Of a DNA stretch of 64,000 nucleotides, positions 1-64,000 are shown one piece after another. This DNA is from Stentor roeselii (lineage: Eukaryota; Ciliophora; Heterotrichea; Heterotrichida; Stentoridae). The notes beneath the pieces were generated by a model that saw nothing but the letters and a program-made list of their open reading frames with translations, did no database searches and had not been told where the DNA came from. The translations under genes were made by a program, and so were the position numbers. The stretch is taken from the NCBI GenBank assembly GCA_006503475.1, contig RSEH01000050.1, positions 1 to 64,000 on the forward strand, read 5' to 3'. Numbering within the stretch: position 1 is the first letter of the stretch; each line of letters begins with the position of its first letter.

Positions 1-2816
1 GATAAATACTTATTATTTTCCTTGAAGCTATTAATAATACGTGAAACAGTATCTCGACTTCCATCAAAAAAATCAATGATTTCAATATCTTTGATGTAAA
101 CATTTGGATTTCTCTTGATATATATCAAATACTCTCCAGTGTTCACTTCCTTAAAATTCATCCTTTCAATTTCAATTATCCTTTTATTAACTGTTCCAGT
201 ATATCTACTTACCTTAATTTCTCCACCCTCAGTGTCTATTTTTTTCAAGGTCCCATCAAAGATAATGGAAATGATTGAGGATTCAGCAGCTATAACTTCT
301 TTGAATTGCAAATTGGAAATTTTTACATTTTGAACAATACGTTGAGTAGAATACTTGATGAAGCTTATTGAAGTGTAGATTTTTTCGAATATCGAGTTTG
401 AGAGCTGAAAATGAAGCTGGTTGTAAGGAGGGTACCCACTTTTTTCATCTAAATAAATACTATTATAAATCAATGTAGATGTATCAATTTTTATTAATGA
501 ATTCACGTAAAGATTTGAAAAAAGACATTCATCTATAAGTACGGTTCCAAGGAAGTTAGTCAAACTTATCAACGCAGTACTAATCAAGGAGTCAGTACTG
601 CTATAAGCGACACTGAATATAAATTTGATATTAACAAGTTTTATAGAGTGAATATCGTTTATTTTAAGGAATCCACCAGTTTGTAAGTCATCTTTAATTT
701 CATAACCGTAGTTCATATCTTCAATCAACCCTTTGTTGAAACTAAAATTAATTTCATTACAGTTATCCAAACAAGAAGCATCTATAACAACTCCATTTCT
801 ACTTGGCTGCATTTTCAAAAATTTTACATTTTCTAATTCTAAGGTTGCAATAGACTTAATGAACGACTTAAATTGGTTTCGAAAAGACTGAAAAGTTACA
901 TTGATTAAACTTGCTTTTCCATCAAACACGAATAATTCAGCATTTCCATAATGACTACATTTATTTATTTGCTGATATATTTCATCGATAGTTTCATCAT
1001 TATAGAGCTGATTTTTATCATTGGCAATTATCGTTTCCTCACCATCGGAAAAATGATTTAAATAAAAGCAATAAAAGCATTCATCATAGTCAAGCAAGCA
1101 CCCGCTTTTTAATATATTTTCTCCATTAAATTCAACATTTTTTATAGTTATTCTTCCTTTCCAAGTTATCTTTAGTATATCGAAGACTTCCCCAATTTTG
1201 AAGCCTTCTGACCAATAAATTTTTGAAGGATTATCCGGATTTAAACTTTCGATGATAAGGTTATGTGAATTAGAAGAGGTTAAAGGACTGAAAGCATTGC
1301 TGCTTTTTATAATGACACTGCTATTGTATTTGTAAATAATATTTCCTGGAAGCAGTTTTATATGGGTGAATTTTTCAGATACACTGGCCAGAGCTTGATA
1401 AAAAGAAAGAAAAGGGTTTTCAAAGCTTCCATCTCCTGAAATTTGAGGCTCGATAGCTGAGTCGACATAGATCATATCAGGATTATTACCTGTTCCAATA
1501 TTGAACAAGGTGCACCATGTCATCTCTTTTGAATCGTTATTGAATAGATTAGTCAAGTTTTTATTTGGTTTAGTAGGCTCTGGGCAAGTCTCTAATTCTG
1601 ACTGGCATGCATCATTCACCATAAATCCTTCACAAATGACACAATTTTCATTAGTAGCCCTTAAACACTTCTCGATGTTATTATTACTCCGTCCCATGCA
1701 CCAGAGAGCTTCAGGTGAATAACAAGGAGAAGTCACTTCGCACTTTGGACCATCTGGCAAATCAAATAACTTTAAATCATCCTCACTGCAGCCATCTGGT
1801 AGTTGACTGACTTGGAAATAATTGAAATTTCCATAAATTAAAACGCTTAAAATTCTTGATCTTCTTATAAAATCATCATTTGAACTCTGGATGTTAAACC
1901 AGCAGCCACTAACATAACAACTCTCAGGTGTCTCACTTTGATTTATAAGAATAAATTCATTTTCTCTTATATATTGATAACAACCTGAAGCACATTCGCA
2001 GTCTGAGTCATCAAAGTTACAATCAGAATTAAAACATTCTAGGTTACAAGTTAGGTCTCCTTTCATATAACTAAAACATCATGGGGCACAATGACCGCAT
2101 TTTCCAAACTTAAATCGACATTCTTTGGTATTACATGGATCTGAAATACCTTTACAGCCCTCTCTCATTTCTTGATTAGTGCACCCTTCACTGCAAAGAC
2201 AATCATTTCCATCAAAGTTACATGAGTATGAGTTGCAAGATATTTGGCAGACACCATCATTAACTTGAGAATGTGAGCATCCTTTTTCACAATAATCACT
2301 GCAAGGGTTTCCTATAACACCATAGCACTTCTCATTTTTACACAAGTCATTTTCACAGGTTTCTTTAATTATATCAGACATTCCACAGCCTTCAACACAA
2401 ATATTGCATTCATTCAAATCATATTCACAGTATTTTGTATTACAAGGGCCGTCTTTATCACACTTCTTGTTCAGCAAGTCTTCTATAGTGCATCCTGGGC
2501 TGCAGAATCCGCATTTTCCTAAATCAAAAGCGCATTTTATATTGTTGCAGACTGGATCACATTGGTCGTTGTCTAAAAGTTCTTCTGTACAGCCAGTCTG
2601 CAAACAATAAAGAAAACAATCAGAAGCTGTGAAAATTTCTAAATTTGAGATATTTTCAGAAAAGACTGGAGAGTCAAAATTACAGAGGATATTATTGCAG
2701 GAGGTATCGCAATAATTATCACCTAGGTAAAATCGAGGACAGGACCCAAAGGGACATTCGAAGATTGAGTGTATTTGAAGCAGCCTTAGAAAATACAAGG
2801 TTAAACCTAGGAACAT
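1..2816 (-). pseudogene. LNR/beta-helix giant surface protein, copy A (in-frame stop, 3' end beyond window)
   Basis: This is the fourth member of the array, and about 938 codons are visible. It starts at ATG 2816, directly after TTATAA. A hydrophobic leader (MFLGLTLYFLRLLQIHS) is followed by tandem Lin-12/Notch-like Cys modules and then the start of the beta-helix (ISGDGSFENPFLSFYQA). I followed the frame to the window edge by matching it to paralog B, and the only interruption is TGA at 2079-2081. Paralog B has GGA (Gly) there, between CAS and CF. The downstream 690 codons remain alignable and in frame, so the break is a single substitution, not long decay. It may be a recent pseudogene, an allele-specific nonsense change, a read-through site or a sequence error. 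If translation stops there, the product is a secreted 245-residue LNR-only fragment. No 15-16 nt GT...AG intron can remove the TGA. Confidence 0.75.
2079..2081 (-). other. In-frame TGA replacing a conserved Gly codon
   Basis: The coding strand reads GCC CCA TGA TGT TTT. Paralog B has GCC TCA GGA TGT TTT. One G-to-T change explains the stop. The next codons (CFSYMKGDLTCN...) align with B without a gap. Confidence 0.9.
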
Positions 2817-3099
2817 TTATAATCATTGAATTTAGTGAATGGATTTAAATCTTTTGAAGTATGAAGAAGGGAGAAGAGGAATACTTTGAATAGAAGAATA
2901 TTTCAGATTTTGAAGACATTTTTTCAAGTTCAATTTTTGGAAATTTAATTTTTTAGATTAGAAGATTTTAGATCTTCAATTGATTATGGATGATTTGTGA
3001 AGTAACCAGTTTATCACTATTAGAATAGATTAGATGATGATAATTTAGTTCCCTTAGATTTATAATTTTGGTCCTTAGAATAAATCCAGTGATATTGAA

Positions 3100-3900
3100 T
3101 CCTCCTGAAACAGCTTAAAGTTTTATTTCCTGTGATGATAACTTAGTCATCTAGAGAAACAATTGAGATATTGATAGAATTTTCTGTTGTGATGATGCTG
3201 TCTTCGTTATCATAAACGTGAATCATTATCAAATTTTTAATCAACTAACCAGAGGCAACATTTTCAAGAAAGAACTCAGAATTATAAAAATTCTTTTCAT
3301 CTAAACGTCTGCTTTTTAAAGCTAAGTAAGCTGGAACACTTTCAATGTTATTCCCGCTTTCTGCTAAGTTTTTGATATGAAAACAGTCGAAATGATATTT
3401 ATTTTTAAGTCTAGCAATCGAAGCGCTTCTCAGTTGCTTCCAGCCTTATTTTCTACAATACTAGTTCGACCTTTTATGCTGAATTTGCATGTCCTGCAAT
3501 TCGGAGCCTGGAAAAACAATCCACCTCAATCAACTAAGGCTTCATTAACAGCAATGACAGAATTATTTAAAATGAGGCTCACTTACAAAGACAGCCCCTC
3601 CAATATATTGAAAATATTATTTTTAAATGAAGAGTTATGAATAATGACTGATAAAAATGATAAACTGGGATCAAAGTTATCGGCGAAAATGCGACTGCTT
3701 TTATTCCTTATATCCAGCTGATTTTCATTGAAAATTCTTTCAAACTAATACATAAAAGAGCCAAAACAAATAAATCGGGGCTTTCACTGTTTTTAACTCA
3801 TAATACCTCTAGACACTTCAATAGAAAATCTCTGGTCTTGAGATAAAGATTTTGTTTTAAAGAAAAGAGATATTTAGAAACATTATTAGAAAAATGCATA
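3100..3900 (-). pseudogene. Decayed fragment of an LNR/beta-helix paralog
   Basis: On the minus strand this stretch aligns base by base with copy B at roughly 7010-7740, which encodes the end of the beta-helix (about residues 1550-1796 of B). The clearest block is 3290-3375, which matches the DNA for B's segment ASVPAFLGLRNRRLGQ. A second block near 3440-3600 matches the part encoding the Cys pair before the NGGA repeat. Many stops and small indels break every frame, and no leader, LNR or membrane part is recognisable, so this is a non-functional relic. It lies between copy A's start and copy B's end. The boundaries are approximate, and similarity fades beyond about 3900. Confidence 0.8.
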
Positions 3901-4852
3901 ACTATGACTTAATTCCAGTGGATATAATTATTTCATTAATCAATGATGAAATTTTGAAATTAGAATCAATTAAAGTATGATTTTGTTAACTTATCAATTA
4001 TCTAATCAAATCTTGAGTAATATATATATTAACTTCCTAAAAAAATTAGTAAATATTTTCAACTTTCTTCAAAATTCCTAATGAATATGTTTATATATTA
4101 TTCTTTATTTCTATTTATTTTATGCACATTTTCAAGTGTTTCAACCAAATTATCCTTACAGCAGTTAAGATTCTTTTATAAAGTGTGAAAGATTAGAAAA
4201 TACATTACAGACAAGCTTTGAGGATGCCAATTAAAAGAAAGGTCAATAAAACTTCCTTCTGAAGTTTGTTTGCAAAGTGAGCAAGATTTTCAGTCATCAT
4301 AGTAAGAACTGACAAGTTCCAAATTAGAAAATTTAAATGAGGAAAAAGATTAGATTAAAGATGGATTATATTGATAATCCTCAGTTTTCTAGTTCCACCT
4401 AAAAAAATCAATAAAATTTCCTACTCTTAGGAAGTACTCGATAAGATTAAAAAAAATTCTTTTATACAAGAAATGGCTGATAAAACCTAATTTTCTCATT
4501 GGCTTCAAGTTTCACTAAATATTAAATATTCCATTCTTTTCATCATATTAATCAACTTACTCACATTGATATATTATCGACCTTCTAAAAGAAATTTAAA
4601 ATTTTCAGATTATTATTTCGTATTAGCAAGTCTCTGATACATATTAATCATTAATATTGATTATTTTTTTAAAAACTCAATGATTTCCCTGAAAACTTCA
4701 TTAAAAACATATAAATTCGACTAACTGAAGTGAAAATCTTAAATTTATATGAAAAGTCTTATATTGTCTTTGGAAATTTAATTTTTGATAAATTATGTAA
4801 CAAGCAAAAGTGAAAGAGCCCAGATCATAAATTTCTAATTAATGAAAACCTA
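3901..4852. other. AT-rich spacer between relic and copy B
   Basis: No intact gene is visible. A plus-strand string beginning at ATG 4081 gives a signal-peptide-like start, and about 4465-4720 gives hydrophobic stretches in another frame. Both are riddled with stops. It may be further decayed coding sequence or chance in AT-rich DNA. Confidence 0.4.
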
Positions 4853-7800
4853 TTAATTATCTTCACTTTCGCTTAGAATGAAACCATTATTATCATCGCT
4901 TTCAGTAATTATTCTAGCTATAGAATTCTCAAATTCATCTTCATCTTTTGAATTTTTACCTTTGTTATATATACTACTTGATGAACGAAGAATATCACTA
5001 GATGAACTATTTGATCTTGGATTACATTGAAAGTAACTATTCCTACTTTTATCTTCACTTTTCTCAACACTTGAAAGGGAATCATTGAGAAATTCATTTA
5101 AATTCTCTTCAGCTGATGAGCATTCAATTGAATAGTCTTCCTCAGGAATTTCCGATATTTGAAAGTTAGATGATTTTTTCTTGTTTCTGAAATGCTCATA
5201 CCTCGAATCTAAATGAGAAGTCCTTCTATTATCAATACTATCCTTAAAGACATAAAAAAACAGATGCTTCATTGACTGAACATTGAAATTACTAAAAGTT
5301 GTATCATCATAATTAATGAATGTGAATTTTCGAGCTCCATCAGATTCATCATAAAACGTTTTAGGAATTCCAATTTTTTCAGTATTGAAGTCTTCATCAA
5401 AAGCATCACCTTTTTTGCAGAAGTGTTTAAGATTTGGAATAATTTTTACAATAGCATCGGCAACAGCTAAACACATCCAGTAAAACCAAGTGAAAATAAA
5501 ATAACAATTTCCTAAAATAATCAACCCGAATAATATTAACTTGACAGCTTCTCCGATATCGCCAGTCAAGTAATAAAGTCCGCAATATATAGTTAATGTT
5601 GCTGTTATCAAGGCTTCCATTTCCATATGATTCAGTTCAATTGAGTTGTAAGGATGAAGACGATACTGGAGGAATATCGCTAATAATAAAACTATAGTCA
5701 CAGTTAGAGCTTGAACGTCATTTGAAACCTGACCTAAGAAGACAATTATGCAAATAATTATGATTTTTCTGTATATTATCATAAATTCCCAATAAAATTT
5801 AGAGGTTCTGTAGCCATTACATAAAAATCCATACATGACTTTGTTTTTGTCGTGGTGAAGATGCTTACGTTGCTTAATCATCCTAATTAAAACAAGGGAA
5901 GGGATTCCTAATGACCATATTATGATTGACGGAAGCGATAAATATAAAGAATATTTTATGTGAATTGTTGTCCAGCATTTTATTGCATAGTTGCTAGTCA
6001 AGTAACTACCTATCTGATCAAATTCTTGACATGAAAAGTTTGAAAACATGAATTTCACAAGATTTGGATGTATAAGAAAGTAAACAATTATAATTGTTAG
6101 TGGCAGTTCCCTTTTAAAAACATTTTTTGATCGATTGAGCCAACTAATCATAGCCCAAGCTAAACTAGATAAAAGTACAATAATGATAGGTAACATTGAA
6201 TACAGAATCATTTTCTTATAATAAATCCTTTCATAGAAATTTCCATCATTTTCTTCATAGCAGTCGACCGAAAAGGCCACTTCCGATGCAGATGCTGCAG
6301 TTTTTTGAGCTCCAAAAAGTTCAACAACATAATTAGGCCAAGCAAGATCAAATTCACTAGTCAAAAAAACAAGCTGCAAATAATTCGTAAAAATTTTAAT
6401 ATAAATCGAATGCTTCGCCTTAGCTGCAAACGCAGAGCTGATAGTAGTATTAACTAAAATTGCACTAATAATAAAAAAAGCAATGATAATAAAAATAAGT
6501 ATGAAATAGTTTAGTATATTTCCAGGGCACTTACTACATTTCCCATCACTTGCCTTAGTATATCCCTTATCACAGACATTGCAAGTGATTCCAGTATACC
6601 CTTTATAACACTCTGTTCGATAGTCCTTGTCATTCCCTGAGCACGACTCCTCAAAAGAACAACGATAAAGCACTTCAGATTCATTTGTAGTTCGGTAATA
6701 CCCTGGCTTCACCCAAATGGCAGACCCTCCAGGACAGATGCCTCCTTCAGGACAAGATTTACAAGAAGCTTCTGTTTTTATCAGGTATTTCCCTTCTGGA
6801 CAAACTAAACAAGCATCTGAATCACTCGCTTCGCCGAATTTGCAAGTTCTAAGCGTTGTGCTGATGGTGAAACTATTTCGGTATTCGAAGTCATCATTTT
6901 CTACATTTTTTTTTGATATTGAATTTGTTGTTGCATTAAAAGAAACTGAAGATCCTGGAAAGCCTCTTAAGATAAAACCTGTGATGTTAAATTTTCCAGA
7001 AATAGATTTAAAGGTTTTTTTTCCTGTAATTATCAAGTTTTCATCAGTGGAGACCAGGGAGATTTCGCTGGAGTTTTCAGTTGTGATGACATTGCCTTCA
7101 CTGTCATAGATGTAAAGTATTATCGAATAATTTACCATCTGGCCAGGAGCGATATTTTCAAGTGAGTAGTCAAAACCGTCTGAAGTCTTTTGACCTAGAC
7201 GTCTGTTTCTCAAGCCTAAGAAAGCAGGAACACTTGCAACATTACTTCCACTTTCTGCTGAGTTATTTGAAATATCTACACTAGAGTCAATATTTGGTTT
7301 GAAGTTCAACCATCTCAAAGCGCCTCCGTTCTTTCCAGCTTTATTTTCTTGAATACGAGTATTACCTGTTATGTTAAATTTGCAAGACCTGCAATTTGGA
7401 GACTGGTAAAAAATTCCTCCACCGTCTAATAATGCCTCGTTGTAGGAAATAAGAGAATTATTCACAACAAGGTTCATATCACTGACAACTATCGCACCTC
7501 CATTATTTTGACAAGAGTTGTTTTCAAAGGTCGAGTTATTAATAATCACTGTGCCGTTTAAAGAACCTCCTTCAAAGTAAACTGATCCAAATTTTCTTCC
7601 TTTAATTCCGGAAATCCAGGTATTTTTTATGGTGACTTCTTTCAAACCAATGCACGAAACTGCTGAAATTGATAATTCAAGGTTTTTTATATTCACCTGG
7701 TCAATTAATAAAGAGTTTCCAGAAACTTCTAAAGAAAAAGTCTCTTTTGTGGAAAGAAGTTTTGATTCAAAAAAACTTGAGTTGAGTATAGAGTAGTTAT

Positions 7801-10800
7801 TTTCAGAAAGGTGTAAATCTGAACCTGATTTCGCGGAATTGCCTTCGAAATAACTGTTGGAAATAGTTGTTTTTGTTCTTGTGGAATATAAAGCTCCTCC
7901 ATTTTCAAGGGATGTGTTGTTTTTAAAGGTGCATCCAGTTATTACTAGTCTTTGACACTCGACTACTGCTATGGCTCCACCGTGTACCTTTGAATTTCCA
8001 TTCAGGAATCGTGAATCGATTGCTGTGAGGTATCCGTATAATCCTGAATAGACTAAAGGGCTATAAGGTTCGCCGAGATCTCGTGAAAAAGTAGTGTTTA
8101 TTAGGTATAAGTCAGTTCCAAATGCAACGATTCCGGGAAATGCAGAAAATCCTGCAATATTATTGATGTAGAATGAGTCTATTAAGTAAAAATTTGTGAT
8201 TGAAAGTTCAACTAGCTTACTTCCGATTGACTTATTATCTTTAATAAGTGTTCTCAGAATCACATTTTTTTCATTTCCTAATGAATCAATTTCAAATAAT
8301 GTACACCCCGACCCTTGATAAGTATTATTAAAAATATTTGAATCATTAATTTGAATAAAACTTTCACCAGTCACACTAAAAAGAGCTGCAAAGTTATCAT
8401 AAATATTACACCAAGAACACAAAAAGAACCCTTGACTCTGAACATTAATAAAAGACTCTTTCAAATTACTAAAATCTCCATTATTGATCACAAGTCCTGC
8501 ATTAACTATTTCCGCAGCGACAGCCATAAAACTAACATCAATATCCTCAATCCTCAAAGTAACAGCATTAATTTTCATTGTTTTTCCAAGTTGATTATCA
8601 ATATAAGATGTGATATTTTTAACAAAAATTCTATAAAATCTTAATGTAACAACTTCAATATTTTTACCAGTTATCTGAAACACTTGATCAACTCTTGTAC
8701 TATGAATAACTCTGAAGTGACTCAACTCAAGCTGGTCACCTTCCCCTTGATACTCTGCAAGTACTCCCAAAAAGTCAATATTATCATTAAAAGTGAATTC
8801 AACATCGAAAAGTTTAAGAATTCCACCAGAATGAGAATCGTAAATCATTGAAATTGAATCATAATTGAAACTTCCTCGAATCTCTGAAATTAAAGAGTCT
8901 TTTATTTTTATTTTTTTTGATACATAGAGAAAAATTCCATGAGCAGCTGAAACTCTTTGAAAAGTCACGTTTTTTATGTAGATGTTGTGTGATTGAGATC
9001 CACTTAATGAGTCTATCATGAAAAGACCTGAGTTGCCGTAAACGTAGATGTCTTCTAAGGTTGATGATGTTATGTTTATTGTAGACTCTGTTGAACCTGA
9101 TGCTTGAAACATCAAAAATCCGCAATCACCGTAGTAGTTGTTTATGTTTTTTAAGATTGAGTCTATTATTGTGAATGAGGTAAAATCGATAATTGTTATT
9201 GGTGAAGATATGTTTACGTTTAATTGACTTACCTTGAAATCTTGGATGAAAATTTGATCGCATTTGTAGAATTCTATTAAGGTGCCGTCTGGGTTGTATA
9301 CAAAATCGATTGATGTGTTCTGAATATTAATTTGGACTTTAATCTCATTGAATAGTAAAATACATCCAAAAGTACATGCAGAGTAAATATTCAAAAATAT
9401 AGTAGAAATAAGTGTCAAGTTTCCAGTTATTTTCTCAAATATCAATCCAGAAGAAGAGTACCTATCATAACAATCATTCTCCTCACTATAAACCAAGTTG
9501 CTTTCAACATTAAAACATTCTTCTATTTTGATACTCCCAGAGCACTTCAAATCTCCAATCTGGTCAGTCCTCGGAACAATAGTAAAGTACTTTTTTTCCC
9601 TTCTAAACTCATCAACAATAACCGAAACAGAGTCCCTACTTCCATCATAAAGATAAGCAACTTTGATATCTTTAAGGTAAACATTAGGATTTCTCTTAAC
9701 AAGTATGACAAATTCCCCAGTACTAACTCCAAAAAACCTCAATTCTTCCATCTCAATAATCCTTTTATTAATCGATGCAGTAACTTCATTCACCTTAATA
9801 ATTTCTCCAAAAGTATCAATTTTCTTTAAAATCCCATCAAAAATCAAAGAAATAATAGAAGATCCTGCAGCACAAACAGAAAAAAACTCAACATTAAAAA
9901 TCTTCACATTTTGAGTAGTCTGCTGAGTAAAATATTTGATGAAGTTAGTTGAAGTATAAACATTTTTAAATTTCGAATTTGATAATTGAAAATGAAGTTG
10001 GTTATAAGCAACACTGTTACCTTCATCATCTTTTACCAGATTTTTATATACTAAAGAAGAGGTGTCAATTGAGATCAAAGTATTTACATAAAGATTCAAA
10101 AACAAGCAGTCATCGATCAAGACACTTCCGAGAAAGTTCGTCACACTTATAAAAGAAGTACTTAAAAATGAACTTGGACTGGAATAAGCGATGTTGAACT
10201 GAAACTTTACTTGAAATAATTTGATTGAATGAATATCGTTTATTTTAAGAAAACCACCTGATTTAAGATCTTCGTTTATTTCGTAACCGTAGGTCATGTC
10301 TTCGACATTCCCTTTATTAAAAGAAAAATTGATGCTTTCGCAGCTGCTGATGCAAGACACGTCGATCACGACTCCTTTGCCACTTGGTTGGACTTTAAAA
10401 AAATTCACATTTTCTAGTTCTAAGGAAGAAAATGACTTGATCAGTGACTTGAACTTGTTTCTAAATGACTGAAAAGTCACATTGATTAAAGTGGCTGGTC
10501 CATGAAAAACGAAAAATTCAGAAGATTCGTAAATTTCACATTTTTTCATCTGGGTGAAAAGGTCTAAAGACAGGTCTATCGAGTATTCTTGGTACTTGTC
10601 ATTCACTACGTGAATTTCAAAATATTCCCCGTAGTACATGGTAAAAAAAGGGCAATAAAGACATTCTTCATTTCCAAGTTCACATCCTTTTTTTAATATG
10701 TTTTCTCCATGAAATTCAATATTTTTTATTATTATTCTTCCTTTCCAAGAAATCTTCAACAGGTCAGTTTCAGATCCAAAGGAAAAAGCTTCTGACCAAT

Positions 10801-12397
10801 AAATCCTTGAAGGATTTATTGAATCTATACTTTCTATTATAAGAGTTTGTGAATCACTTGAAGATAAAGGACTGAATATGCTACTTTCTTGAAATTTAAC
10901 ATTACTGTCAAACTGGTATATGAAATCTCCTGGAAATAACTTGATGTTAGTGAAGGTTCTTGAAACTTTAATGAAAGCTTGGTATAAAGAAAGGAAAGGG
11001 TTTTCATAGCTTCCATCTCCTGAGACTTGAGGCTCGGCACTTGAATTAACAAAGATAACTTCAGGATTATTACCTGTTCCAATTGTTGAGATAGTGCACC
11101 AGGTCACCTCTGAATCCTTCGAAAACAGCTGAGACAAGTTCTTATTCATTTCAGTAGACTCAGGACAAGACTCCATATCAGAAAAGTTCTCATTATTCAC
11201 CATAAACCCCTTAAAAACAACACAACTTTCATTACTAGCTCTTAGACAGTTCTGAATATTATTATCACCTCTTCCCATACACCAAAGAGCGCCAGGTGAA
11301 TAGCAAGGAGAAGTCACTTCACACTTCAATCCATCAAGAGTATCAAAAAACTTCAAATCAGACTCACTGCACCCATCAGGTAATTCACCAACATCGAAAA
11401 AATTAAAATTTTTATACATCAAAGTGCTTAAAATTCTCGACCTTCTGATAAAATCATCTTCAGAGTCCTGGATGTTAAACCAACAATCAGCCACAAAACA
11501 ACTTTCAACATTTTCACTTTTTCTTGCAATGATAAATTGATTTCCTTGTAAATATTGAAAACAACCTGAAGAACATGAACAGTCTGAATAATCAAAGTGA
11601 CACTGGGAATTTAAACATTCTTTGTTACAGATACTGTCACCGATCATCGAGTCAAAACATCCTGAGGCGCAAGAACCGCATTTTCCATTTTTAAACCTGC
11701 ATCGTTCGTTATTGCACGGGTCAGAAAAGCCTTTACATTTAGTTCCTAGCTCTTCTTTAGTACATCCTTCACTGCAGAGACAGTCATTTCCATCAAAGTC
11801 ACAGAAATCTAAAAAACAAGACTCATCACAGACTCCATTATTGACTTGAGAAAGCAAACAATTCGAAGAACAATGATCACTGCAAGGATTTCCTTTAACT
11901 TGATAACATTTCTCATTTCTACACAAGTCATTTTCGCAAGTTTCTTTGAAAATATCAGTTTTTCCACAGCCTTCAACACAAATATTGCATTCTTTTAAAT
12001 CATATTCACAATTCACTACATTACAAGGACTACTCTCATCACATTTCTCATTCAGTAGTTCTTCTAAAGTGCATCCTGATGCGCATATTCCACAGTTACC
12101 TAAATCAAAAGCGCATTTTATGTTGTTACACACTTCGTCGCATTGGTCGTTACTGAGAAGTTCTTCTGTGCAACCTTGCGATAAACAGGAAATGAAGCAG
12201 TCTGAAGTACTGAATAGTTCTGAATTCGAAATTTCATCAGAAAAGACTCCAGAGTCGAAATTGCAGAGAATATTGTTGCAGGATAAATCACAGAATCGGT
12301 CTCCTAGGTAGGATCGAGGACAGGCTGTGAAGGGACATTGCAGTGAAAGACTTATTGGAAGAAGGCTAAGTGGGTAGATGATTAAGAACAGAACCAT
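4853..12397 (-). CDS. Giant LNR / beta-helix / Cys-rich / polytopic surface protein, copy B (2514 aa)
   Basis: Layout read from the sequence: signal peptide (residues 1-19); seven to eight Lin-12/Notch-like modules with the C-x-G-x-x-CD-x-x-CNN-x-x-C-x-FD spacing (about 20-330); a conserved linker with CMGRGDNNIQNC; a long Asn-rich right-handed beta-helix beginning near SGDGSYENPFLSLYQA (about 459-1800) with many N-x-S/T sites; a GCC2/GCC3 (ephrin-receptor-like) segment with CPEGGICPGG (about 1856-1952); 8-9 membrane helices (about 1960-2312); and a Ser/Asp/Glu-rich tail of about 200 residues. The single exon starts at ATG 12397 after ATTAAAT. The fold order predicts a large extracellular adhesin or receptor. 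The ligand and role are unknown, and I recognise no named family for the whole chain. Neighbours on both sides are paralogs in the same direction. Confidence 0.9.
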   Translation of the reverse strand: MVLFLIIYPLSLLPISLSLQCPFTACPRSYLGDRFCDLSCNNILCNFDSGVFSDEISNSELFSTSDCFISCLSQGCTEELLSNDQCDEVCNNIKCAFDLGNCGICASGCTLEELLNEKCDESSPCNVVNCEYDLKECNICVEGCGKTDIFKETCENDLCRNEKCYQVKGNPCSDHCSSNCLLSQVNNGVCDESCFLDFCDFDGNDCLCSEGCTKEELGTKCKGFSDPCNNERCRFKNGKCGSCASGCFDSMIGDSICNKECLNSQCHFDYSDCSCSSGCFQYLQGNQFIIARKSENVESCFVADCWFNIQDSEDDFIRRSRILSTLMYKNFNFFDVGELPDGCSESDLKFFDTLDGLKCEVTSPCYSPGALWCMGRGDNNIQNCLRASNESCVVFKGFMVNNENFSDMESCPESTEMNKNLSQLFSKDSEVTWCTISTIGTGNNPEVIFVNSSAEPQVSGDGSYENPFLSLYQAFIKVSRTFTNIKLFPGDFIYQFDSNVKFQESSIFSPLSSSDSQTLIIESIDSINPSRIYWSEAFSFGSETDLLKISWKGRIIIKNIEFHGENILKKGCELGNEECLYCPFFTMYYGEYFEIHVVNDKYQEYSIDLSLDLFTQMKKCEIYESSEFFVFHGPATLINVTFQSFRNKFKSLIKSFSSLELENVNFFKVQPSGKGVVIDVSCISSCESINFSFNKGNVEDMTYGYEINEDLKSGGFLKINDIHSIKLFQVKFQFNIAYSSPSSFLSTSFISVTNFLGSVLIDDCLFLNLYVNTLISIDTSSLVYKNLVKDDEGNSVAYNQLHFQLSNSKFKNVYTSTNFIKYFTQQTTQNVKIFNVEFFSVCAAGSSIISLIFDGILKKIDTFGEIIKVNEVTASINKRIIEMEELRFFGVSTGEFVILVKRNPNVYLKDIKVAYLYDGSRDSVSVIVDEFRREKKYFTIVPRTDQIGDLKCSGSIKIEECFNVESNLVYSEENDCYDRYSSSGLIFEKITGNLTLISTIFLNIYSACTFGCILLFNEIKVQINIQNTSIDFVYNPDGTLIEFYKCDQIFIQDFKVSQLNVNISSPITIIDFTSFTIIDSILKNINNYYGDCGFLMFQASGSTESTINITSSTLEDIYVYGNSGLFMIDSLSGSQSHNIYIKNVTFQRVSAAHGIFLYVSKKIKIKDSLISEIRGSFNYDSISMIYDSHSGGILKLFDVEFTFNDNIDFLGVLAEYQGEGDQLELSHFRVIHSTRVDQVFQITGKNIEVVTLRFYRIFVKNITSYIDNQLGKTMKINAVTLRIEDIDVSFMAVAAEIVNAGLVINNGDFSNLKESFINVQSQGFFLCSWCNIYDNFAALFSVTGESFIQINDSNIFNNTYQGSGCTLFEIDSLGNEKNVILRTLIKDNKSIGSKLVELSITNFYLIDSFYINNIAGFSAFPGIVAFGTDLYLINTTFSRDLGEPYSPLVYSGLYGYLTAIDSRFLNGNSKVHGGAIAVVECQRLVITGCTFKNNTSLENGGALYSTRTKTTISNSYFEGNSAKSGSDLHLSENNYSILNSSFFESKLLSTKETFSLEVSGNSLLIDQVNIKNLELSISAVSCIGLKEVTIKNTWISGIKGRKFGSVYFEGGSLNGTVIINNSTFENNSCQNNGGAIVVSDMNLVVNNSLISYNEALLDGGGIFYQSPNCRSCKFNITGNTRIQENKAGKNGGALRWLNFKPNIDSSVDISNNSAESGSNVASVPAFLGLRNRRLGQKTSDGFDYSLENIAPGQMVNYSIILYIYDSEGNVITTENSSEISLVSTDENLIITGKKTFKSISGKFNITGFILRGFPGSSVSFNATTNSISKKNVENDDFEYRNSFTISTTLRTCKFGEASDSDACLVCPEGKYLIKTEASCKSCPEGGICPGGSAIWVKPGYYRTTNESEVLYRCSFEESCSGNDKDYRTECYKGYTGITCNVCDKGYTKASDGKCSKCPGNILNYFILIFIIIAFFIISAILVNTTISSAFAAKAKHSIYIKIFTNYLQLVFLTSEFDLAWPNYVVELFGAQKTAASASEVAFSVDCYEENDGNFYERIYYKKMILYSMLPIIIVLLSSLAWAMISWLNRSKNVFKRELPLTIIIVYFLIHPNLVKFMFSNFSCQEFDQIGSYLTSNYAIKCWTTIHIKYSLYLSLPSIIIWSLGIPSLVLIRMIKQRKHLHHDKNKVMYGFLCNGYRTSKFYWEFMIIYRKIIIICIIVFLGQVSNDVQALTVTIVLLLAIFLQYRLHPYNSIELNHMEMEALITATLTIYCGLYYLTGDIGEAVKLILFGLIILGNCYFIFTWFYWMCLAVADAIVKIIPNLKHFCKKGDAFDEDFNTEKIGIPKTFYDESDGARKFTFINYDDTTFSNFNVQSMKHLFFYVFKDSIDNRRTSHLDSRYEHFRNKKKSSNFQISEIPEEDYSIECSSAEENLNEFLNDSLSSVEKSEDKSRNSYFQCNPRSNSSSSDILRSSSSIYNKGKNSKDEDEFENSIARIITESDDNNGFILSESEDN

Positions 12398-13415
12398 ATT
12401 TAATGACCTGATGAAATTCAGATGTTTGAATAGGAATTTTTAGAGAAAAACTTAGTCTTTTAGGGAAAATTTAAAACTAATTAGGAAGTGATGTGAAAAT
12501 TTAGAGGTTTTATTAGTGATGGTGATTTTTATTAGGTAGGAGAGTATATAGGTTTTAATTGTGCTTCACTAGTTCAACTCGCTTAATGATACTTTAAGGC
12601 TTAGGAATTTTATAGGTTTGATTTTAAATTGCTGGAAAGATTTAGGTGAAGTTTAGTTCAATGAAATTTAATCTAACATCTGCTGATTATTTTGTAGAGT
12701 TAATCATATCTGCTAGGTTTGTGAATTCGGAAAGGAATTAACCTTAAGGAATGAAAATCAAGACTTAAGTATGGACTAATTAGATTCAAATCAAGGTTAA
12801 TATATGCACCTACTATAAATAAACTTCAATTATTTAAAGTGACTCAACATTTGTATAGAATTCTTCAAAAATCTGCTAAATCAAAAATTTACAAAAATAC
12901 CCTAATTATTCCTTTTTCCGACAGAAATACTTTAAACTCCCCTTTAGAATAAAACAATATCGAATATAAGTTAGAATATTATCAGAGTCTAAATCATTAT
13001 TTCACCTAGCCTATCAGCGATTATTAAAAAATTTGAGATTCTCACATGAAGTGATATTTTATGAATTCATTTAGAGCCTAAAATCTAATTGTATCCAAAT
13101 TTCTGTCAAATGTGATTATTTATATATCTTATTAAGAGTTAATTACCTAAAATCTGAGAATTCAATTCTTGTATTAAAATTAATTCAAGGTTTTAAAGAA
13201 TCTCAATGTTTGAGAATTTATGATTGAAATAAGGGATAATCCTATAACTAACCATAAAATGATAGAAAAGAGAAAATAATTAGAGAAATTAATGCATTTT
13301 TTTTAGATAAATAAAGATTTACTTAGATTTACTTTATAGTATTTTTACTTTGTTCTAAAAGTTAATAAATTTATTTGAGTTTCATATCAAAGAGTTATAT
13401 AATTAAAATAAAATA
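12398..13415. other. AT-rich intergenic spacer between copies B and C
   Basis: This is about 1 kb without a supportable gene. The bases next to 12397 carry copy B's TATAA-like start context (ATTAAAT on the minus strand). I saw no paralog fragment or repeat here. Such a long spacer contrasts with the few-bp spacers right of 32.6 kb. Confidence 0.6.
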
Positions 13416-16400
13416 TTAAAAGTTTCCATATCTCTCATCATCGAAAGTGTTTGGGAATTCCGCTTTCTCGGTAATTGAAGATTGTTCACAGTCATCTTGT
13501 TTAAAAATTAGTCTCAAAAATGTATTTTTTATAGAAAGAACTACACAAATCCAATATATCCAGGACAATACAAAGTAAGAATTTCCTAAAATATACATAA
13601 AAAAAAATACCAACCTGTAAATATCACCGATTTCTTCTTTCAAATAAAAAATTCTGCAGTAATTTGCAAATAACGCTGTAATGATAACCTTCATTTCAAA
13701 TTTATTTAGTTGATTAGTCTCAAAAGGATCAGCTTGATTCTGCAAGTAAATCGAAAATATTAAAACTAAAGCTACAGAAAGAGTTTTAAACTCAATTGAA
13801 ACTTTAGGAAACAAAACAAAGATACAAATAATAACAATGTTTCTGGATATCATCAAAAATTGCCAGTAAAATTTAGAGGTTTTGTACCCTGTGCATAAAA
13901 ACCCGAATAATACTTGATGGTTTTCGGAATCAAGCATTTTTCTTTTTTTTATTATGAGGGTTAGAGTAAGGAAGGGAATTCCGAAAGACCAGAGAATCAA
14001 GGAAGGGAGAGTTATGTATGAAAAGTATTTTAAGAAGACCTCTGAAGAACATTTTATTGCATAGTTTACTGTCAAAAAGCTACCTATCTTGTCGAATTCT
14101 TCACATGAAAAGTTAGAAAGTATGGATTTTGTCAAAGAAGGATGAATCAAAATATACATGACACTGATTGTAAGTGGCACCTCTCTTCGAAATTTCTGTT
14201 TTAATTCATTGAATCTGCTTAAAATTGCCCAAGTAAAACCAGATATAAAAAAGATAATAATAGGCACTATTGAACGAAATATGATATTTTTGTAAAAAAT
14301 ATCTTCATAATCACTCCCAGCGCTTTTTCTTTGATAACAATCAAAAGAAACTAAAAACCTTTCAAAAAAGATCCCATTTTTCTGTCCTCCCATCAGTCTC
14401 CCCACAAAATTTGGCAACAAAAGTTCAAATTCAGTAGTAACATAAACAATCTGCAAATAATTCATAAAAATTCTAATAAAAACCAAATTCATTCTATTCC
14501 TTCCAAATTCAGACCTCAAAACACAATAAACCAAAACCGCAGTTAAACCAAAAAATCCCCCAAAAATAAAAATAATTAAAAAAATATTCCAAAGTTGATC
14601 AGGGCATTCTCGACATTTCCCATCACAAGATTTTGTATAAGCCCCTTGACAAACACTGCAAGTAATCCCTGAGTATCCCTTCAAGCATTGACTATAAAAA
14701 CCCTGAAGATTTCCCAAGCATGAATCTTGAAAAGGACATTTGTAAAGCACTTCAGATTCATTTGAGGTTCGATAAAATCCTGGCTTTACCCAAATATCTG
14801 AACCTCCAGGACAGATGCCTCCATCAGGGCAAGGTTTACAGAAATCTGAAGTTTGAATTGAATAATACCCTTGAGAACAGACTAAACAAGTATCATTGTC
14901 AGTCGCTTCTCCTTTAGTGCAATTTCTGAGTTGAACTTTGAATATAAAGTTATTTTTATAGTCGTTGTTATCGTTGCGAACGTTTTCTTTTGATATCGAA
15001 TCGATAGTCGAGTTCAAAAAAACTACTGACCCTGGAGAAGCTTTTAGAATAAATCCAGAAAAATCAAATATTCCTGAAGAGGCTTGAATAAAACTTTCAC
15101 CTGCAATAATCACTCGCTTGTCAAGTGAAAGTAAAGAAATCCTACTGGAATTATCAGTGGTTATTAAATTGCCTTCAACATCAAAAAGATAAAACTTGGC
15201 TAAATTTCTCATTATTTGCCCTGGAGGCACATTATCAATGAAATAATCGAATTGATGATCAGTCTTTTCCAACATTCTAGTTTTAATCCCGATGAATGAA
15301 GGGACTCCTGCGATGTCATTTCCGTAACTTGCTGAATTATTGAAAATTTCAACAGTTGAGTCAATATTCGGCTTGAAGTTCAACCATCTGATGCCTCCAC
15401 CATTTCGCTTCGCTTTATTTTTCATCATTTTCGTATTACCCTTGATGTCAAAAGTGCAAGTCTTGCATTCAGGAGCTTGAATAAAAATCCCTCCTCCATC
15501 AACGCCTGCCTCATTGAAAGAAATTAAAGAATCAAGTAAAATAAGGTTCATATCACTTAAAAAAAAACCAGCTCCACTTTTATTGCAAAAATTTTGCTCA
15601 AAAGTTGATTTATCTATAATAAGAGTGCCGTGTGAAAAGCTTCCATCGAAAAAACAGGCTCCGAATTCATTTCCAGATACTCCAGAAATCAAACTTCGGG
15701 AAATATTTACTTGATTGAAACTGAGACAAGAAAGAGCAGAAATTAATGGATCAGGGTTTATAATACGCACCTGATCTAAAGTGAAAAAGTCGCCTGAGGC
15801 TTGAATGGAAAACTGTTGATTGGTTGAAAATACTTTCGATTGATAAAAGTTTGAGTTAACTATTGAGTAGCTGCTGCCTGAAAGGCTCAGGTCTGAACCA
15901 GACTTTGCAGAATTTCCTTGAAAGAAACTATTGGTGATTTTTGTGAATGTTGATAAAGATTTAATTGCTCCTCCTTCTTCATGTGAAGAGTTGTTTTTGA
16001 AGGTACATCCATCTATTTCTGAATTCTCGCAATTTTCTATTGTAATCGCTCCTCCACCTTGTTGGGAACATCCGCTGAAGAAACTAGAATTGAAGATTGT
16101 GAGGTTTCCAAGTAAAGAAGAATAAATAAAAGACCCGCACTGTTCAAGTGAATGAGAAAAAGTCGAGTTTTTTATAAGTAAGTCAGTTTCGTATGTCACT
16201 ATCTCGGAATATGAAGATTCTTCTGAGAAATTATCGATAAACTCTGAATCTACCAAGAAAAGGTTGGTCTTTGTTAACTTAAACAGCTTACCATCCATAA
16301 GATGGTTATTTTTAAACACTGTTTTTTCAACCAGGTTGTTTTTAACACCCACAGAATCGATTTCAATCATCATGAACTGCGACCTGTGAAAATTTTTAAA

Positions 16401-19400
16401 AACTTCTGAATTGTTCAAGATTATGTAACTTCCACTGCTTATTATAAACAAATTTCCGTAATTTTCATGAATTTTACAGAAAGAACACTTAAAAAATCCC
16501 TGGCTTTGACTGTTTATCAGAGTTTCAGACAAACCCTGGAAATCTCCTTCCTCTACCTCAAGACCAGCATTCGACAATTTCCCTGCAAGGCTCATATGAC
16601 TGATTCTTAATCGACTAGCAATTAAAGTCAAATCATTTAACTTAATTGATTTCGCAAGTTTTCCCTCTACAATCGATGAAACATTCTGCATAAAAACATC
16701 ATTAAAACTAATAAAAACTTCATCAATCTTTGTACCTGTAAACTGAAAAACTTGCTCAGCTTTTGATGTGTTAAAAACTCTGAAATTATTCAATTCCAGG
16801 AAATTTCCTTTTCCTTCATATTCTGCAACAATTCCAGGAAAATGAATATCTTTGTTGTTTTTGAATTCAACATCTGAAAAGTTCAAGATGCCTTTTTGAT
16901 GAGAGTCGTAAATCATTGAAGTTGAATTAAAATTTTGACTTCCTCGAATTTCTGAAATTAATGATTGGTTTATAAATAATTTTCTTGAAGTGTAGAGAAA
17001 AACGCTTTGACTGGCGGAAACTTTTTGGAAAGTCACGTTTTTGATGAAAATGTTTTGTGATTGAAAAGATCCTAATGGGTCTATTGTGAACAGTCCTGAA
17101 CCTCCTGTTGATTTTAAGTCGAAAAATCTTGAATTTAAAATGTTTATTGTTGACTCTCTTGTGCCTAATGAAACTAGCTTTAAAAATCCGCTACCACTGT
17201 AGAAGTTTTTTATGTTCTCTATGTTGGAGTTTATCATTGTATATTGGGAAAAGTCAGAAACGTATATCACTGGAGATGCCCAGTTTATAACATTTTTTGC
17301 TTTGAAATCTTTTAGGAGAATTGAGTCGCATTTTAAAAATTCGACAAGACCGCCTCCTGTGTTATTTACATCGTTGATGGATGTGTTATAAATACTTAGA
17401 GGGCCATATATATCACTAAATGATAATAAATTTGCATATAAACTATTCGAAATAATCTGATAAAAGTAGCTTGAATTCAAGTTGACACTTCCTGAAATTT
17501 TATAAAAAATGAATCCAGAAGGAGCATGATCATATTCACAATAAATATCTTCATTATAAACCGATAAAACATCCAAATTATAACATTCCTCCAACTTAGA
17601 AGCTCCAGAGCATATCAAATCTCCAACTTGATCATTTCTCGGAGTAATAGACAAATACTTCCCATTCTCCTTAAATTCATCAATAATAACTGAAACAGAA
17701 TCTTGATTCCCATCACTCATTTTAACAATATTAATATTCTTCAATAAAACATTCGGATTTCTCTTAATATAAATAACGAACTCTCCAGTTTTCACTTCAA
17801 AAAAGTAAATATTTTCAATCTCAACCGTCCTTTTTTTGATAATTCCAGTTTCTTGATTAATAGTAACTTCTTCGCCATCAGTATCCATTTTCATCAATAA
17901 CCCATCAAAATTCAATGAAATGATAGAAGATCTAGCAGCTCTTATAGTTTTAAACTCGACATTAAAAATCCTGACATTTTGAGTAGTCATCTGAGTGGAA
18001 GACCTGATGAAGTAATTTGAAGAGTAAATATTTTCAAACTTTGAATTTGAAAGTTGAAAATGTAGCTGGTTATATGCCAAGCTTTCCCTTTTAGAGTTCA
18101 TCTGAAGATTATTATATTTAAGTGAACTTGTATCAATGTGGATCAAATTGTTCACATATAGATTTGAAAAGGAACAGCTGTCAATCATTAAAGTTCCAAT
18201 AAAGTTTATAATACTTATAAATGTGGTGATCATTGAAGCATCTTGTTGACTGTAAGCAACATTAAACTTGAAATTAATGTCAATGATTTCTATTGAATTA
18301 ATATCTTTGATTTTAAGGAATCCTCCAGTTTTTATGAAATTGTTTATTTCGTATCCAAAATTCAAATCCTCAACAATTCCTTTGATGTAATGGAAATTAA
18401 ATTTTTCGCAGTTATTTGAACAAGTCGCATCAATCACAACTCCTAAGCTGCTAGGCTGTAGTTTAATGAAGTCCACATTGTTCAGCTCTATGGTCGAGGT
18501 CACTTTGATCAAAGAGTTAAACTGGTTTCTAAATGATTGAAAAGTTACATTAATTATTTTTGTCTCTCCATTGAAAATAAACAAGTCAATATTTTTATAT
18601 TTCTCGCATTTGCTCATCTGACTTCCAGGATCAAAAAAATCGCTCTGTTCATAAAGTTTATTTTTGTCACTTAAAAACGGTAAAAAAGTCTCATTTCTAT
18701 AAAAGATTGAATCAAGGTCAGTCAAACCATCACCTCTAAATCTTGTAAAAAACGGGCAATAAAAGCAGAAGTCTGAGTCAAGTTCACATCCATCTTTTAA
18801 AATTTTATCCCCTCTGAAAATAATGTTTTTTATGATTATTGTTTTGCTAGAAATGATCTTTAAAATATCGAATTTTGAATTATAAGTGAAGCCTTCTGAC
18901 CAGTAAACTTCTGAACGATTTTCTGAATTTAAACCTTCTATAATAAGATGTTTTGTTTGAGTTAAAAATAAAGGATTGAAAATATCACTTCCTTTAATTT
19001 TTACTTTACTGTCATACTTGTAAACAAAAACACCTGGAAATAGTTTGATTTCGTTAAATTCTCGAGAAATATTAGCAAAAGCTTGATATAAAGAAAGAAA
19101 AGGGTTTTCAATGCTTCCTTCTCCTGAGACTTGCGGTTGGTCACTGGGGCCGACGTAGATGGTATAAGAGTTATTACCTGTTCCTATAAATCTCTTGGTG
19201 CACCAGACAACTTTCTCAGAACTACTTGAAAACAACTCAGTTAAATTCGAGTTATAATCTAAATCTTCAGGACAAGATGATAAATTATTGAAGCAAGTAT
19301 TATTTATCATAAATCCTTCACAAATAACACAAGTAGTATTCGTTGCTCTTAAACAGTTCGGAATATAGTTGTTACTTCTTCCCATGCACCAAAGAGCCTT

Positions 19401-20516
19401 ATCCGAGTAACAAGGCGAAGAGATATCACATTTCGGTCCATCAGGCATATCAAACAATTTCATATCAACTTCGCTACAACCCTCTGGAATCTTATCCAAA
19501 TCCAAAAAAGAGTAATTTTGATAAATCAAACTACTTAAAATCCTCGATCTTCTAATAAAGTCATCATTTGAATCCTGGATGTTAAACCAACAGTCAGGAA
19601 CAAAGCAGCTTTGTTCATACCGACTATCACTTAAACGTACGAATTCATTTCCTATATAAATCATGAAGCAGTCAAAAGCACAACTACATTCAGGTTCCTC
19701 TTCAAGCCAATCAGGCATACGATTATTATTCAAACATTCAGGATTGCACCTCGAATTCGATATCATATCATAGAAACACCCTGGCGAGAAGTACCCACAT
19801 TTTCGATTTTTATATTCGCAATGGAAATTATTGCAAGGGTCAGAAAGTCCTTTACATTCTGTTTCAAGTTCTTCTTCAGTACACCCAGGACTACAAATAC
19901 AGTCATTTCCATCAAAGTCGCAAGTTTCACCACTACACAAAAATTCACAGATTCCGTTATTCACCTGAGAATGTAAACATCCAAAGAAGCAATAATCACT
20001 GCAAGGGTTTCCTTTTATATAAGCACACATTTGATGCCTGCAGATTTCATTTTCACAGGTATCTTTAATAACATCTGACAATCCACAGCCCTCAACACAA
20101 ATGTTACATTCACGTAAGTCGTTTATACATTGCTCGTTATCGCAAGGACTGCCCTTATCGCACTTCTTGTTATACAGAAGCTCTGATGTGCATCCAGAAG
20201 AGCATGTCCCGCAAAGACCTAAGTCAAAAGCGCATTGTGGACTGTTGCAGATTTCATCACACTCGTCGTTTTCCAGAAGATCTTCTGTGCACCCTGAATA
20301 TAAACAGGAAACAAAACAGTCTGAAACTCGGAAAATTTCTAAATTTGAGATATTCTCGGAAAAGACGGGAGAATCGAAATTGCAGAGGATGTTGTTGCAT
20401 TCGTAGTTGCAGTGAGAATTTCCTAAGTATCTTCGTTCACATGAAATCATTGGGCAGTCAAAGTTGGAACTTGCTTGGACTAGACTGGTTAAAGAATATG
20501 TGAGGTGTAAAAACAT
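13416..20516 (-). CDS. Giant LNR / beta-helix / Cys-rich / polytopic surface protein, copy C, short tail (2366 aa)
   Basis: It has the same order of parts as copy B: leader (1-16), LNR-like modules (about 20-320), beta-helix starting at SGEGSIENPFLSLYQA (about 465-1750), Cys-rich segment with CPDGGICPGG (about 1875-1965) and membrane helices (about 1972-2332). It ends soon after the last helix. B and D continue from a shared TFYDE-x-DGAR motif into long tails, whereas C reads TFDDERYGNF and stops at TAA. The sequence beyond that stop shows no remnant of a tail, so the loss is not a recent point mutation. The last LNR modules are also less regular (CLNNNRMPDWLEEEPECSC). This copy therefore probably differs from B and D in cytosolic signalling or anchoring. 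The start is ATG 20516 after CAATAAA. Confidence 0.9.
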   Translation of the reverse strand: MFLHLTYSLTSLVQASSNFDCPMISCERRYLGNSHCNYECNNILCNFDSPVFSENISNLEIFRVSDCFVSCLYSGCTEDLLENDECDEICNSPQCAFDLGLCGTCSSGCTSELLYNKKCDKGSPCDNEQCINDLRECNICVEGCGLSDVIKDTCENEICRHQMCAYIKGNPCSDYCFFGCLHSQVNNGICEFLCSGETCDFDGNDCICSPGCTEEELETECKGLSDPCNNFHCEYKNRKCGYFSPGCFYDMISNSRCNPECLNNNRMPDWLEEEPECSCAFDCFMIYIGNEFVRLSDSRYEQSCFVPDCWFNIQDSNDDFIRRSRILSSLIYQNYSFLDLDKIPEGCSEVDMKLFDMPDGPKCDISSPCYSDKALWCMGRSNNYIPNCLRATNTTCVICEGFMINNTCFNNLSSCPEDLDYNSNLTELFSSSSEKVVWCTKRFIGTGNNSYTIYVGPSDQPQVSGEGSIENPFLSLYQAFANISREFNEIKLFPGVFVYKYDSKVKIKGSDIFNPLFLTQTKHLIIEGLNSENRSEVYWSEGFTYNSKFDILKIISSKTIIIKNIIFRGDKILKDGCELDSDFCFYCPFFTRFRGDGLTDLDSIFYRNETFLPFLSDKNKLYEQSDFFDPGSQMSKCEKYKNIDLFIFNGETKIINVTFQSFRNQFNSLIKVTSTIELNNVDFIKLQPSSLGVVIDATCSNNCEKFNFHYIKGIVEDLNFGYEINNFIKTGGFLKIKDINSIEIIDINFKFNVAYSQQDASMITTFISIINFIGTLMIDSCSFSNLYVNNLIHIDTSSLKYNNLQMNSKRESLAYNQLHFQLSNSKFENIYSSNYFIRSSTQMTTQNVRIFNVEFKTIRAARSSIISLNFDGLLMKMDTDGEEVTINQETGIIKKRTVEIENIYFFEVKTGEFVIYIKRNPNVLLKNINIVKMSDGNQDSVSVIIDEFKENGKYLSITPRNDQVGDLICSGASKLEECYNLDVLSVYNEDIYCEYDHAPSGFIFYKISGSVNLNSSYFYQIISNSLYANLLSFSDIYGPLSIYNTSINDVNNTGGGLVEFLKCDSILLKDFKAKNVINWASPVIYVSDFSQYTMINSNIENIKNFYSGSGFLKLVSLGTRESTINILNSRFFDLKSTGGSGLFTIDPLGSFQSQNIFIKNVTFQKVSASQSVFLYTSRKLFINQSLISEIRGSQNFNSTSMIYDSHQKGILNFSDVEFKNNKDIHFPGIVAEYEGKGNFLELNNFRVFNTSKAEQVFQFTGTKIDEVFISFNDVFMQNVSSIVEGKLAKSIKLNDLTLIASRLRISHMSLAGKLSNAGLEVEEGDFQGLSETLINSQSQGFFKCSFCKIHENYGNLFIISSGSYIILNNSEVFKNFHRSQFMMIEIDSVGVKNNLVEKTVFKNNHLMDGKLFKLTKTNLFLVDSEFIDNFSEESSYSEIVTYETDLLIKNSTFSHSLEQCGSFIYSSLLGNLTIFNSSFFSGCSQQGGGAITIENCENSEIDGCTFKNNSSHEEGGAIKSLSTFTKITNSFFQGNSAKSGSDLSLSGSSYSIVNSNFYQSKVFSTNQQFSIQASGDFFTLDQVRIINPDPLISALSCLSFNQVNISRSLISGVSGNEFGACFFDGSFSHGTLIIDKSTFEQNFCNKSGAGFFLSDMNLILLDSLISFNEAGVDGGGIFIQAPECKTCTFDIKGNTKMMKNKAKRNGGGIRWLNFKPNIDSTVEIFNNSASYGNDIAGVPSFIGIKTRMLEKTDHQFDYFIDNVPPGQIMRNLAKFYLFDVEGNLITTDNSSRISLLSLDKRVIIAGESFIQASSGIFDFSGFILKASPGSVVFLNSTIDSISKENVRNDNNDYKNNFIFKVQLRNCTKGEATDNDTCLVCSQGYYSIQTSDFCKPCPDGGICPGGSDIWVKPGFYRTSNESEVLYKCPFQDSCLGNLQGFYSQCLKGYSGITCSVCQGAYTKSCDGKCRECPDQLWNIFLIIFIFGGFFGLTAVLVYCVLRSEFGRNRMNLVFIRIFMNYLQIVYVTTEFELLLPNFVGRLMGGQKNGIFFERFLVSFDCYQRKSAGSDYEDIFYKNIIFRSIVPIIIFFISGFTWAILSRFNELKQKFRREVPLTISVMYILIHPSLTKSILSNFSCEEFDKIGSFLTVNYAIKCSSEVFLKYFSYITLPSLILWSFGIPFLTLTLIIKKRKMLDSENHQVLFGFLCTGYKTSKFYWQFLMISRNIVIICIFVLFPKVSIEFKTLSVALVLIFSIYLQNQADPFETNQLNKFEMKVIITALFANYCRIFYLKEEIGDIYRLVFFFMYILGNSYFVLSWIYWICVVLSIKNTFLRLIFKQDDCEQSSITEKAEFPNTFDDERYGNF

Positions 20517-21501
20517 TTTATTGAAGAGGATGGAGGATTTGGGCAGGTGTGAAGATGGAGTTTATTTTGAATTGTTTTGTGATAAGAATAGAATTTTTGG
20601 AACTTTTTGAAGGGATTGAATTGATGATGTTTGAAAATTTTGAAAAATTGTTTTTTGGATTGATTTTTGTGAGATTTGATTATTTTTAGGGTTTTGAAGG
20701 AATTAATAAAGGGTAAACTTATTAATTGGAGCTTTTTTTTACAAATAAAGTTTTTTAAGGATTATTTTTTATTTGATAGGTTTTTATTCTAGTAACAAAA
20801 TTAGAATAGGATGATTTGGACTATATAGGAACAATTTTTTTGATTCAAAGATCATTTAATTCGCTTGAATCAAACCATAATATAAATTCAAATCCAGATT
20901 TTGAAAACTTGAGATGATTCTGAATATGATGTCTAAATTTCTGTATAGTTTACATTCATTTCAAATATTAATAAATAATCATATGTTTTAAGTACCTCTA
21001 ACCAAAAAATTTGATTACTTAAGAATATTCGCTCATGAAAATTCTATATGATAGATTTTTCAAATGTTAATGAAAATAAAATCTGGTGCTCTAAGCTTGG
21101 TTTCCTATGAGGACTCAATTGATAAAACTTATGTTACATCAGTTTTTATTATAGATAAAAATTAGGTATCTTTACTTAAGAATGGTTTATAATTATAAAA
21201 TTATTTAGTTTTATCAAGGATTAAGTTGAATTCCTTAATAAATTAAGCCTAAGCAAGGATAATTTTCTAAATTTTTTACAGCGTTAAGTGAGTGGTATTC
21301 ATTGATGACTGATTGCTATCTAAACTGATTCAGCCATTTACAGTTCTTTAACTGGATATTAATTCTAAATACGAAATAATGGTGAGGCCTGTTAGAAATA
21401 GAAGCTTATGTAGATTAAATGCAGTTTTCTTTCGATAAGAGTGGAAAAGTTTCTCTCTATTCAATAAAGTTTAGATCTCACGATAAAAATCTATATTTAA
21501 A
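20517..21501. other. AT-rich intergenic spacer between copies C and D
   Basis: About 1 kb with no supportable gene, repeat or paralog remnant. The part nearest 20516 is strongly G/T-rich on the plus strand (about 20520-20770). Copy C's start context AATAAA lies directly at its ATG. Confidence 0.55.
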
Positions 21502-24500
21502 CTAATCTTTTTCCTTAGTAAAATTCTCTACTTTTAAACGTGTCAGTTCATCCTGTGATGACTGCAAACCTCGCTCACTTTGCATATGAACTTCAGAATG
21601 GGAGTTTAGTCGACTTTTCTTTTCATTTGCATCATCAAAGCTTGTCTGAAATGTATTTTCTAATCTTTCACACCTATTAAAATAATCTTGACTGCCATAA
21701 GAGTAATTTTGTTGAAATACTGAAGAGTTTTCTCTAAAGCTAATCAGATTTCCGTTATTCTCAATATTTCGCTCTTTGAATTTGTTTTTAGGATTATCTA
21801 CATTTTTTAATTCGTTTTTAAATACTAGGAAGTAAAGATGTTTCATTGATTTGATGTTAAAATTTTGAGTCAAAGTCTCATTTAAATGAATAAAGGTGCA
21901 CTTGCGAGCTCCATCATCCTCATCATAAAACGTTCCTGGTATTGAAATCTTCTCAGAATTAAAATCTTCACTAAAAGAATCTCCTCTACTGAAGAGATAT
22001 TTTAATTTTGGACTAATTTTTACTATAATATCGACAATAGCTCTACTCATCCAGTACAGCCAACTAATCACAAAATAAAAATTCACTAAAACAATCAAAA
22101 TAAAAAGTAGTAACTTGACTTCTTCTCCAATATCATTTGTTAAATAGTAAAGTCCACAGAAAATTGTCAAAAATGCTATTATCAGAGCTTCTAGTTCCAA
22201 ATAATTAAGTTCAAATGAATTGAAAGGATTAAGCTGATATTGTAACAAGAGAGCAAATATTAAAATTATAGTCACACAAAGAGCTTGAACTTGAAAAGAG
22301 ACCTGAGCTAAGAACACAATGATGCAGATAATAAAGATTTTTCTATATATTATAATAAATTCCCAGTAGAATATCGAGGACTTGTAACCATTGCATAAAA
22401 ACCCAAAAATCACTCTGTTATTTTCCTGGTAGAGAACATTCCTCTTTTTTATTATTTTGATGAGAATTACTGTTGGTGTTCCGAATGTCCAAATTATGAT
22501 AGATGGTAGTGAAACCAGCAGAGAATACTTTTCATGTATCTGTGTCCAACATTTAATAGCGATATTTTGATTTAAGTAGGAGCCGATCTGATCAAAGTAT
22601 TTACAAGAATAATTAGAAAGCATGAACTTTGCAATATTCAAATGTATCATAAAGAAAACAATAATAATAGTCAGTGGCAACTCTCTACTTAAAACACTAT
22701 ATGATTTAACCAACCAGCTAATAGCCCCCCAAGCGATAAAAGAAGCAAAAACAATAAAAACAGGCAACAATGAATAAAGAATCATTTTTTTATAGTAAAC
22801 TTTCTCATAAAAATCTTCTTCTGTACTTTCAGTGCATTCAGCTGAAAACAATGAATCAAATGCAGATGCTAAAAACCTATGAGTTCCAAAAAACTGAACA
22901 ACATTCTCAGGCCATGAAAGGTTGAACTCAGTGACCAAAAACAATAATTGCAAGTAATTTGTAAATATTTTAATGTAAATCGAATGCTTGACCTTCCTGA
23001 CAAAGGCTGACCTGATGATGCTCTTGACAAAAACAGCGATAAAAACAACAAAACCAACAACAATAAAGAATAAAATGAAATTATTCACTGTTTGACTAGG
23101 ACATTCCCTGCATTTTCCATCATTAGATTTGAAAAATCCTTGTTGACAAGCAGCACAGGTGATTCCAGTAAATCCTTTCAAACATTTAGTCCGAAAGTCT
23201 TGATCACTGCCTAAACAAGTTCCCTTCACCGGACACTTGTAAAGGACTTCTGACATGTTTGTAGTTCGGTAAAAGCCTGGCTTGACCAAAATGACTGAGC
23301 CTCCAGGACAGATGCCTCCATCTGGGCAGTTCTTGCATGAGTTTTCAGTCTTTATCAGATACTTCCCCTGGGGACAGACTGCGCAGGTGTCCTCTTCTGT
23401 TGCTTCACCGAATGTGCAGGTTCTGAGATGGACTTCAATTGTTAAGAAGTTTTCATAGCTGGTCTCGTCATTTTCAATACTTTGAGATATCGAGTCTGTT
23501 GTCATGTTCAAGTAAACTACTGACCCTGGCGCTGATCTTAATGAAAAGCCGCTGATGTTAAAAATTCCAGAAAATGCGAAAAATGATTTTTTTCCTGTGA
23601 TTATCAGATTCTCATCATTTGTGACTAGGTCCAACTCACTTGAATCATCAGTGGCGACCCTTTCTCCATAGCTGTCATGAAGACTGATGATAATTGAATC
23701 ATTGATTAACTGACCAGGAGGAATATTTTGAAGAAAATATTGAGAATTATTCACTTTTTCATTAAATCTGCTGAAAACAGCTAAAAAAGCTGGAACACTC
23801 GCCAAGTCTTTTCCATATTCAGCTGAATTGTTAAAAAACACGACAGAGGGCTCAAGGTTAGGTTTACTGTTCAACCAGCGAAAGGCTCCTCCATTTCTTT
23901 CAGCTCTGTTATTAGAAAGAACACTTGCTCCTGAGATGTTAAATCGACAGGCTTCACAATCAAGAGCTTGAAGGAAAAACGCTCCACCGTCAAGGGCAGC
24001 AGAGTTGAAATCAATCACAGAGTCACTCACTTCAAGATTCATATCATTTAAAAAAACTGCTCCTCCACTTTTATTTGAAAAATTGTTTAAAAATCTTGAG
24101 TTTTTCATTAAAACTGTTCCTTTTGTACCTCCTCCTTCGAAGTAAGTCGCTCCGTAGTCTAATCCAGAAATATTCATGAAGAGACTTTCATTTATTGTGA
24201 CGCTTTTCATGTTGATACATGAAAGACCTGACACTGGAAATTCCAGATCTTTCATTGAGATTTGTTCGATTTTTAAAGAATTTCCTGAAGTGAAGATTGA
24301 AAACTGCTGGCTTTTTGATAAGGCTTCGGTCTTTGCGAAATTTGAGTTGGTGATAAAAGACTCTTGTTCTGAAAAATGTAAATCTGAACCTGTTAGTGCC
24401 TTGTTACCTGAAAAGATGCTGTTTGAAACTGTTGTAAATGTTTTTCGTGAAAGAATCGCCCCTCCTTGTAAAAGAGAAGTGTTATTTTTAAAGACACTGT

Positions 24501-27500
24501 TACTTACTGAGAAAATTTTACAGTTTTCCACTGAAAGAGCTCCTGCTTGTATTTGTGAGAAACCATTGAAAAAGTAAGAGTTGTTTATACTAAGATTTCC
24601 AAGAGAAGTGAAATAAAGAAAGGGCCCTGCAGATGTTTCCGAGTGTGAAAAATTAGAATTTTCCACAATTAAATCAGTTTCCAAGGCCCTTATCCCGAAA
24701 GATTCACGATCAGCTGTATTATTAAAGTACTCCAACCCATAAATATCAAGGTTAGTACTCGAAAGTTCAACAACACTACTTCCAATCACCTTATTATCCC
24801 TCAAAACTGATGAAAAAATAAGATTTCTCTCACTTCCCACCTTGTCGATTTCAATCAAAGTTGGCTTGTCTCCTTTATTAGAGTTTCTGAAAATCTCAGA
24901 AAATCTAAGCTGAACAAAACTTGCTCCACTTGCCCTGATCAAAGTCCCGAAGTTTTCAAAAATCTTGCAAAAAAAACATTTAAAAACTCCGAGACTCTGA
25001 GATTTCAAAAAATCTCCTCTTAAATGATGAAAAGTTCCATTTTGAGTATCAAGGACAGCATTAGTTAGTTCAGCGAAAGAACTCATAAAACTTACTTCAA
25101 ATTGAAAGGAATTCAAAGTCGCACCAGTTATTTTCAAAGTTTTTGCAAGTTCATTTTCTAGATATGAAGAAATATTTTTCACTGAAACTTGTTTGAAAAT
25201 TATAAAAGTTTTTTGAATGTCTTTTCCTGTTATTAAAAACACGGTTTCTGCTTTGGTACTGTCTGAAACTTGGAAATTTTCAAGTTCTAGCTGCTTTCCG
25301 GTACCTTGGTACTCGGCGATGATACCTGGGAAGTCAATAAGGGAGTTATTTTTGAACTTTATATTTGAAAATCGCAGTAAGCCACCTGAATGACCGTCAA
25401 AAATCATTGAAGTTGATTCAAAGTTGTTACTTCCTTGAACATCTGAGATGAAAGAGTCGTTTATTACTAGTTTTTTAGTAATGAAAAGAAAAATACTGTA
25501 TGAAGATGAAATTCTTGTGAATGTGAGGTTTTTAATGTAGATGTTATGTCCTTGCACGCCTCCTAAAGAATCGATTAAAAGAATACCTGAGTCTCCTTTG
25601 GAGTACACATCTTTTATATTAAAGTTTTCAATTATAATGGTGGACTGCTTTGTTCCTGAAGCTGTCAGTTTCAAAAAGCCACAGTCTCCGTAGTAGTTTT
25701 TTATATCATTCGAGGAAACGTTGATCAATGAGAATGATTCAAATGCAGAGGCAAGTAAAGGTGAAGCGTAGTTAACTGCCACTTTAGATACTTTCAGATC
25801 AGTGATGCGAATATTCAAAGCCTTTGAGAACTCAACAAAACTTCCTGCTAAGTTCGAAACATTTGAAAGGTTTAAAGTCTCAATTTTCACTTGGTCAATT
25901 TGGTTGAATAAAAGAAGACTGCCAAAATCACTATTCGAAGAAATTGCGACAAAGGTTGTAGATGTGAGATTTAAACCTCCTTGAATTTTCTCGAAAATGA
26001 TTCCTAAAGTAGTATTCGAATCACAAGAAGTGTTTTGAATGTAAGTGTTATTCAAACTCACCCTGTAACACTCGACTAGTTTTAAGGTACCTAAGCAATT
26101 TAAGTCTTGGATAAGGTCTGACCTTGGAATGATAGATAAATATTTACGCATTTTCGGAAAGCTGTCAATGATCAGCCTTACCATTTCACGTCCTCCATCA
26201 TGAAGGTTGTAAAATTTTATGTCTTTTAACTCAACATTCGGGTTACTCTGAATAAAAATCGCGAATTCTCCTGCACTGACACGATTAAATGAAATTTTAC
26301 TAAGTTCTACTGTTCTTTTATTCACGAATTTTACTTGTTGATCAAAAATAAGATATTCTCCAATCTTGTCAATTTTCTTCAAGTTTCCATTGAAAATCAA
26401 AGAAATGATCGAATTTCCAGCTGAAGCGATTGAATCAAAGTGTACATTGAAAATTCTTATATTATGAGTAATCTGAGTAAAGTATCGAATAAATCTAGAA
26501 GATGAGTAAATATTTTCAAATCTTGAATTTAACAATTGAAAATGCAACAGGTTGTAAGCCTCTGAATCCTTGTATTCCAATGACGAGGTATCGATGTCAA
26601 GCAAAGAGTTCACATAAAGACTCTTAAATTCACAGTCATCTATCAGAATGGTCCCCAGAAAGTCCTTCACTCTTATCAAGGCTGTGTTGAATTCGTGCTT
26701 CGGGTTGCTGTAGGCGACGCTTAAGGAAAATTTAATTCCTGTGAGTTTTATTGAGTAGAAGTTTTCAACCTTTAAAAATCCTCCTGTTTTTATGAAATCG
26801 TTTATTTCGTAGCCAGCACCCAAATCTTCTACAAGTCCTTTTGTGTAGATGAATTTGGCACTTGAACACTGTTTTGAACATGAAGCTTCAATCACGACTC
26901 CTTCCCTGCCTGGTTGCATTTCCAAGAAATTTACATTTTCTAGTGTCAGGTTTGAATCAGACTTTATGAAATACTTGAACTGGTTACGAAAAGACTTGAA
27001 AGTCACATTTGTTAAATACGTGTTTCCATTAAAATTAAAAAAAAATTCAAATTCATAAAAATTGCATATTAAACATTGAGTTAAACATTTCGAAAATAGG
27101 GTTTCTTGATCATTTTCATTTTCGGCTAAATAAATTTCATTTTTGTCATTAGCTGCTATCCATCCAATTGATTGATCCGAAAAGACTCTGAAGTTCGGAC
27201 AGTAAAAACAATCTTGATTAGGTAAATCACAGTCCTCTGACAGTATTCTTTCTCCGTTGAATATAATATTTTTGATTAAAATCTGTCCAGTCCAAGAAAT
27301 CTTCAATAGAATATCAAAAGAATCTAAATCAAAAATTTTCGACCAGTAAACAATCGAAGGTCGAGAAGGGTCTAAGCTTTCGATAGTAAGAAATTGATAT
27401 TCAGAGGATTTTAGCGGATTATAATAACTTCTCCCTTCTTTTAGTATAACATTACTGTCGAACACATAAAAGAACTCTCCAGGTAGCAGTTTGATATCAG

Positions 27501-28950
27501 TATAATTCAAAGAGACAAATGCAAAAGCTTGAAAAAGTGAAAGGAAAGGACTACCCAAGCTTCCATCACCAGTGACTTGCGGAGGATCACTTGATTCCAC
27601 ATAGATCACTTGTGGGTTATTACTGGTCCCGATGTTCGATTTTGTACACCAAATAAAGTTACTGGAGCTAGAAAATAATGAGGTTAAGTTCAGATTTGTT
27701 GTTAAGTCTGAAGGACATTCATTCGCATCTGGTTTGCGTTCACTGCGATACATATAACCTTCACATATCACGCAACTTTCATTAGTTGATCTTAAACATT
27801 TTTCAATGTTGTTTTTGCTTCGACCCATGCACCAGAGTGCAGCAGGTGAATAACAAGCTGATGTTGTTTCACATTTTTCTCCATCTAAAGAGTCGTAAAG
27901 TCTTAAGTCTGTCTCGCTGCAACCTTCTGGAAGGTTTTTTAGAGAAAAAAAGGAATAATTTCCATATATTAAAGTACTGAGAATTCGTGATCTTCTAATG
28001 AAATTGTCGGTTGAGTTTTGGATGTTAAACCAGCAGTCAGCTACATAACAATCTTGCTCATTATAATCATTTGGGTAAAGTCTGATAAATTCGTTTCCGA
28101 ATTGATACTGGCTGCAGCCACTCGAACACACACAGTCATCATAATCGAACTCGCAGGCCTCGGTAAAGCATTCAATCTCACAAATGTTATTATTTCTCAT
28201 ATGGTAAAAGCATCCTGATCCGCAGTATCCACACATTCCTCTTTTATAATTACACTCTATAGTGCTACAAGGGTCAGAAGGCCCTTCACAATCTTTATCA
28301 AGTTCAGTCATTCGACATCCGGGGCTGCATATACAATCATCCCCATCATGATTACACAATGTCGACCATAAGCAGAAAACATCACAAACTCCATTATCAA
28401 CATCTGAATACTTACAATACAGATCACAATGTTCAGAGCAAGGATTTCCTACTACATTTCGACAATACAAATCCCTGCAAATATCATTTTCACATGTTTC
28501 TTTTTCAATATCTTTTTTCCTACATCCATTCACACAAATATTGCATTCAAGTAAGTCATAATCGCAATAATACGTATTACAAAGGCCATGCTCATCACAT
28601 TTTTCGTTAAAAAGTTCTTCTAAAGTGCATCCAGATTCACAGATCCCGCAAAGTCCTAAGTCAAATCCACAAACTGCATTGTTGCAGGCCTCATCACATT
28701 CATTGTTTCCCAAGAGTTCAAGTGAACATTCAGTCTTCAAACATGAGCCTAGACAGTCGGACATAACGAAAATCTCTAAGTTTGAATTTCCATCAGAAGG
28801 TACTGATGAGTCGAAGTTGCAGAGAAGATTGTTGCATTTCAAGTCGCAAATATAGTTTCCTCGGGTTTCTATATTGCAATTTCGAAAAGGACATTCAAAT
28901 TCTGAGATTGCTCCAGGTAGAGATAATACAAAGAAGATGTGCAAGACCAT
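21502..28950 (-). CDS. Giant LNR / beta-helix / Cys-rich / polytopic surface protein, copy D (2482 aa)
   Basis: This is the third intact member. It has a leader, LNR-like modules (about 18-320), the linker with CMGRSKNNIEKC, a beta-helix starting at TGDGSLGSPFLSLFQA (about 458-1720), a GCC2/GCC3-type segment with CPDGGICPGG (about 1847-1947), 8-9 membrane helices (about 1950-2303) and a polar tail of about 175 residues. The tail begins with the same motif as copy B (EKI-x-IP-x-TFYDE-x-DGARK, then SMKHL-x-F-x-VFK) but then diverges and lacks B's acidic Ser runs. Membrane-region motifs shared by all copies include an IKIFTNYLQ-like helix, a REVPLTI or RELPLTI start of one helix, and a GFLC-x-GY segment. 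It starts at ATG 28950 after CTAATAAA and ends with TAG. Confidence 0.9.
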   Translation of the reverse strand: MVLHIFFVLSLPGAISEFECPFRNCNIETRGNYICDLKCNNLLCNFDSSVPSDGNSNLEIFVMSDCLGSCLKTECSLELLGNNECDEACNNAVCGFDLGLCGICESGCTLEELFNEKCDEHGLCNTYYCDYDLLECNICVNGCRKKDIEKETCENDICRDLYCRNVVGNPCSEHCDLYCKYSDVDNGVCDVFCLWSTLCNHDGDDCICSPGCRMTELDKDCEGPSDPCSTIECNYKRGMCGYCGSGCFYHMRNNNICEIECFTEACEFDYDDCVCSSGCSQYQFGNEFIRLYPNDYNEQDCYVADCWFNIQNSTDNFIRRSRILSTLIYGNYSFFSLKNLPEGCSETDLRLYDSLDGEKCETTSACYSPAALWCMGRSKNNIEKCLRSTNESCVICEGYMYRSERKPDANECPSDLTTNLNLTSLFSSSSNFIWCTKSNIGTSNNPQVIYVESSDPPQVTGDGSLGSPFLSLFQAFAFVSLNYTDIKLLPGEFFYVFDSNVILKEGRSYYNPLKSSEYQFLTIESLDPSRPSIVYWSKIFDLDSFDILLKISWTGQILIKNIIFNGERILSEDCDLPNQDCFYCPNFRVFSDQSIGWIAANDKNEIYLAENENDQETLFSKCLTQCLICNFYEFEFFFNFNGNTYLTNVTFKSFRNQFKYFIKSDSNLTLENVNFLEMQPGREGVVIEASCSKQCSSAKFIYTKGLVEDLGAGYEINDFIKTGGFLKVENFYSIKLTGIKFSLSVAYSNPKHEFNTALIRVKDFLGTILIDDCEFKSLYVNSLLDIDTSSLEYKDSEAYNLLHFQLLNSRFENIYSSSRFIRYFTQITHNIRIFNVHFDSIASAGNSIISLIFNGNLKKIDKIGEYLIFDQQVKFVNKRTVELSKISFNRVSAGEFAIFIQSNPNVELKDIKFYNLHDGGREMVRLIIDSFPKMRKYLSIIPRSDLIQDLNCLGTLKLVECYRVSLNNTYIQNTSCDSNTTLGIIFEKIQGGLNLTSTTFVAISSNSDFGSLLLFNQIDQVKIETLNLSNVSNLAGSFVEFSKALNIRITDLKVSKVAVNYASPLLASAFESFSLINVSSNDIKNYYGDCGFLKLTASGTKQSTIIIENFNIKDVYSKGDSGILLIDSLGGVQGHNIYIKNLTFTRISSSYSIFLFITKKLVINDSFISDVQGSNNFESTSMIFDGHSGGLLRFSNIKFKNNSLIDFPGIIAEYQGTGKQLELENFQVSDSTKAETVFLITGKDIQKTFIIFKQVSVKNISSYLENELAKTLKITGATLNSFQFEVSFMSSFAELTNAVLDTQNGTFHHLRGDFLKSQSLGVFKCFFCKIFENFGTLIRASGASFVQLRFSEIFRNSNKGDKPTLIEIDKVGSERNLIFSSVLRDNKVIGSSVVELSSTNLDIYGLEYFNNTADRESFGIRALETDLIVENSNFSHSETSAGPFLYFTSLGNLSINNSYFFNGFSQIQAGALSVENCKIFSVSNSVFKNNTSLLQGGAILSRKTFTTVSNSIFSGNKALTGSDLHFSEQESFITNSNFAKTEALSKSQQFSIFTSGNSLKIEQISMKDLEFPVSGLSCINMKSVTINESLFMNISGLDYGATYFEGGGTKGTVLMKNSRFLNNFSNKSGGAVFLNDMNLEVSDSVIDFNSAALDGGAFFLQALDCEACRFNISGASVLSNNRAERNGGAFRWLNSKPNLEPSVVFFNNSAEYGKDLASVPAFLAVFSRFNEKVNNSQYFLQNIPPGQLINDSIIISLHDSYGERVATDDSSELDLVTNDENLIITGKKSFFAFSGIFNISGFSLRSAPGSVVYLNMTTDSISQSIENDETSYENFLTIEVHLRTCTFGEATEEDTCAVCPQGKYLIKTENSCKNCPDGGICPGGSVILVKPGFYRTTNMSEVLYKCPVKGTCLGSDQDFRTKCLKGFTGITCAACQQGFFKSNDGKCRECPSQTVNNFILFFIVVGFVVFIAVFVKSIIRSAFVRKVKHSIYIKIFTNYLQLLFLVTEFNLSWPENVVQFFGTHRFLASAFDSLFSAECTESTEEDFYEKVYYKKMILYSLLPVFIVFASFIAWGAISWLVKSYSVLSRELPLTIIIVFFMIHLNIAKFMLSNYSCKYFDQIGSYLNQNIAIKCWTQIHEKYSLLVSLPSIIIWTFGTPTVILIKIIKKRNVLYQENNRVIFGFLCNGYKSSIFYWEFIIIYRKIFIICIIVFLAQVSFQVQALCVTIILIFALLLQYQLNPFNSFELNYLELEALIIAFLTIFCGLYYLTNDIGEEVKLLLFILIVLVNFYFVISWLYWMSRAIVDIIVKISPKLKYLFSRGDSFSEDFNSEKISIPGTFYDEDDGARKCTFIHLNETLTQNFNIKSMKHLYFLVFKNELKNVDNPKNKFKERNIENNGNLISFRENSSVFQQNYSYGSQDYFNRCERLENTFQTSFDDANEKKSRLNSHSEVHMQSERGLQSSQDELTRLKVENFTKEKD

Positions 28951-31900
28951 TTTATTAGAGTTTAGGTTTTGAATTATGATTGAAAATTACTGAGTTTTAT
29001 ATGAGATATTTATTGTTAGGGGAATAAGAGTTTATTGCTGGATTTGAGATCATTTTGACATTGTAAATAGAAATTTGGTGTTTTTGCAATATTTTTTTTG
29101 TAGGCTAGTTATAAATTTTTCTCGAATTTCTAATTTTATAAGAAATCAAGGATTTTATTTTGGTATTTTTTTTTGGTCTTGTAAATTTGATTATCTTTAG
29201 AGTGAAAATCAAGTACTCACAATGATTATCCAAGTTCACACGTTGAAAGATTTATTTTATATAAAGCAAGTGAAATTCAATAGTTATAACTATTTTTGCT
29301 CTAAATTTAATAATAGATAGATGATATATATTAGGAAAAATATTAGAATTCATTTTTATAAACTTAAAGACAATATGCGAGAAAATTAACTAATTTGAGT
29401 ATAGATTATTTGAACTGATTCAGAACTTGTAATTTACATAAGAATTTCAGTTCTATTAAGAATCTTTCATTCATAAACTGAAAATCATGTAATTATTAAA
29501 TTTTCTAACACGAAGATTTTTCCTGATGATATTCTATTCTTCAAGTTTTCTTTCTTTTGATAAGTAAAAATATAAGCTTGAACTGTTAAGAGAAAATAAT
29601 TATTGCACCTAAAATTCTTATCATATATATTCATAATTTCACAAATTCGTATTGTTTTATCAAAATGCAGAGCAGAGAAGTATTTATTACTTCTAATTTT
29701 TTACATTTATGGCTTATTGATTATTATGCCTTAATCTCCTGAATTCTATTCCCGCCATTGTAGCTTCTACAAGAAGTGTCTGATTATTGACTCTGAACTT
29801 TTAACCGATATGCAGGATTAGAACTCCTCAAATTTATCATCACCTATATTTACAACATTCTCATCAAAATCTTTCCATTTGTTATTATAACGATCTTCCT
29901 AATTCTACCATCACAGATCATCACAACACAGTAACTATTGCCTTTGGAGTTACTCTGATTATTTCTATTTTCAGCAAAATGAATATAATTACACTGAACC
30001 TCAAGTAATCCTGCTAGTCTTTATCATGAAAGACTGGTATTTTTAATTATTTTCCTTTCATATGATCTATGTTATCATTTTTCTGTTTAAAATTATTTCA
30101 TTCAACACCAAAATTTTTTTTCTGTCTTTTCGTAGATAAACCGATTCCAGGGCAATAATTAAAGTATCAGGTGTTAGCGTATGTTGTCGAAATCCATAAA
30201 GCAAATATCATATTTCTTCACCTTACTCTTAAAGCTGCATTAAGCTTGGTCTTTTGAATCCAAGAAATGAATTTTTCATTAAAAGTATATTATTTCGATG
30301 TAGATTCAGAAATTACTCACAAATGACTGATTTTGGGTATGATAAAAAGAGTCTTATATGCAAATATATAAATTTTGAAGGTATATAGATATTTTGGATT
30401 TTTAATAAAGTATCCTAAACTTTTAACCTCCTGTCTTGATTATTATAACTGCTTCAATTAGTTGCTAGTGGCTTTTGTAATTCTGTAACAGAATGTATCT
30501 GAGCCCCACAGATTGAAGTTTCACCTGCTTGTTGAAAGAAAAGCTTTTCACTTTTCAACGTTACTCATAGTGTATAATTAAGGATTTCAGCTCATCTGAG
30601 AAATACTATTCCTTAAGTTAACTATTCACTAAGTCTTCTAAGTAATCATTAGTACTCAGCTTTAACATTTTATGAGGATATCAATCTGTGATAATGCATA
30701 TAAATAGAATAACTCTTTACTAGTTTTTATTTCATCTTGTAATTAATGATCTCCTGCAATTCATTACAAAATCTATATCCATCATAGCCACAGCTACATT
30801 TACCTATATAGGTAAGCGATAGGTTTTGTAATTGAACTATCATTGTATTTTTATCCAACTTACTTATATAAAACTAGAGTTATCTGGCACTTAATTATCT
30901 TTCCATCATTTTCGCAAAACTGACACACAAAATCACAATATCCTGTCGATTGTTATCTGTGAGGCTTTTTTTCGGTTTATAAAATAATTTAAAATATTTT
31001 CTCTGATCACATTTCAAAAAAAATTTACTGGCAGATGGATTTGACTACAAGTTGAAATTTCAACCAGTGCCCGCACATATTTATTGAAGCCACATTAAAG
31101 TCTGAATATAAACTAAAAGGCTGATTTACATCTTTTCTAATGCATTTAGAATCTGAGTATATTCCCGATTTGTATTGGAAGAAATAAAAAATTTGGTCTT
31201 GTAGAAGAAGATTAAAGATTTTAGAATCCATTCTTGGTTACATTAGGAATAGTTTAGCAACAGAAATTGACATCTTTGAATTTCTTGATGCTTTATGTTA
31301 ATCGCGAATAAGTTCGTCCGAAATAACCTCGAACGCATTATAAATACATTCGAAATTAAAACCTTACATTTAGTAGCATTTTCTTCTAATTGAAATTTAT
31401 ATATATCTCAAACATGATCATCAACCTCTTAAAACATCTTGATAGTTATTTTTAGTTCCTGCAAAGATTGAATTGTTGAATTATCGAAAAAAAAATAACT
31501 ACTCAGTTATATTTAAACAATCCTAGTAGCTTATAGAACTATTTATCTGTGATGTCTCACTATGTGAACTTTACTATTTTTAGCTGAAATTTCTATATTA
31601 AATGAAGACTGCTTTCTTATTGAAGTTGAAAAGCAATTTAAGATGATTAATACTTTCAAATTTACAAAGCAAGTAACTCTGAATTTAAAATTTCCTGATC
31701 CTGATGGCTCGAATAAAAAAATGTTCAAATGATTAAAAAAGATTGATTGTCTTCATCTGAATTATCAGTATTGATTTTATGCACAGTTAAATACTATTTG
31801 AAGATGAAATCGATATCATATTGTAAATTTTATATATAAATTACAAGTTTTAATATATAGAGCATCTTTCTATTTAAATTACTTGATTTATAATTACTCT

Positions 31901-32642
31901 GAATTTTAGGCAAGTTAAAAAAAAAGGCATAAGCTATAGTAATTATAACTGCAGGACCATAATGATCATTAGAGTTGAAAATTGCTCAATATGCGATATT
32001 TAGAAAAGTATTATGAGATTAAAAGTACTATTCGTGTGTACAACAAAATTACTTCTTCGATTATAAAATATTTTTGATAAAATTAAGATTAGTAATTAGT
32101 AAGAAATTCTTAATTATATTATTGGTTTTGGAAAAATGCTTGAGTACATAAGCCAATACTATTTAGCAGTTGTATATAATTACTAATTAATTAAACATAT
32201 TAGTTTTATGTTAATGATAAATAAACTCCTTTAATAGCTGACAAGTTATTAATTGGGAGGTATAAATCAAATTACAATAAATTATGATCTTATTCTTATG
32301 ATTTCATCTGAGATATTTTAATATTAAAATATGAACAAGTTTATATAATGATTATTTCGAAGGATACTTTCAAGATAAGTTATAAACCTTATTAACAGAA
32401 CTTTGATATAATAAAAGAAGCTTACTATTATTTAAATACATTTCTTACCAAACTATAAATTTATCATAAGAGCCTTTATCCATCAGCATTAAAACAATCA
32501 ATAATCTAAAAAAAGAAAATAATTCTCTCATCTCATAAAAACTAACTCAATCCAAAATTCTCAAATACCTTCATTTTCACCAGAAAATAATCAACATATT
32601 TAAATCCTCATTCTTTCAAGCCTTTCTGGCAAATCAATTATT
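28951..32642. other. 3.7-kb gene-free AT-rich region with traces of decayed coding sequence
   Basis: No long open frame exists. On the minus strand, about 31730-30730 reads as broken pieces with a Cys-rich, EGF-like look, for example GKCSCGYDGYRFC at about 30790 and YCDFVCQFCEND at about 30920. Stops lie between the pieces. Short frames at 31025-31231 and 31543-31728 (minus strand) may be remnants of the same decayed gene, but this is tentative. The remainder shows nothing I can support. It separates the surface-protein array from the dense gene block. Confidence 0.4.
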
Positions 32643-33974
32643 ATGGATTCATACCATCTAACAGTCTTAAAAATTGAAGGAGTTCAAGAAGTTTCAAGCA
32701 GTTACCTGTATGTCTATCTCGGCCAAAACATTCTTAGAGTCTTAACCCTTGAGTACTTCGATATTAATCCTATTCCAGTCCTTAAGGGAACCTTGCGGCT
32801 TGTCATTGAAGACTCTCAGTCAGGTGAACAGATCGCGAACTTGAGCTTCGAGTCGAGTATCTTTCGGAGATTGGGGTATCACTGGCTTCCTTTATCCCTT
32901 TCAGAAGAAAAATGCTTGAAGGAAGTTCCAGAAGAAGTTGGTCTTCCGCGGATTTTAGTAGACATCCAGGCACATATTTTGTCTCCTGTTCAAGAACTCA
33001 CTGAAGATTCAGATACAACCGAAGAAAACAAAGACTTTTTCTCAAGCTTCGAATGCGACTACAGTAAAAATCGAAAATCTTCAAGAGGCTTAGAAATCCT
33101 AGAAATCGACGACAACATGAAAAGTGAAGAAATCCTAGAATTTGACCAAATCTTAGAAATGAAACTCCAGCTCCATCACCTGATCCAAAAACAAGAAGAA
33201 CTCCTCGAAAAACTAAAAACCTCAGAATCAAACTTCTTTCAAAAATGTTCAGAAAACGAAGAACTTCGAATTCAACTCGAAGAAAAAGAAAAAATTTCTG
33301 AAATTCAAAGTAAAAAATTAGAGGAAATGGAAAAAGTCCTTCAAGATTTGCAAGAAAACTTCCAAAAAGTGACAGAAAAACTGAAAGAAAAAGAAAATGA
33401 ATTCGTTTCACAGTCAATAAACCAACCTTCTTTAAACATGACATTTGAGCATTCAATCACTTTAAAGCCCTTTATTACTTCACAAGTCGATCTTTCAGAA
33501 GCTCAAGAGCGTTTATCAAGAAAGCTCTTCGAAGCTGAATGCAAAATAAATTCATTCAAACTAACAACCTTAGAAGAAATCGATGTAAAGGTGAGAAAAT
33601 ACCTAAACTTCAAAAAACTAGAAAAATTCGCCTCAGTATCCCAAGAGTTAACCTACAACATCTCCAACAAAAAAGTGATAATTTTCCTGAAAAACGATCA
33701 ACTTTACTGTAAATTCGACGGTTCAGTCAAGAAATTCGACTACTTCATAAAAAATCACTTCTTGCAAGACATCGCGAAATACAAACATTCAAAAACTCCA
33801 GGATCTTCACAGAAATACCTTCCAACTTACATCGAAAAATCAGTACCTTCAACATCTCACACGTTTTACTCAACATCCCGTCCGAAGTCAACAGAAAAAA
33901 AACCATCTCGTCCAATGACGTCATCTCACCGTCAAGCCTACTCTCCAATAAATCGATTACCAAGGAATAATTAA
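32643..33974 (+). CDS. C2-like / coiled-coil protein (443 aa)
   Basis: Residues 1-115 look like a beta-rich C2-type fold (HLTVLKIEGV..., then YLYVYLGQNILR..., ending LPRILVDIQAH). About 165-265 is a strongly charged coiled coil rich in Glu and Lys. About 280-365 is a compact helical part (LSRKLFEAECKI... FDYFIKNHFLQDIAKYK), and the tail is Ser/Pro/Lys-rich and probably disordered. No named family was recognised. The design resembles ciliary or basal-body coiled-coil proteins, but that is inference. The stop codon lies 28 bp from that of the convergent isocitrate dehydrogenase gene. Confidence 0.8.
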   Translation: MDSYHLTVLKIEGVQEVSSSYLYVYLGQNILRVLTLEYFDINPIPVLKGTLRLVIEDSQSGEQIANLSFESSIFRRLGYHWLPLSLSEEKCLKEVPEEVGLPRILVDIQAHILSPVQELTEDSDTTEENKDFFSSFECDYSKNRKSSRGLEILEIDDNMKSEEILEFDQILEMKLQLHHLIQKQEELLEKLKTSESNFFQKCSENEELRIQLEEKEKISEIQSKKLEEMEKVLQDLQENFQKVTEKLKEKENEFVSQSINQPSLNMTFEHSITLKPFITSQVDLSEAQERLSRKLFEAECKINSFKLTTLEEIDVKVRKYLNFKKLEKFASVSQELTYNISNKKVIIFLKNDQLYCKFDGSVKKFDYFIKNHFLQDIAKYKHSKTPGSSQKYLPTYIEKSVPSTSHTFYSTSRPKSTEKKPSRPMTSSHRQAYSPINRLPRNN

Positions 33975-34002
33975 TTCCTAACAATAACCCTGACTAAATA
34001 AT

Positions 34003-35022
34003 CTAGAGTCTACTTATAATAGCTTTTGTATAGTCAGTCGTTGATGAATTTCCTCCTAAATCTTTAGTCCTGGTGTTTCCTTCAATTAACACCCTGTGAA
34101 CTGCTTTTTCAATTCGATTAGCATGTTCCGGTAGGTTCAAGTGTCTTAACATCATGACAGAGCTGAATAAAAGAGCAGTAGGATTCGCTAAGTTTTTCCC
34201 TGCAATATCAGGAGCACTTCCATGAACCGCTTCAAAGATCGCATGGTCATCTCCAATATTTCCACTGGGTGTTAACCCGAGTCCCCCAATAAGCCCTGCA
34301 CAGACATCACTGACGATATCTCCATAAAGGTTCGGCATGACCATCACATCAAAATACTGAGGATTCGATACAAGCAGTCCACAAGCAGTATCAACATTTT
34401 TCTCAAAATATTCAATTTCAGGATAATCATGACTAACTTCACGAGTTTTCTTTAAAAATAGCCCATCGCCCATCTTCATCACAGAGGCTTTATGAAGAGC
34501 ATGGACAGTTTTACGGTTAAATTTATTTGCGTATTCAAAAGCGTATTTCGCAGCTCTAATACAAGCTTTTTCACTGATGATCTTTAAATTTTCAATGACT
34601 CCTGGTACGACTTCATGTTCTTTTCCAGAGTACTCTCCTTCTGTGTTTTCTCTGATTGTGACAAGATCGACATTGTCGTACAAGGTTTTGACTCCTGGAA
34701 CACTTTGACAAGGGCGGACATTTACATAAAGGTTCAAGTTTCTTCGAAGGAACACATTTATTGAAACATGCCCGCCGCCGATGGGAGTCGTTGTCGGTCC
34801 TTTGAGACCGATTTTATTAGCCCTGACCTTTTCAAGTGAAGCTTGAGAGATGGGGTCTTTGTCTTTTCCCTTCAAAGACAAGTCGACGACGTCCCAAAGT
34901 ATCGGGGCTTGAGCCGCATCGAAGATTTCAACAACGCTGTCAAAGACTTCAGGGCCGATGCCGTCTCCAGGCATTGCAACGACACGAATAGAAGAGAAAC
35001 GAGTCAGTGCTCTATGAAGCAT
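34003..35022 (-). CDS. Mitochondrial NAD-dependent isocitrate dehydrogenase, catalytic (alpha-type) subunit (339 aa)
   Basis: It oxidatively decarboxylates isocitrate to 2-oxoglutarate with NAD in the Krebs cycle. The full family fold is present: PGDGIGPEV (17-25), the isocitrate-binding Arg region FLRRNLNLYVNVRP (91-104), RENTEGEYSG (124-133) with catalytic Tyr131, HKASVMKMGDGLF with Lys178, Asp211, and the NLYGDIVSDVCAGLIGG block with Asp235 and Asp239, followed by GSAPDIAGK and the C-terminal KDLGGN. Keeping all catalytic residues fits the alpha rather than the regulatory subunit. The N-terminus MLHRALTRFSSIR is a short basic mitochondrial presequence. Only 8 bp separate its ATG from the stop of the upstream gene. 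Confidence 0.95.
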   Translation of the reverse strand: MLHRALTRFSSIRVVAMPGDGIGPEVFDSVVEIFDAAQAPILWDVVDLSLKGKDKDPISQASLEKVRANKIGLKGPTTTPIGGGHVSINVFLRRNLNLYVNVRPCQSVPGVKTLYDNVDLVTIRENTEGEYSGKEHEVVPGVIENLKIISEKACIRAAKYAFEYANKFNRKTVHALHKASVMKMGDGLFLKKTREVSHDYPEIEYFEKNVDTACGLLVSNPQYFDVMVMPNLYGDIVSDVCAGLIGGLGLTPSGNIGDDHAIFEAVHGSAPDIAGKNLANPTALLFSSVMMLRHLNLPEHANRIEKAVHRVLIEGNTRTKDLGGNSSTTDYTKAIISRL

Positions 35023-35030
35023 TTTTATAT
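35023..35030 (-). promoter_or_regulatory. 8-bp spacer ATATAAAA between stop and next start
   Basis: On the minus strand the upstream gene ends in TAG, followed by ATATAAAA and then ATG of isocitrate dehydrogenase. The whole spacer is the TATAA-like string found before most start codons in this window. Its role as promoter or initiator is inferred. Confidence 0.5.
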
Positions 35031-36401
35031 CTAAGTGTTAGGTCTTAGCTTGACAGTCAAATTTGAATTGAAGTTTTCAAGGATTTCGTCGACGGACTTG
35101 AATCCATCGACCACGAAGAAGAGATCAATCATGAACCTCATGTATTTTTTTAGGTGCTGCTGATGGTCGCTTTGTTCGTAACTGACTTCTGCTAAGTCGA
35201 GGTAGTCACGAAGTTCAGTTGTGCAGATTTTATATAAAGAGAGAAGAGAATTTATTTCATTTTGGGCACTTCCTACTTTTTCTGTCAGGTTGTCGATGAT
35301 TATCTCGTCACATCTACTCCAGCCTTGAGGGGTTATCTTTGGCTTCTGGTCAGCAGCTTTTTTGTTTAATGATGATTTGGCCTCCATCACTGGAGGTTTT
35401 AATTTGAAATCTGGATTTTCTGTATTTTTGTTTGAGATTGGGGTTAAACCTATCGTTTTTGATGGGTTTGGTACTTGATCGACTGGAAAGGGAACTGGAG
35501 ACTTTGGAATTATTTGATTGATTTGGTTGATTTTAGGGAATTTTTCTTCTTCTGCTCGGGGATTCGGATTTGGAAATCTTGCTTGGTTCAGTTCTTCATT
35601 TCCATGAAAATTCATCATTGGGAATCTTCCTGAGTTTATTATTTTCTCGGCTGGCTTTATTGCAAGTGCTTCTGGGGCTCGATGTCTTGGAAGGTCTGGC
35701 TTTGGGTTTTGGTAGTCTTTTAGGAAACTTGGAATGAAAATTTTTGATTTATAACTACCGAAGTAAGACTGGATCATTTCTTCGTTGTATTCGATTCGGC
35801 CTTGGAGGTTTTGGAAAACTGACTCGCGCTCTAGGTCTTCCAAGACTGCTGCTGTCAGGCTTTGAGGATTTTCGGTGGGTTGCCGGCCTGACCTCTTAGA
35901 AAAAGACGTAATGACACCAGAGGCAAAGTTTTCAGACTGCGATTTAAGTTTCTGGTATTTATTAGTTCTAAGATTTCTTTCCAACAAGATGCTCTTAGAT
36001 ATTTTATTGATAAGGTCATAATACATATCCTCATACTCCTTTCCAACTTTTTTACCAGGAGAAGGTACTTTGGGTTGTGCATGAGTTAATTCAAGAGCAT
36101 ATTCAATGATTGCAGGAGGCAAAATCCCTGCGAATAACTCTCTTCTAGAAGTAAAAACCCTGATTTGGACATCTTTCGTAAACAAAAAGCCAATCGCACA
36201 TCCACGTTGAAAGTCGCTGGGGACTCTAAGCACGTTGATTCCTTTGGTAATCTCAGAAGAGTTCATATCTTTCAGCAGATTGACTCTCAATGAGCTGGGG
36301 ATTAAGCAGTTCTCACTACAAAGGACTAAAACGATATCAGAAGCTTTAATCATTTCTTTAGTAAGGTAGTTCCCAGTGAAGTCCAAGATAGAGACAGACA
36401 T
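35031..36401 (-). CDS. Unrecognised protein with disordered middle (456 aa)
   Basis: Not recognised. Residues 1-110 are an ordered alpha/beta-looking part (MSVSILDFTGNYLT, VLVLCSENCLIPSSLR, FQRGCAIGFLF). About 115-215 is helical and basic. About 230-365 is Pro/Asn/Lys-rich and probably disordered (several PNP and NPR strings). About 370-456 is helical (KVGSAQNEINSLLSLYK, HLKKYMRFMIDLFFVVDG). There is no signal peptide or membrane helix. It starts at ATG 36401 after GAATATAA and runs in tandem with isocitrate dehydrogenase. A functional link between the two is not implied by the spacing, since unrelated genes are equally close throughout this block. Confidence 0.75.
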   Translation of the reverse strand: MSVSILDFTGNYLTKEMIKASDIVLVLCSENCLIPSSLRVNLLKDMNSSEITKGINVLRVPSDFQRGCAIGFLFTKDVQIRVFTSRRELFAGILPPAIIEYALELTHAQPKVPSPGKKVGKEYEDMYYDLINKISKSILLERNLRTNKYQKLKSQSENFASGVITSFSKRSGRQPTENPQSLTAAVLEDLERESVFQNLQGRIEYNEEMIQSYFGSYKSKIFIPSFLKDYQNPKPDLPRHRAPEALAIKPAEKIINSGRFPMMNFHGNEELNQARFPNPNPRAEEEKFPKINQINQIIPKSPVPFPVDQVPNPSKTIGLTPISNKNTENPDFKLKPPVMEAKSSLNKKAADQKPKITPQGWSRCDEIIIDNLTEKVGSAQNEINSLLSLYKICTTELRDYLDLAEVSYEQSDHQQHLKKYMRFMIDLFFVVDGFKSVDEILENFNSNLTVKLRPNT

Positions 36402-36520
36402 TTATATTCAGAGTAAAAAAATTAATTCCGAACTCAATCAATCAACTAAACTAATCAAAGACTTCATTAAAACCAAAAAATAAAATCAACTAAAATTAAA
36501 ACCTTTCATTAAATCCTCTT

Positions 36521-36675
36521 CAATAACCAATATTTACTAATTGATTAAATATTCACATTACAAAAGCTCATCAATTAACAATATTTTCTCAAATTGATTA
36601 AAGATTCACATTACAAAACTCTTCAATTAACAATATTTACTCAAATTTATTAAGGATTCACATTCAATCAACTTA
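36521..36675 (+). repeat. Three imperfect tandem copies of a 51-52 bp AT-rich unit
   Basis: Units begin at 36521, 36572 and 36624 with CAATAACCA or CAATTAACA. Each contains AATATTT(A/T)CT and a later ATTCACATT. They occupy half of the 290-bp divergent spacer upstream of the CDPK gene, so they may be regulatory or simply a slipped duplication. Confidence 0.75.
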
Positions 36676-36691
36676 ATCCAAGATCATAAAT

Positions 36692-38296
36692 ATGGGAAAT
36701 TTCGGATGTTGTGGCTACCAAGCGCAAACCACTAAAGAACTCCCTGAAAACGCGCCTCAATCACCTCCAGCAATTCAAGACGTGATCCCAATCCAAGAAG
36801 TCGAAGAAGTTTCAAAATCCCTCCGTCATCCTCGAAGAAAGACCAAAAAACACACTCAAAAAATTTCAAATCCTGAAGAATTAATTCAAAATCAACTGAA
36901 AATGAATTCTTCTTTAAAAATAAGAAGAGGAACCTTCGTCCACTACACAAAAGGCGATATTATTCAAATGTACTCAATTATCGGGGTTTTAGGAAAAGGT
37001 AGCTTCGGAAGGGTTTACAGAGTAAAGCATAAAATAAGTGGAGACATTCGAGCTGTAAAGGTCCTTTCAAAAGAAAACATTAGCGAAGCAGGAAGATCAA
37101 AAATTTTATTTGAAGTTGAAGTTCTTCGGTCATTAGACCACCCGAATATTTTAACAGTTTTCGAGGTTTATGAAGACGAGAAACAATTTTGCATTGTGAC
37201 TGAACTTTGCATGGGGGGAGAGCTTTTTGATAAGATTATTTCAGTGAAAAGGTTTTCAGAAGAAACTGCAGCGAATTATTTGTATCAAATCATGTCTGCT
37301 GTTCTTACATGTCATGAAAAAGGTATCGTTCATCGTGACTTGAAACCTGAAAACATTCTTTTTACTAGCGAAACTCTTGACTCACCGTTAAAGGTCATTG
37401 ATTTTGGAACTTCTCGAAAACTTGAAGCGAAATCAACTCTTTCTTCATTGACCGGCACTGCTTATTACATCGCACCTGAGGTTATTAAAGGGAACTATGA
37501 TTTTAAATGTGATATTTGGAGCTGTGGAGTTATTTTGTTCATCATGCTTTGTGGGTATCCTCCTTTTAGAGGTAATAGTGAAGAAGCTATTTTAAGCAAT
37601 ATCTCAAGAGGACATTTTAGCTTCTCTGGAAAAGAGTGGGCTGGAGTTTCACAGGAGGCTAAAGGACTTATCATGAAAATGCTTACAAAAAACCCACAGA
37701 GAAGGCCTACTGCTAAAGAAATATTTAATGATCCTTGGGTGCAAAATACTATAAAAATTGGAAAAAATAAAGAAATTGCATTGAAATCTCTTAAAAATCT
37801 TAGTCATTTTAGAGCTACTCGGAAATTGCAGCAGGCTACTCTTGAGTTTATTGCTGCTCAGATGATTTCTAATCAGGAAACTAAGTATTTGAGAGAAGCT
37901 TTTATTGCTCTTGATGCTAATGGAGATGGAAAACTTAGTATTGAGGAGTTGAGGCAAGGGTATAAGGATGCTAGGGTTGACCTTGTCGATGTGGATAAGA
38001 TTCTTGATAGTTGTGATGGAGACGGCAACGGTTTCATAGATTACACAGAGTTCCTCACAGCAACCATCAACTGGAAAAAAGAACTTTCACATGAACGACT
38101 CGAAGCAGTTTTCAAGATGTTCGACAAAGACGGAAGTGGAAAAATCGGAATGAATGAAGTAAAAATAATTTTTGGAGAAGACTCAGAAAACATTGATGAA
38201 AAAGTATGGAATGAAATAATGTTAGAAGCTGATTTAAATGGAGACGGTGAGATCGACTTATATGAGTTCAAGACACTAATGCTAAAGAGAATTTGA
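36692..38296 (+). CDS. Calcium-dependent protein kinase (CDPK), 534 aa
   Basis: A Ser/Thr kinase fused to a calmodulin-like calcium sensor, as known from plants, ciliates and apicomplexans. The N-terminus MGNFGCC is a myristoylation (Gly2) plus palmitoylation (Cys6, Cys7) signal, so membrane attachment is likely. Kinase domain about 94-351: GKGSFG loop at 101-106, Lys123, HRDLKPEN with Asp216, DFG at 237-239 (DFGTS) and APE at 261-263. The junction domain is about 355-395. Four complete EF-hand loops start at Asp408, Asp442, Asp478 and Asp514, each with all calcium ligands. The final residues LMLKRI are followed by TGA, a natural end for the family, which shows that TGA is a stop here. The start follows ATCATAAAT. 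Confidence 0.97.
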   Translation: MGNFGCCGYQAQTTKELPENAPQSPPAIQDVIPIQEVEEVSKSLRHPRRKTKKHTQKISNPEELIQNQLKMNSSLKIRRGTFVHYTKGDIIQMYSIIGVLGKGSFGRVYRVKHKISGDIRAVKVLSKENISEAGRSKILFEVEVLRSLDHPNILTVFEVYEDEKQFCIVTELCMGGELFDKIISVKRFSEETAANYLYQIMSAVLTCHEKGIVHRDLKPENILFTSETLDSPLKVIDFGTSRKLEAKSTLSSLTGTAYYIAPEVIKGNYDFKCDIWSCGVILFIMLCGYPPFRGNSEEAILSNISRGHFSFSGKEWAGVSQEAKGLIMKMLTKNPQRRPTAKEIFNDPWVQNTIKIGKNKEIALKSLKNLSHFRATRKLQQATLEFIAAQMISNQETKYLREAFIALDANGDGKLSIEELRQGYKDARVDLVDVDKILDSCDGDGNGFIDYTEFLTATINWKKELSHERLEAVFKMFDKDGSGKIGMNEVKIIFGEDSENIDEKVWNEIMLEADLNGDGEIDLYEFKTLMLKRI

Positions 38297-38343
38297 TGTA
38301 TTTATTACAATAATTACTAGAATAAGAATTCTAAGTAATAAAA

Positions 38344-39651
38344 ATGACTATTTTCTTTTTACTCTTACCTCTTGTTAACGCAAGCATCAGTTCGCAGTCA
38401 GTGATAGGCCAATCATTCATTTATTCATCATATGGAATAGAAGTCATTTTAATCGCCCTCAGCTGCTTTTTACTTGATAGAAAAGGAAATTTCCTCGCAT
38501 TGATCCACTTTTACTCCTTTATTCAATTCACCTTCTTACTAGGAATAATGACTTCCAGGCTGTTTTTCAGACCTTTTCAAATATTCAACTCAGTGAGTTC
38601 CAATTTCATCTACAACTGTGCAGAAGAAGCAATCATTGTAAGTGCAATTTTAACTATTTTCATTATTTCAAAATTTTCATTCAAGTCGAAGCGAGACTTG
38701 GAAGATTTGATTACTGTTGGAATGCTTCTAACAATGCAAGACTTCATATTTTTCTCGAGTCAAAACGTGAAATATTTTAATTCTGAAGGTTTTGAGAATA
38801 TTTTAGGATTTTCTTTTGCAGTTTTTTACTTTGCTGCACTTCTTACGTTTTTAAGCCTACTTGTTTATAGCTTGAAAAAAGAGAAGACTTTAAGTAACTT
38901 GATAAGAGAAGATTATGAAAATAGTGAAATTTATTATTTGGTTTTTATTTTTCAACTTATAATCACAACGATTTTTTCTTTTTGTATTCAAGATCAGGAA
39001 ATTGTTAAAATAATTTTAATTGCCACGGTTGAAGTTGGAGTCAGTAATAATTAAACAGTTTTTCAGCTTTTTACTTCAAGAAAAGATTCGAGATTTTTAA
39101 AGTTTTTTGTGAATTCTTTGTTTCATTTGGTTAAACTAATGATTTTATTAATTATTTTACTCAAAGATTTACAGGTTTTGAATGGAAATTTCGCGAAATA
39201 TGGTTTGATTTCTTTGATGTTTTTAGGAATTTTGGTTCCAGTTCTCAGAATTTTTGTGAACAGTCCATCAAAAATTGAAAATATTTACTCAATCGATAAA
39301 ACTATTGAGTTCAATTCAACTGACCGTCGAGATAACAATGATGAAAAAGTAATTACTTTGAAAGAAATTCACATTGATAATGAACTAAGCAAAGACATCT
39401 CAGACGTAAGCATAATAGAAAATCAAGCATCAGCTTCAAAAGATAAAACCCAAAAATCAGACATCCTTGATTTAATCGCGAATGAATCACCTTTCAAGCC
39501 AAGCACAAGAAATCAAGTCGAAACCGACTCGATTACTGAAAAAAGAAATAAAGTCGAAAACGACCTGATCATCGACAATGAAGTCCTTTCTGAAAAGCCT
39601 GCATTTAAAAACTTGAACCGTTTCACAGTAAAGAAATTCATAAGTAAGTAG
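38344..39651 (+). CDS. Polytopic membrane protein with one 15-nt intron (430 aa)
   Basis: Exons 38344-39043 and 39059-39651 join across the intron GTAATAATTAAACAG, giving ...VEVGVIFQLFTSRK... and a continuous frame. Without splicing, the intron's TAA would end the protein inside its hydrophobic core. The N-terminus (MTIFFLLLPLVNA) looks like a signal peptide, then seven to nine hydrophobic helices follow up to about residue 310. After them comes a polar, acidic tail of about 120 residues that is probably cytosolic. No family was recognised and no transport or receptor motif seen. It follows the CDPK gene by 47 bp in the same direction. Confidence 0.85.
39044..39058 (+). other. 15-nt intron
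   Basis: GTAATAATTAAACAG, phase 1 (splits an ATT codon after A). Removing it restores the frame between two hydrophobic coding blocks. A is at position 10. Confidence 0.9.
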
Positions 39652-39744
39652 TTACCAAATAACTCATTAACCTTCCACATTTCCACACAATCCACTTTTC
39701 AACACTTAAATAACATCACATAAAAAATAATAATTCACTAATAA

Positions 39745-41118
39745 ATGGAAATAAAAGAGTACTTAAAATCATCAAACAAGCTAAAAAAAGAACTTGAATT
39801 CGCCATCAAAGACCAAGACCGTTTTTTCCACTCCTGCCGAAGCACTCTTCGAGAAGAACTAGAAGACGTGGACGATTTCTCGAAAGACCTGAACTCAAAG
39901 CACGACCAATCTCGGCGGGCGTTGTTTTTTTCAATAACAAGACTAAAAAAGCAAGTAGAAGAAGTAAAAAATCGTTTATCAGGTCTAATAACATCAACAA
40001 AAGCTCAAGGAATAAGTCCAGACTACGACTTTCTCATCACTTCTCTTCAAAAATCATCAGACGTAGTCAACAGCGAAATAATTTCATTCAAAGAAACCAG
40101 CCGAGTGGACTTCGAAGACCTTTGCCAAAGCGAGAAGTTATTAGAAAACGAACTTGACTACTACGCACAGAAGTTCACTCAATGGGAAAGTGAAGTCCCT
40201 AGAATGCAAAAGCCCAGCATTAAATCTATAAAAGAAGAAAAAGACCTTCCTCCTTTAAAACAAGAACTTCAAAGAATTGAAAGAGAAATACTTGAATTTG
40301 GAGGAATTTATTTGGGATGGGATGAAACTGATCATACGGAATTTTTAAAGGTTTGGAATAAATTTAAAGGAAAATCAACTCCTGCTTTTTTTTCTGCTGC
40401 TGGAAATGCATTGCCTTTACATGATTTAGAAGATATTAAAGAACATTTTAAGAGATATTCCACGTTTTTATCTCTTAATGAAAAGAAAAAAGATGTTTTG
40501 CAGAGATGGAAAGAAGAAAAAGTTAAAATTAATGAACCTCCTGAAGTCCCTGAAGAAACAGTTAAAAGAATAAGACCTCAAAGTGCAGTGATCGCTAAAC
40601 AAAAGCTAGAAGAATGGAAAACCAACCGAGAAAAGCTCAAAGAAGAAGAAAACGAGCGTAAAAAATCTGAAGAAGATCGAAAGCGTCAGCTTGAGTTGAA
40701 AAAAAAGCTAGAAACCGAAGAAAAGCGTCAAAAAGTTCTAGAATACAAAGAAATGAGAGAAATGGAGAAAGCCAAGAGCAACATGATCTCGGACTACCTG
40801 AAACGTAAAGAAAAAGTCGAGTTATCAGAAGAAGACAAGGCCAGAATGAAGCAGCGCGAAGACAAACTCGTCGAGCAAAAGCGCGCAAGGACCATAGCAA
40901 ACATGAAAAATCTCCAAAACAAAGAAAAAATCGAAACCCTAACAAAACTAAAGACCCAAGCACAATGGGCTCATGTTGACTCTAAACTCGAACAAGAGAC
41001 CTTCGCAGTCAAAGCACGAAAAGAAGCCACAAGTCACCCTTCATCCGCCCAGACCTTCGGAGGAATGTTGGTCCATCGACCTACCCGAGCAGTGCCAAGT
41101 TGGCGAGTTGGTTTATAA
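39745..41118 (+). CDS. Coiled-coil protein, CCDC112-like (457 aa)
   Basis: Almost wholly helical and charged. Residues 1-160 form a helical bundle with many Glu and Lys. About 165-280 includes a conserved-looking part (GWDETDHTEFLKVWNKF). About 285-430 is a long Lys/Glu/Arg coiled coil. The C-terminus (FGGMLVHRPTRAVPSWRVGL) resembles the short R-A-x-P-x-W-R end of CCDC112/CCDC148-type ciliary and centriolar proteins. That family assignment is from memory of the motif and is moderate. A cytoskeletal role is inferred. Its stop is only 3 bp from that of the convergent next gene. Confidence 0.8.
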   Translation: MEIKEYLKSSNKLKKELEFAIKDQDRFFHSCRSTLREELEDVDDFSKDLNSKHDQSRRALFFSITRLKKQVEEVKNRLSGLITSTKAQGISPDYDFLITSLQKSSDVVNSEIISFKETSRVDFEDLCQSEKLLENELDYYAQKFTQWESEVPRMQKPSIKSIKEEKDLPPLKQELQRIEREILEFGGIYLGWDETDHTEFLKVWNKFKGKSTPAFFSAAGNALPLHDLEDIKEHFKRYSTFLSLNEKKKDVLQRWKEEKVKINEPPEVPEETVKRIRPQSAVIAKQKLEEWKTNREKLKEEENERKKSEEDRKRQLELKKKLETEEKRQKVLEYKEMREMEKAKSNMISDYLKRKEKVELSEEDKARMKQREDKLVEQKRARTIANMKNLQNKEKIETLTKLKTQAQWAHVDSKLEQETFAVKARKEATSHPSSAQTFGGMLVHRPTRAVPSWRVGL

Positions 41119-41121
41119 TTA

Positions 41122-42477
41122 TTAGCAATGCTTTTTCTTTATTTTCAAATTTTCTTTTTTTAACTTTGCCATGAAAATTTTTTCTTTTTTCTTTTCGAAT
41201 TTTTTGATTTTTTCTTCTTGGTTTTTTGAGTCTTGCATCTTTTTACGTTGTCTGGTCTTTTGAAGACTTTTGCTGAATTCTTCTCCTCTGATCTGAGCTT
41301 GGCGGTACTTTTGAAGACGGATCAAGTTGATGAGTCTTTTGTCTTCGTCGACTAGTTTCGGGTAGTTCACTTCACTTGAGTCTTCCTCGGAGACTTCTGC
41401 GGTTTCTACTTTGATCTCGAAACCTGAAACTGAAGATTCTTGGGTTTTTGGAGATTTTAGTAAGGAAGGAACAAGTAATTCACTTGGCCCGATTGAGGAC
41501 TGACTTGTTTTTACCCTTTCGGATTTGGGAATGAGTGATTTGTTTTCGTTGCTGAGAGAATTGACTGAAAGTTTTTGAGACCTGCCTAAGTGAGTTGGTT
41601 TTAACTCACTGGGGAATAAGAGAAAGTCGTTGTTTTCTTGAAATTTCGGAAGTTTTGGAAGAAGTTCAGGAGATGGAAGACTTGAGATGTTTTGACTACT
41701 TTCAGTGATTTTAACTGTTTTTATATCAGGAACCACTACTCGGTTAACCTTGAGTTTAGTTTCTTGTCTTTTCATATTCTCATAGTTAATCTTTTTTTCT
41801 TTCCTCTTTCCTTCCAACTCTTCAACTTTTTTCTGGTGATTCGAGGGAAGAGTGTCAAGAAAAACCTGTTTTTTTAAAATCAAGTCTTTAAAAGCTTGAG
41901 AAATCGAGTCAAAGTTCTCATAAGTCGCAGGAGGTCTGCAGGGTAAACATCTAGATTTTTTTATACTTGCTGAAAAGTCTTTTCTCAGGGTGTTAGGAAG
42001 ACTTTTCACGAAACTTCCATTGTCAGGCCGCTTTCGACTTGTAAGGGTCATCGCATTTTCCCTGGAACACCCAAGATCTCGAAGAACTAAATAGTTTATC
42101 GCAGTTTCTACTCTTTCTTCGTGAGCTTCTTGGCTGATCTCCAGGTTTGATCTTGGATTTGAAGGAAAATAAACAGCTGGAGGGGATTTTGAATGGTTTT
42201 CTTGTGAAACGAATTGATTTGCGTATCCAGAAAGTTGAATCCAGTCACTTGCTGTTTTAAAAAAGGATTTTGCTGGGTTTGGAGACAGTTGCTCGCTTTT
42301 TGTATGTTTCAAGGAGATTACGTCGTTTTGAGTGTCTGGGAAAAACTTTGGATTTTTGGTTAGTTCGGAGGTTTTTAGTGATTTTGTGGGTTTGTGAGAC
42401 TTTTCTTCTTTTAGGGAATTCAGGTAGTTCACTGTTTTTAGACGGATCTTGGAAAGTGATGGAGGAAGATTCAACAT
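41122..42477 (-). CDS. Basic, mostly disordered protein with C-terminal coiled coil (451 aa)
   Basis: Not recognised. It is rich in Lys, Ser and Pro with no signal peptide or membrane helix. Residues 130-160 (AINYLVLRDLGCSRENAM) suggest a small ordered helical element. About 205-235 and 385-450 are Lys/Glu-rich helices, and the last 60 residues are extremely basic (KIKKFEKKKEKIFMAKLKK), fitting microtubule or nucleic-acid contact. The end KKKHC has a terminal Cys. It starts at ATG 42477 after AAATAAAAA. It is convergent with the CCDC112-like gene (3 bp between stops) and 12 bp downstream of the WD40 gene. Confidence 0.75.
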   Translation of the reverse strand: MLNLPPSLSKIRLKTVNYLNSLKEEKSHKPTKSLKTSELTKNPKFFPDTQNDVISLKHTKSEQLSPNPAKSFFKTASDWIQLSGYANQFVSQENHSKSPPAVYFPSNPRSNLEISQEAHEERVETAINYLVLRDLGCSRENAMTLTSRKRPDNGSFVKSLPNTLRKDFSASIKKSRCLPCRPPATYENFDSISQAFKDLILKKQVFLDTLPSNHQKKVEELEGKRKEKKINYENMKRQETKLKVNRVVVPDIKTVKITESSQNISSLPSPELLPKLPKFQENNDFLLFPSELKPTHLGRSQKLSVNSLSNENKSLIPKSERVKTSQSSIGPSELLVPSLLKSPKTQESSVSGFEIKVETAEVSEEDSSEVNYPKLVDEDKRLINLIRLQKYRQAQIRGEEFSKSLQKTRQRKKMQDSKNQEEKIKKFEKKKEKIFMAKLKKENLKIKKKHC

Positions 42478-42489
42478 TTTTTATTTAAA

Positions 42490-43392
42490 TTACCCCAAAC
42501 GAGAAATTAAAATGCTATCAACACTTGATACATCTCCTGGGTCAAAACTAGAAAAAGCAGTAAGACCTCTTTGGTATGCCAAGGCATTTACTACCCGATT
42601 TTTCTTGAATATCTGGAATTTTCCTTTAAGTTCTTCGCTGTAAAGATCCCACAAGTAAACTGACCCTTCTTCACTTCCACTAATAAGAAGACCAGATTTG
42701 TCTGCTGCTGAGTCGCAAGAAAAATTATCGTTCAGGTGGCCTGAATAAGTCTTGATTGGAACACTTTTCACTTCTCTTGCATCCCAGAGAAGGATTTTAC
42801 TGTCCAGACAGGAGCAGTAGACGTAAGAACCAATGAAATTTGCCTTTGCGATTGGAATATTTCTGTTAAATGATGAGGTTTTCAAACTATTCAGACTCAT
42901 ACAATCCCAAAGATGAACTTTTCCATCATATGACGCAGTCAAAAACACAGAAGAGTCTTCAGAAAACGACAAAGAAGTAACAGCCTCTTGATGAACATGA
43001 TCAAAATGATTAATCGGTGAAAATCTTCTAATATCCCAAAGAAAAACAGAACAATCAGTCCCTCCAGTCAAAAGCATGAGATTCCTATTATCCAAAGCCA
43101 TAGACTGAACATTATTGACATGCCCTAAAAACGAATTCACTCTTTTCCCGTCCTTACTCCACAAACTAGCAGTTCCATCATCAGAGCAAGTAAAAAAATA
43201 CTCTCCAAACATATCCCAAATGCCTTGATTGACACTTAGCCCATGCCCTTCATGTTCCAAAACGATTTTTTCCACTTCCAAATCAAAAACCCTGAACTTT
43301 TTATCCACACTAGTAATCAACAACAAGTTTTGATTAAATGCCAGAGAAGTGCAAGTTGACTGAATTTTAATTCGAGTCATTTCCTGCAACAT
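42490..43392 (-). CDS. WD40-repeat protein, single beta-propeller (300 aa)
   Basis: Seven WD40 blades fill the chain. Clear blade ends are SVDKKFRVFD, CSDDGTASLWS, GGTDCSVFLWDIR, ASYDGKVHLWD, LDSKILLWDA and GSEEGSVYLWDL. The penultimate blade (YSGHLNDNFS...ISGSEEG) recalls WDR5/Swd3-like histone-methylation subunits, but other small propellers share it, so no name is given. I take ATG 43392 (MLQEMTRIKIQ) because it follows AATTATT in the pattern of other starts. ATG 43380 is an alternative giving 296 residues. An in-frame GTG codon lies further upstream but inside the divergent gene. The divergent coiled-coil gene begins 8 bases away. Confidence 0.85.
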   Translation of the reverse strand: MLQEMTRIKIQSTCTSLAFNQNLLLITSVDKKFRVFDLEVEKIVLEHEGHGLSVNQGIWDMFGEYFFTCSDDGTASLWSKDGKRVNSFLGHVNNVQSMALDNRNLMLLTGGTDCSVFLWDIRRFSPINHFDHVHQEAVTSLSFSEDSSVFLTASYDGKVHLWDCMSLNSLKTSSFNRNIPIAKANFIGSYVYCSCLDSKILLWDAREVKSVPIKTYSGHLNDNFSCDSAADKSGLLISGSEEGSVYLWDLYSEELKGKFQIFKKNRVVNALAYQRGLTAFSSFDPGDVSSVDSILISRLG

Positions 43393-43399
43393 AATAATT
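43393..43399. promoter_or_regulatory. 7-bp bidirectional spacer between two start codons
   Basis: AATAATT is all that lies between the WD40 gene's ATG (minus strand) and the coiled-coil gene's ATG (plus strand). It is a near-palindromic AT string. If 43380 is the true WD40 start, the spacer is 19 bp. Confidence 0.6.
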
Positions 43400-44062
43400 A
43401 TGGATACCCAGGTACTCATGGAAGAACTCACAAAAGCCACTCAACAAAATCATTATTTCAGGGAACGTTTAACAGAAATGCAGGAATTTTGTGAGGAAGC
43501 CGAGAAATGCTTGAATGATTCTCGAAACAACTCAATTTTACTAAAAACCTTTCAAAGAAAAACAGAAGACTTGCAAGTAGAAAACGATGAACTTAAACAA
43601 GAAATTTTAAAACTAAGGACTGTAAATCAAGACCTACTTGAAGAATGTTCTAAACTTTCAGACCTCAACATTCAATTAAACAGTCAAAGAAACCTGTTGG
43701 AAATCGAACTGGAAAGACTGACTCAAGTTGTCTATTGTAAAGACGACCAGATACATGACCTAATCGACAGAAATGAATACATTCAAAGCTTCTCATCTCG
43801 CAACTCGCCAAAAGTTTTTAACAGGTCAGGGCCGAGTCCATGTTGGGTCTTCCGAGACGATCATCAACGGGCGCAGGTCTTCGAAGGTCAAAAACAAAAA
43901 ATGAAAAGTCTTGCTTCTCAAAGCGTTTCAAGTCTTCATCACCAAAGACAGTCCCCGAAGTTCCCAGAACATAAAAACCTTTCAGAGATTCGAGCACTCA
44001 TACGTCAGGCACAAGAGTCACAAAAGGCTAGAAAACGTTCAAAGGTGTCGAATTTTCAATAA
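43400..44062 (+). CDS. Small coiled-coil protein (220 aa)
   Basis: Residues 1-130 are one nearly continuous coiled coil (heptads through CEEAEKCLNDSRNNSILLKT and LQVENDELKQEILKLRTVN). About 135-185 is Ser/Pro/Gln-rich linker. The C-terminus (LSEIRALIRQAQESQKARKR) is a short basic amphipathic helix. No family was recognised. It has no leader or membrane helix. A structural role at the cortex or centrosome is possible but only inferred. Its stop is 15 bp from that of the convergent repeat-protein gene. Confidence 0.75.
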   Translation: MDTQVLMEELTKATQQNHYFRERLTEMQEFCEEAEKCLNDSRNNSILLKTFQRKTEDLQVENDELKQEILKLRTVNQDLLEECSKLSDLNIQLNSQRNLLEIELERLTQVVYCKDDQIHDLIDRNEYIQSFSSRNSPKVFNRSGPSPCWVFRDDHQRAQVFEGQKQKMKSLASQSVSSLHHQRQSPKFPEHKNLSEIRALIRQAQESQKARKRSKVSNFQ

Positions 44063-44077
44063 ATCTACCAAATTTAC

Positions 44078-45602
44078 CTAATTAAATATTCTTGAAGCTG
44101 TTGAAACTTGGTTGTGTCCTCGACTTCCGGAGACTTCAGGAGCTTTTACTGGATTCGCTTTAAGTGCTAAGTCCGCCGCGTATTGAAACTCAGGGTCAAG
44201 GGGCTCGTTTCGGTTATAAAGGCCAGGGTTTCCGTAGTAGTCTGGATAGTTGCCTTGGCTTCCATTCGGCACTAGGTTCTGATAAGGGTTCTCGCTTGCA
44301 TTGTACATATTTAACGAAGGCTTTCCAGAAGGAGGTGGAGTGACTCCATAGAAATTCGCCATGTCTCTTCCTGAAGGTCCTGGATTCGAGTAAACATTTT
44401 TACTTCCAGTTGCTGGAGGAGTGACTCCATAGAAATTCGCCATGTCTTTCCCTGAAGGTCCTGGATTCGAGTAAACATTTTTACTTCCAGTTGCTGGAGG
44501 AGTGACTCCATAGAAATTCGCCATGTCTTTCCCTGAAGGTCCTGGATTCGAGTAAACATTTTTACTTCCAGTTGCTGGAGGAGTGACTCCATAGAAATTC
44601 GCCATGTCTCTCCCTGAAGGTCCTCCATTCGAGTAAACATTTTTATTTCCAGTTGCTGGAGGAGTGACTCCATAGAAATTCGCCATATCTTTCGAAGGTA
44701 CCGGATTATAATTCAAATTTCCCTGAGCTTCTAAGTCCTCTCGTCTCTCTTGGATATAATTCATGTCATATTTCGGGTTATACGATGGTTTATTCAAGGG
44801 CTCTTCATATGACTGGACTTTTCCACTTGCCGGAGGAGTAACTCCATAAAAATTCGTCATATCTTTCTGTGAAACTCCAGCAGCTCTAGAAGCTGGAGGA
44901 GTAGCTCCATAAAATCCAGCAGCGACTTTAACAGGCATTGCAGAATTTCCTTGTTCTGGATAATTTTTCATATCAACTTTAGGTGGTCTTGCGTAATTTC
45001 CTAGAAAATCCCGAGGATTTTGATTAGATCTAGACATCGGTGGAGTGACTCCATAAAAATTTGCTAAGTCCTTCTGTGAAAATTGTCCTTCACCTTCAAA
45101 GGACTCTCTTTTCCCATAAGGATCAGCAGCTCTTGACCTGGGAGGTGTGACTCCATAAAAGTTAGCAACTTCTTTCGCGTTAAACTGAGGATTTTCTGGC
45201 TGAAACTCTTGATTTCTTGAAAAAAACTCAGTTTCTACAGGGTGTTGATTTTTTGGTTCTTTTGGGGAGGGTGGTGGGGAAATTCCATAGAAATTTTCAG
45301 CATTTTTTGAGATATCTGAAGACAAGTTCTGTGCTCGAAGTGGTTGTCGAGGGTTGTTGGAAGGTGCATAACTGGGAAGGTTTAAACCTGAGTAAACCCC
45401 TTGGTCCGGTTGTCTTCTAAGTCCACTTCTCGGTTTAGCCCCTTCGATATCATCAGTTCTAAGAGACCTGGAGTCTCCTTTAATAGGAGGTTTTCTACTT
45501 CCTTGAGTATTTTTGTCTAGGGTGTTAAGTGACATCAGGTCCTCTAAAATAATCCTTACTTCTCGAAGGGAACCCTTCATAACCGTCTTGAAATCCAAAC
45601 AT
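44078..45602 (-). CDS. FYGVTPP-repeat protein with one 16-nt intron (502 aa)
   Basis: Low-complexity, Pro/Asn/Gly/Ser-rich protein built around ten copies of a motif close to D-M-A-N-F-Y-G-V-T-P-P. The first five are spaced irregularly, and the last five are in a 27-residue tandem unit ending NVYSNPGPSG. The long frame has no early ATG of its own. ATG 45602 (in the context ATATAAATG) is in another frame, and removal of the 16-nt intron GTAAGGATTATTTTAG at 45544-45559 joins them as MFGFQDGYEGFPSR-KDLMSLN. Most of the chain should be disordered, with the aromatic motifs as likely docking or self-association sites (inference). No family was recognised. Confidence 0.8.
44341..44690 (-). repeat. 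Near-identical 81-bp tandem repeats inside the coding region
   Basis: The plus-strand string TGACTCCATAGAAATTCGCC begins at 44341, 44422, 44503, 44584 and 44665, exactly 81 bp apart. Units differ at only a few bases (for example GSK versus GNK, NPG versus NGG), including at silent sites, which indicates recent expansion or homogenisation. Confidence 0.95.
45544..45559 (-). other. 16-nt intron
   Basis: GTAAGGATTATTTTAG on the minus strand. Its non-multiple-of-three length is what brings ATG 45602 into the frame of the repeat protein. A is at position 10. Confidence 0.85.
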
Positions 45603-45644
45603 TTATATTTTCATATTGAAAGCTTCTTGCTAATCTTATTCTAA

Positions 45645-46946
45645 CTAATTAGTCCATGGGATGTTGTTTATAAACCGACTTACCATGTCTTTAGAGTTCA
45701 CTGGCTGGTCGTAAGGAGCCATGTGGCCTGATTTGAGGATTATGACAAAAGTGAAGTTTCCTGATGTTTGGACGTATCCTGCGATGTTGCCGTCTACGCT
45801 CCAGTTGACCCTTTTCGCTGTTGAGAAACCTGATACGTTTAGACTGTCGATCATTGCCTCGATGCCTGGAGTGTTTACTATTAAATCGTCTTGACCGTTG
45901 TAAATCATTACTTTGTAACCTTGGCTTAGGATGTATGATATCTCTGGAATTGTGCTTGTCATTATGTCTGCCTTGTAGTAATCGTACATTGTGTCGTTGC
46001 AACCTACCCAGTAGGCGTAGCTTGGAACATGCAATGTTTCTTTGATGCTTGGGTTATTAAGCCATCCAGCGATGTAATTAAAGCTGTATTGATCGAAGTT
46101 TCTTACGTTGTAATAGTTGATATTATCAGAAAAGCTCACAATAGTATTATAAGTGTTCTCCCAATTCGCCTCCGCTTGATAAGGAAGATTAGTATTCAAG
46201 TACTGCTGAACTTGTTTTTGATAATAACTGATAATATTATATTGATTATAATTGATCAAAGAGTTCGCCAATGCATATCTAGCATAAGTCTGTGACTGAG
46301 TCGGAGGGTCAACCCAAGGGTCCCCAAGAGCGATTCCTTGAAATTTAAAAGGATTGTTAGGATTATTCAAATTTTGCTGAATCAAGTTATAAGCAAGTCC
46401 CGGTACCCAATGTCCTCCATAGCTTTCTCCCATAATATAAAAAGGTCTATTAAACCAAGCCGGATACTTGCTCTGCAATCTAGTCAGCATTCGATATAAG
46501 TAAAGAGTAGCAGTTAAAGTCGTATTTTTATTATCAGTTTCAGCATTAGCATAAGAATATCCAGCTCCATAAGGAAAATCGACAGTCATGATATGCCAAT
46601 CAGTAGCCCAAGTATAATTAGTATCAGTTTCATAAACATCAGCCTGATCATCATAAACAGTCAAAGGCGAGATGTTCTCAAACAACATTCCCAACTCCCC
46701 TGTGCACCCAGGTCCACCTTGAAGCCACAAAATAAGAGGCCGTGAGTCAGTCGTGATATTTCCGCCTATCGCTTCGAACAGCCAATAAAACAAAGAAGAT
46801 CCAGTCAAAGCGTTCATGGAGATCATTCCAGAATACCCAGTGACGCCCAAGATCCTCCATGGCCCGTCACTAACGCCAAGTGATTCTTCTTTCTCCGAAG
46901 CCAAGCTGAGAGCGACAATGCAGAGTAGTAAAAATTTACTCACCAT
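45645..46946 (-). CDS. Serine carboxypeptidase, peptidase family S10 (433 aa)
   Basis: Lysosomal or secreted exopeptidase that removes C-terminal residues at acid pH. Signal peptide MVSKFLLLCIVALSLAS. The oxyanion-region motif LWLQGGPGC (73-81) is present, and the catalytic triad is Ser175 in GESYGG, Asp354 in NGQDDLIVN and His408 in SGHMAPYDQP. The QGGPGC wording and overall length are closest to the vitellogenic-carboxypeptidase/CPVL branch. Several N-x-S/T sites suggest glycosylation. It probably works in food-vacuole or lysosomal digestion. The start ATG 46946 follows TTATAATA, and the whole gap to the upstream PWP2 stop is 15 bp. Confidence 0.95.
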   Translation of the reverse strand: MVSKFLLLCIVALSLASEKEESLGVSDGPWRILGVTGYSGMISMNALTGSSLFYWLFEAIGGNITTDSRPLILWLQGGPGCTGELGMLFENISPLTVYDDQADVYETDTNYTWATDWHIMTVDFPYGAGYSYANAETDNKNTTLTATLYLYRMLTRLQSKYPAWFNRPFYIMGESYGGHWVPGLAYNLIQQNLNNPNNPFKFQGIALGDPWVDPPTQSQTYARYALANSLINYNQYNIISYYQKQVQQYLNTNLPYQAEANWENTYNTIVSFSDNINYYNVRNFDQYSFNYIAGWLNNPSIKETLHVPSYAYWVGCNDTMYDYYKADIMTSTIPEISYILSQGYKVMIYNGQDDLIVNTPGIEAMIDSLNVSGFSTAKRVNWSVDGNIAGYVQTSGNFTFVIILKSGHMAPYDQPVNSKDMVSRFINNIPWTN

Positions 46947-46961
46947 TATTATAAGTCCTAA

Positions 46962-49490
46962 TTATCTACTTAAATACTGCAACAAGTAAGAATTGTCTTG
47001 ACTCATCCAACTTAACTCTGAGTACTTTTTGCTTAAATTTCTGAAAAGTTGTCTTATTTCACTGCGGCCTCGAAGTCGCTGAGAGTGAGACTTGCAAAGC
47101 TCTTGAGTCCAGGTCATGATAAGGCCGAGTTCTTTAGAAGTACCTGCCTGGTTGCCGAGAAGTGTCACAAGTGACACAAGTTCAGTTCCTGTGATTTGAC
47201 TCACGACTGAAGAAACTTCTGACAAGGGAATTCGAGTTATTACCTTCCAAGTCAAGTCGTCTTCGGCGAGGACTAAAGCTGTGAGAAGAGAAGCGATGAA
47301 TTCTTCTTTGATCAGTAATTCTACTACTTTTGGCTTTGTGATTTCAAGGTCTAGTCCCATTGGCAGCCATCTTTCGTTGTGGTCTAAGGAGTAAATTAGC
47401 ATACCTTCTGTTGTTACCAAGGCGAATGACCTGCCGGTTGAGGAATAAGCAACTTTGCTTGCTCGAACTTGAACTGGCTTTGAGGAAAGGCTTCCTGGAC
47501 GCGATTTTATTGGAATTCCGTGATCGTCGAATTCGATGTCTCCGTCGAATTCGTTTAGCTCGAAGTCTTGCAAAGGACCTGCTTCGGTCATGTTTTTGGA
47601 GTTTAACTTGTCGAGAACTCCTGAGAGAGAACGGTTTTCTGTGAAGGAAAACTTGCTCATTAGAACTCTGTGCTTCATGTCGTATATGCAGAGGAATTTT
47701 GAATTACCTGCTGCTAGGAGGAATCCACCGTCTGGGGAATATGTTATTGAATTGAACTTTTTGTTGTTAGGGTTCGTTTTTGATGTGAACCGGTCAGTTA
47801 CTCCTCGACCACCAGCGACATCTCTTCGTCCTTCAATAATAAAATTTTCTTCAAGATCTCCTAAGTTCCAAATAGAAATATCTCCATTAGTCAAACTAGC
47901 CGCGATTTGTTTTCCATCATTTCTCCCAGTTAAAGCAACAACCTGTGCACTGACATCGAGAGTTTCAGTGCCAGCGTTGTGTTCAAAAACATCCCAAAGT
48001 TTTATGCTTTTGTCCCAAGAGCCTGATACCAAAACACCGGTTGATAAGAAGAACAAACAGCTGACGGGACTGTTGTGTCCTGATAACACATCGCAAAGGA
48101 TACCAGTTGAAAGAGCCCAGACATAAACAGAAAAGTTTGAAGCACCTGCTACAATAATTTCTCCACTTTTGTCACTGGTTAAACAGGAAAAGTCAACGGG
48201 GTCGTTAGTAGTCATAAGTCGGAATTGCTTGTATTTTGTTGTGTCGTAAGCTCTGACAGTCCCATCTTTGCTGCAGGAAATCAAAGTATTTGCTTTAGAG
48301 AATACCAAATCGACAACTCCGTTTAGGTGCTCAGAGAACGTTACAAAGCATAAACCTTTTTCCCATAACTTTACCTTTCCATCGAGACCACCTGTTGCTA
48401 GGACTTGGCCATCATGAGAAAAGCAGGCAGACATTAAAGAAGATGAGTGCCCAGTTTGCCTTAAAATATAACTTTCACTTCTCCATTCCCAGACCAAGAG
48501 TTGTCCAAGAGTTTTAGACCCAAAAGCAAGCCATTCGCCAGTCGGATTCATAGAAATAGTAGTAATTTCATATTCACTCATAGCCAAAGTATGCAAAATA
48601 TTAACTTCCGCAACACTAATCGAGAACAGTGCAAAATTTCCAGTTTTAAATCCAGCAACAAGAAGTCCTCCCTGAATAACAACAGCGCTTAAATTAAAAG
48701 CTCCATCATGTTGAAGTTGATGTTTTTTGACTAAAACAACCTGTTCTCGATTATCACTTTTCTGAGGTTTATTCCCAGTTCTCCTGACATAATCAGCCTG
48801 TTGTCTTTTCAAAAACTCTTCTTGAATAGGTTGAAATTCCCAAACAAAAACCCTTGCATCTTCAGAGACAGTAAACAAGTACTTCTCAGCAGGATAAGCC
48901 GTCAAGACCGGTTTTCGATGTCCCGACAAAGTGATAGGAATGAACCCAGTCCCCTTCGTCAAGCAACAAATCCTAACAGTCTGATCCGCAGCAGTACTAA
49001 TCAAGTACTCCTTAAAAAACACCAAACTCGTAATCCTCTCGCTATGCCAAGCTGAAAAACTCAGATGTGGCAGTAAAGTGCCTAAAAACCTTTTATTATG
49101 AAAGGCACAACTGAAAATCTTCAACTTTCCCCTAATCCCCAGAGCTAGAAACCCGTTGTCTTCACTGAACTTCGCGATTGAAACTGGTTCATGAAAGTTA
49201 AAATGTGATAAAACCGAGTCATTCTTAAGCAGAACAAGTTGTGCATAGCCTTCAAAGTCTATTTGAAGCAACAGCTGCTGGTCAGCAGTCATCGCGATTG
49301 TCGACAAGTTGCTTCGGGACTGAGCCGTGACAGTTCTGGCGGTCTGGTTCTTTAAGTCGTAAATATTTACACGACTTCCAATGATTGAAACAAGGCTGTT
49401 GCCGTTTCTGGAGAATTCAAGATTTCCTGTTTCATAAACCGACCCGCAGTGATGTCGAAGCTAAATTTTTTTTACCTTAAACCCGTTCAT
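46962..49490 (-). CDS. PWP2: PWP2, U3 snoRNP/UTP-B WD40 protein, one 15-nt intron (837 aa)
   Basis: Component of the UTP-B complex of the small-subunit processome, needed for 18S rRNA maturation in the nucleolus. Two tandem WD40 propellers fill about residues 15-600 (SEDARVFVWEF, GGLDGKVKLWE, SGSWDKSIKLWDV are clear blade ends). The C-terminal helical Utp12-like domain (about 700-837) follows. Exon 1 is only five codons (MNGFK, 49476-49490). Removing GTAAAAAAAATTTAG then gives MNGFK-LRHHCGSVYETGNLEFS, which matches the usual PWP2 start (a G-x-VY-x-x-GNL-x-F block). Without the intron the conserved first blade would have no ATG. It is divergent from Y14, with 14 bp between starts. Confidence 0.95.
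49461..49475 (-). other. 15-nt intron after a 15-nt coding exon
   Basis: GTAAAAAAAATTTAG on the minus strand, phase 0, after MNGFK. It contains an in-frame TAG, and removing it connects the ATG to the conserved PWP2 N-terminus. A is at position 10. Confidence 0.9.
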
Positions 49491-49504
49491 CTTGTTTATA
49501 GTAA
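49491..49504. promoter_or_regulatory. 14-bp bidirectional spacer between PWP2 and Y14
   Basis: CTTGTTTATAGTAA on the plus strand separates the two start codons. It includes TATAG (plus strand) and TATAAAC (minus strand), the start-proximal AT string seen elsewhere. Confidence 0.55.
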
Positions 49505-49837
49505 ATGGATGATGAACTCGATGCGGAGGAAACTCGGGGTTCAAGGTTTAGACCTGTGAAGTGTAAGGATTATTCAGCTGTTGAAGGGTGGATCGTTTTT
49601 GTTGCTGGAGTTCATCCCGAAGCACCTGAAGATGAAATTATTGACAAGTTTAGTGAATTTGGAAGAGTGAAAAATTTGCATTTGAACTTGGATAAAAGAA
49701 CTTGCTTTAATAAGGGATATGCTTTGGTTGAGTTTGAAGAGGAAGATGATGCTCGTAGAGCTGTTGAAGGAATGAATGGCACTTGCTTTATGGAAAAAGT
49801 TATTTCGGTTGACTTTGCTTTTAAATCGAGGAATTGA
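49505..49837 (+). CDS. RBM8A: Y14 / RBM8A, exon junction complex RNA-binding protein (110 aa)
   Basis: Binds Mago and locks eIF4A3 on spliced mRNA. Almost the whole chain is one RRM (about 28-107): RNP2-like WIVFVAGVH and RNP1-like NKGYALVEFEE. The family signature continues as EAPEDEI, KFSEFGRVKNLHLNLDKRT, and the Y14 C-terminal phrase V-x-VDFAF. The acidic start (MDDELDAEE) is short and the animal RS-type tail is absent. Compared with human Y14 (about 174 aa), the protein is trimmed to its core. It shares a 14-bp divergent spacer with PWP2 and ends with TGA. Confidence 0.93.
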   Translation: MDDELDAEETRGSRFRPVKCKDYSAVEGWIVFVAGVHPEAPEDEIIDKFSEFGRVKNLHLNLDKRTCFNKGYALVEFEEEDDARRAVEGMNGTCFMEKVISVDFAFKSRN

Positions 49838-49920
49838 TGATGGGTTAAGTCAGGTTGGGTAATTTTCAGGTTTTTTTATTGATTAGGATTCTTTATTTTT
49901 TTTTGGGATTGGATAAATTA

Positions 49921-50502
49921 ATGGGTAACCTGACCTGTGGGTGCTCAGACATAATTAGAGATAAAACAATCCCAGACGAAGAAGTGATCGAATTTCAATC
50001 CGACCTTTTCCCCCACCCAACAACAAACCCAGTGCTGGTCCTTCCGGAGCCATTAGCAATTCAACCCCCACCCCCTGAATCCCTAGAAGGTGAACTCTTC
50101 AGATACCACAAGACCTCAAAAGAAATTTTAGTTCCAAGATGGTGTAAACTAAGTGAAAATTCATTTCGGTACTACAAGTCTCATTACTCTTCACTTTGCA
50201 ACGAAAAACCTCTTTTCGAGATTTCAGTTGACAAGCTAAGCTGCAGCAAGTTTTACAAAAGTTCAGGAAAGCTCTTCATGGAAATTTCTTATTCAAAAAC
50301 AAGCTCAGGGCCTTCTTCTAACTGCTCAGTCTCTTCTTACAGCAGCCGTCCTAGTCTTTTAGGCTCGAAACATGGAAAAACTCCTTCGAATTTAAGTTTG
50401 TGTGAAGAAAGTATTTTGTTTGTGATTAAATCTAAAAGTGACTGGGAAAACTGGAAGAAAGTGTTTCCAGATAATTCAAAGATTATTTTAACTAATTTTT
50501 AG
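49921..50502 (+). CDS. Acylated PH-domain protein (193 aa)
   Basis: The start MGNLTCGC carries a myristoylation Gly2 and palmitoylatable Cys6/Cys8. ATG 49921 is chosen because of this motif and because upstream in-frame codons lack ATG. A Pro-rich linker (about 30-62) leads to a PH-like domain (about 63-193): EGELFRYHK, RWCKLSENSFRYYKS, KPLFEISV, then FVIKSKSDWENWKKVF with the helix Trp typical of PH domains. A Ser-rich insert (about 125-160) interrupts it. It probably acts at the plasma membrane or cortex by binding phosphoinositides (inferred from the family). Its TAG stop overlaps the stop of the convergent MFS gene. Confidence 0.8.
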   Translation: MGNLTCGCSDIIRDKTIPDEEVIEFQSDLFPHPTTNPVLVLPEPLAIQPPPPESLEGELFRYHKTSKEILVPRWCKLSENSFRYYKSHYSSLCNEKPLFEISVDKLSCSKFYKSSGKLFMEISYSKTSSGPSSNCSVSSYSSRPSLLGSKHGKTPSNLSLCEESILFVIKSKSDWENWKKVFPDNSKIILTNF

Positions 50503-51788
50503 GGAGTTTTTATGGATTCGAGAGGCTCGTCTTTTATTGTGAGAAGGGTCACGTTTTCAACGATTCCGTAATTCTTTGGAGAGCTGACTAGGGCGTAAAA
50601 GACTCCGTAGGAAAAAAACATTAGAGATGCTACGAAGGTTGTGTAGGCGTAACCAATCTCATAATAAAGCAGCGAAGACATAATCGGGCCAGTAATTTCT
50701 CCTAAACACAAAGAAATATTAGTAATGGCAGCCATAGAATCATGCACCCTATCATCAACATCAAATCCATAAACATACTTCAAAACCTCTAAAATGTGAG
50801 GAATAGTCGGCACATACAAAAACCCTGCAGAAAGTCCCACAAAAGCCAGTCCAACCGCAACTAAAACAATCGACCTAGGAAAAATCAAAGGACAAGGTCC
50901 CAACAAAAGATAAGCCAAACTCATCCAAAACGTTCCAATCAGCATAGTCCGAGTTTTCGAAAACTTATCAACAACCTTCGAAACCAAAGCACAACTGATA
51001 AGATACCCAGCAGTCCAGATGCTATACCAAAACCCGACTTGACTTCTAGGAACTCCATAATCCACCAATTGAAATTCACAAGTAGTCCCCATGAATCCAA
51101 AGCAAAACATGATACCAAACTGCATGACTACATCAATTGCGACTTTCTAAATAAACCTCACTGGTTTCATTAAAATAGTTCTGAGTTTGATCCTTTCACC
51201 TCGATTGACTATCACATATGATCTAGAGTTGTCTAAAATAAAATAAAGAACAGTCAAACTCGCGACTATCAATCCTCCGACAATGAAACAAGAATAAACA
51301 AAGCCCATCAAACCGTAAATAGTTGAAGCAAAAGCCGGGCCTAAGATCAGTCCAAGTCCGCAGCAGATTTCCATCATTGCGATCATCTGAGCAGCGCCTT
51401 CTGTGAAGTCGCTGGTGGCTGCTGCGTTGGCGCTCATCATGCTGAATGCATTTCCAACACCTGCCAAGACCCTGGAGCCGATGCTTTCGAAGATCGCTGT
51501 GAAGCCTTCACTGTACCAGACTAGGGCCATGATGAAGTTACTCATTGCTAGTAAAAAAATTCCTATCATCATTATTGTCTTTCTTCCAGCCTTTTCGAGT
51601 AGAAAAGGAAGTTTTAAAGTTGTTAGTAAGGAGACTAATGGGCAGACTGCGAAGATCAACCCGAGGCTCCACTCTGGGATGCCTCTTTCTACTGCGATTT
51701 CAGGGAAAAAAGGAATTATGCTTGTTATTGCTGCACTCGCTGCCATCACAACGTAACAGATTCCGGCTTTTTTTATCCAGGGTTTCAT
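50499..51788 (-). CDS. MFS transporter 1, DHA1/SLC18-like, one 15-nt intron (424 aa)
   Basis: Twelve-helix major facilitator. Exon 1 (51788-51162) encodes 209 residues with the first six helices and the loop-2 motif A-like string LLEKAGRKT. Exon 2 (51146-50499) encodes the second half with an equivalent VVDKFSKTRTM. They join over GTGAGGTTTATTTAG as LMKP-KVAIDVVMQFG. Read without splicing they look like two half-transporters with a TAG between them, but the frame is identical and the intron accounts for the stop. Sequence style (IPFFPEIAVERGI, RVLAGVGNAF) is closest to vesicular amine/SLC18B1-type drug:proton antiporters. The substrate is unknown. It has a tandem paralog upstream. Confidence 0.9.
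51147..51161 (-). other. 15-nt intron, MFS transporter 1
   Basis: GTGAGGTTTATTTAG on the minus strand, phase 0 after codon 209. It carries the in-frame TAG. It has a GTG start and A at position 10. The same position is interrupted in the paralog at 52819-52833. Confidence 0.92.
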
Positions 51789-52167
51789 TATTATATAGTT
51801 TCAGTAAATAACAGGAATATCAAATAACTTACAGTGAGTTATAATTATCATTATCTTCATATTTCTTATAATTTTATTTTAATTTTCAGTCTGTCTGGCC
51901 GATTAACTTTGTTGTTTCTGACATTTGATAGAAATATATTTATGAAGTTTAAATTTAGAGCTCCTTTACAAATAAATTTGCCAATTCCAATAGATTCAAT
52001 ATTTCATCGACTTCTATGAAATCATCTTGACAATCGTTAAAATGCTTTCAAATTTATTATTATGTGTAGCAATAAATTAATGGAAGGATTGATAAAACTA
52101 GTTTGATATTTTATATGATACAATAAACCATAAAAGATTATCATAACTTATATAATTTTTAACTAGA
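51789..52167. other. Spacer between the two MFS genes
   Basis: 379 bp, AT-rich, no supportable gene. The end next to 51788 carries MFS1's start context (ACTATATAATA on the minus strand). It is much longer than most gaps in this block, which fits a tandem duplication rather than an old compacted spacing. Confidence 0.55.
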
Positions 52168-53460
52168 TTAGGTATTTAATTCCTTAAGATCAGATTCGTT
52201 GTTTTTTATAGTCAAAAGTGATACATTTTCAACTACACCAAAATTCGTGGGCTTACTAAGTATTGCATAAATTATCCCATATGAGAGTAAAATAACTGCT
52301 GCAACAAAAGTAGACCAAGCATAACCAATCTCATAATAAAGAAGTGAAGACATAATCGGCCCAACTATTTCCCCTAAACACAAAGAAATATTAGTAATAG
52401 CAGCCATAGAATCATGCACCCTATCATCAACCTCAAAATCATAAACATACTTCAAAATCTCTAAAATATGAGGAACAGTCGGCACATACAAAAACCCTGC
52501 AGATAGTCCCACAAAAGCCAACCCAAAAGCAACAAGAACAATAGACGGTGGAAAAATAAAAGGACAAGGTCCCAAGAAAAGAAAAGCAATACTCATCCCA
52601 AAGATTCCAATCATCATAGTCCTAGTTTTCGAGAACCGATCTAAAATCCTCGAAACAAAGGCACAACTGACAAGATAAGCAGAAGTCCAGATGCTATACC
52701 AAAACCCGACCTGACTTCGATCAATTCCATAATCCAAAAGTTGAAACTCAGTCGTAGTACTAACAAACCCAAAGCTAAACATAAGACTAAACTGCATGAC
52801 AACATCAATCGCGACTTTCTACTTAAACCTTACCGGCTTCAACAAAATACTTCTCAGTTTCACCCTGCCACCTTCATTGACAATCACATAAGATCTCGAG
52901 TTATCTAAAATGAAGTAAAGTGCAGGCAAGCTAATTAAAATAAAGCTTCCAACAATGATACAACAATAAAGAAACCCAACCAAACCATAAAAAGTTGAAG
53001 CAAAAGCAGGACCTAGAATCAGTCCAAGTCCACAAAAAATTTCAATCATCGCGATCATCTTCGCTGCTTCTTCTGTGAAGTCGCTGGTGGCTGCTGCATA
53101 GGCGCTGGTCATGCTGAAAGCGCATCCAACACCTGCTAACACCCTGGAACTGACACTTTCAAAGATGGCCATGTATTCATCACTGAACCAAACAAGAGCC
53201 ATGATAAAATTGCTAACAGCTAACAAAAAGACTCCAACTAACATAACCGTCTTTCTTCCTAATTTTTCAAGAAGAATAGAAAGTCTCAAGGAAGTCAGTA
53301 AAGAGGCAAAAGGACAGGCCGCGAATATAAAACCAATGCTCCATTCAGGGATACCTCTTTCCACCGCGATTTCGGGGAAAAAAGGAGTGATTCCTGTGAT
53401 TGCAGCACATGCAGCGGTGACTGAAAACAAGATACCTGCTTTTTTAAGCCAAATTTTCAT
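52168..53460 (-). CDS. MFS transporter 2, DHA1/SLC18-like, one 15-nt intron (425 aa)
   Basis: Tandem paralog of the gene at 50499-51788, with the same twelve-helix layout and long identical stretches (AITGITPFFPEIAVERGI, DRVHDSMAAITNISLCLGE). Exons 53460-52834 and 52818-52168 join over GTAAGGTTTAAGTAG as LLKP-KVAIDVVMQFS. Differences cluster in predicted helices 1, 5 and the C-terminal tail, so substrate preference may differ (inference). It starts after AATATAATA and is divergent from the SIAH-type ligase with 39 bp between starts. Confidence 0.9.
52819..52833 (-). other. 15-nt intron, MFS transporter 2
   Basis: GTAAGGTTTAAGTAG on the minus strand, phase 0 after codon 209, exactly the position of the intron in MFS transporter 1. 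A is at position 10. Confidence 0.92.
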
Positions 53461-53499
53461 TATTATATTCAGTAAAAAGTAGTAATTTTGTCTAATAAA

Positions 53500-54330
53500 A
53501 TGAACGATCTTGTTTATAACCCGATCTTTTCAGAGTCCTTCGAATGCCCGATTTGTGTGGATTATTATAAACTTCCGATTTATATCTGCAATCAAGGACA
53601 CTCTCTCTGCTCTCGATGCAAGGAAAGGTCAAGGATTTGTCCTCAATGTCGTCAGAATTTTGTGCAGAACTCGAGAAATATCACTTTGGAAAAAATGATG
53701 GAACAGGTATCGAGAAAGTGCAAATTTCCTGAATGTGGACTTGTTGTTACTCTTGATCAGTGGCATGTTCATCAGTCTGAATGCAAATTCAATCCAAACT
53801 TGAAGTGCATTGAATGTGGAAGCTCTGAAGAAAATCTCATTCAGCATCTTATGAAAAATCATGAGTATAAAGAAATTACTATGGATAGTGATGAATGTAT
53901 TCGTAGCTTCTCTGGGCCTATGGAGTCATGGACTGGAAACACTGAATGGCCTAAGGGAATTTGGAAGTTCGGCGAGGAGCATCTATTAGTAAAGGCAAAA
54001 GCTTCCGATTCAGTTTTCCACATCTTCTTATACCGAATCACGAAAGCAATCACAACAGTTTCACTAGAAATAAAGAACACAGAAGACGACACAAGTATCA
54101 GATTTAAAGGAGACCTTCCTCACATTTCAGAGTTTCAAGAGCATTACGACATCCCTCATTTCAACTGTGAAGTGAAGCAACTAATGAACTTCATAAAGTC
54201 ACAAGAAGAAGAAAGCACAAATTTCAAATTGACAGTCCACGTAAAGAAGAGAACATTTCAATCAAAGGACGAAAACTTTCCGATGGATGACGATTTGCTT
54301 CAGTTGAAGGATGAAACGATGTCTGGATGA
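53500..54330 (+). CDS. SIAH/Sina-type RING E3 ubiquitin ligase (276 aa)
   Basis: Transfers ubiquitin from an E2 to bound substrates. The RING finger is at about 15-55 (FECPICVDYY, CNQGHSLC-x-x-C, CPQCR). Then follow SIAH-type zinc fingers (CKFPECGL...WHVHQSEC and CIECGSSEENLIQHLMKNH, about 70-130) and a beta-rich substrate-binding Sina/TRAF-like part (about 140-255). The start MNDLVYNPIF is chosen because ATG 53500 follows TAATAAA. The last residues are charged and poorly conserved, and the gene ends with TGA. Tail to tail with the next small gene (34 bp). Confidence 0.9.
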   Translation: MNDLVYNPIFSESFECPICVDYYKLPIYICNQGHSLCSRCKERSRICPQCRQNFVQNSRNITLEKMMEQVSRKCKFPECGLVVTLDQWHVHQSECKFNPNLKCIECGSSEENLIQHLMKNHEYKEITMDSDECIRSFSGPMESWTGNTEWPKGIWKFGEEHLLVKAKASDSVFHIFLYRITKAITTVSLEIKNTEDDTSIRFKGDLPHISEFQEHYDIPHFNCEVKQLMNFIKSQEEESTNFKLTVHVKKRTFQSKDENFPMDDDLLQLKDETMSG

Positions 54331-54364
54331 TGGTAATTTAGTGATTTTATTATAAAAGGCTTAA

Positions 54365-54763
54365 TTATTTAGAGATGAACACTTTAAACAGACTAGAAGC
54401 TCTTATCATCGCATCTCGGTGGAATGATATACTGTCCACTCGGTGGTTGAAGTGCTTTGTTGCCTGGACTGTCTCCTGTTCAGTGAAATAAGAGGATTTT
54501 CTGCCTTGGATTGATGAATGTCTGGAGGGAAAAACTGTTGAAAAGGTGTCTCGTGACTTGTGGAAGGAAAATTTTGGATCAGTTGGAAAAGATAGGTCAG
54601 TTTGACGAAGCCTTTCACGGATCTGGGCTAAATCTTGGGAGTGGTTTGTTTCTGGCTTTGGTAGAAAATCGAAGTTTAAATTAGATGCTTTTGATTCTTG
54701 TGGATCTTGGAAGATGTTGTTTTCAATGATTTTCTTGCCTGTAGAGCTATGTCGAATATTCAT
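54365..54763 (-). CDS. Small Ser-rich, probably disordered protein (132 aa)
   Basis: Not recognised. It is rich in Ser, His, Phe and Gln, without leader, membrane helix or clear fold. A helical segment LAQIRERLRQTDL lies near residues 45-60. Support for it being a real gene: ATG 54763 follows TTATACAAAT in the usual start context, and its position exactly fills the space between a convergent and a divergent neighbour (34 and 26 bp). It could still be a chance frame. Confidence 0.55.
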   Translation of the reverse strand: MNIRHSSTGKKIIENNIFQDPQESKASNLNFDFLPKPETNHSQDLAQIRERLRQTDLSFPTDPKFSFHKSRDTFSTVFPSRHSSIQGRKSSYFTEQETVQATKHFNHRVDSISFHRDAMIRASSLFKVFISK

Positions 54764-54789
54764 ATTTGTATAACTGAATATAGTTAAAT

Positions 54790-55620
54790 ATGAAATCTCT
54801 TGAAGTCAACTTAAAAGATCTTTTACTTTATTCTTATGCTACCAATTGTCACTTGGATGGGTATTCGGTCGCCAAGGCAGAACTTGACTTGATTCCTACT
54901 TTTTCGACTTCAGAGCTGTTGGAGAACTTCAAAGAACTTATTCTTGATTTGTTGAACTTCAAAAAATCTCAGAAGGAAGGAAAAGGAAATGACTCTGTTG
55001 TTCAGGCTATGGCTTGTAAACATCAAAGTGAAATACAACATTACCTCAAAGTTCAAAAAGAACTAAAAAATCTATTAGAAAATTCAGTCTTAAGAGAAGA
55101 AAAACTTCTAAAGTCTCACGAATATGCCTTATCCAGAATCAAAGACCTGGAACTTTATAACGAATCTCTTGAAAATTCAGACAAAAAAAACAACTGGGAA
55201 CTGATCAAAAAAGAGTTATCTGAAAAAATCATAGACCTCAACCAAAAAATCGACCAAAGAGATCAAATTCTAACAAAACTCGAAAGTGAAAATTCTCGTC
55301 TGAAGTCAATGCTCGAAGAAAAATTCATCGAAATCGAGATTATCAAAAAAAACATGAAAAAAAAACTCTCAAAAGGAAAAGACGGAAAAAGTTCAATCAG
55401 CATCGAAATTGCTAAAAAGCATTTAGAAGAAAAAGCTTTAGAACTCGTTCAAAACCAACAAAAAATCAGGGAGAGGATCAACGGGCAGGTCTTAAGAGAA
55501 AAAAACAGAGAAAATAGAAAATCTTACAATTCTCAAGATTTTTCTAACCTGGTAGTCCACCCACTTGACATGAAGTTCTCAAAACATCATAAAAGGTCGA
55601 GTTCTGACTATAAAAACTGA
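54790..55620 (+). CDS. Coiled-coil protein (276 aa)
   Basis: Residues 1-60 are a compact, non-coiled helical region (LKDLLLYSYATNCHLDGY, TSELLENFKELILDLL). About 75-235 is a long charged coiled coil. The C-terminus (FSKHHKRSSSDYKN) is basic and Ser-rich. No family was recognised. The N-terminal part could be a small dimerisation module of the kind found in centriolar proteins, but no motif proves this. It starts after TAGTTAAAT and lies 22 bp before the SET-domain gene in the same direction. Confidence 0.75.
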   Translation: MKSLEVNLKDLLLYSYATNCHLDGYSVAKAELDLIPTFSTSELLENFKELILDLLNFKKSQKEGKGNDSVVQAMACKHQSEIQHYLKVQKELKNLLENSVLREEKLLKSHEYALSRIKDLELYNESLENSDKKNNWELIKKELSEKIIDLNQKIDQRDQILTKLESENSRLKSMLEEKFIEIEIIKKNMKKKLSKGKDGKSSISIEIAKKHLEEKALELVQNQQKIRERINGQVLREKNRENRKSYNSQDFSNLVVHPLDMKFSKHHKRSSSDYKN

Positions 55621-55642
55621 AATTTTTATTAAATAATTTAGG

Positions 55643-57253
55643 ATGATCATTAAACACAAGGAAAACAACTCAGTTCTACAGTCATTAAGAGAATTCATGG
55701 TTTTACTTGATTGGGCTCAGAATCGAGGCGTATTCTTTTCAGAAAAATTGCATTATCCTTGTACTTTTTCTCCTGGGTATTTTGGAACTGTTGCTCTTGA
55801 TGATATCGCACCTGGGGAACTTCTTGTATCAGTTCCGAATTCTTTGATCATGTCACATAAACTTAATAATCCTCCTGAACTTCAAAAACTTTTCAGTGAA
55901 AATCAGGAATTTTTCAGTCTTTCTAAACAGGAAAATCAGGAATATCGGATGATGGCTTTTATCATTTTTGAAATTTCTAAAGGGCAAAATTCTGACTGGG
56001 CAGTTTACTTTTCAGCATGGCCAAAACACGTTGAAACAATAGCTGATTGGAGAGAAGTTGAGTTGATCCATCTTCAAGATTCCGATTTTGTGAATGATGC
56101 GATGATAAGAAAAGACTGGAACTACGGAATATGCAAAGACCTTTCTCAGGTCTTCTTAAAGTACCCAGAGCTCTTTCTCCCCGAGTTAGTAACCGTGAAT
56201 AAATTGATATGGTGCTGGAACATCATGACAACCAGATGTTTCGGCGGAGGCCTTCCCTTCTCATCTCTAATCCCACTTGCTGATTTCCTAAACCACTCAA
56301 ACAGTCCAACAGTTTACTACTACGGAAAATCCTCAGACCCAGCTCCAGACTCAATAAGCACCTCAGAGGAAGACTTAGACGACGATTTAATCGACGAATC
56401 CGATTGCATCAAGCTAACTTTATCAAAACTTCACAAAATCAACCTGATGGCCTATCCAGAGTCAGAAGAAATGAAAAAGCTTTCAGATGAACTTCTTTCA
56501 CTTATTCGTCAAAACGAGAAACTTCCAGTGAAAAGTGAAAAAGTGTCTCCAGCTGAAGAATCCGAAGAAAATTTCTTTCAAATCAGAACATCTAGAACGG
56601 AAAAACATGAAAAAGGCGCACAAGTCACGATTTCTTATGGAAACTACTCAAATCGCATGCTTTTGACCAACTACGGCTTCGCCATTCCGAACAACATTTA
56701 CGACTACGCCAGGATCAAGTTTCCTCTGAAGCTTCTGCTGAAAGACAAGCAATTCGAGAAGTTAAGTGAAAAATACGATAACCCTTTATGCATCGCTTTT
56801 AAATTCAAGTCGAACTCAGTGAATCTCGAGTTTTTGGAAGTGATTCGAGGTATTTTGTGGACTCCGCTTATGCCAGTTGAAGCTTTTATCCATCCTCGAT
56901 GTTGGGAACTTGAGGTGGATGTCGTGAACTATGCACTTGAACTACTAAGTACACAACTAGAAGAGTCAGAAACAACTTTACAAGAAGATCAAGAACTTTT
57001 AAAGACCACTCAAGCCCATAGAATGTATTTTTCTGTAATTTTCAATCAGCTGCTTTATCGAATCGGAGTAAAAACCTGTCTTATCGGTCAAATCAAACTA
57101 TTAAAACTTTTACTCAAAGTAATTGAACTTACATCTGAAGGACTTAACCTAAAGTCATGTGAACTGGAAGACGGTAAACCTTATTCAGACTTAGAAACAT
57201 TTTGGGAAGGACTGGAAAAATATGCGAAATTAATAAATTTTAGTAATTCTTGA
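55643..57253 (+). CDS. SET-domain methyltransferase, SETD3/Rubisco-LSMT-like (536 aa)
   Basis: Uses S-adenosylmethionine to methylate protein side chains. In animals SETD3 modifies an actin His, and related enzymes modify Lys. SET parts are split as in this class: FGTVALDDIAPGELLVSVP (about 48-66), the iSET region with the long helical stretch (about 105-205), PLADFLNHSNSPTVYYY (about 211-227) with the Asn-His pair used for SAM binding, and GAQVTISYGNYSNRMLLTNYGF (about 322-343). The Rubisco-LSMT substrate-binding helical domain follows (about 360-520). An acidic insert of about 85 residues (230-315) separates the SET halves, longer than usual. The true substrate cannot be read from sequence. 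Ends with TGA. Confidence 0.88.
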   Translation: MIIKHKENNSVLQSLREFMVLLDWAQNRGVFFSEKLHYPCTFSPGYFGTVALDDIAPGELLVSVPNSLIMSHKLNNPPELQKLFSENQEFFSLSKQENQEYRMMAFIIFEISKGQNSDWAVYFSAWPKHVETIADWREVELIHLQDSDFVNDAMIRKDWNYGICKDLSQVFLKYPELFLPELVTVNKLIWCWNIMTTRCFGGGLPFSSLIPLADFLNHSNSPTVYYYGKSSDPAPDSISTSEEDLDDDLIDESDCIKLTLSKLHKINLMAYPESEEMKKLSDELLSLIRQNEKLPVKSEKVSPAEESEENFFQIRTSRTEKHEKGAQVTISYGNYSNRMLLTNYGFAIPNNIYDYARIKFPLKLLLKDKQFEKLSEKYDNPLCIAFKFKSNSVNLEFLEVIRGILWTPLMPVEAFIHPRCWELEVDVVNYALELLSTQLEESETTLQEDQELLKTTQAHRMYFSVIFNQLLYRIGVKTCLIGQIKLLKLLLKVIELTSEGLNLKSCELEDGKPYSDLETFWEGLEKYAKLINFSNS

Positions 57254-57265
57254 ACGATTTGATTA

Positions 57266-57895
57266 TTATCTACGACTAGTCCAAGTCAAAGTGATATCGA
57301 TGCGGTCTTCGTCTTCTGAAGGCAGAATCGTTTGCATGTATTCTCCAGAGCAAACATTTCCATTACCGAACTTCCAAATCCCGTTGCCTTTGGGCTGGTT
57401 ATGGTCGAACTGTCCTTCGTAATAACTGCCATTAGGGAAGATCCATTTTCCTCTCATCATCTTTCCGTCGGCCCAGAGGCCGACCATCTTGACTCCGCTT
57501 TCTTTGACGATGTAAGTCCCTTTTCCTTCTTTTTTACCTTCTTTCCACTGCCCGCTATAAATATCTCCATTTGCGTATTTAAATACACCTTCTCCATCGC
57601 GTTTTCCTTTTTTGAAGTAACCGTAGTACTCAGGTTTCACTTTCTTCTCGTCTTCTTGATGGTAACTCATTCGGCCGATACCTTCTTTTAGGTCGTTTGT
57701 GAACCCGCCTGTGTATTTGTTCCCGTTCGCGTATTGGTAGGAACCTGAACCTGACTTTTGACCGTTTAGGTAGTCGCCTTCGTAAATTTCTCCGTTTGGA
57801 TATGCGGTTTGACCCTTTCCTGAATAACCCCAGGTTGATTTTAACTGGTTTCCGTCTGGAGTTACTAAAACATATTCGCCGGATTCTTCTGCCAT
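57266..57895 (-). CDS. MORN-repeat protein (209 aa)
   Basis: Six to seven MORN repeats (consensus Y-x-G-x-x-x-x-G-x-G-x-x-x-Y-x-x-G) cover about residues 25-190, for example YPNGEIYEGDYLNGQKSGSG and YANGDIYSGQWKEGKKEGKG. Such beta-hairpin stacks are common in axonemal (radial-spoke type) and cortical proteins of ciliates and may contact membranes. There is no kinase or other domain. It starts at ATG 57895 after TTATAAACA. Its stop is 12 bp from that of the convergent SET gene. Confidence 0.9.
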   Translation of the reverse strand: MAEESGEYVLVTPDGNQLKSTWGYSGKGQTAYPNGEIYEGDYLNGQKSGSGSYQYANGNKYTGGFTNDLKEGIGRMSYHQEDEKKVKPEYYGYFKKGKRDGEGVFKYANGDIYSGQWKEGKKEGKGTYIVKESGVKMVGLWADGKMMRGKWIFPNGSYYEGQFDHNQPKGNGIWKFGNGNVCSGEYMQTILPSEDEDRIDITLTWTSRR

Positions 57896-58032
57896 TGTTT
57901 ATAACTGTTTTTTAGGGTTACTTGGGTTTTGGTTCTTTAGGTGATTGGATGGTGGAAAGGAGTGAAGTGAGGGAAGATGTTTTTGATTATGACTGGATGG
58001 AGATATTTCAGATGATAAAGATACGATATAAA

Positions 58033-59742
58033 ATGGAAAAACAAATATCTTGCCTCTCTTGGGGCAAAAATAAAGACGGAGAATTATCAGTGGGACTCAC
58101 TCGTGATATATTTCGCCCAGAGCTTCTCCGAGGTATGAAATCCCGTCAATTAATCTATATATCATCAGGAGGCCAACATTCCGCGTGTATAGATTCAGAA
58201 GGCCAACTCTATGTATGCGGTTCCTACCTTCACGGAAAACTAGGAATCGAGGACTTATCAACAGTCTCAATTTTATCATTTAAACCTGTTAAATTTTTCA
58301 ACACAAAACAAGTGAAACAAGTAGCATGCGGAGATTACCATACATTATGCCTTACAGTTGACGGTCAAGTCTACACCTGGGGCGGTAACCTCCACAAGAA
58401 GTTAGGCCAACGTTCGAATTCAGGTAAAGGAACAAGCAAGCCGGGTTTAGTCTCACAATTGAAAGACAAAAACATAATCAGCGTAGGTTGCGGAGACTTC
58501 CACTCAATCGCATTAGGTTCAGACGGTAAAATTTACTCATGGGGAGGAGGTGGTAGTCACTTCAACAAAGGCCAATGTGGTCTAGGACACACAAACGACA
58601 CCGACGAGCCAACATGGATAAAGTCCTTAAAAGGCAAGGACATAGTAAAAGTATCATGTGGAGGTTATCACACTCTAGCCTTAAGCAGCTCAAATGAACT
58701 CTTTGCTTGGGGCTCAGGTCTTCATGGAGAGCTCGGGTCTGGAGAATTTTTGAGTTCTTCAAGTCCGAAACTAGTGGTTTTTCCATGGGTCAAGAAAAGT
58801 AATGAAGAAGCTAAAGAAATTTTAACAGTTTCTGGAGGCGGTCATCATTCTTTAGTACTCATGGAAAATGGAGAGGTTTATGCTTTTGGATTCGCTTCAC
58901 ATGGACAGCTTGGGCTTAGAAGTGTTGTTAATTATTGTGAACCTCAGTTTGTTAGTGATTTGAGACATAAAAAAGTTGTGGAAGTCGCTGCTGGGTGGAA
59001 TCATTCTATTGTCTTGACTGCTGAAGGAGATGTCTGGACTTGTGGATACGGCTTCTTCGGGCAATTAGGTCTGGGAGATGACGAGCCTCGAACAGTTTTC
59101 ACTCACGTGAATGCCCTAGGAAATAAAAAGATCTGCAAGATCTTCGCAGGAGGTAACCATTCCTGGGCCGTTCTAAACCTAAAAGACCCAATCCGCGACA
59201 ACTACTCCCCACCATCCCCTCTTCTAGAAGAAGAAGAAGAAAAGCGAGATATCTTAATATCTTACGAGCCAAAACATCAAAAATCCGAGTTCGAGCTGAC
59301 AATAATATACAGCGACAACGAATACTGCCACCGTTTCATATATTTTACCCTGAAAGAAGCGAGTATCAACATAGGAATAGCCAGATTAAACGAATACGCT
59401 GATGAAATGTACTACATCGAAAATGGTCTTCAGTCTCACGTGGTGCATGAAGACGACTTGATCTTAGAAAAAGATGAAAATCACGGAGAAGTCGCCCATC
59501 CTCCAAACAAATGCGCTTTCACTTGTTTATTAGTTTGCGACCCTGCCCGCAACACCCCACCCTTAACCCCCTCAAAGCCTTTCATAGAAGAAATAATCGT
59601 AAAAAAGCAGTCTTACGAGTTAGAAACCAGTCCAACTGATGCAGCACTTTCTGAATGGGTCAGATATTTCATGTTAAAAGTTGGAAACTTCTGCAAAAAT
59701 CCTCCAGTTTTCATGGAGTTAAGACCTGGAGGCTTTAACTGA
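58033..59742 (+). CDS. RCC1-repeat protein (569 aa)
   Basis: A seven-bladed RCC1-type propeller spans about 3-380. Typical blade phrases are CGDYHTLCLTVDGQVYTWG, CGDFHSIALGSDGKIYSWG, CGGYHTLALSSSNELFAWG, GGGHHSLVLMENGEVYAFG and AAGWNHSIVLTAEGDVWTCG. Whether it is a Ran exchange factor or one of the many other RCC1 proteins cannot be told. The acidic C-terminal region (about 390-569) has no recognised domain. I choose ATG 58033 because it follows GATATAAA and begins right at the first blade. The open frame extends upstream to ATG 57949 in-frame as an alternative. Confidence 0.88.
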   Translation: MEKQISCLSWGKNKDGELSVGLTRDIFRPELLRGMKSRQLIYISSGGQHSACIDSEGQLYVCGSYLHGKLGIEDLSTVSILSFKPVKFFNTKQVKQVACGDYHTLCLTVDGQVYTWGGNLHKKLGQRSNSGKGTSKPGLVSQLKDKNIISVGCGDFHSIALGSDGKIYSWGGGGSHFNKGQCGLGHTNDTDEPTWIKSLKGKDIVKVSCGGYHTLALSSSNELFAWGSGLHGELGSGEFLSSSSPKLVVFPWVKKSNEEAKEILTVSGGGHHSLVLMENGEVYAFGFASHGQLGLRSVVNYCEPQFVSDLRHKKVVEVAAGWNHSIVLTAEGDVWTCGYGFFGQLGLGDDEPRTVFTHVNALGNKKICKIFAGGNHSWAVLNLKDPIRDNYSPPSPLLEEEEEKRDILISYEPKHQKSEFELTIIYSDNEYCHRFIYFTLKEASINIGIARLNEYADEMYYIENGLQSHVVHEDDLILEKDENHGEVAHPPNKCAFTCLLVCDPARNTPPLTPSKPFIEEIIVKKQSYELETSPTDAALSEWVRYFMLKVGNFCKNPPVFMELRPGGFN

Positions 59743-59759
59743 ATTTTCTTACAATTTAA

Positions 59760-60818
59760 TTATCCGAAGCCACAACATCTTTTCTTTTTCGAACTTCTTC
59801 TTGGCTTGCTTGGAACGACCCTGGCGATTGGGTTTGGAGCTTCTTTAGGAATACTTGATTCCATATCTTCCATGCTTATCAGAGCTTTGGACTCTGAAGA
59901 CCTTTCAATTAAATCGTCGAAGTTGAAACTGTTTGTGTTTTGAATAAAAAGACTTTCAACTAAAATACTTGGAGCATTTGATTCACCTGTTAAACTATCA
60001 GGAATACTTATTTTTTTCACAGCGTTTTCAACCTTTTCACAGTTTTTCTTGATAGACCCGAGATCGTCATTTGCCAGTCCAAGTGCAGTGATATTTTTTT
60101 CTGCTTTTTCAATGTGGTTAAGAAGTTTTTCTAAAATTACCTCTCGTTCCCTGATATTTTCATTGATTTCTTTGATTTCCAGGTAAATTCTAGCAGCTTC
60201 TTTTTGAACTGACAGGATTTTACTTGAAATACTTCGGGATTCCTGGTCTTTTACGGTGAAAAGATAAGAATTTAAAAACCAGGATGCGAAAACAAGGAAG
60301 TCTTCTGGAAGTTTTGAGTCTTTCACTGTAAGGGCCAGGTTGTGTTTTTTATAAAGACCTGCAAAGTACTTCATCTGGTCATTTGTGATGTAGTTCGGGT
60401 CATATGATTTTAAAGCTTCAATCAAATTTCTAGTGTCTTTTAAAAGTTTCTAGTTAAAACTTACACGAAAACAACGCCAAGAAGGACTTTGAGAGCCGAT
60501 TTGGATACAGATGGCAGTAGAAATGTCTTGAATCAGCGGGTAAGGCGTAATTGTTTCTAACAGAACTTCAAAGGTGCATTTTCCAAGACTATCTTCAATC
60601 ATTTTCATTTCTCGTGAATACCCAGTGAGTTCCTTTTGCACATTAAAAAAAAGTTTTTCCTGATTTTCCAAGTTTTGCTTAAGTTTCTTGTACTGCAAAG
60701 CCAGGGTGTTAAGTTCAGCTTTGAATCCCCACAAGCTAAGTTTATTCGACTCAATGTGTCTTTTACATTCAGAAACAAGGAACTGCTGTTCATTCTGGAG
60801 TCGTTTTGCTTCAGACAT
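59760..60818 (-). CDS. Free-standing dynein-stalk-like protein, one 15-nt intron (347 aa)
   Basis: Exons 60818-60465 (118 codons) and 60449-59760 join over GTAAGTTTTAACTAG as SPSWRCFR-KLLKDTRNLIEAL. The order coiled coil (about 3-85), globular part (about 85-195), coiled coil (about 195-265) copies the stalk and microtubule-binding domain of dynein heavy chain. In the globular part, a short helix with A-x-CI-x-IG before Trp, then RKLLKD, a hydrophobic helix and a SYDPNYI phrase, correspond to dynein's A-VC-LLG...W, KKLLGD and YDKDNI. There is no AAA motor. The tail is basic and ends RCCGFG, where the Cys pair could be lipidated. Microtubule binding is inferred. Other helical families remain possible. 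Confidence 0.75.
60450..60464 (-). other. 15-nt intron
   Basis: GTAAGTTTTAACTAG on the minus strand, phase 0 after codon 118, removing in-frame TAA and TAG. It restores the dynein-stalk-like motif across the junction. A is at position 10. Confidence 0.9.
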
Positions 60819-60832
60819 ATATATACTCTAAA

Positions 60833-61690
60833 TTAACAGTCTACTCTAAGAAACTCGTTGTTATTTTTCTCGAATTCCTGAAGTTCGATCATGAACCCAT
60901 CATTGGGTTCGACGACTTCTCGATGTCTTTTAATGAAATTCAAAGATTCTTCCAATGACATGCGGGCAGCCCTCATCAAGTACATGATGACTAAAGTAGC
61001 TGACCGAGAGACTCCCTTTGCACAATGGACAAGAACTACTCCTTTCTTTCCATGTTCTTCGAGTTTCGCAGCTTCTTCAATAAAGTCAAAAGCCTGCTCG
61101 AACCAAAGACTGATCTTTTCACTTTCCTTGTCTTCGACATCGACCCTGCAGTACCGAAGGCCTGAGAATGGAGAAGCGAGTGACTTGGTAGCGTTGAGAA
61201 TATGTGTAACTTTCAGCATTTCTAAAATTTCAAAGCTGTGAGCATGTTCAGCTGAGCCCAGGTAAAGGAACCCAGGAATGATTTCATTTGGAAAGTCCTT
61301 GCACGAAAGGCTTTCACTGCAAAGGAAGCTGTAACGAGTCCAGAACTTTTGAATGTCGTGGATTAAATGGACTTCTTTGCACTTTAAACCTGCAAGCATT
61401 TCGAATAGCGAGACTGATAAAGACTTGTAATCCGCTGAGTACCCGATCACGATGCAGTAACGACGGAGTCTTGATAGTTCTCGCTCGTTTGTCAGTCTTG
61501 ACAGGTTTATTGATAAAGGAAGACTCGGGTCTTGGTCGATGTTTATCGAACCTCTCAGCGAAAGGGACTTAAACGAGTCAGAATCGCGTAAGTCGAAGAA
61601 TTTGGTTCGGCCTTTGTACCTTTGAAGAAGGTTAAAAATGTACTGAAATTCCAAAATCTCGTAATCGTTGAGACCACTGAAATGACTCAT
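60833..61690 (-). CDS. Rhodanese-like plus dual-specificity phosphatase (285 aa)
   Basis: MAP-kinase-phosphatase-type arrangement. Residues about 15-125 form a rhodanese-like fold (TKFFDLRDSDSFKSLSLRGSINI, then CIVIGYSADYKSLSV where the catalytic Cys loop would be). About 133-280 is a dual-specificity phosphatase with Asp187 as general acid (VDVEDKES), the P-loop HCAKGVSRSAT with Cys223 and Arg229, and the usual C-terminal helices. In MKPs the N-terminal domain docks MAP kinases, so a MAPK-type substrate is plausible but inferred. The active site looks intact. Only 14 bp separate its stop from the next gene's start. Confidence 0.92.
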   Translation of the reverse strand: MSHFSGLNDYEILEFQYIFNLLQRYKGRTKFFDLRDSDSFKSLSLRGSINIDQDPSLPLSINLSRLTNERELSRLRRYCIVIGYSADYKSLSVSLFEMLAGLKCKEVHLIHDIQKFWTRYSFLCSESLSCKDFPNEIIPGFLYLGSAEHAHSFEILEMLKVTHILNATKSLASPFSGLRYCRVDVEDKESEKISLWFEQAFDFIEEAAKLEEHGKKGVVLVHCAKGVSRSATLVIMYLMRAARMSLEESLNFIKRHREVVEPNDGFMIELQEFEKNNNEFLRVDC

Positions 61691-61778
61691 TTTTATCTGG
61701 CTTTCTGAGGATTAGCGAAATCGAAGAGATTATTAAAAGTTTATAGAATTTTAGACATTTTTAAATACTTGTTAACGA

Positions 61779-62459
61779 ATGTTTTTGGTTTTTATTGTTT
61801 TTAGAGTTTGGGCTGGACATCCGAGGGTTTTTAGTGGAAAGAGCTTTTTAGAGGTTTCGGATAAGGCTAAACCTGACTCGCTTCAAGAGCGAGTTTTTGA
61901 TTTGAAGAAGGTGGTGACTGGAATTGAATCGGTTAAGGATGAACTTCAGGACTGGACTGAAAATTTTTATAGGTTTCGAATTCGGGTTGAAAAAAAAGTG
62001 CTTTTGGAAATTTTTACTGAGCAGGGGGTTAGAGAGTTTTACAAGGAACTTAAAAAGTGTGGATTTTCGCAGGATTTAAAAGATGAGGATTTAAAGTTGT
62101 GTCAAAGTGTTTGTAGTGAAGAGAATAAGATTCAGGCTTTGGTTGAAGATTTGATTAAGAAAGTTACGGATAATGCGAATGTTTGTATTAATGTTAAGGA
62201 AAAGTACCGCGCTCGGATTCAGGAGTCGTATGATGAATATTTTTATACTGATGAGATTAAAGATGCTATGAATCAGGTTAAGGTAGATCCTTCACCTGCT
62301 TTGATACAACTTGAGTCTTTTACTCAGAGGATGAAAGCTATTTATTTGGAGAATAGAGAAAAAGTAGAAAATATTTGTAAGGATTTTGAATTGTTAAAGG
62401 AAAAAGTTTTAGCTATTCGTGAATCTACTTTTGAGCAGCTTGGGGTGATTTTTGTTTAA
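61779..62459 (+). CDS. Helical protein, hydrophobic N-terminus (226 aa)
   Basis: Not recognised. The first 13 residues (MFLVFIVFRVWAG) are hydrophobic, but no clean signal peptide follows. The rest is one long helical, charged chain with coiled-coil character (about 35-220) and a few Cys. Codon choice is strongly G/T-biased on the coding strand, in contrast to the next gene. The start is uncertain: ATG 61779 lacks the TATAA-type context (TGTTAACG), so a small upstream exon is possible. It is divergent from the phosphatase (88 bp). Confidence 0.65.
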   Translation: MFLVFIVFRVWAGHPRVFSGKSFLEVSDKAKPDSLQERVFDLKKVVTGIESVKDELQDWTENFYRFRIRVEKKVLLEIFTEQGVREFYKELKKCGFSQDLKDEDLKLCQSVCSEENKIQALVEDLIKKVTDNANVCINVKEKYRARIQESYDEYFYTDEIKDAMNQVKVDPSPALIQLESFTQRMKAIYLENREKVENICKDFELLKEKVLAIRESTFEQLGVIFV

Positions 62460-63056
62460 TTAATTTTAATGGTGATTTTTTTTAGTGATTCATTGAATTT
62501 GCATGATTTTGATGTCTTCCCATCGGAAATTTAGAAGAATTCAAAACTCGATATTTTATTAATTTGAAGATAATCATTATGAAATTAATGGTTTTAGAAA
62601 AAATAATAAGAATTTATATCATTTGGGAGAAGTAAATATTTATATAAATAATCTCATGGGTTAAAACTGACTAATATCAAGGCTTGCAACATCTATAATT
62701 ATCTCTTGGTATTATAATTTCTCTCAGAATAATTAGTAAAACTCTTTTTGTTTATGAATCTATTAAATTATCATTAATTATTTTCTGGCTGTTTTGAATC
62801 AGTAACGCAAAAATTTCAAACAGATACTAGGCTTCAGTTCGTTATTCAAAGCCAGATTGAGAAATTAATATTCTTCAAGAGAGTTACAATCTTCAATATC
62901 ATCAACCATCCAAGAATCAATAATAACACAATAAAAAAATTCAAAATATTACCAAAACTCAATATTTAAACAATTTATTAAACTAAGTCCTCAGTATATT
63001 CCTCAAACATTCAAATCCCTTTACAAAACCCTAAATATTTCCTTATTCGAATAAAA
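62460..63056. other. AT-rich spacer
   Basis: About 600 bp without a supportable gene, RNA or repeat. The left half is T-rich and the right half turns A/C-rich, leading into the A/C-rich gene at 63057. Confidence 0.5.
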
Positions 63057-63677
63057 ATGAATTTAAACAAGGAAACTCCTCACACCAAATCAGAAAAAGC
63101 AGCAGTTCGAGAACTAATCGAATTCGGTATGATCCAAATTTCTCCTCAAAAGTCTTCCCTTCCCAACCTCGACAGCTGGGTGCTGCAACATCTCCCGACC
63201 CTTTCAAAATCAAACAAAGAGAACCAAATCTCCTCAAAAGTAAAAAAGCGGGTAAAGTTAATCCCACCATCGTTAAAGCCATTATCCACCTCCGTAAGAA
63301 ACAGTTCATCCTTAAACAAGTCAGTTCGAGAAAGCCATTCAATAAGAATCCCATTAGCCTCTATTCCACTTCCAAACAACCCCCGTTTATCAAGACACCT
63401 TTCAAAGCCAAATCAAGTTCCAGACAACACAAACTCCTTGAAACCCCTTCAAATCCTTCAAAAATCACTAAAGCCTCGTTCCCACTCAGTAGGAGAAGGA
63501 AAATCAAACGACCGTCAAATGGAAATCCCTGAAATCCGCAAAGCCTTATTTTCCCTAATCCTAAAAAACAACCTTCTAAGCAAGTTCAAATCTGAAGAAA
63601 CCCGAAAAACGCCTTCAAACCGTGAAAAATTCGATTTACGCAGTTTAAAAATCTATACAAAAACTAAACATTTTTGA
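63057..63677 (+). CDS. Basic, Ser/Pro-rich protein (206 aa)
   Basis: Not recognised. Rich in Ser, Lys, Pro and Asn and probably disordered, except a short helix near residues 10-30 (KAAVRELIEFGMI) and a C-terminal helical part (EIRKALFSLILKNNLLSKF, about 160-185). No leader or membrane helix. It starts at ATG 63057 after CGAATAAAA and ends with TGA. The next gene begins 11 bp later. Confidence 0.65.
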   Translation: MNLNKETPHTKSEKAAVRELIEFGMIQISPQKSSLPNLDSWVLQHLPTLSKSNKENQISSKVKKRVKLIPPSLKPLSTSVRNSSSLNKSVRESHSIRIPLASIPLPNNPRLSRHLSKPNQVPDNTNSLKPLQILQKSLKPRSHSVGEGKSNDRQMEIPEIRKALFSLILKNNLLSKFKSEETRKTPSNREKFDLRSLKIYTKTKHF

Positions 63678-63688
63678 CCCCCTTATAA

Positions 63689-64000
63689 ATGGAAATAGCT
63701 TACGTGACCGGTGGTTGTCCCAAACTGTTTAAAACCTTTAACGACATGGGAGTCGATGTTGATGCACTTGTCTGTGTCTGCCAAGAAATGCTGGACCTTC
63801 AGAAAGACCTGAAACTTGAAGACGGGGACTTAAAGGACCTGGTCTACAGGATGAAAAATCGATATCAGCATATCAATGGAGGCCAGGCCGAAGTTAAAAT
63901 CAAATGCGAAGACGCGAGTCCCAGTCGAATCACATTCCAGCCAAACGGTCAAAAAGACGTTTATTATTTCCAAAGATGCCCGAATCAACAAGACGTTCCT
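63689..64000 (+). CDS. Unrecognised protein, 5' part only (104 codons visible)
   Basis: Runs off the right edge, in frame throughout. It starts at ATG 63689 inside CCTTATAAATGG. The chain begins MEIAYVTGGCPKLFKTFNDM, is Cys- and Asp-rich (CVCQEMLDLQKDLKLEDGD), and has a beta-strand-like stretch later (AEVKIKCEDASPSRITF). No family was recognised from this part. Codon use is C-rich, like the preceding gene. Confidence 0.7.
   Translation, partial: MEIAYVTGGCPKLFKTFNDMGVDVDALVCVCQEMLDLQKDLKLEDGDLKDLVYRMKNRYQHINGGQAEVKIKCEDASPSRITFQPNGQKDVYYFQRCPNQQDVP

Follow-up and report, generated by a model that had tools for sequence, protein, structure and literature searches.

Heterotrich ciliates respond as single cells to touch, prey and chemicals, and to our knowledge the receptors behind these responses are largely open. 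Proteins of the fungal Pkd2/Flc type (PF06011) carry a small N-terminal ML-like lipid-binding domain. For fission yeast Pkd2, the available text of the source reports that the extracellular domain and the nine-helix membrane domain are both essential and that the tail controls distribution; the protein passes Ca2+ under membrane stretch and carries a putative extracellular lipid-binding domain (PMC11277609). In Chlamydomonas, the accessible part of one study describes a PKD2 channel attached to extracellular mastigonemes and gives these complexes a structural role (PMC10846610). Flc1 bears a TRP-type domain and is linked, in the portion of the report at hand, to flavin transport and calcium homeostasis; since PF06011-type proteins thus include Flc flavin carriers, homology to them does not prove a channel (PMC9600462). 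Here, a stretch of 64,000 nucleotides of Stentor roeselii DNA (the window) was analysed together with the genome assembly. We tentatively propose, giving it slightly less than an even chance, that the genes arrayed at its left end belong to a large family of tethered receptor-channels in ciliates, in which contact or ligand would be coupled to a TRP-like, putatively channel-forming domain.

The gene array in the window

Three complete ORFs, copies B, C and D, are arranged head to tail, all on the minus strand, within the first 29 kb of the window: copy B (P0001) at 4853..12397 with 2514 aa, copy C (P0002) at 13416..20516 with 2366 aa, and copy D (P0003) at 21502..28950 with 2482 aa. A fourth gene on the same strand, copy A, is truncated by the left edge of the window and is represented by its 5' part only (3..2816), which comprises the LNR modules and the first part of the rod. 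Pairwise protein identity among copies A-D is 47-63%. The preliminary description of a one-strand array of giant paralogs was confirmed, as were the nonsense copy and the copy without a tail that it had named; its single relic became two.

Copy A carries an in-frame TGA at 2079..2081 (minus strand), where six aligned copies have a Gly codon (GGA in five, GGG in one). Beyond it the reading frame is open for 692 codons, up to the window edge. The TGA was considered as part of an intron, and this was rejected because no GT..AG stretch of 15 or 16 nt spans it. For Stentor, the available part of PMC9505925 describes the standard code and introns of 15-16 nt, in which the branch-point A usually occupies position 10. 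In the window, a 15-nt GT..AG intron whose tenth base is A interrupts both genes of a tandem transporter pair; once it is removed, both genes yield an identical junction peptide. Introns of this length and the standard code fit a Stentor-like heterotrich. A count of GTA..TAG spacings for 15-nt introns was uninformative. A general code with TGA as Trp was also rejected, based on 152 TGG codons and zero inner TGA in 31 window ORFs. These are ORFs rather than gene models, include the nonsense copy A and exons ending in an intron, and terminate with TAA (15), TAG (9) or TGA (7, one of them copy A); 2 antisense ORFs of 33 were omitted from the codon count.

Copy C lacks most of its tail and ends at FDDERYGNF, the start of the tail. 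No remnant of the tail was seen by eye in three frames over the 415 bases past the stop, and tblastn of the interval between C and B found none. In the neck and membrane tree the branch of copy C is the longest in its group (0.90, compared with 0.18-0.22 for copy B and two copies on contig C132). Two relics lie between copies A and B. One is the C-terminal end of a rod with several stops (3073..3870, minus strand, E 4e-43). The other is a D-like tail (4136..4350, 58-67% identity, E 7e-12) on the plus strand, opposite to the array. The reversed control of this tblastn search gave 0 hits.

Domain architecture across the family

The genome (44,391,514 bases in 522 contigs) was searched with the neck and membrane domain of copy B; the S. 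coeruleus genome, at 83 Mb, is larger than this 44.4-Mb assembly. At least 65 matches were obtained (80 of 81 candidates scored). By hand count, at least 45 loci on 32 contigs are open, having no stop and covering at least query positions 10 to 459. They comprise a close group of 25 (at least 40% identity to B, B included), with open frames of mostly 2230-2600 aa and short ones of 730 aa in C170 and 1408 aa in C26, an intermediate group of 15 (32-38% identity), with open frames of 778-951 aa except in C59 (2611 aa), and a divergent group of 5 (C220, C47, C441, C38 and C40:190850; 26-32% identity). One intermediate member, L026, splits into four frames, as would be expected of short introns. 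Twenty rows were excluded from the 45: stops were present in C332, C102, C22, C119 and C290:8915 (10 of 12 rows), and C515:159152 (at a contig end), C316, C63:114483 and the weak C101, C179, C130, C312 and C447 are partial. With the whole of copy D as query at least 20 matches were found (19 of 211 candidates scored), and a search for the LNR family gave at least 126 (150 of 291 candidates scored). No relatives of the neck and membrane domain were found in viral contigs, prokaryote genome contigs or plasmids. For the following comparisons, a neck and membrane alignment of 24 members (17 close, 2 intermediate, 5 divergent) and a whole-chain alignment of 15 close members were used.

The module order is LNR, a rod of about 1300 residues, a Cys-rich neck, nine membrane helices and a tail. 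Besides the full-length close members, intermediate and divergent members also have the LNR-rod-neck-nine-helix order; in L025 the LNR was recognised by eye only, without a Pfam match. The domain order of the preliminary description therefore stands. Its 8-9 membrane helices are now nine, and its beta-helix of about 1300 residues is supported for roughly the C-terminal half of the rod and presumed elsewhere. The LNR and Cys-rich modules of copy B lie at about residues 20-300 (11498..12340, minus strand). PF00066 (LNR) matched in 15/15 full-length members, and the 15-member whole-chain profile had the LNR region of GNPTAB as its best match among solved structures (E 1.9e-10). The first 450 residues of the 15 whole chains contain 46-60 cysteines, and the C59 member has up to 15 LNR stretches.

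The rod of copy B spans about residues 440-1750 (7148..11080, minus strand). At E<=0.01, Pfam repeats of the Chlam_PMP type were matched in 7/15 members and of the Beta_helix type in 4/15. A 26-residue hydropathy period reached 0.136 in residues 1000-1740, above the 95% shuffle limit of 0.092; residues 440-1000 were not above shuffles, and the whole rod (440-1740) gave 0.065, under the limit of 0.072. Comparison of the rod halves with solved structures was empty or gave one chance-level match, and the 15-member profile had a very weak match to the solved Rhombotarget A (E 0.056). The rod starts with the consensus G-x-G-S-x-x-x-P-F, then I-K-L-x-P-G, which resembles the start of pectate-lyase-type helices. 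A beta-helix fold is thus supported by sequence for roughly the C-terminal half of the rod (about residues 1000-1740 in copy B) and is presumed for the remainder.

The Cys-rich neck of copy B (residues 1849-1958; 6524..6853, minus strand) matched DUF7630 (E 0.0008) and DUF7631 (E 0.0035), both under the curated cut-off. At E<=0.1, 21/24 members matched DUF7630. Its cut-off of 27 bits was exceeded in L024 and L026 among the members shown singly, and window copies B, C and D scored 17.4-26.6 bits, under the cut-off; in whole-chain Pfam scans of the window copies DUF7630 was not among the matches listed. DUF7631 was matched in 16/24 members at E<=0.1 (best 20.6 bits, under cut-off). Similarity of the neck to the EGF modules of Notch1 among solved structures was weak (best E 0.003), and EGF and Ank families had no Pfam match in whole-chain scans. 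Each of the 15 members has 30-45 N-glycosylation sequons within residues 1-1950. A hydrophobic N-terminal segment exceeds the limit set here in copy B and falls short of it in C and D.

In copy B the membrane domain occupies 5423..6523 (minus strand). The 24-member profile shows nine hydropathy peaks, of which seven reach 1.83-2.91 and two are weak (1.19 and 1.24); with a stricter limit, single sequences gave fewer clear segments than nine. The Cys-rich ectodomain and the odd number of helices would place the N terminus outside and the C terminus inside, and hence the tail of copy B (residues 2326-2514; 4856..5422, minus strand) in the putative cytosolic position. PF06011 was matched at E<=0.1 by 3/24 members, namely L025 (1e-6), L024 (2.2e-5) and L022 (0.003), and by L033, which is not among the 24 (4.8e-5). 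The remaining 21, which include the window copies and the other close members, had no match at this level, so that the likeness of copy B to PF06011 runs via divergent paralogs only. A profile of the three window copies finds L025 at E 5e-71 and links them to the PF06011-matching members. The family matches are confined to the C-terminal part of the PF06011 profile, and every one is under the curated cut-off (best 28.3 bits vs 28.5, a narrow miss by one divergent member).

Scanning the genome for PF06011 yielded 31 matches at E<=1. When coordinates were compared by hand, 12 fell inside neck and membrane matches of the family (C47, C85, three in C515, C316, C220, C38, C178, C146, C53:109587 and C215; all under cut-off) and 19 elsewhere. 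The matches over cut-off (C254, C86 and C53:91014) all come from another protein type. In a single hhalign comparison, the 24 members were set against four further TRP-like proteins encoded in this genome and aligned with probability 50 and E 1.6e-4, colinear across 150 columns; the reversed control gave probability 0.04 and E 0.86. The membrane domain is thus a probable distant homologue of PF06011, and the similarity extends over the C-terminal helices only. A different family of membrane proteins, JAMP, matched 2/24 members over the last neck module and the first helix (best 6.9e-5). Ion_trans (PF00520) had no match in member scans, and of its 162 matches in the genome none of those listed overlaps a family locus. 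No match was found to 7tm families including 7tm_3 in member scans, to solved structures for the membrane domain, or to an ML-like lipid-binding domain by Pfam in the chains scanned. A class C GPCR base was ruled out by the nine helices and the family scans. The neck and membrane alignment has 26 invariant columns, and several of these fall in the membrane part and hold polar or aromatic residues.

These features also bear on two readings without a surface channel. The proteins may be multi-pass adhesion or signalling receptors, adhesion-GPCR-like in role and unlike in fold, whose ectodomain binds surfaces, prey or partners while the nine helices anchor it or couple it via the tail. Such a role would suit the large ectodomain with its 30-45 sequons, the very weak similarity of the neck to NCD3G, and the Chlam_PMP and Beta_helix repeats of the rod, which are also found in adhesins. 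However, nine helices rather than seven, the lack of any GPCR family in member scans and the PF06011 signal in some members speak against it, and we regard it as a possible but rather doubtful explanation. Alternatively, the proteins might act in internal membranes, as Flc-like transporters or trafficking factors with an unusual luminal domain; this would agree with the flavin transport and calcium homeostasis tied to the TRP-type domain of Flc1 in the accessible text (PMC9600462). A huge Cys-rich and sequon-rich ectodomain would be better suited to the cell surface, and this reading is highly improbable.

Selection, duplication and loss

Synonymous and non-synonymous change was compared for whole copies in 7 of 105 possible pairs, at gene and domain level. 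Omega was 0.19-0.28 in six full-length pairs, among them B-D, which is near saturation (dS 2.13); the seventh, C402-C40, is saturated. With saturated cells omitted, omega was 0.06-0.19 in the neck, 0.16-0.35 in the rod and 0.31-0.60 in the tail. The membrane domain gave 0.12-0.20 without copy C and 0.38 for B vs C, and the LNR part 0.12-0.19 in 4/5 measurable pairs and 0.44 in D vs C132:17681. Omega was below 1 for each domain and pair computable. Selection is mainly purifying across whole genes; the tail and some ectodomain stretches (omega up to 0.44) are less constrained. The strong constraint in neck and membrane domain (the latter without copy C) was counted as support for the receptor-channel reading; the LNR part has equally low omega values, and constraint thus fails to set the membrane domain apart.

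Whole-gene purifying selection and the many related copies would also be expected of structural coat or oral/pellicular proteins, in which packed rods are held by a membrane anchor and copies serve dosage, and the available text on the Chlamydomonas PKD2-mastigoneme complexes presents those as structural (PMC10846610). The 26 invariant neck and membrane columns would exceed the needs of an anchor, and about half of the residues differ among the window copies, for which pure dosage is poorly suited. We regard a structural coat as unlikely.

The preliminary description had compared the array to birth-and-death evolution in surface recognition or adhesion families. Birth-and-death is supported by the tandem copies, the two relics, the nonsense copy, the tail-less long-branch copy C, the stops in C102, C22, C119 and C332, and the cluster on contig C132. 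The family is supported, at the level of sequence, as one that expands via tandem and segmental duplication and loses copies via nonsense and decay. Gene-wide diversification, in contrast, did not emerge from the omega values. If the copies were variable surface antigens, with one expressed at any given time and diversification favoured for self/non-self, predator or prey recognition, the duplications, relics and nonsense copy would be accounted for; between B and D the rod is more diverged than the neck and membrane domain, which does not hold in pairs with C. This reading is made very unlikely by the low omega of whole copies and of all domains in the pairs computable (7/105), and by the ectodomain and neck and membrane trees, which agree on the main groups (several inner nodes have low support) and give no sign of wholesale domain swapping. 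A subtelomeric antigen array was considered, as several copies lie near contig ends, yet no telomere repeats were seen by eye at ten contig ends (seven starts and three ends, 120-150 bases each). In C356, C274 and C290 the contig end falls within a copy; the ends thus resemble breaks in the assembly. Self- or prey-recognition may be a role of the family as one option among several.

Contig C132 contains a related cluster and a related flank. The nearest paralog found for copy D is G000:C132:17681 (77% identity, dS 0.47). Copy A is closest, among the copies compared, to G000:C132:9949 (dS 0.20), and the omega of 0.45 in this pair fits relaxed constraint in the nonsense copy; copy B gave dS 1.03-1.21 with two C132 copies. 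Next to the array, 29793..30590 (no strand assigned) shares 71% identity with C132:26001-26810, which adjoins the C132 cluster; it has no ORF of at least 150 aa and looks decayed. The segment 31408..31729 (no strand assigned) shares 77% identity with C132:27618-27945 and contains, by eye, a Rab-like GTPase fragment. Since the flanks match at 71-77%, cluster and flank were probably duplicated together. The unequal dS values of D and A (0.47 and 0.20) do not fit one clean segmental duplication without conversion or separate events. C132 as the other allele was rejected, because the unequal dS (0.20 for A, 0.47 for D, 1.03-1.21 for B) and the gene orientation (-,+,- in the C132 cluster vs -,-,-,- in the window) argue for paralogous clusters.

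Proposed function and relation to known systems

In the receptor-channel reading, the rod would stand off the cell surface, and contact, pull or ligand would act on the LNR and rod part. The disulfide-rich neck would relay the signal to the first membrane helix of the TRP-like (Pkd2/Flc-like) domain, and the nine-helix domain would respond by opening or modulating a route for cations, or by some comparable signal; location or coupling would be determined by the tail. We infer a surface location, a rod antenna, coupling by the neck and a TRP-like output. Fission yeast Pkd2 and the Chlamydomonas PKD2-mastigoneme complex back this reading by analogy, and the shared module order, the PF06011 matches of divergent members and the hhalign result also speak for it. 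Against it stand the lack of PF06011 matches in the window copies and other close members, the scores under the curated cut-off, the modest hhalign probability, the JAMP matches and the failure to find a solved structure matching the membrane domain. Many paralogs could provide a range of contact or chemical sensors in one cell. A more specific version, in which dozens of giant rod-tethered TRP-like channels with differing LNR/beta-helix antennae form a combinatorial sense of touch or contact chemistry gated through the neck, is a speculative and rather improbable extension. With about 45 loci built on one plan, the family offers concrete candidates for heterotrich touch, prey or chemical receptors. 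Should the membrane domain prove to be a TRP-like channel, these proteins would combine a nine-helix TRP-like domain and a very large rod-like ectodomain within a single polypeptide, and would be relevant to the question of an older and wider receptor-channel class that includes the fungal Pkd2/Flc proteins.

The preliminary description did not recognise the combination as a described family. No description of the architecture was found among the open-access papers listed, judged from titles and the starts of abstracts, or in the available parts of PMC12716839 and PMC2770060, and to that extent the claim stands; it is qualified by the resemblance of the neck to DUF7630 and of some membrane halves to PF06011, which appear to make neck and membrane domain less anonymous than first thought. 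The parts are all of known kinds; as far as tested in the portions of the open-access literature examined, neither their combination nor a family on this scale has been described.

The LNR modules are shared with Notch, GNPTAB and PAPP-A. Unlike in those proteins, they are N-terminal and not near the membrane, nine helices take the place of one, and ankyrin repeats are missing. With its PMP-type and Beta_helix repeats, part of the rod resembles chlamydial polymorphic membrane proteins and other beta-helix proteins, whereas the present chains have a eukaryotic multi-pass membrane domain and no autotransporter match. As in class C GPCRs, a Cys-rich neck, here with a very weak NCD3G match, is placed between a large ectodomain and the helices, but the helices number nine and no 7tm family is matched. 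The genome also encodes TRP-like Cys-rich proteins of another type (C254, C53, C64 and C86), which the family profile does not find at E<=10. These share the C-terminal PF06011 similarity and differ in having furin-like Cys repeats, recognised by eye, in place of LNR and rod. The fungal Pkd2/Flc proteins (PF06011) themselves are alike in having nine helices with a large N-terminal region ahead and a tail behind, and some members show weak, repeated similarity to them in the last helices; in contrast to the small lipid-binding domain there, LNR, rod and neck here extend over up to about 1950 residues.

PF06011-like and Ephrin_rec_like proteins elsewhere in the genome

Cys-repeat proteins with a membrane domain at the C terminus resembling PF06011, the Pfam fungal TRP-like (Pkd2/Flc) family, were found at four further loci (L029-L032, on contigs C254, C53, C64, and C86 of the same genome, G000). 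The curated cut-off for PF06011 was reached by the C254, C86, and C53 proteins. In a Pfam scan, locus L027 (G000:C179:183500-186500) combined Kelch repeats with Ephrin_rec_like. PF07699 gave at least 138 matches genome-wide, with 150 of 319 candidates scored, and many of these lie in open frames of 850-970 amino acids. Our guess is that the frames bearing PF07699 form one family, L027 being the only one read among them. Open frames of 4100-4200 amino acids with Ephrin_rec_like modules were also observed on C466, C506, and C58.

DNA shared with the C132 flank and an inverted relic

Window positions 29793-30590 and 31408-31729, which include a Rab-like fragment, match genes flanking the related cluster on contig C132 at 71-77%. 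They are probably the trace of a duplication common to both regions. A tail relic at 4136-4350 lies on the plus strand, opposite to the array; one copy in the C132 cluster is likewise reversed.

Other genes of the window and their introns

The protein predicted at 44078-45598 carries repeated NFYGVTPP motifs. Two tandem transporter-like genes (50499-51788 and 52168-53460), labeled MFS by eye, are each interrupted by one 15-nt intron, GTGAGGTTTATTTAG and GTAAGGTTTAAGTAG, respectively. Both introns have A at position 10, a pattern also seen in Stentor.
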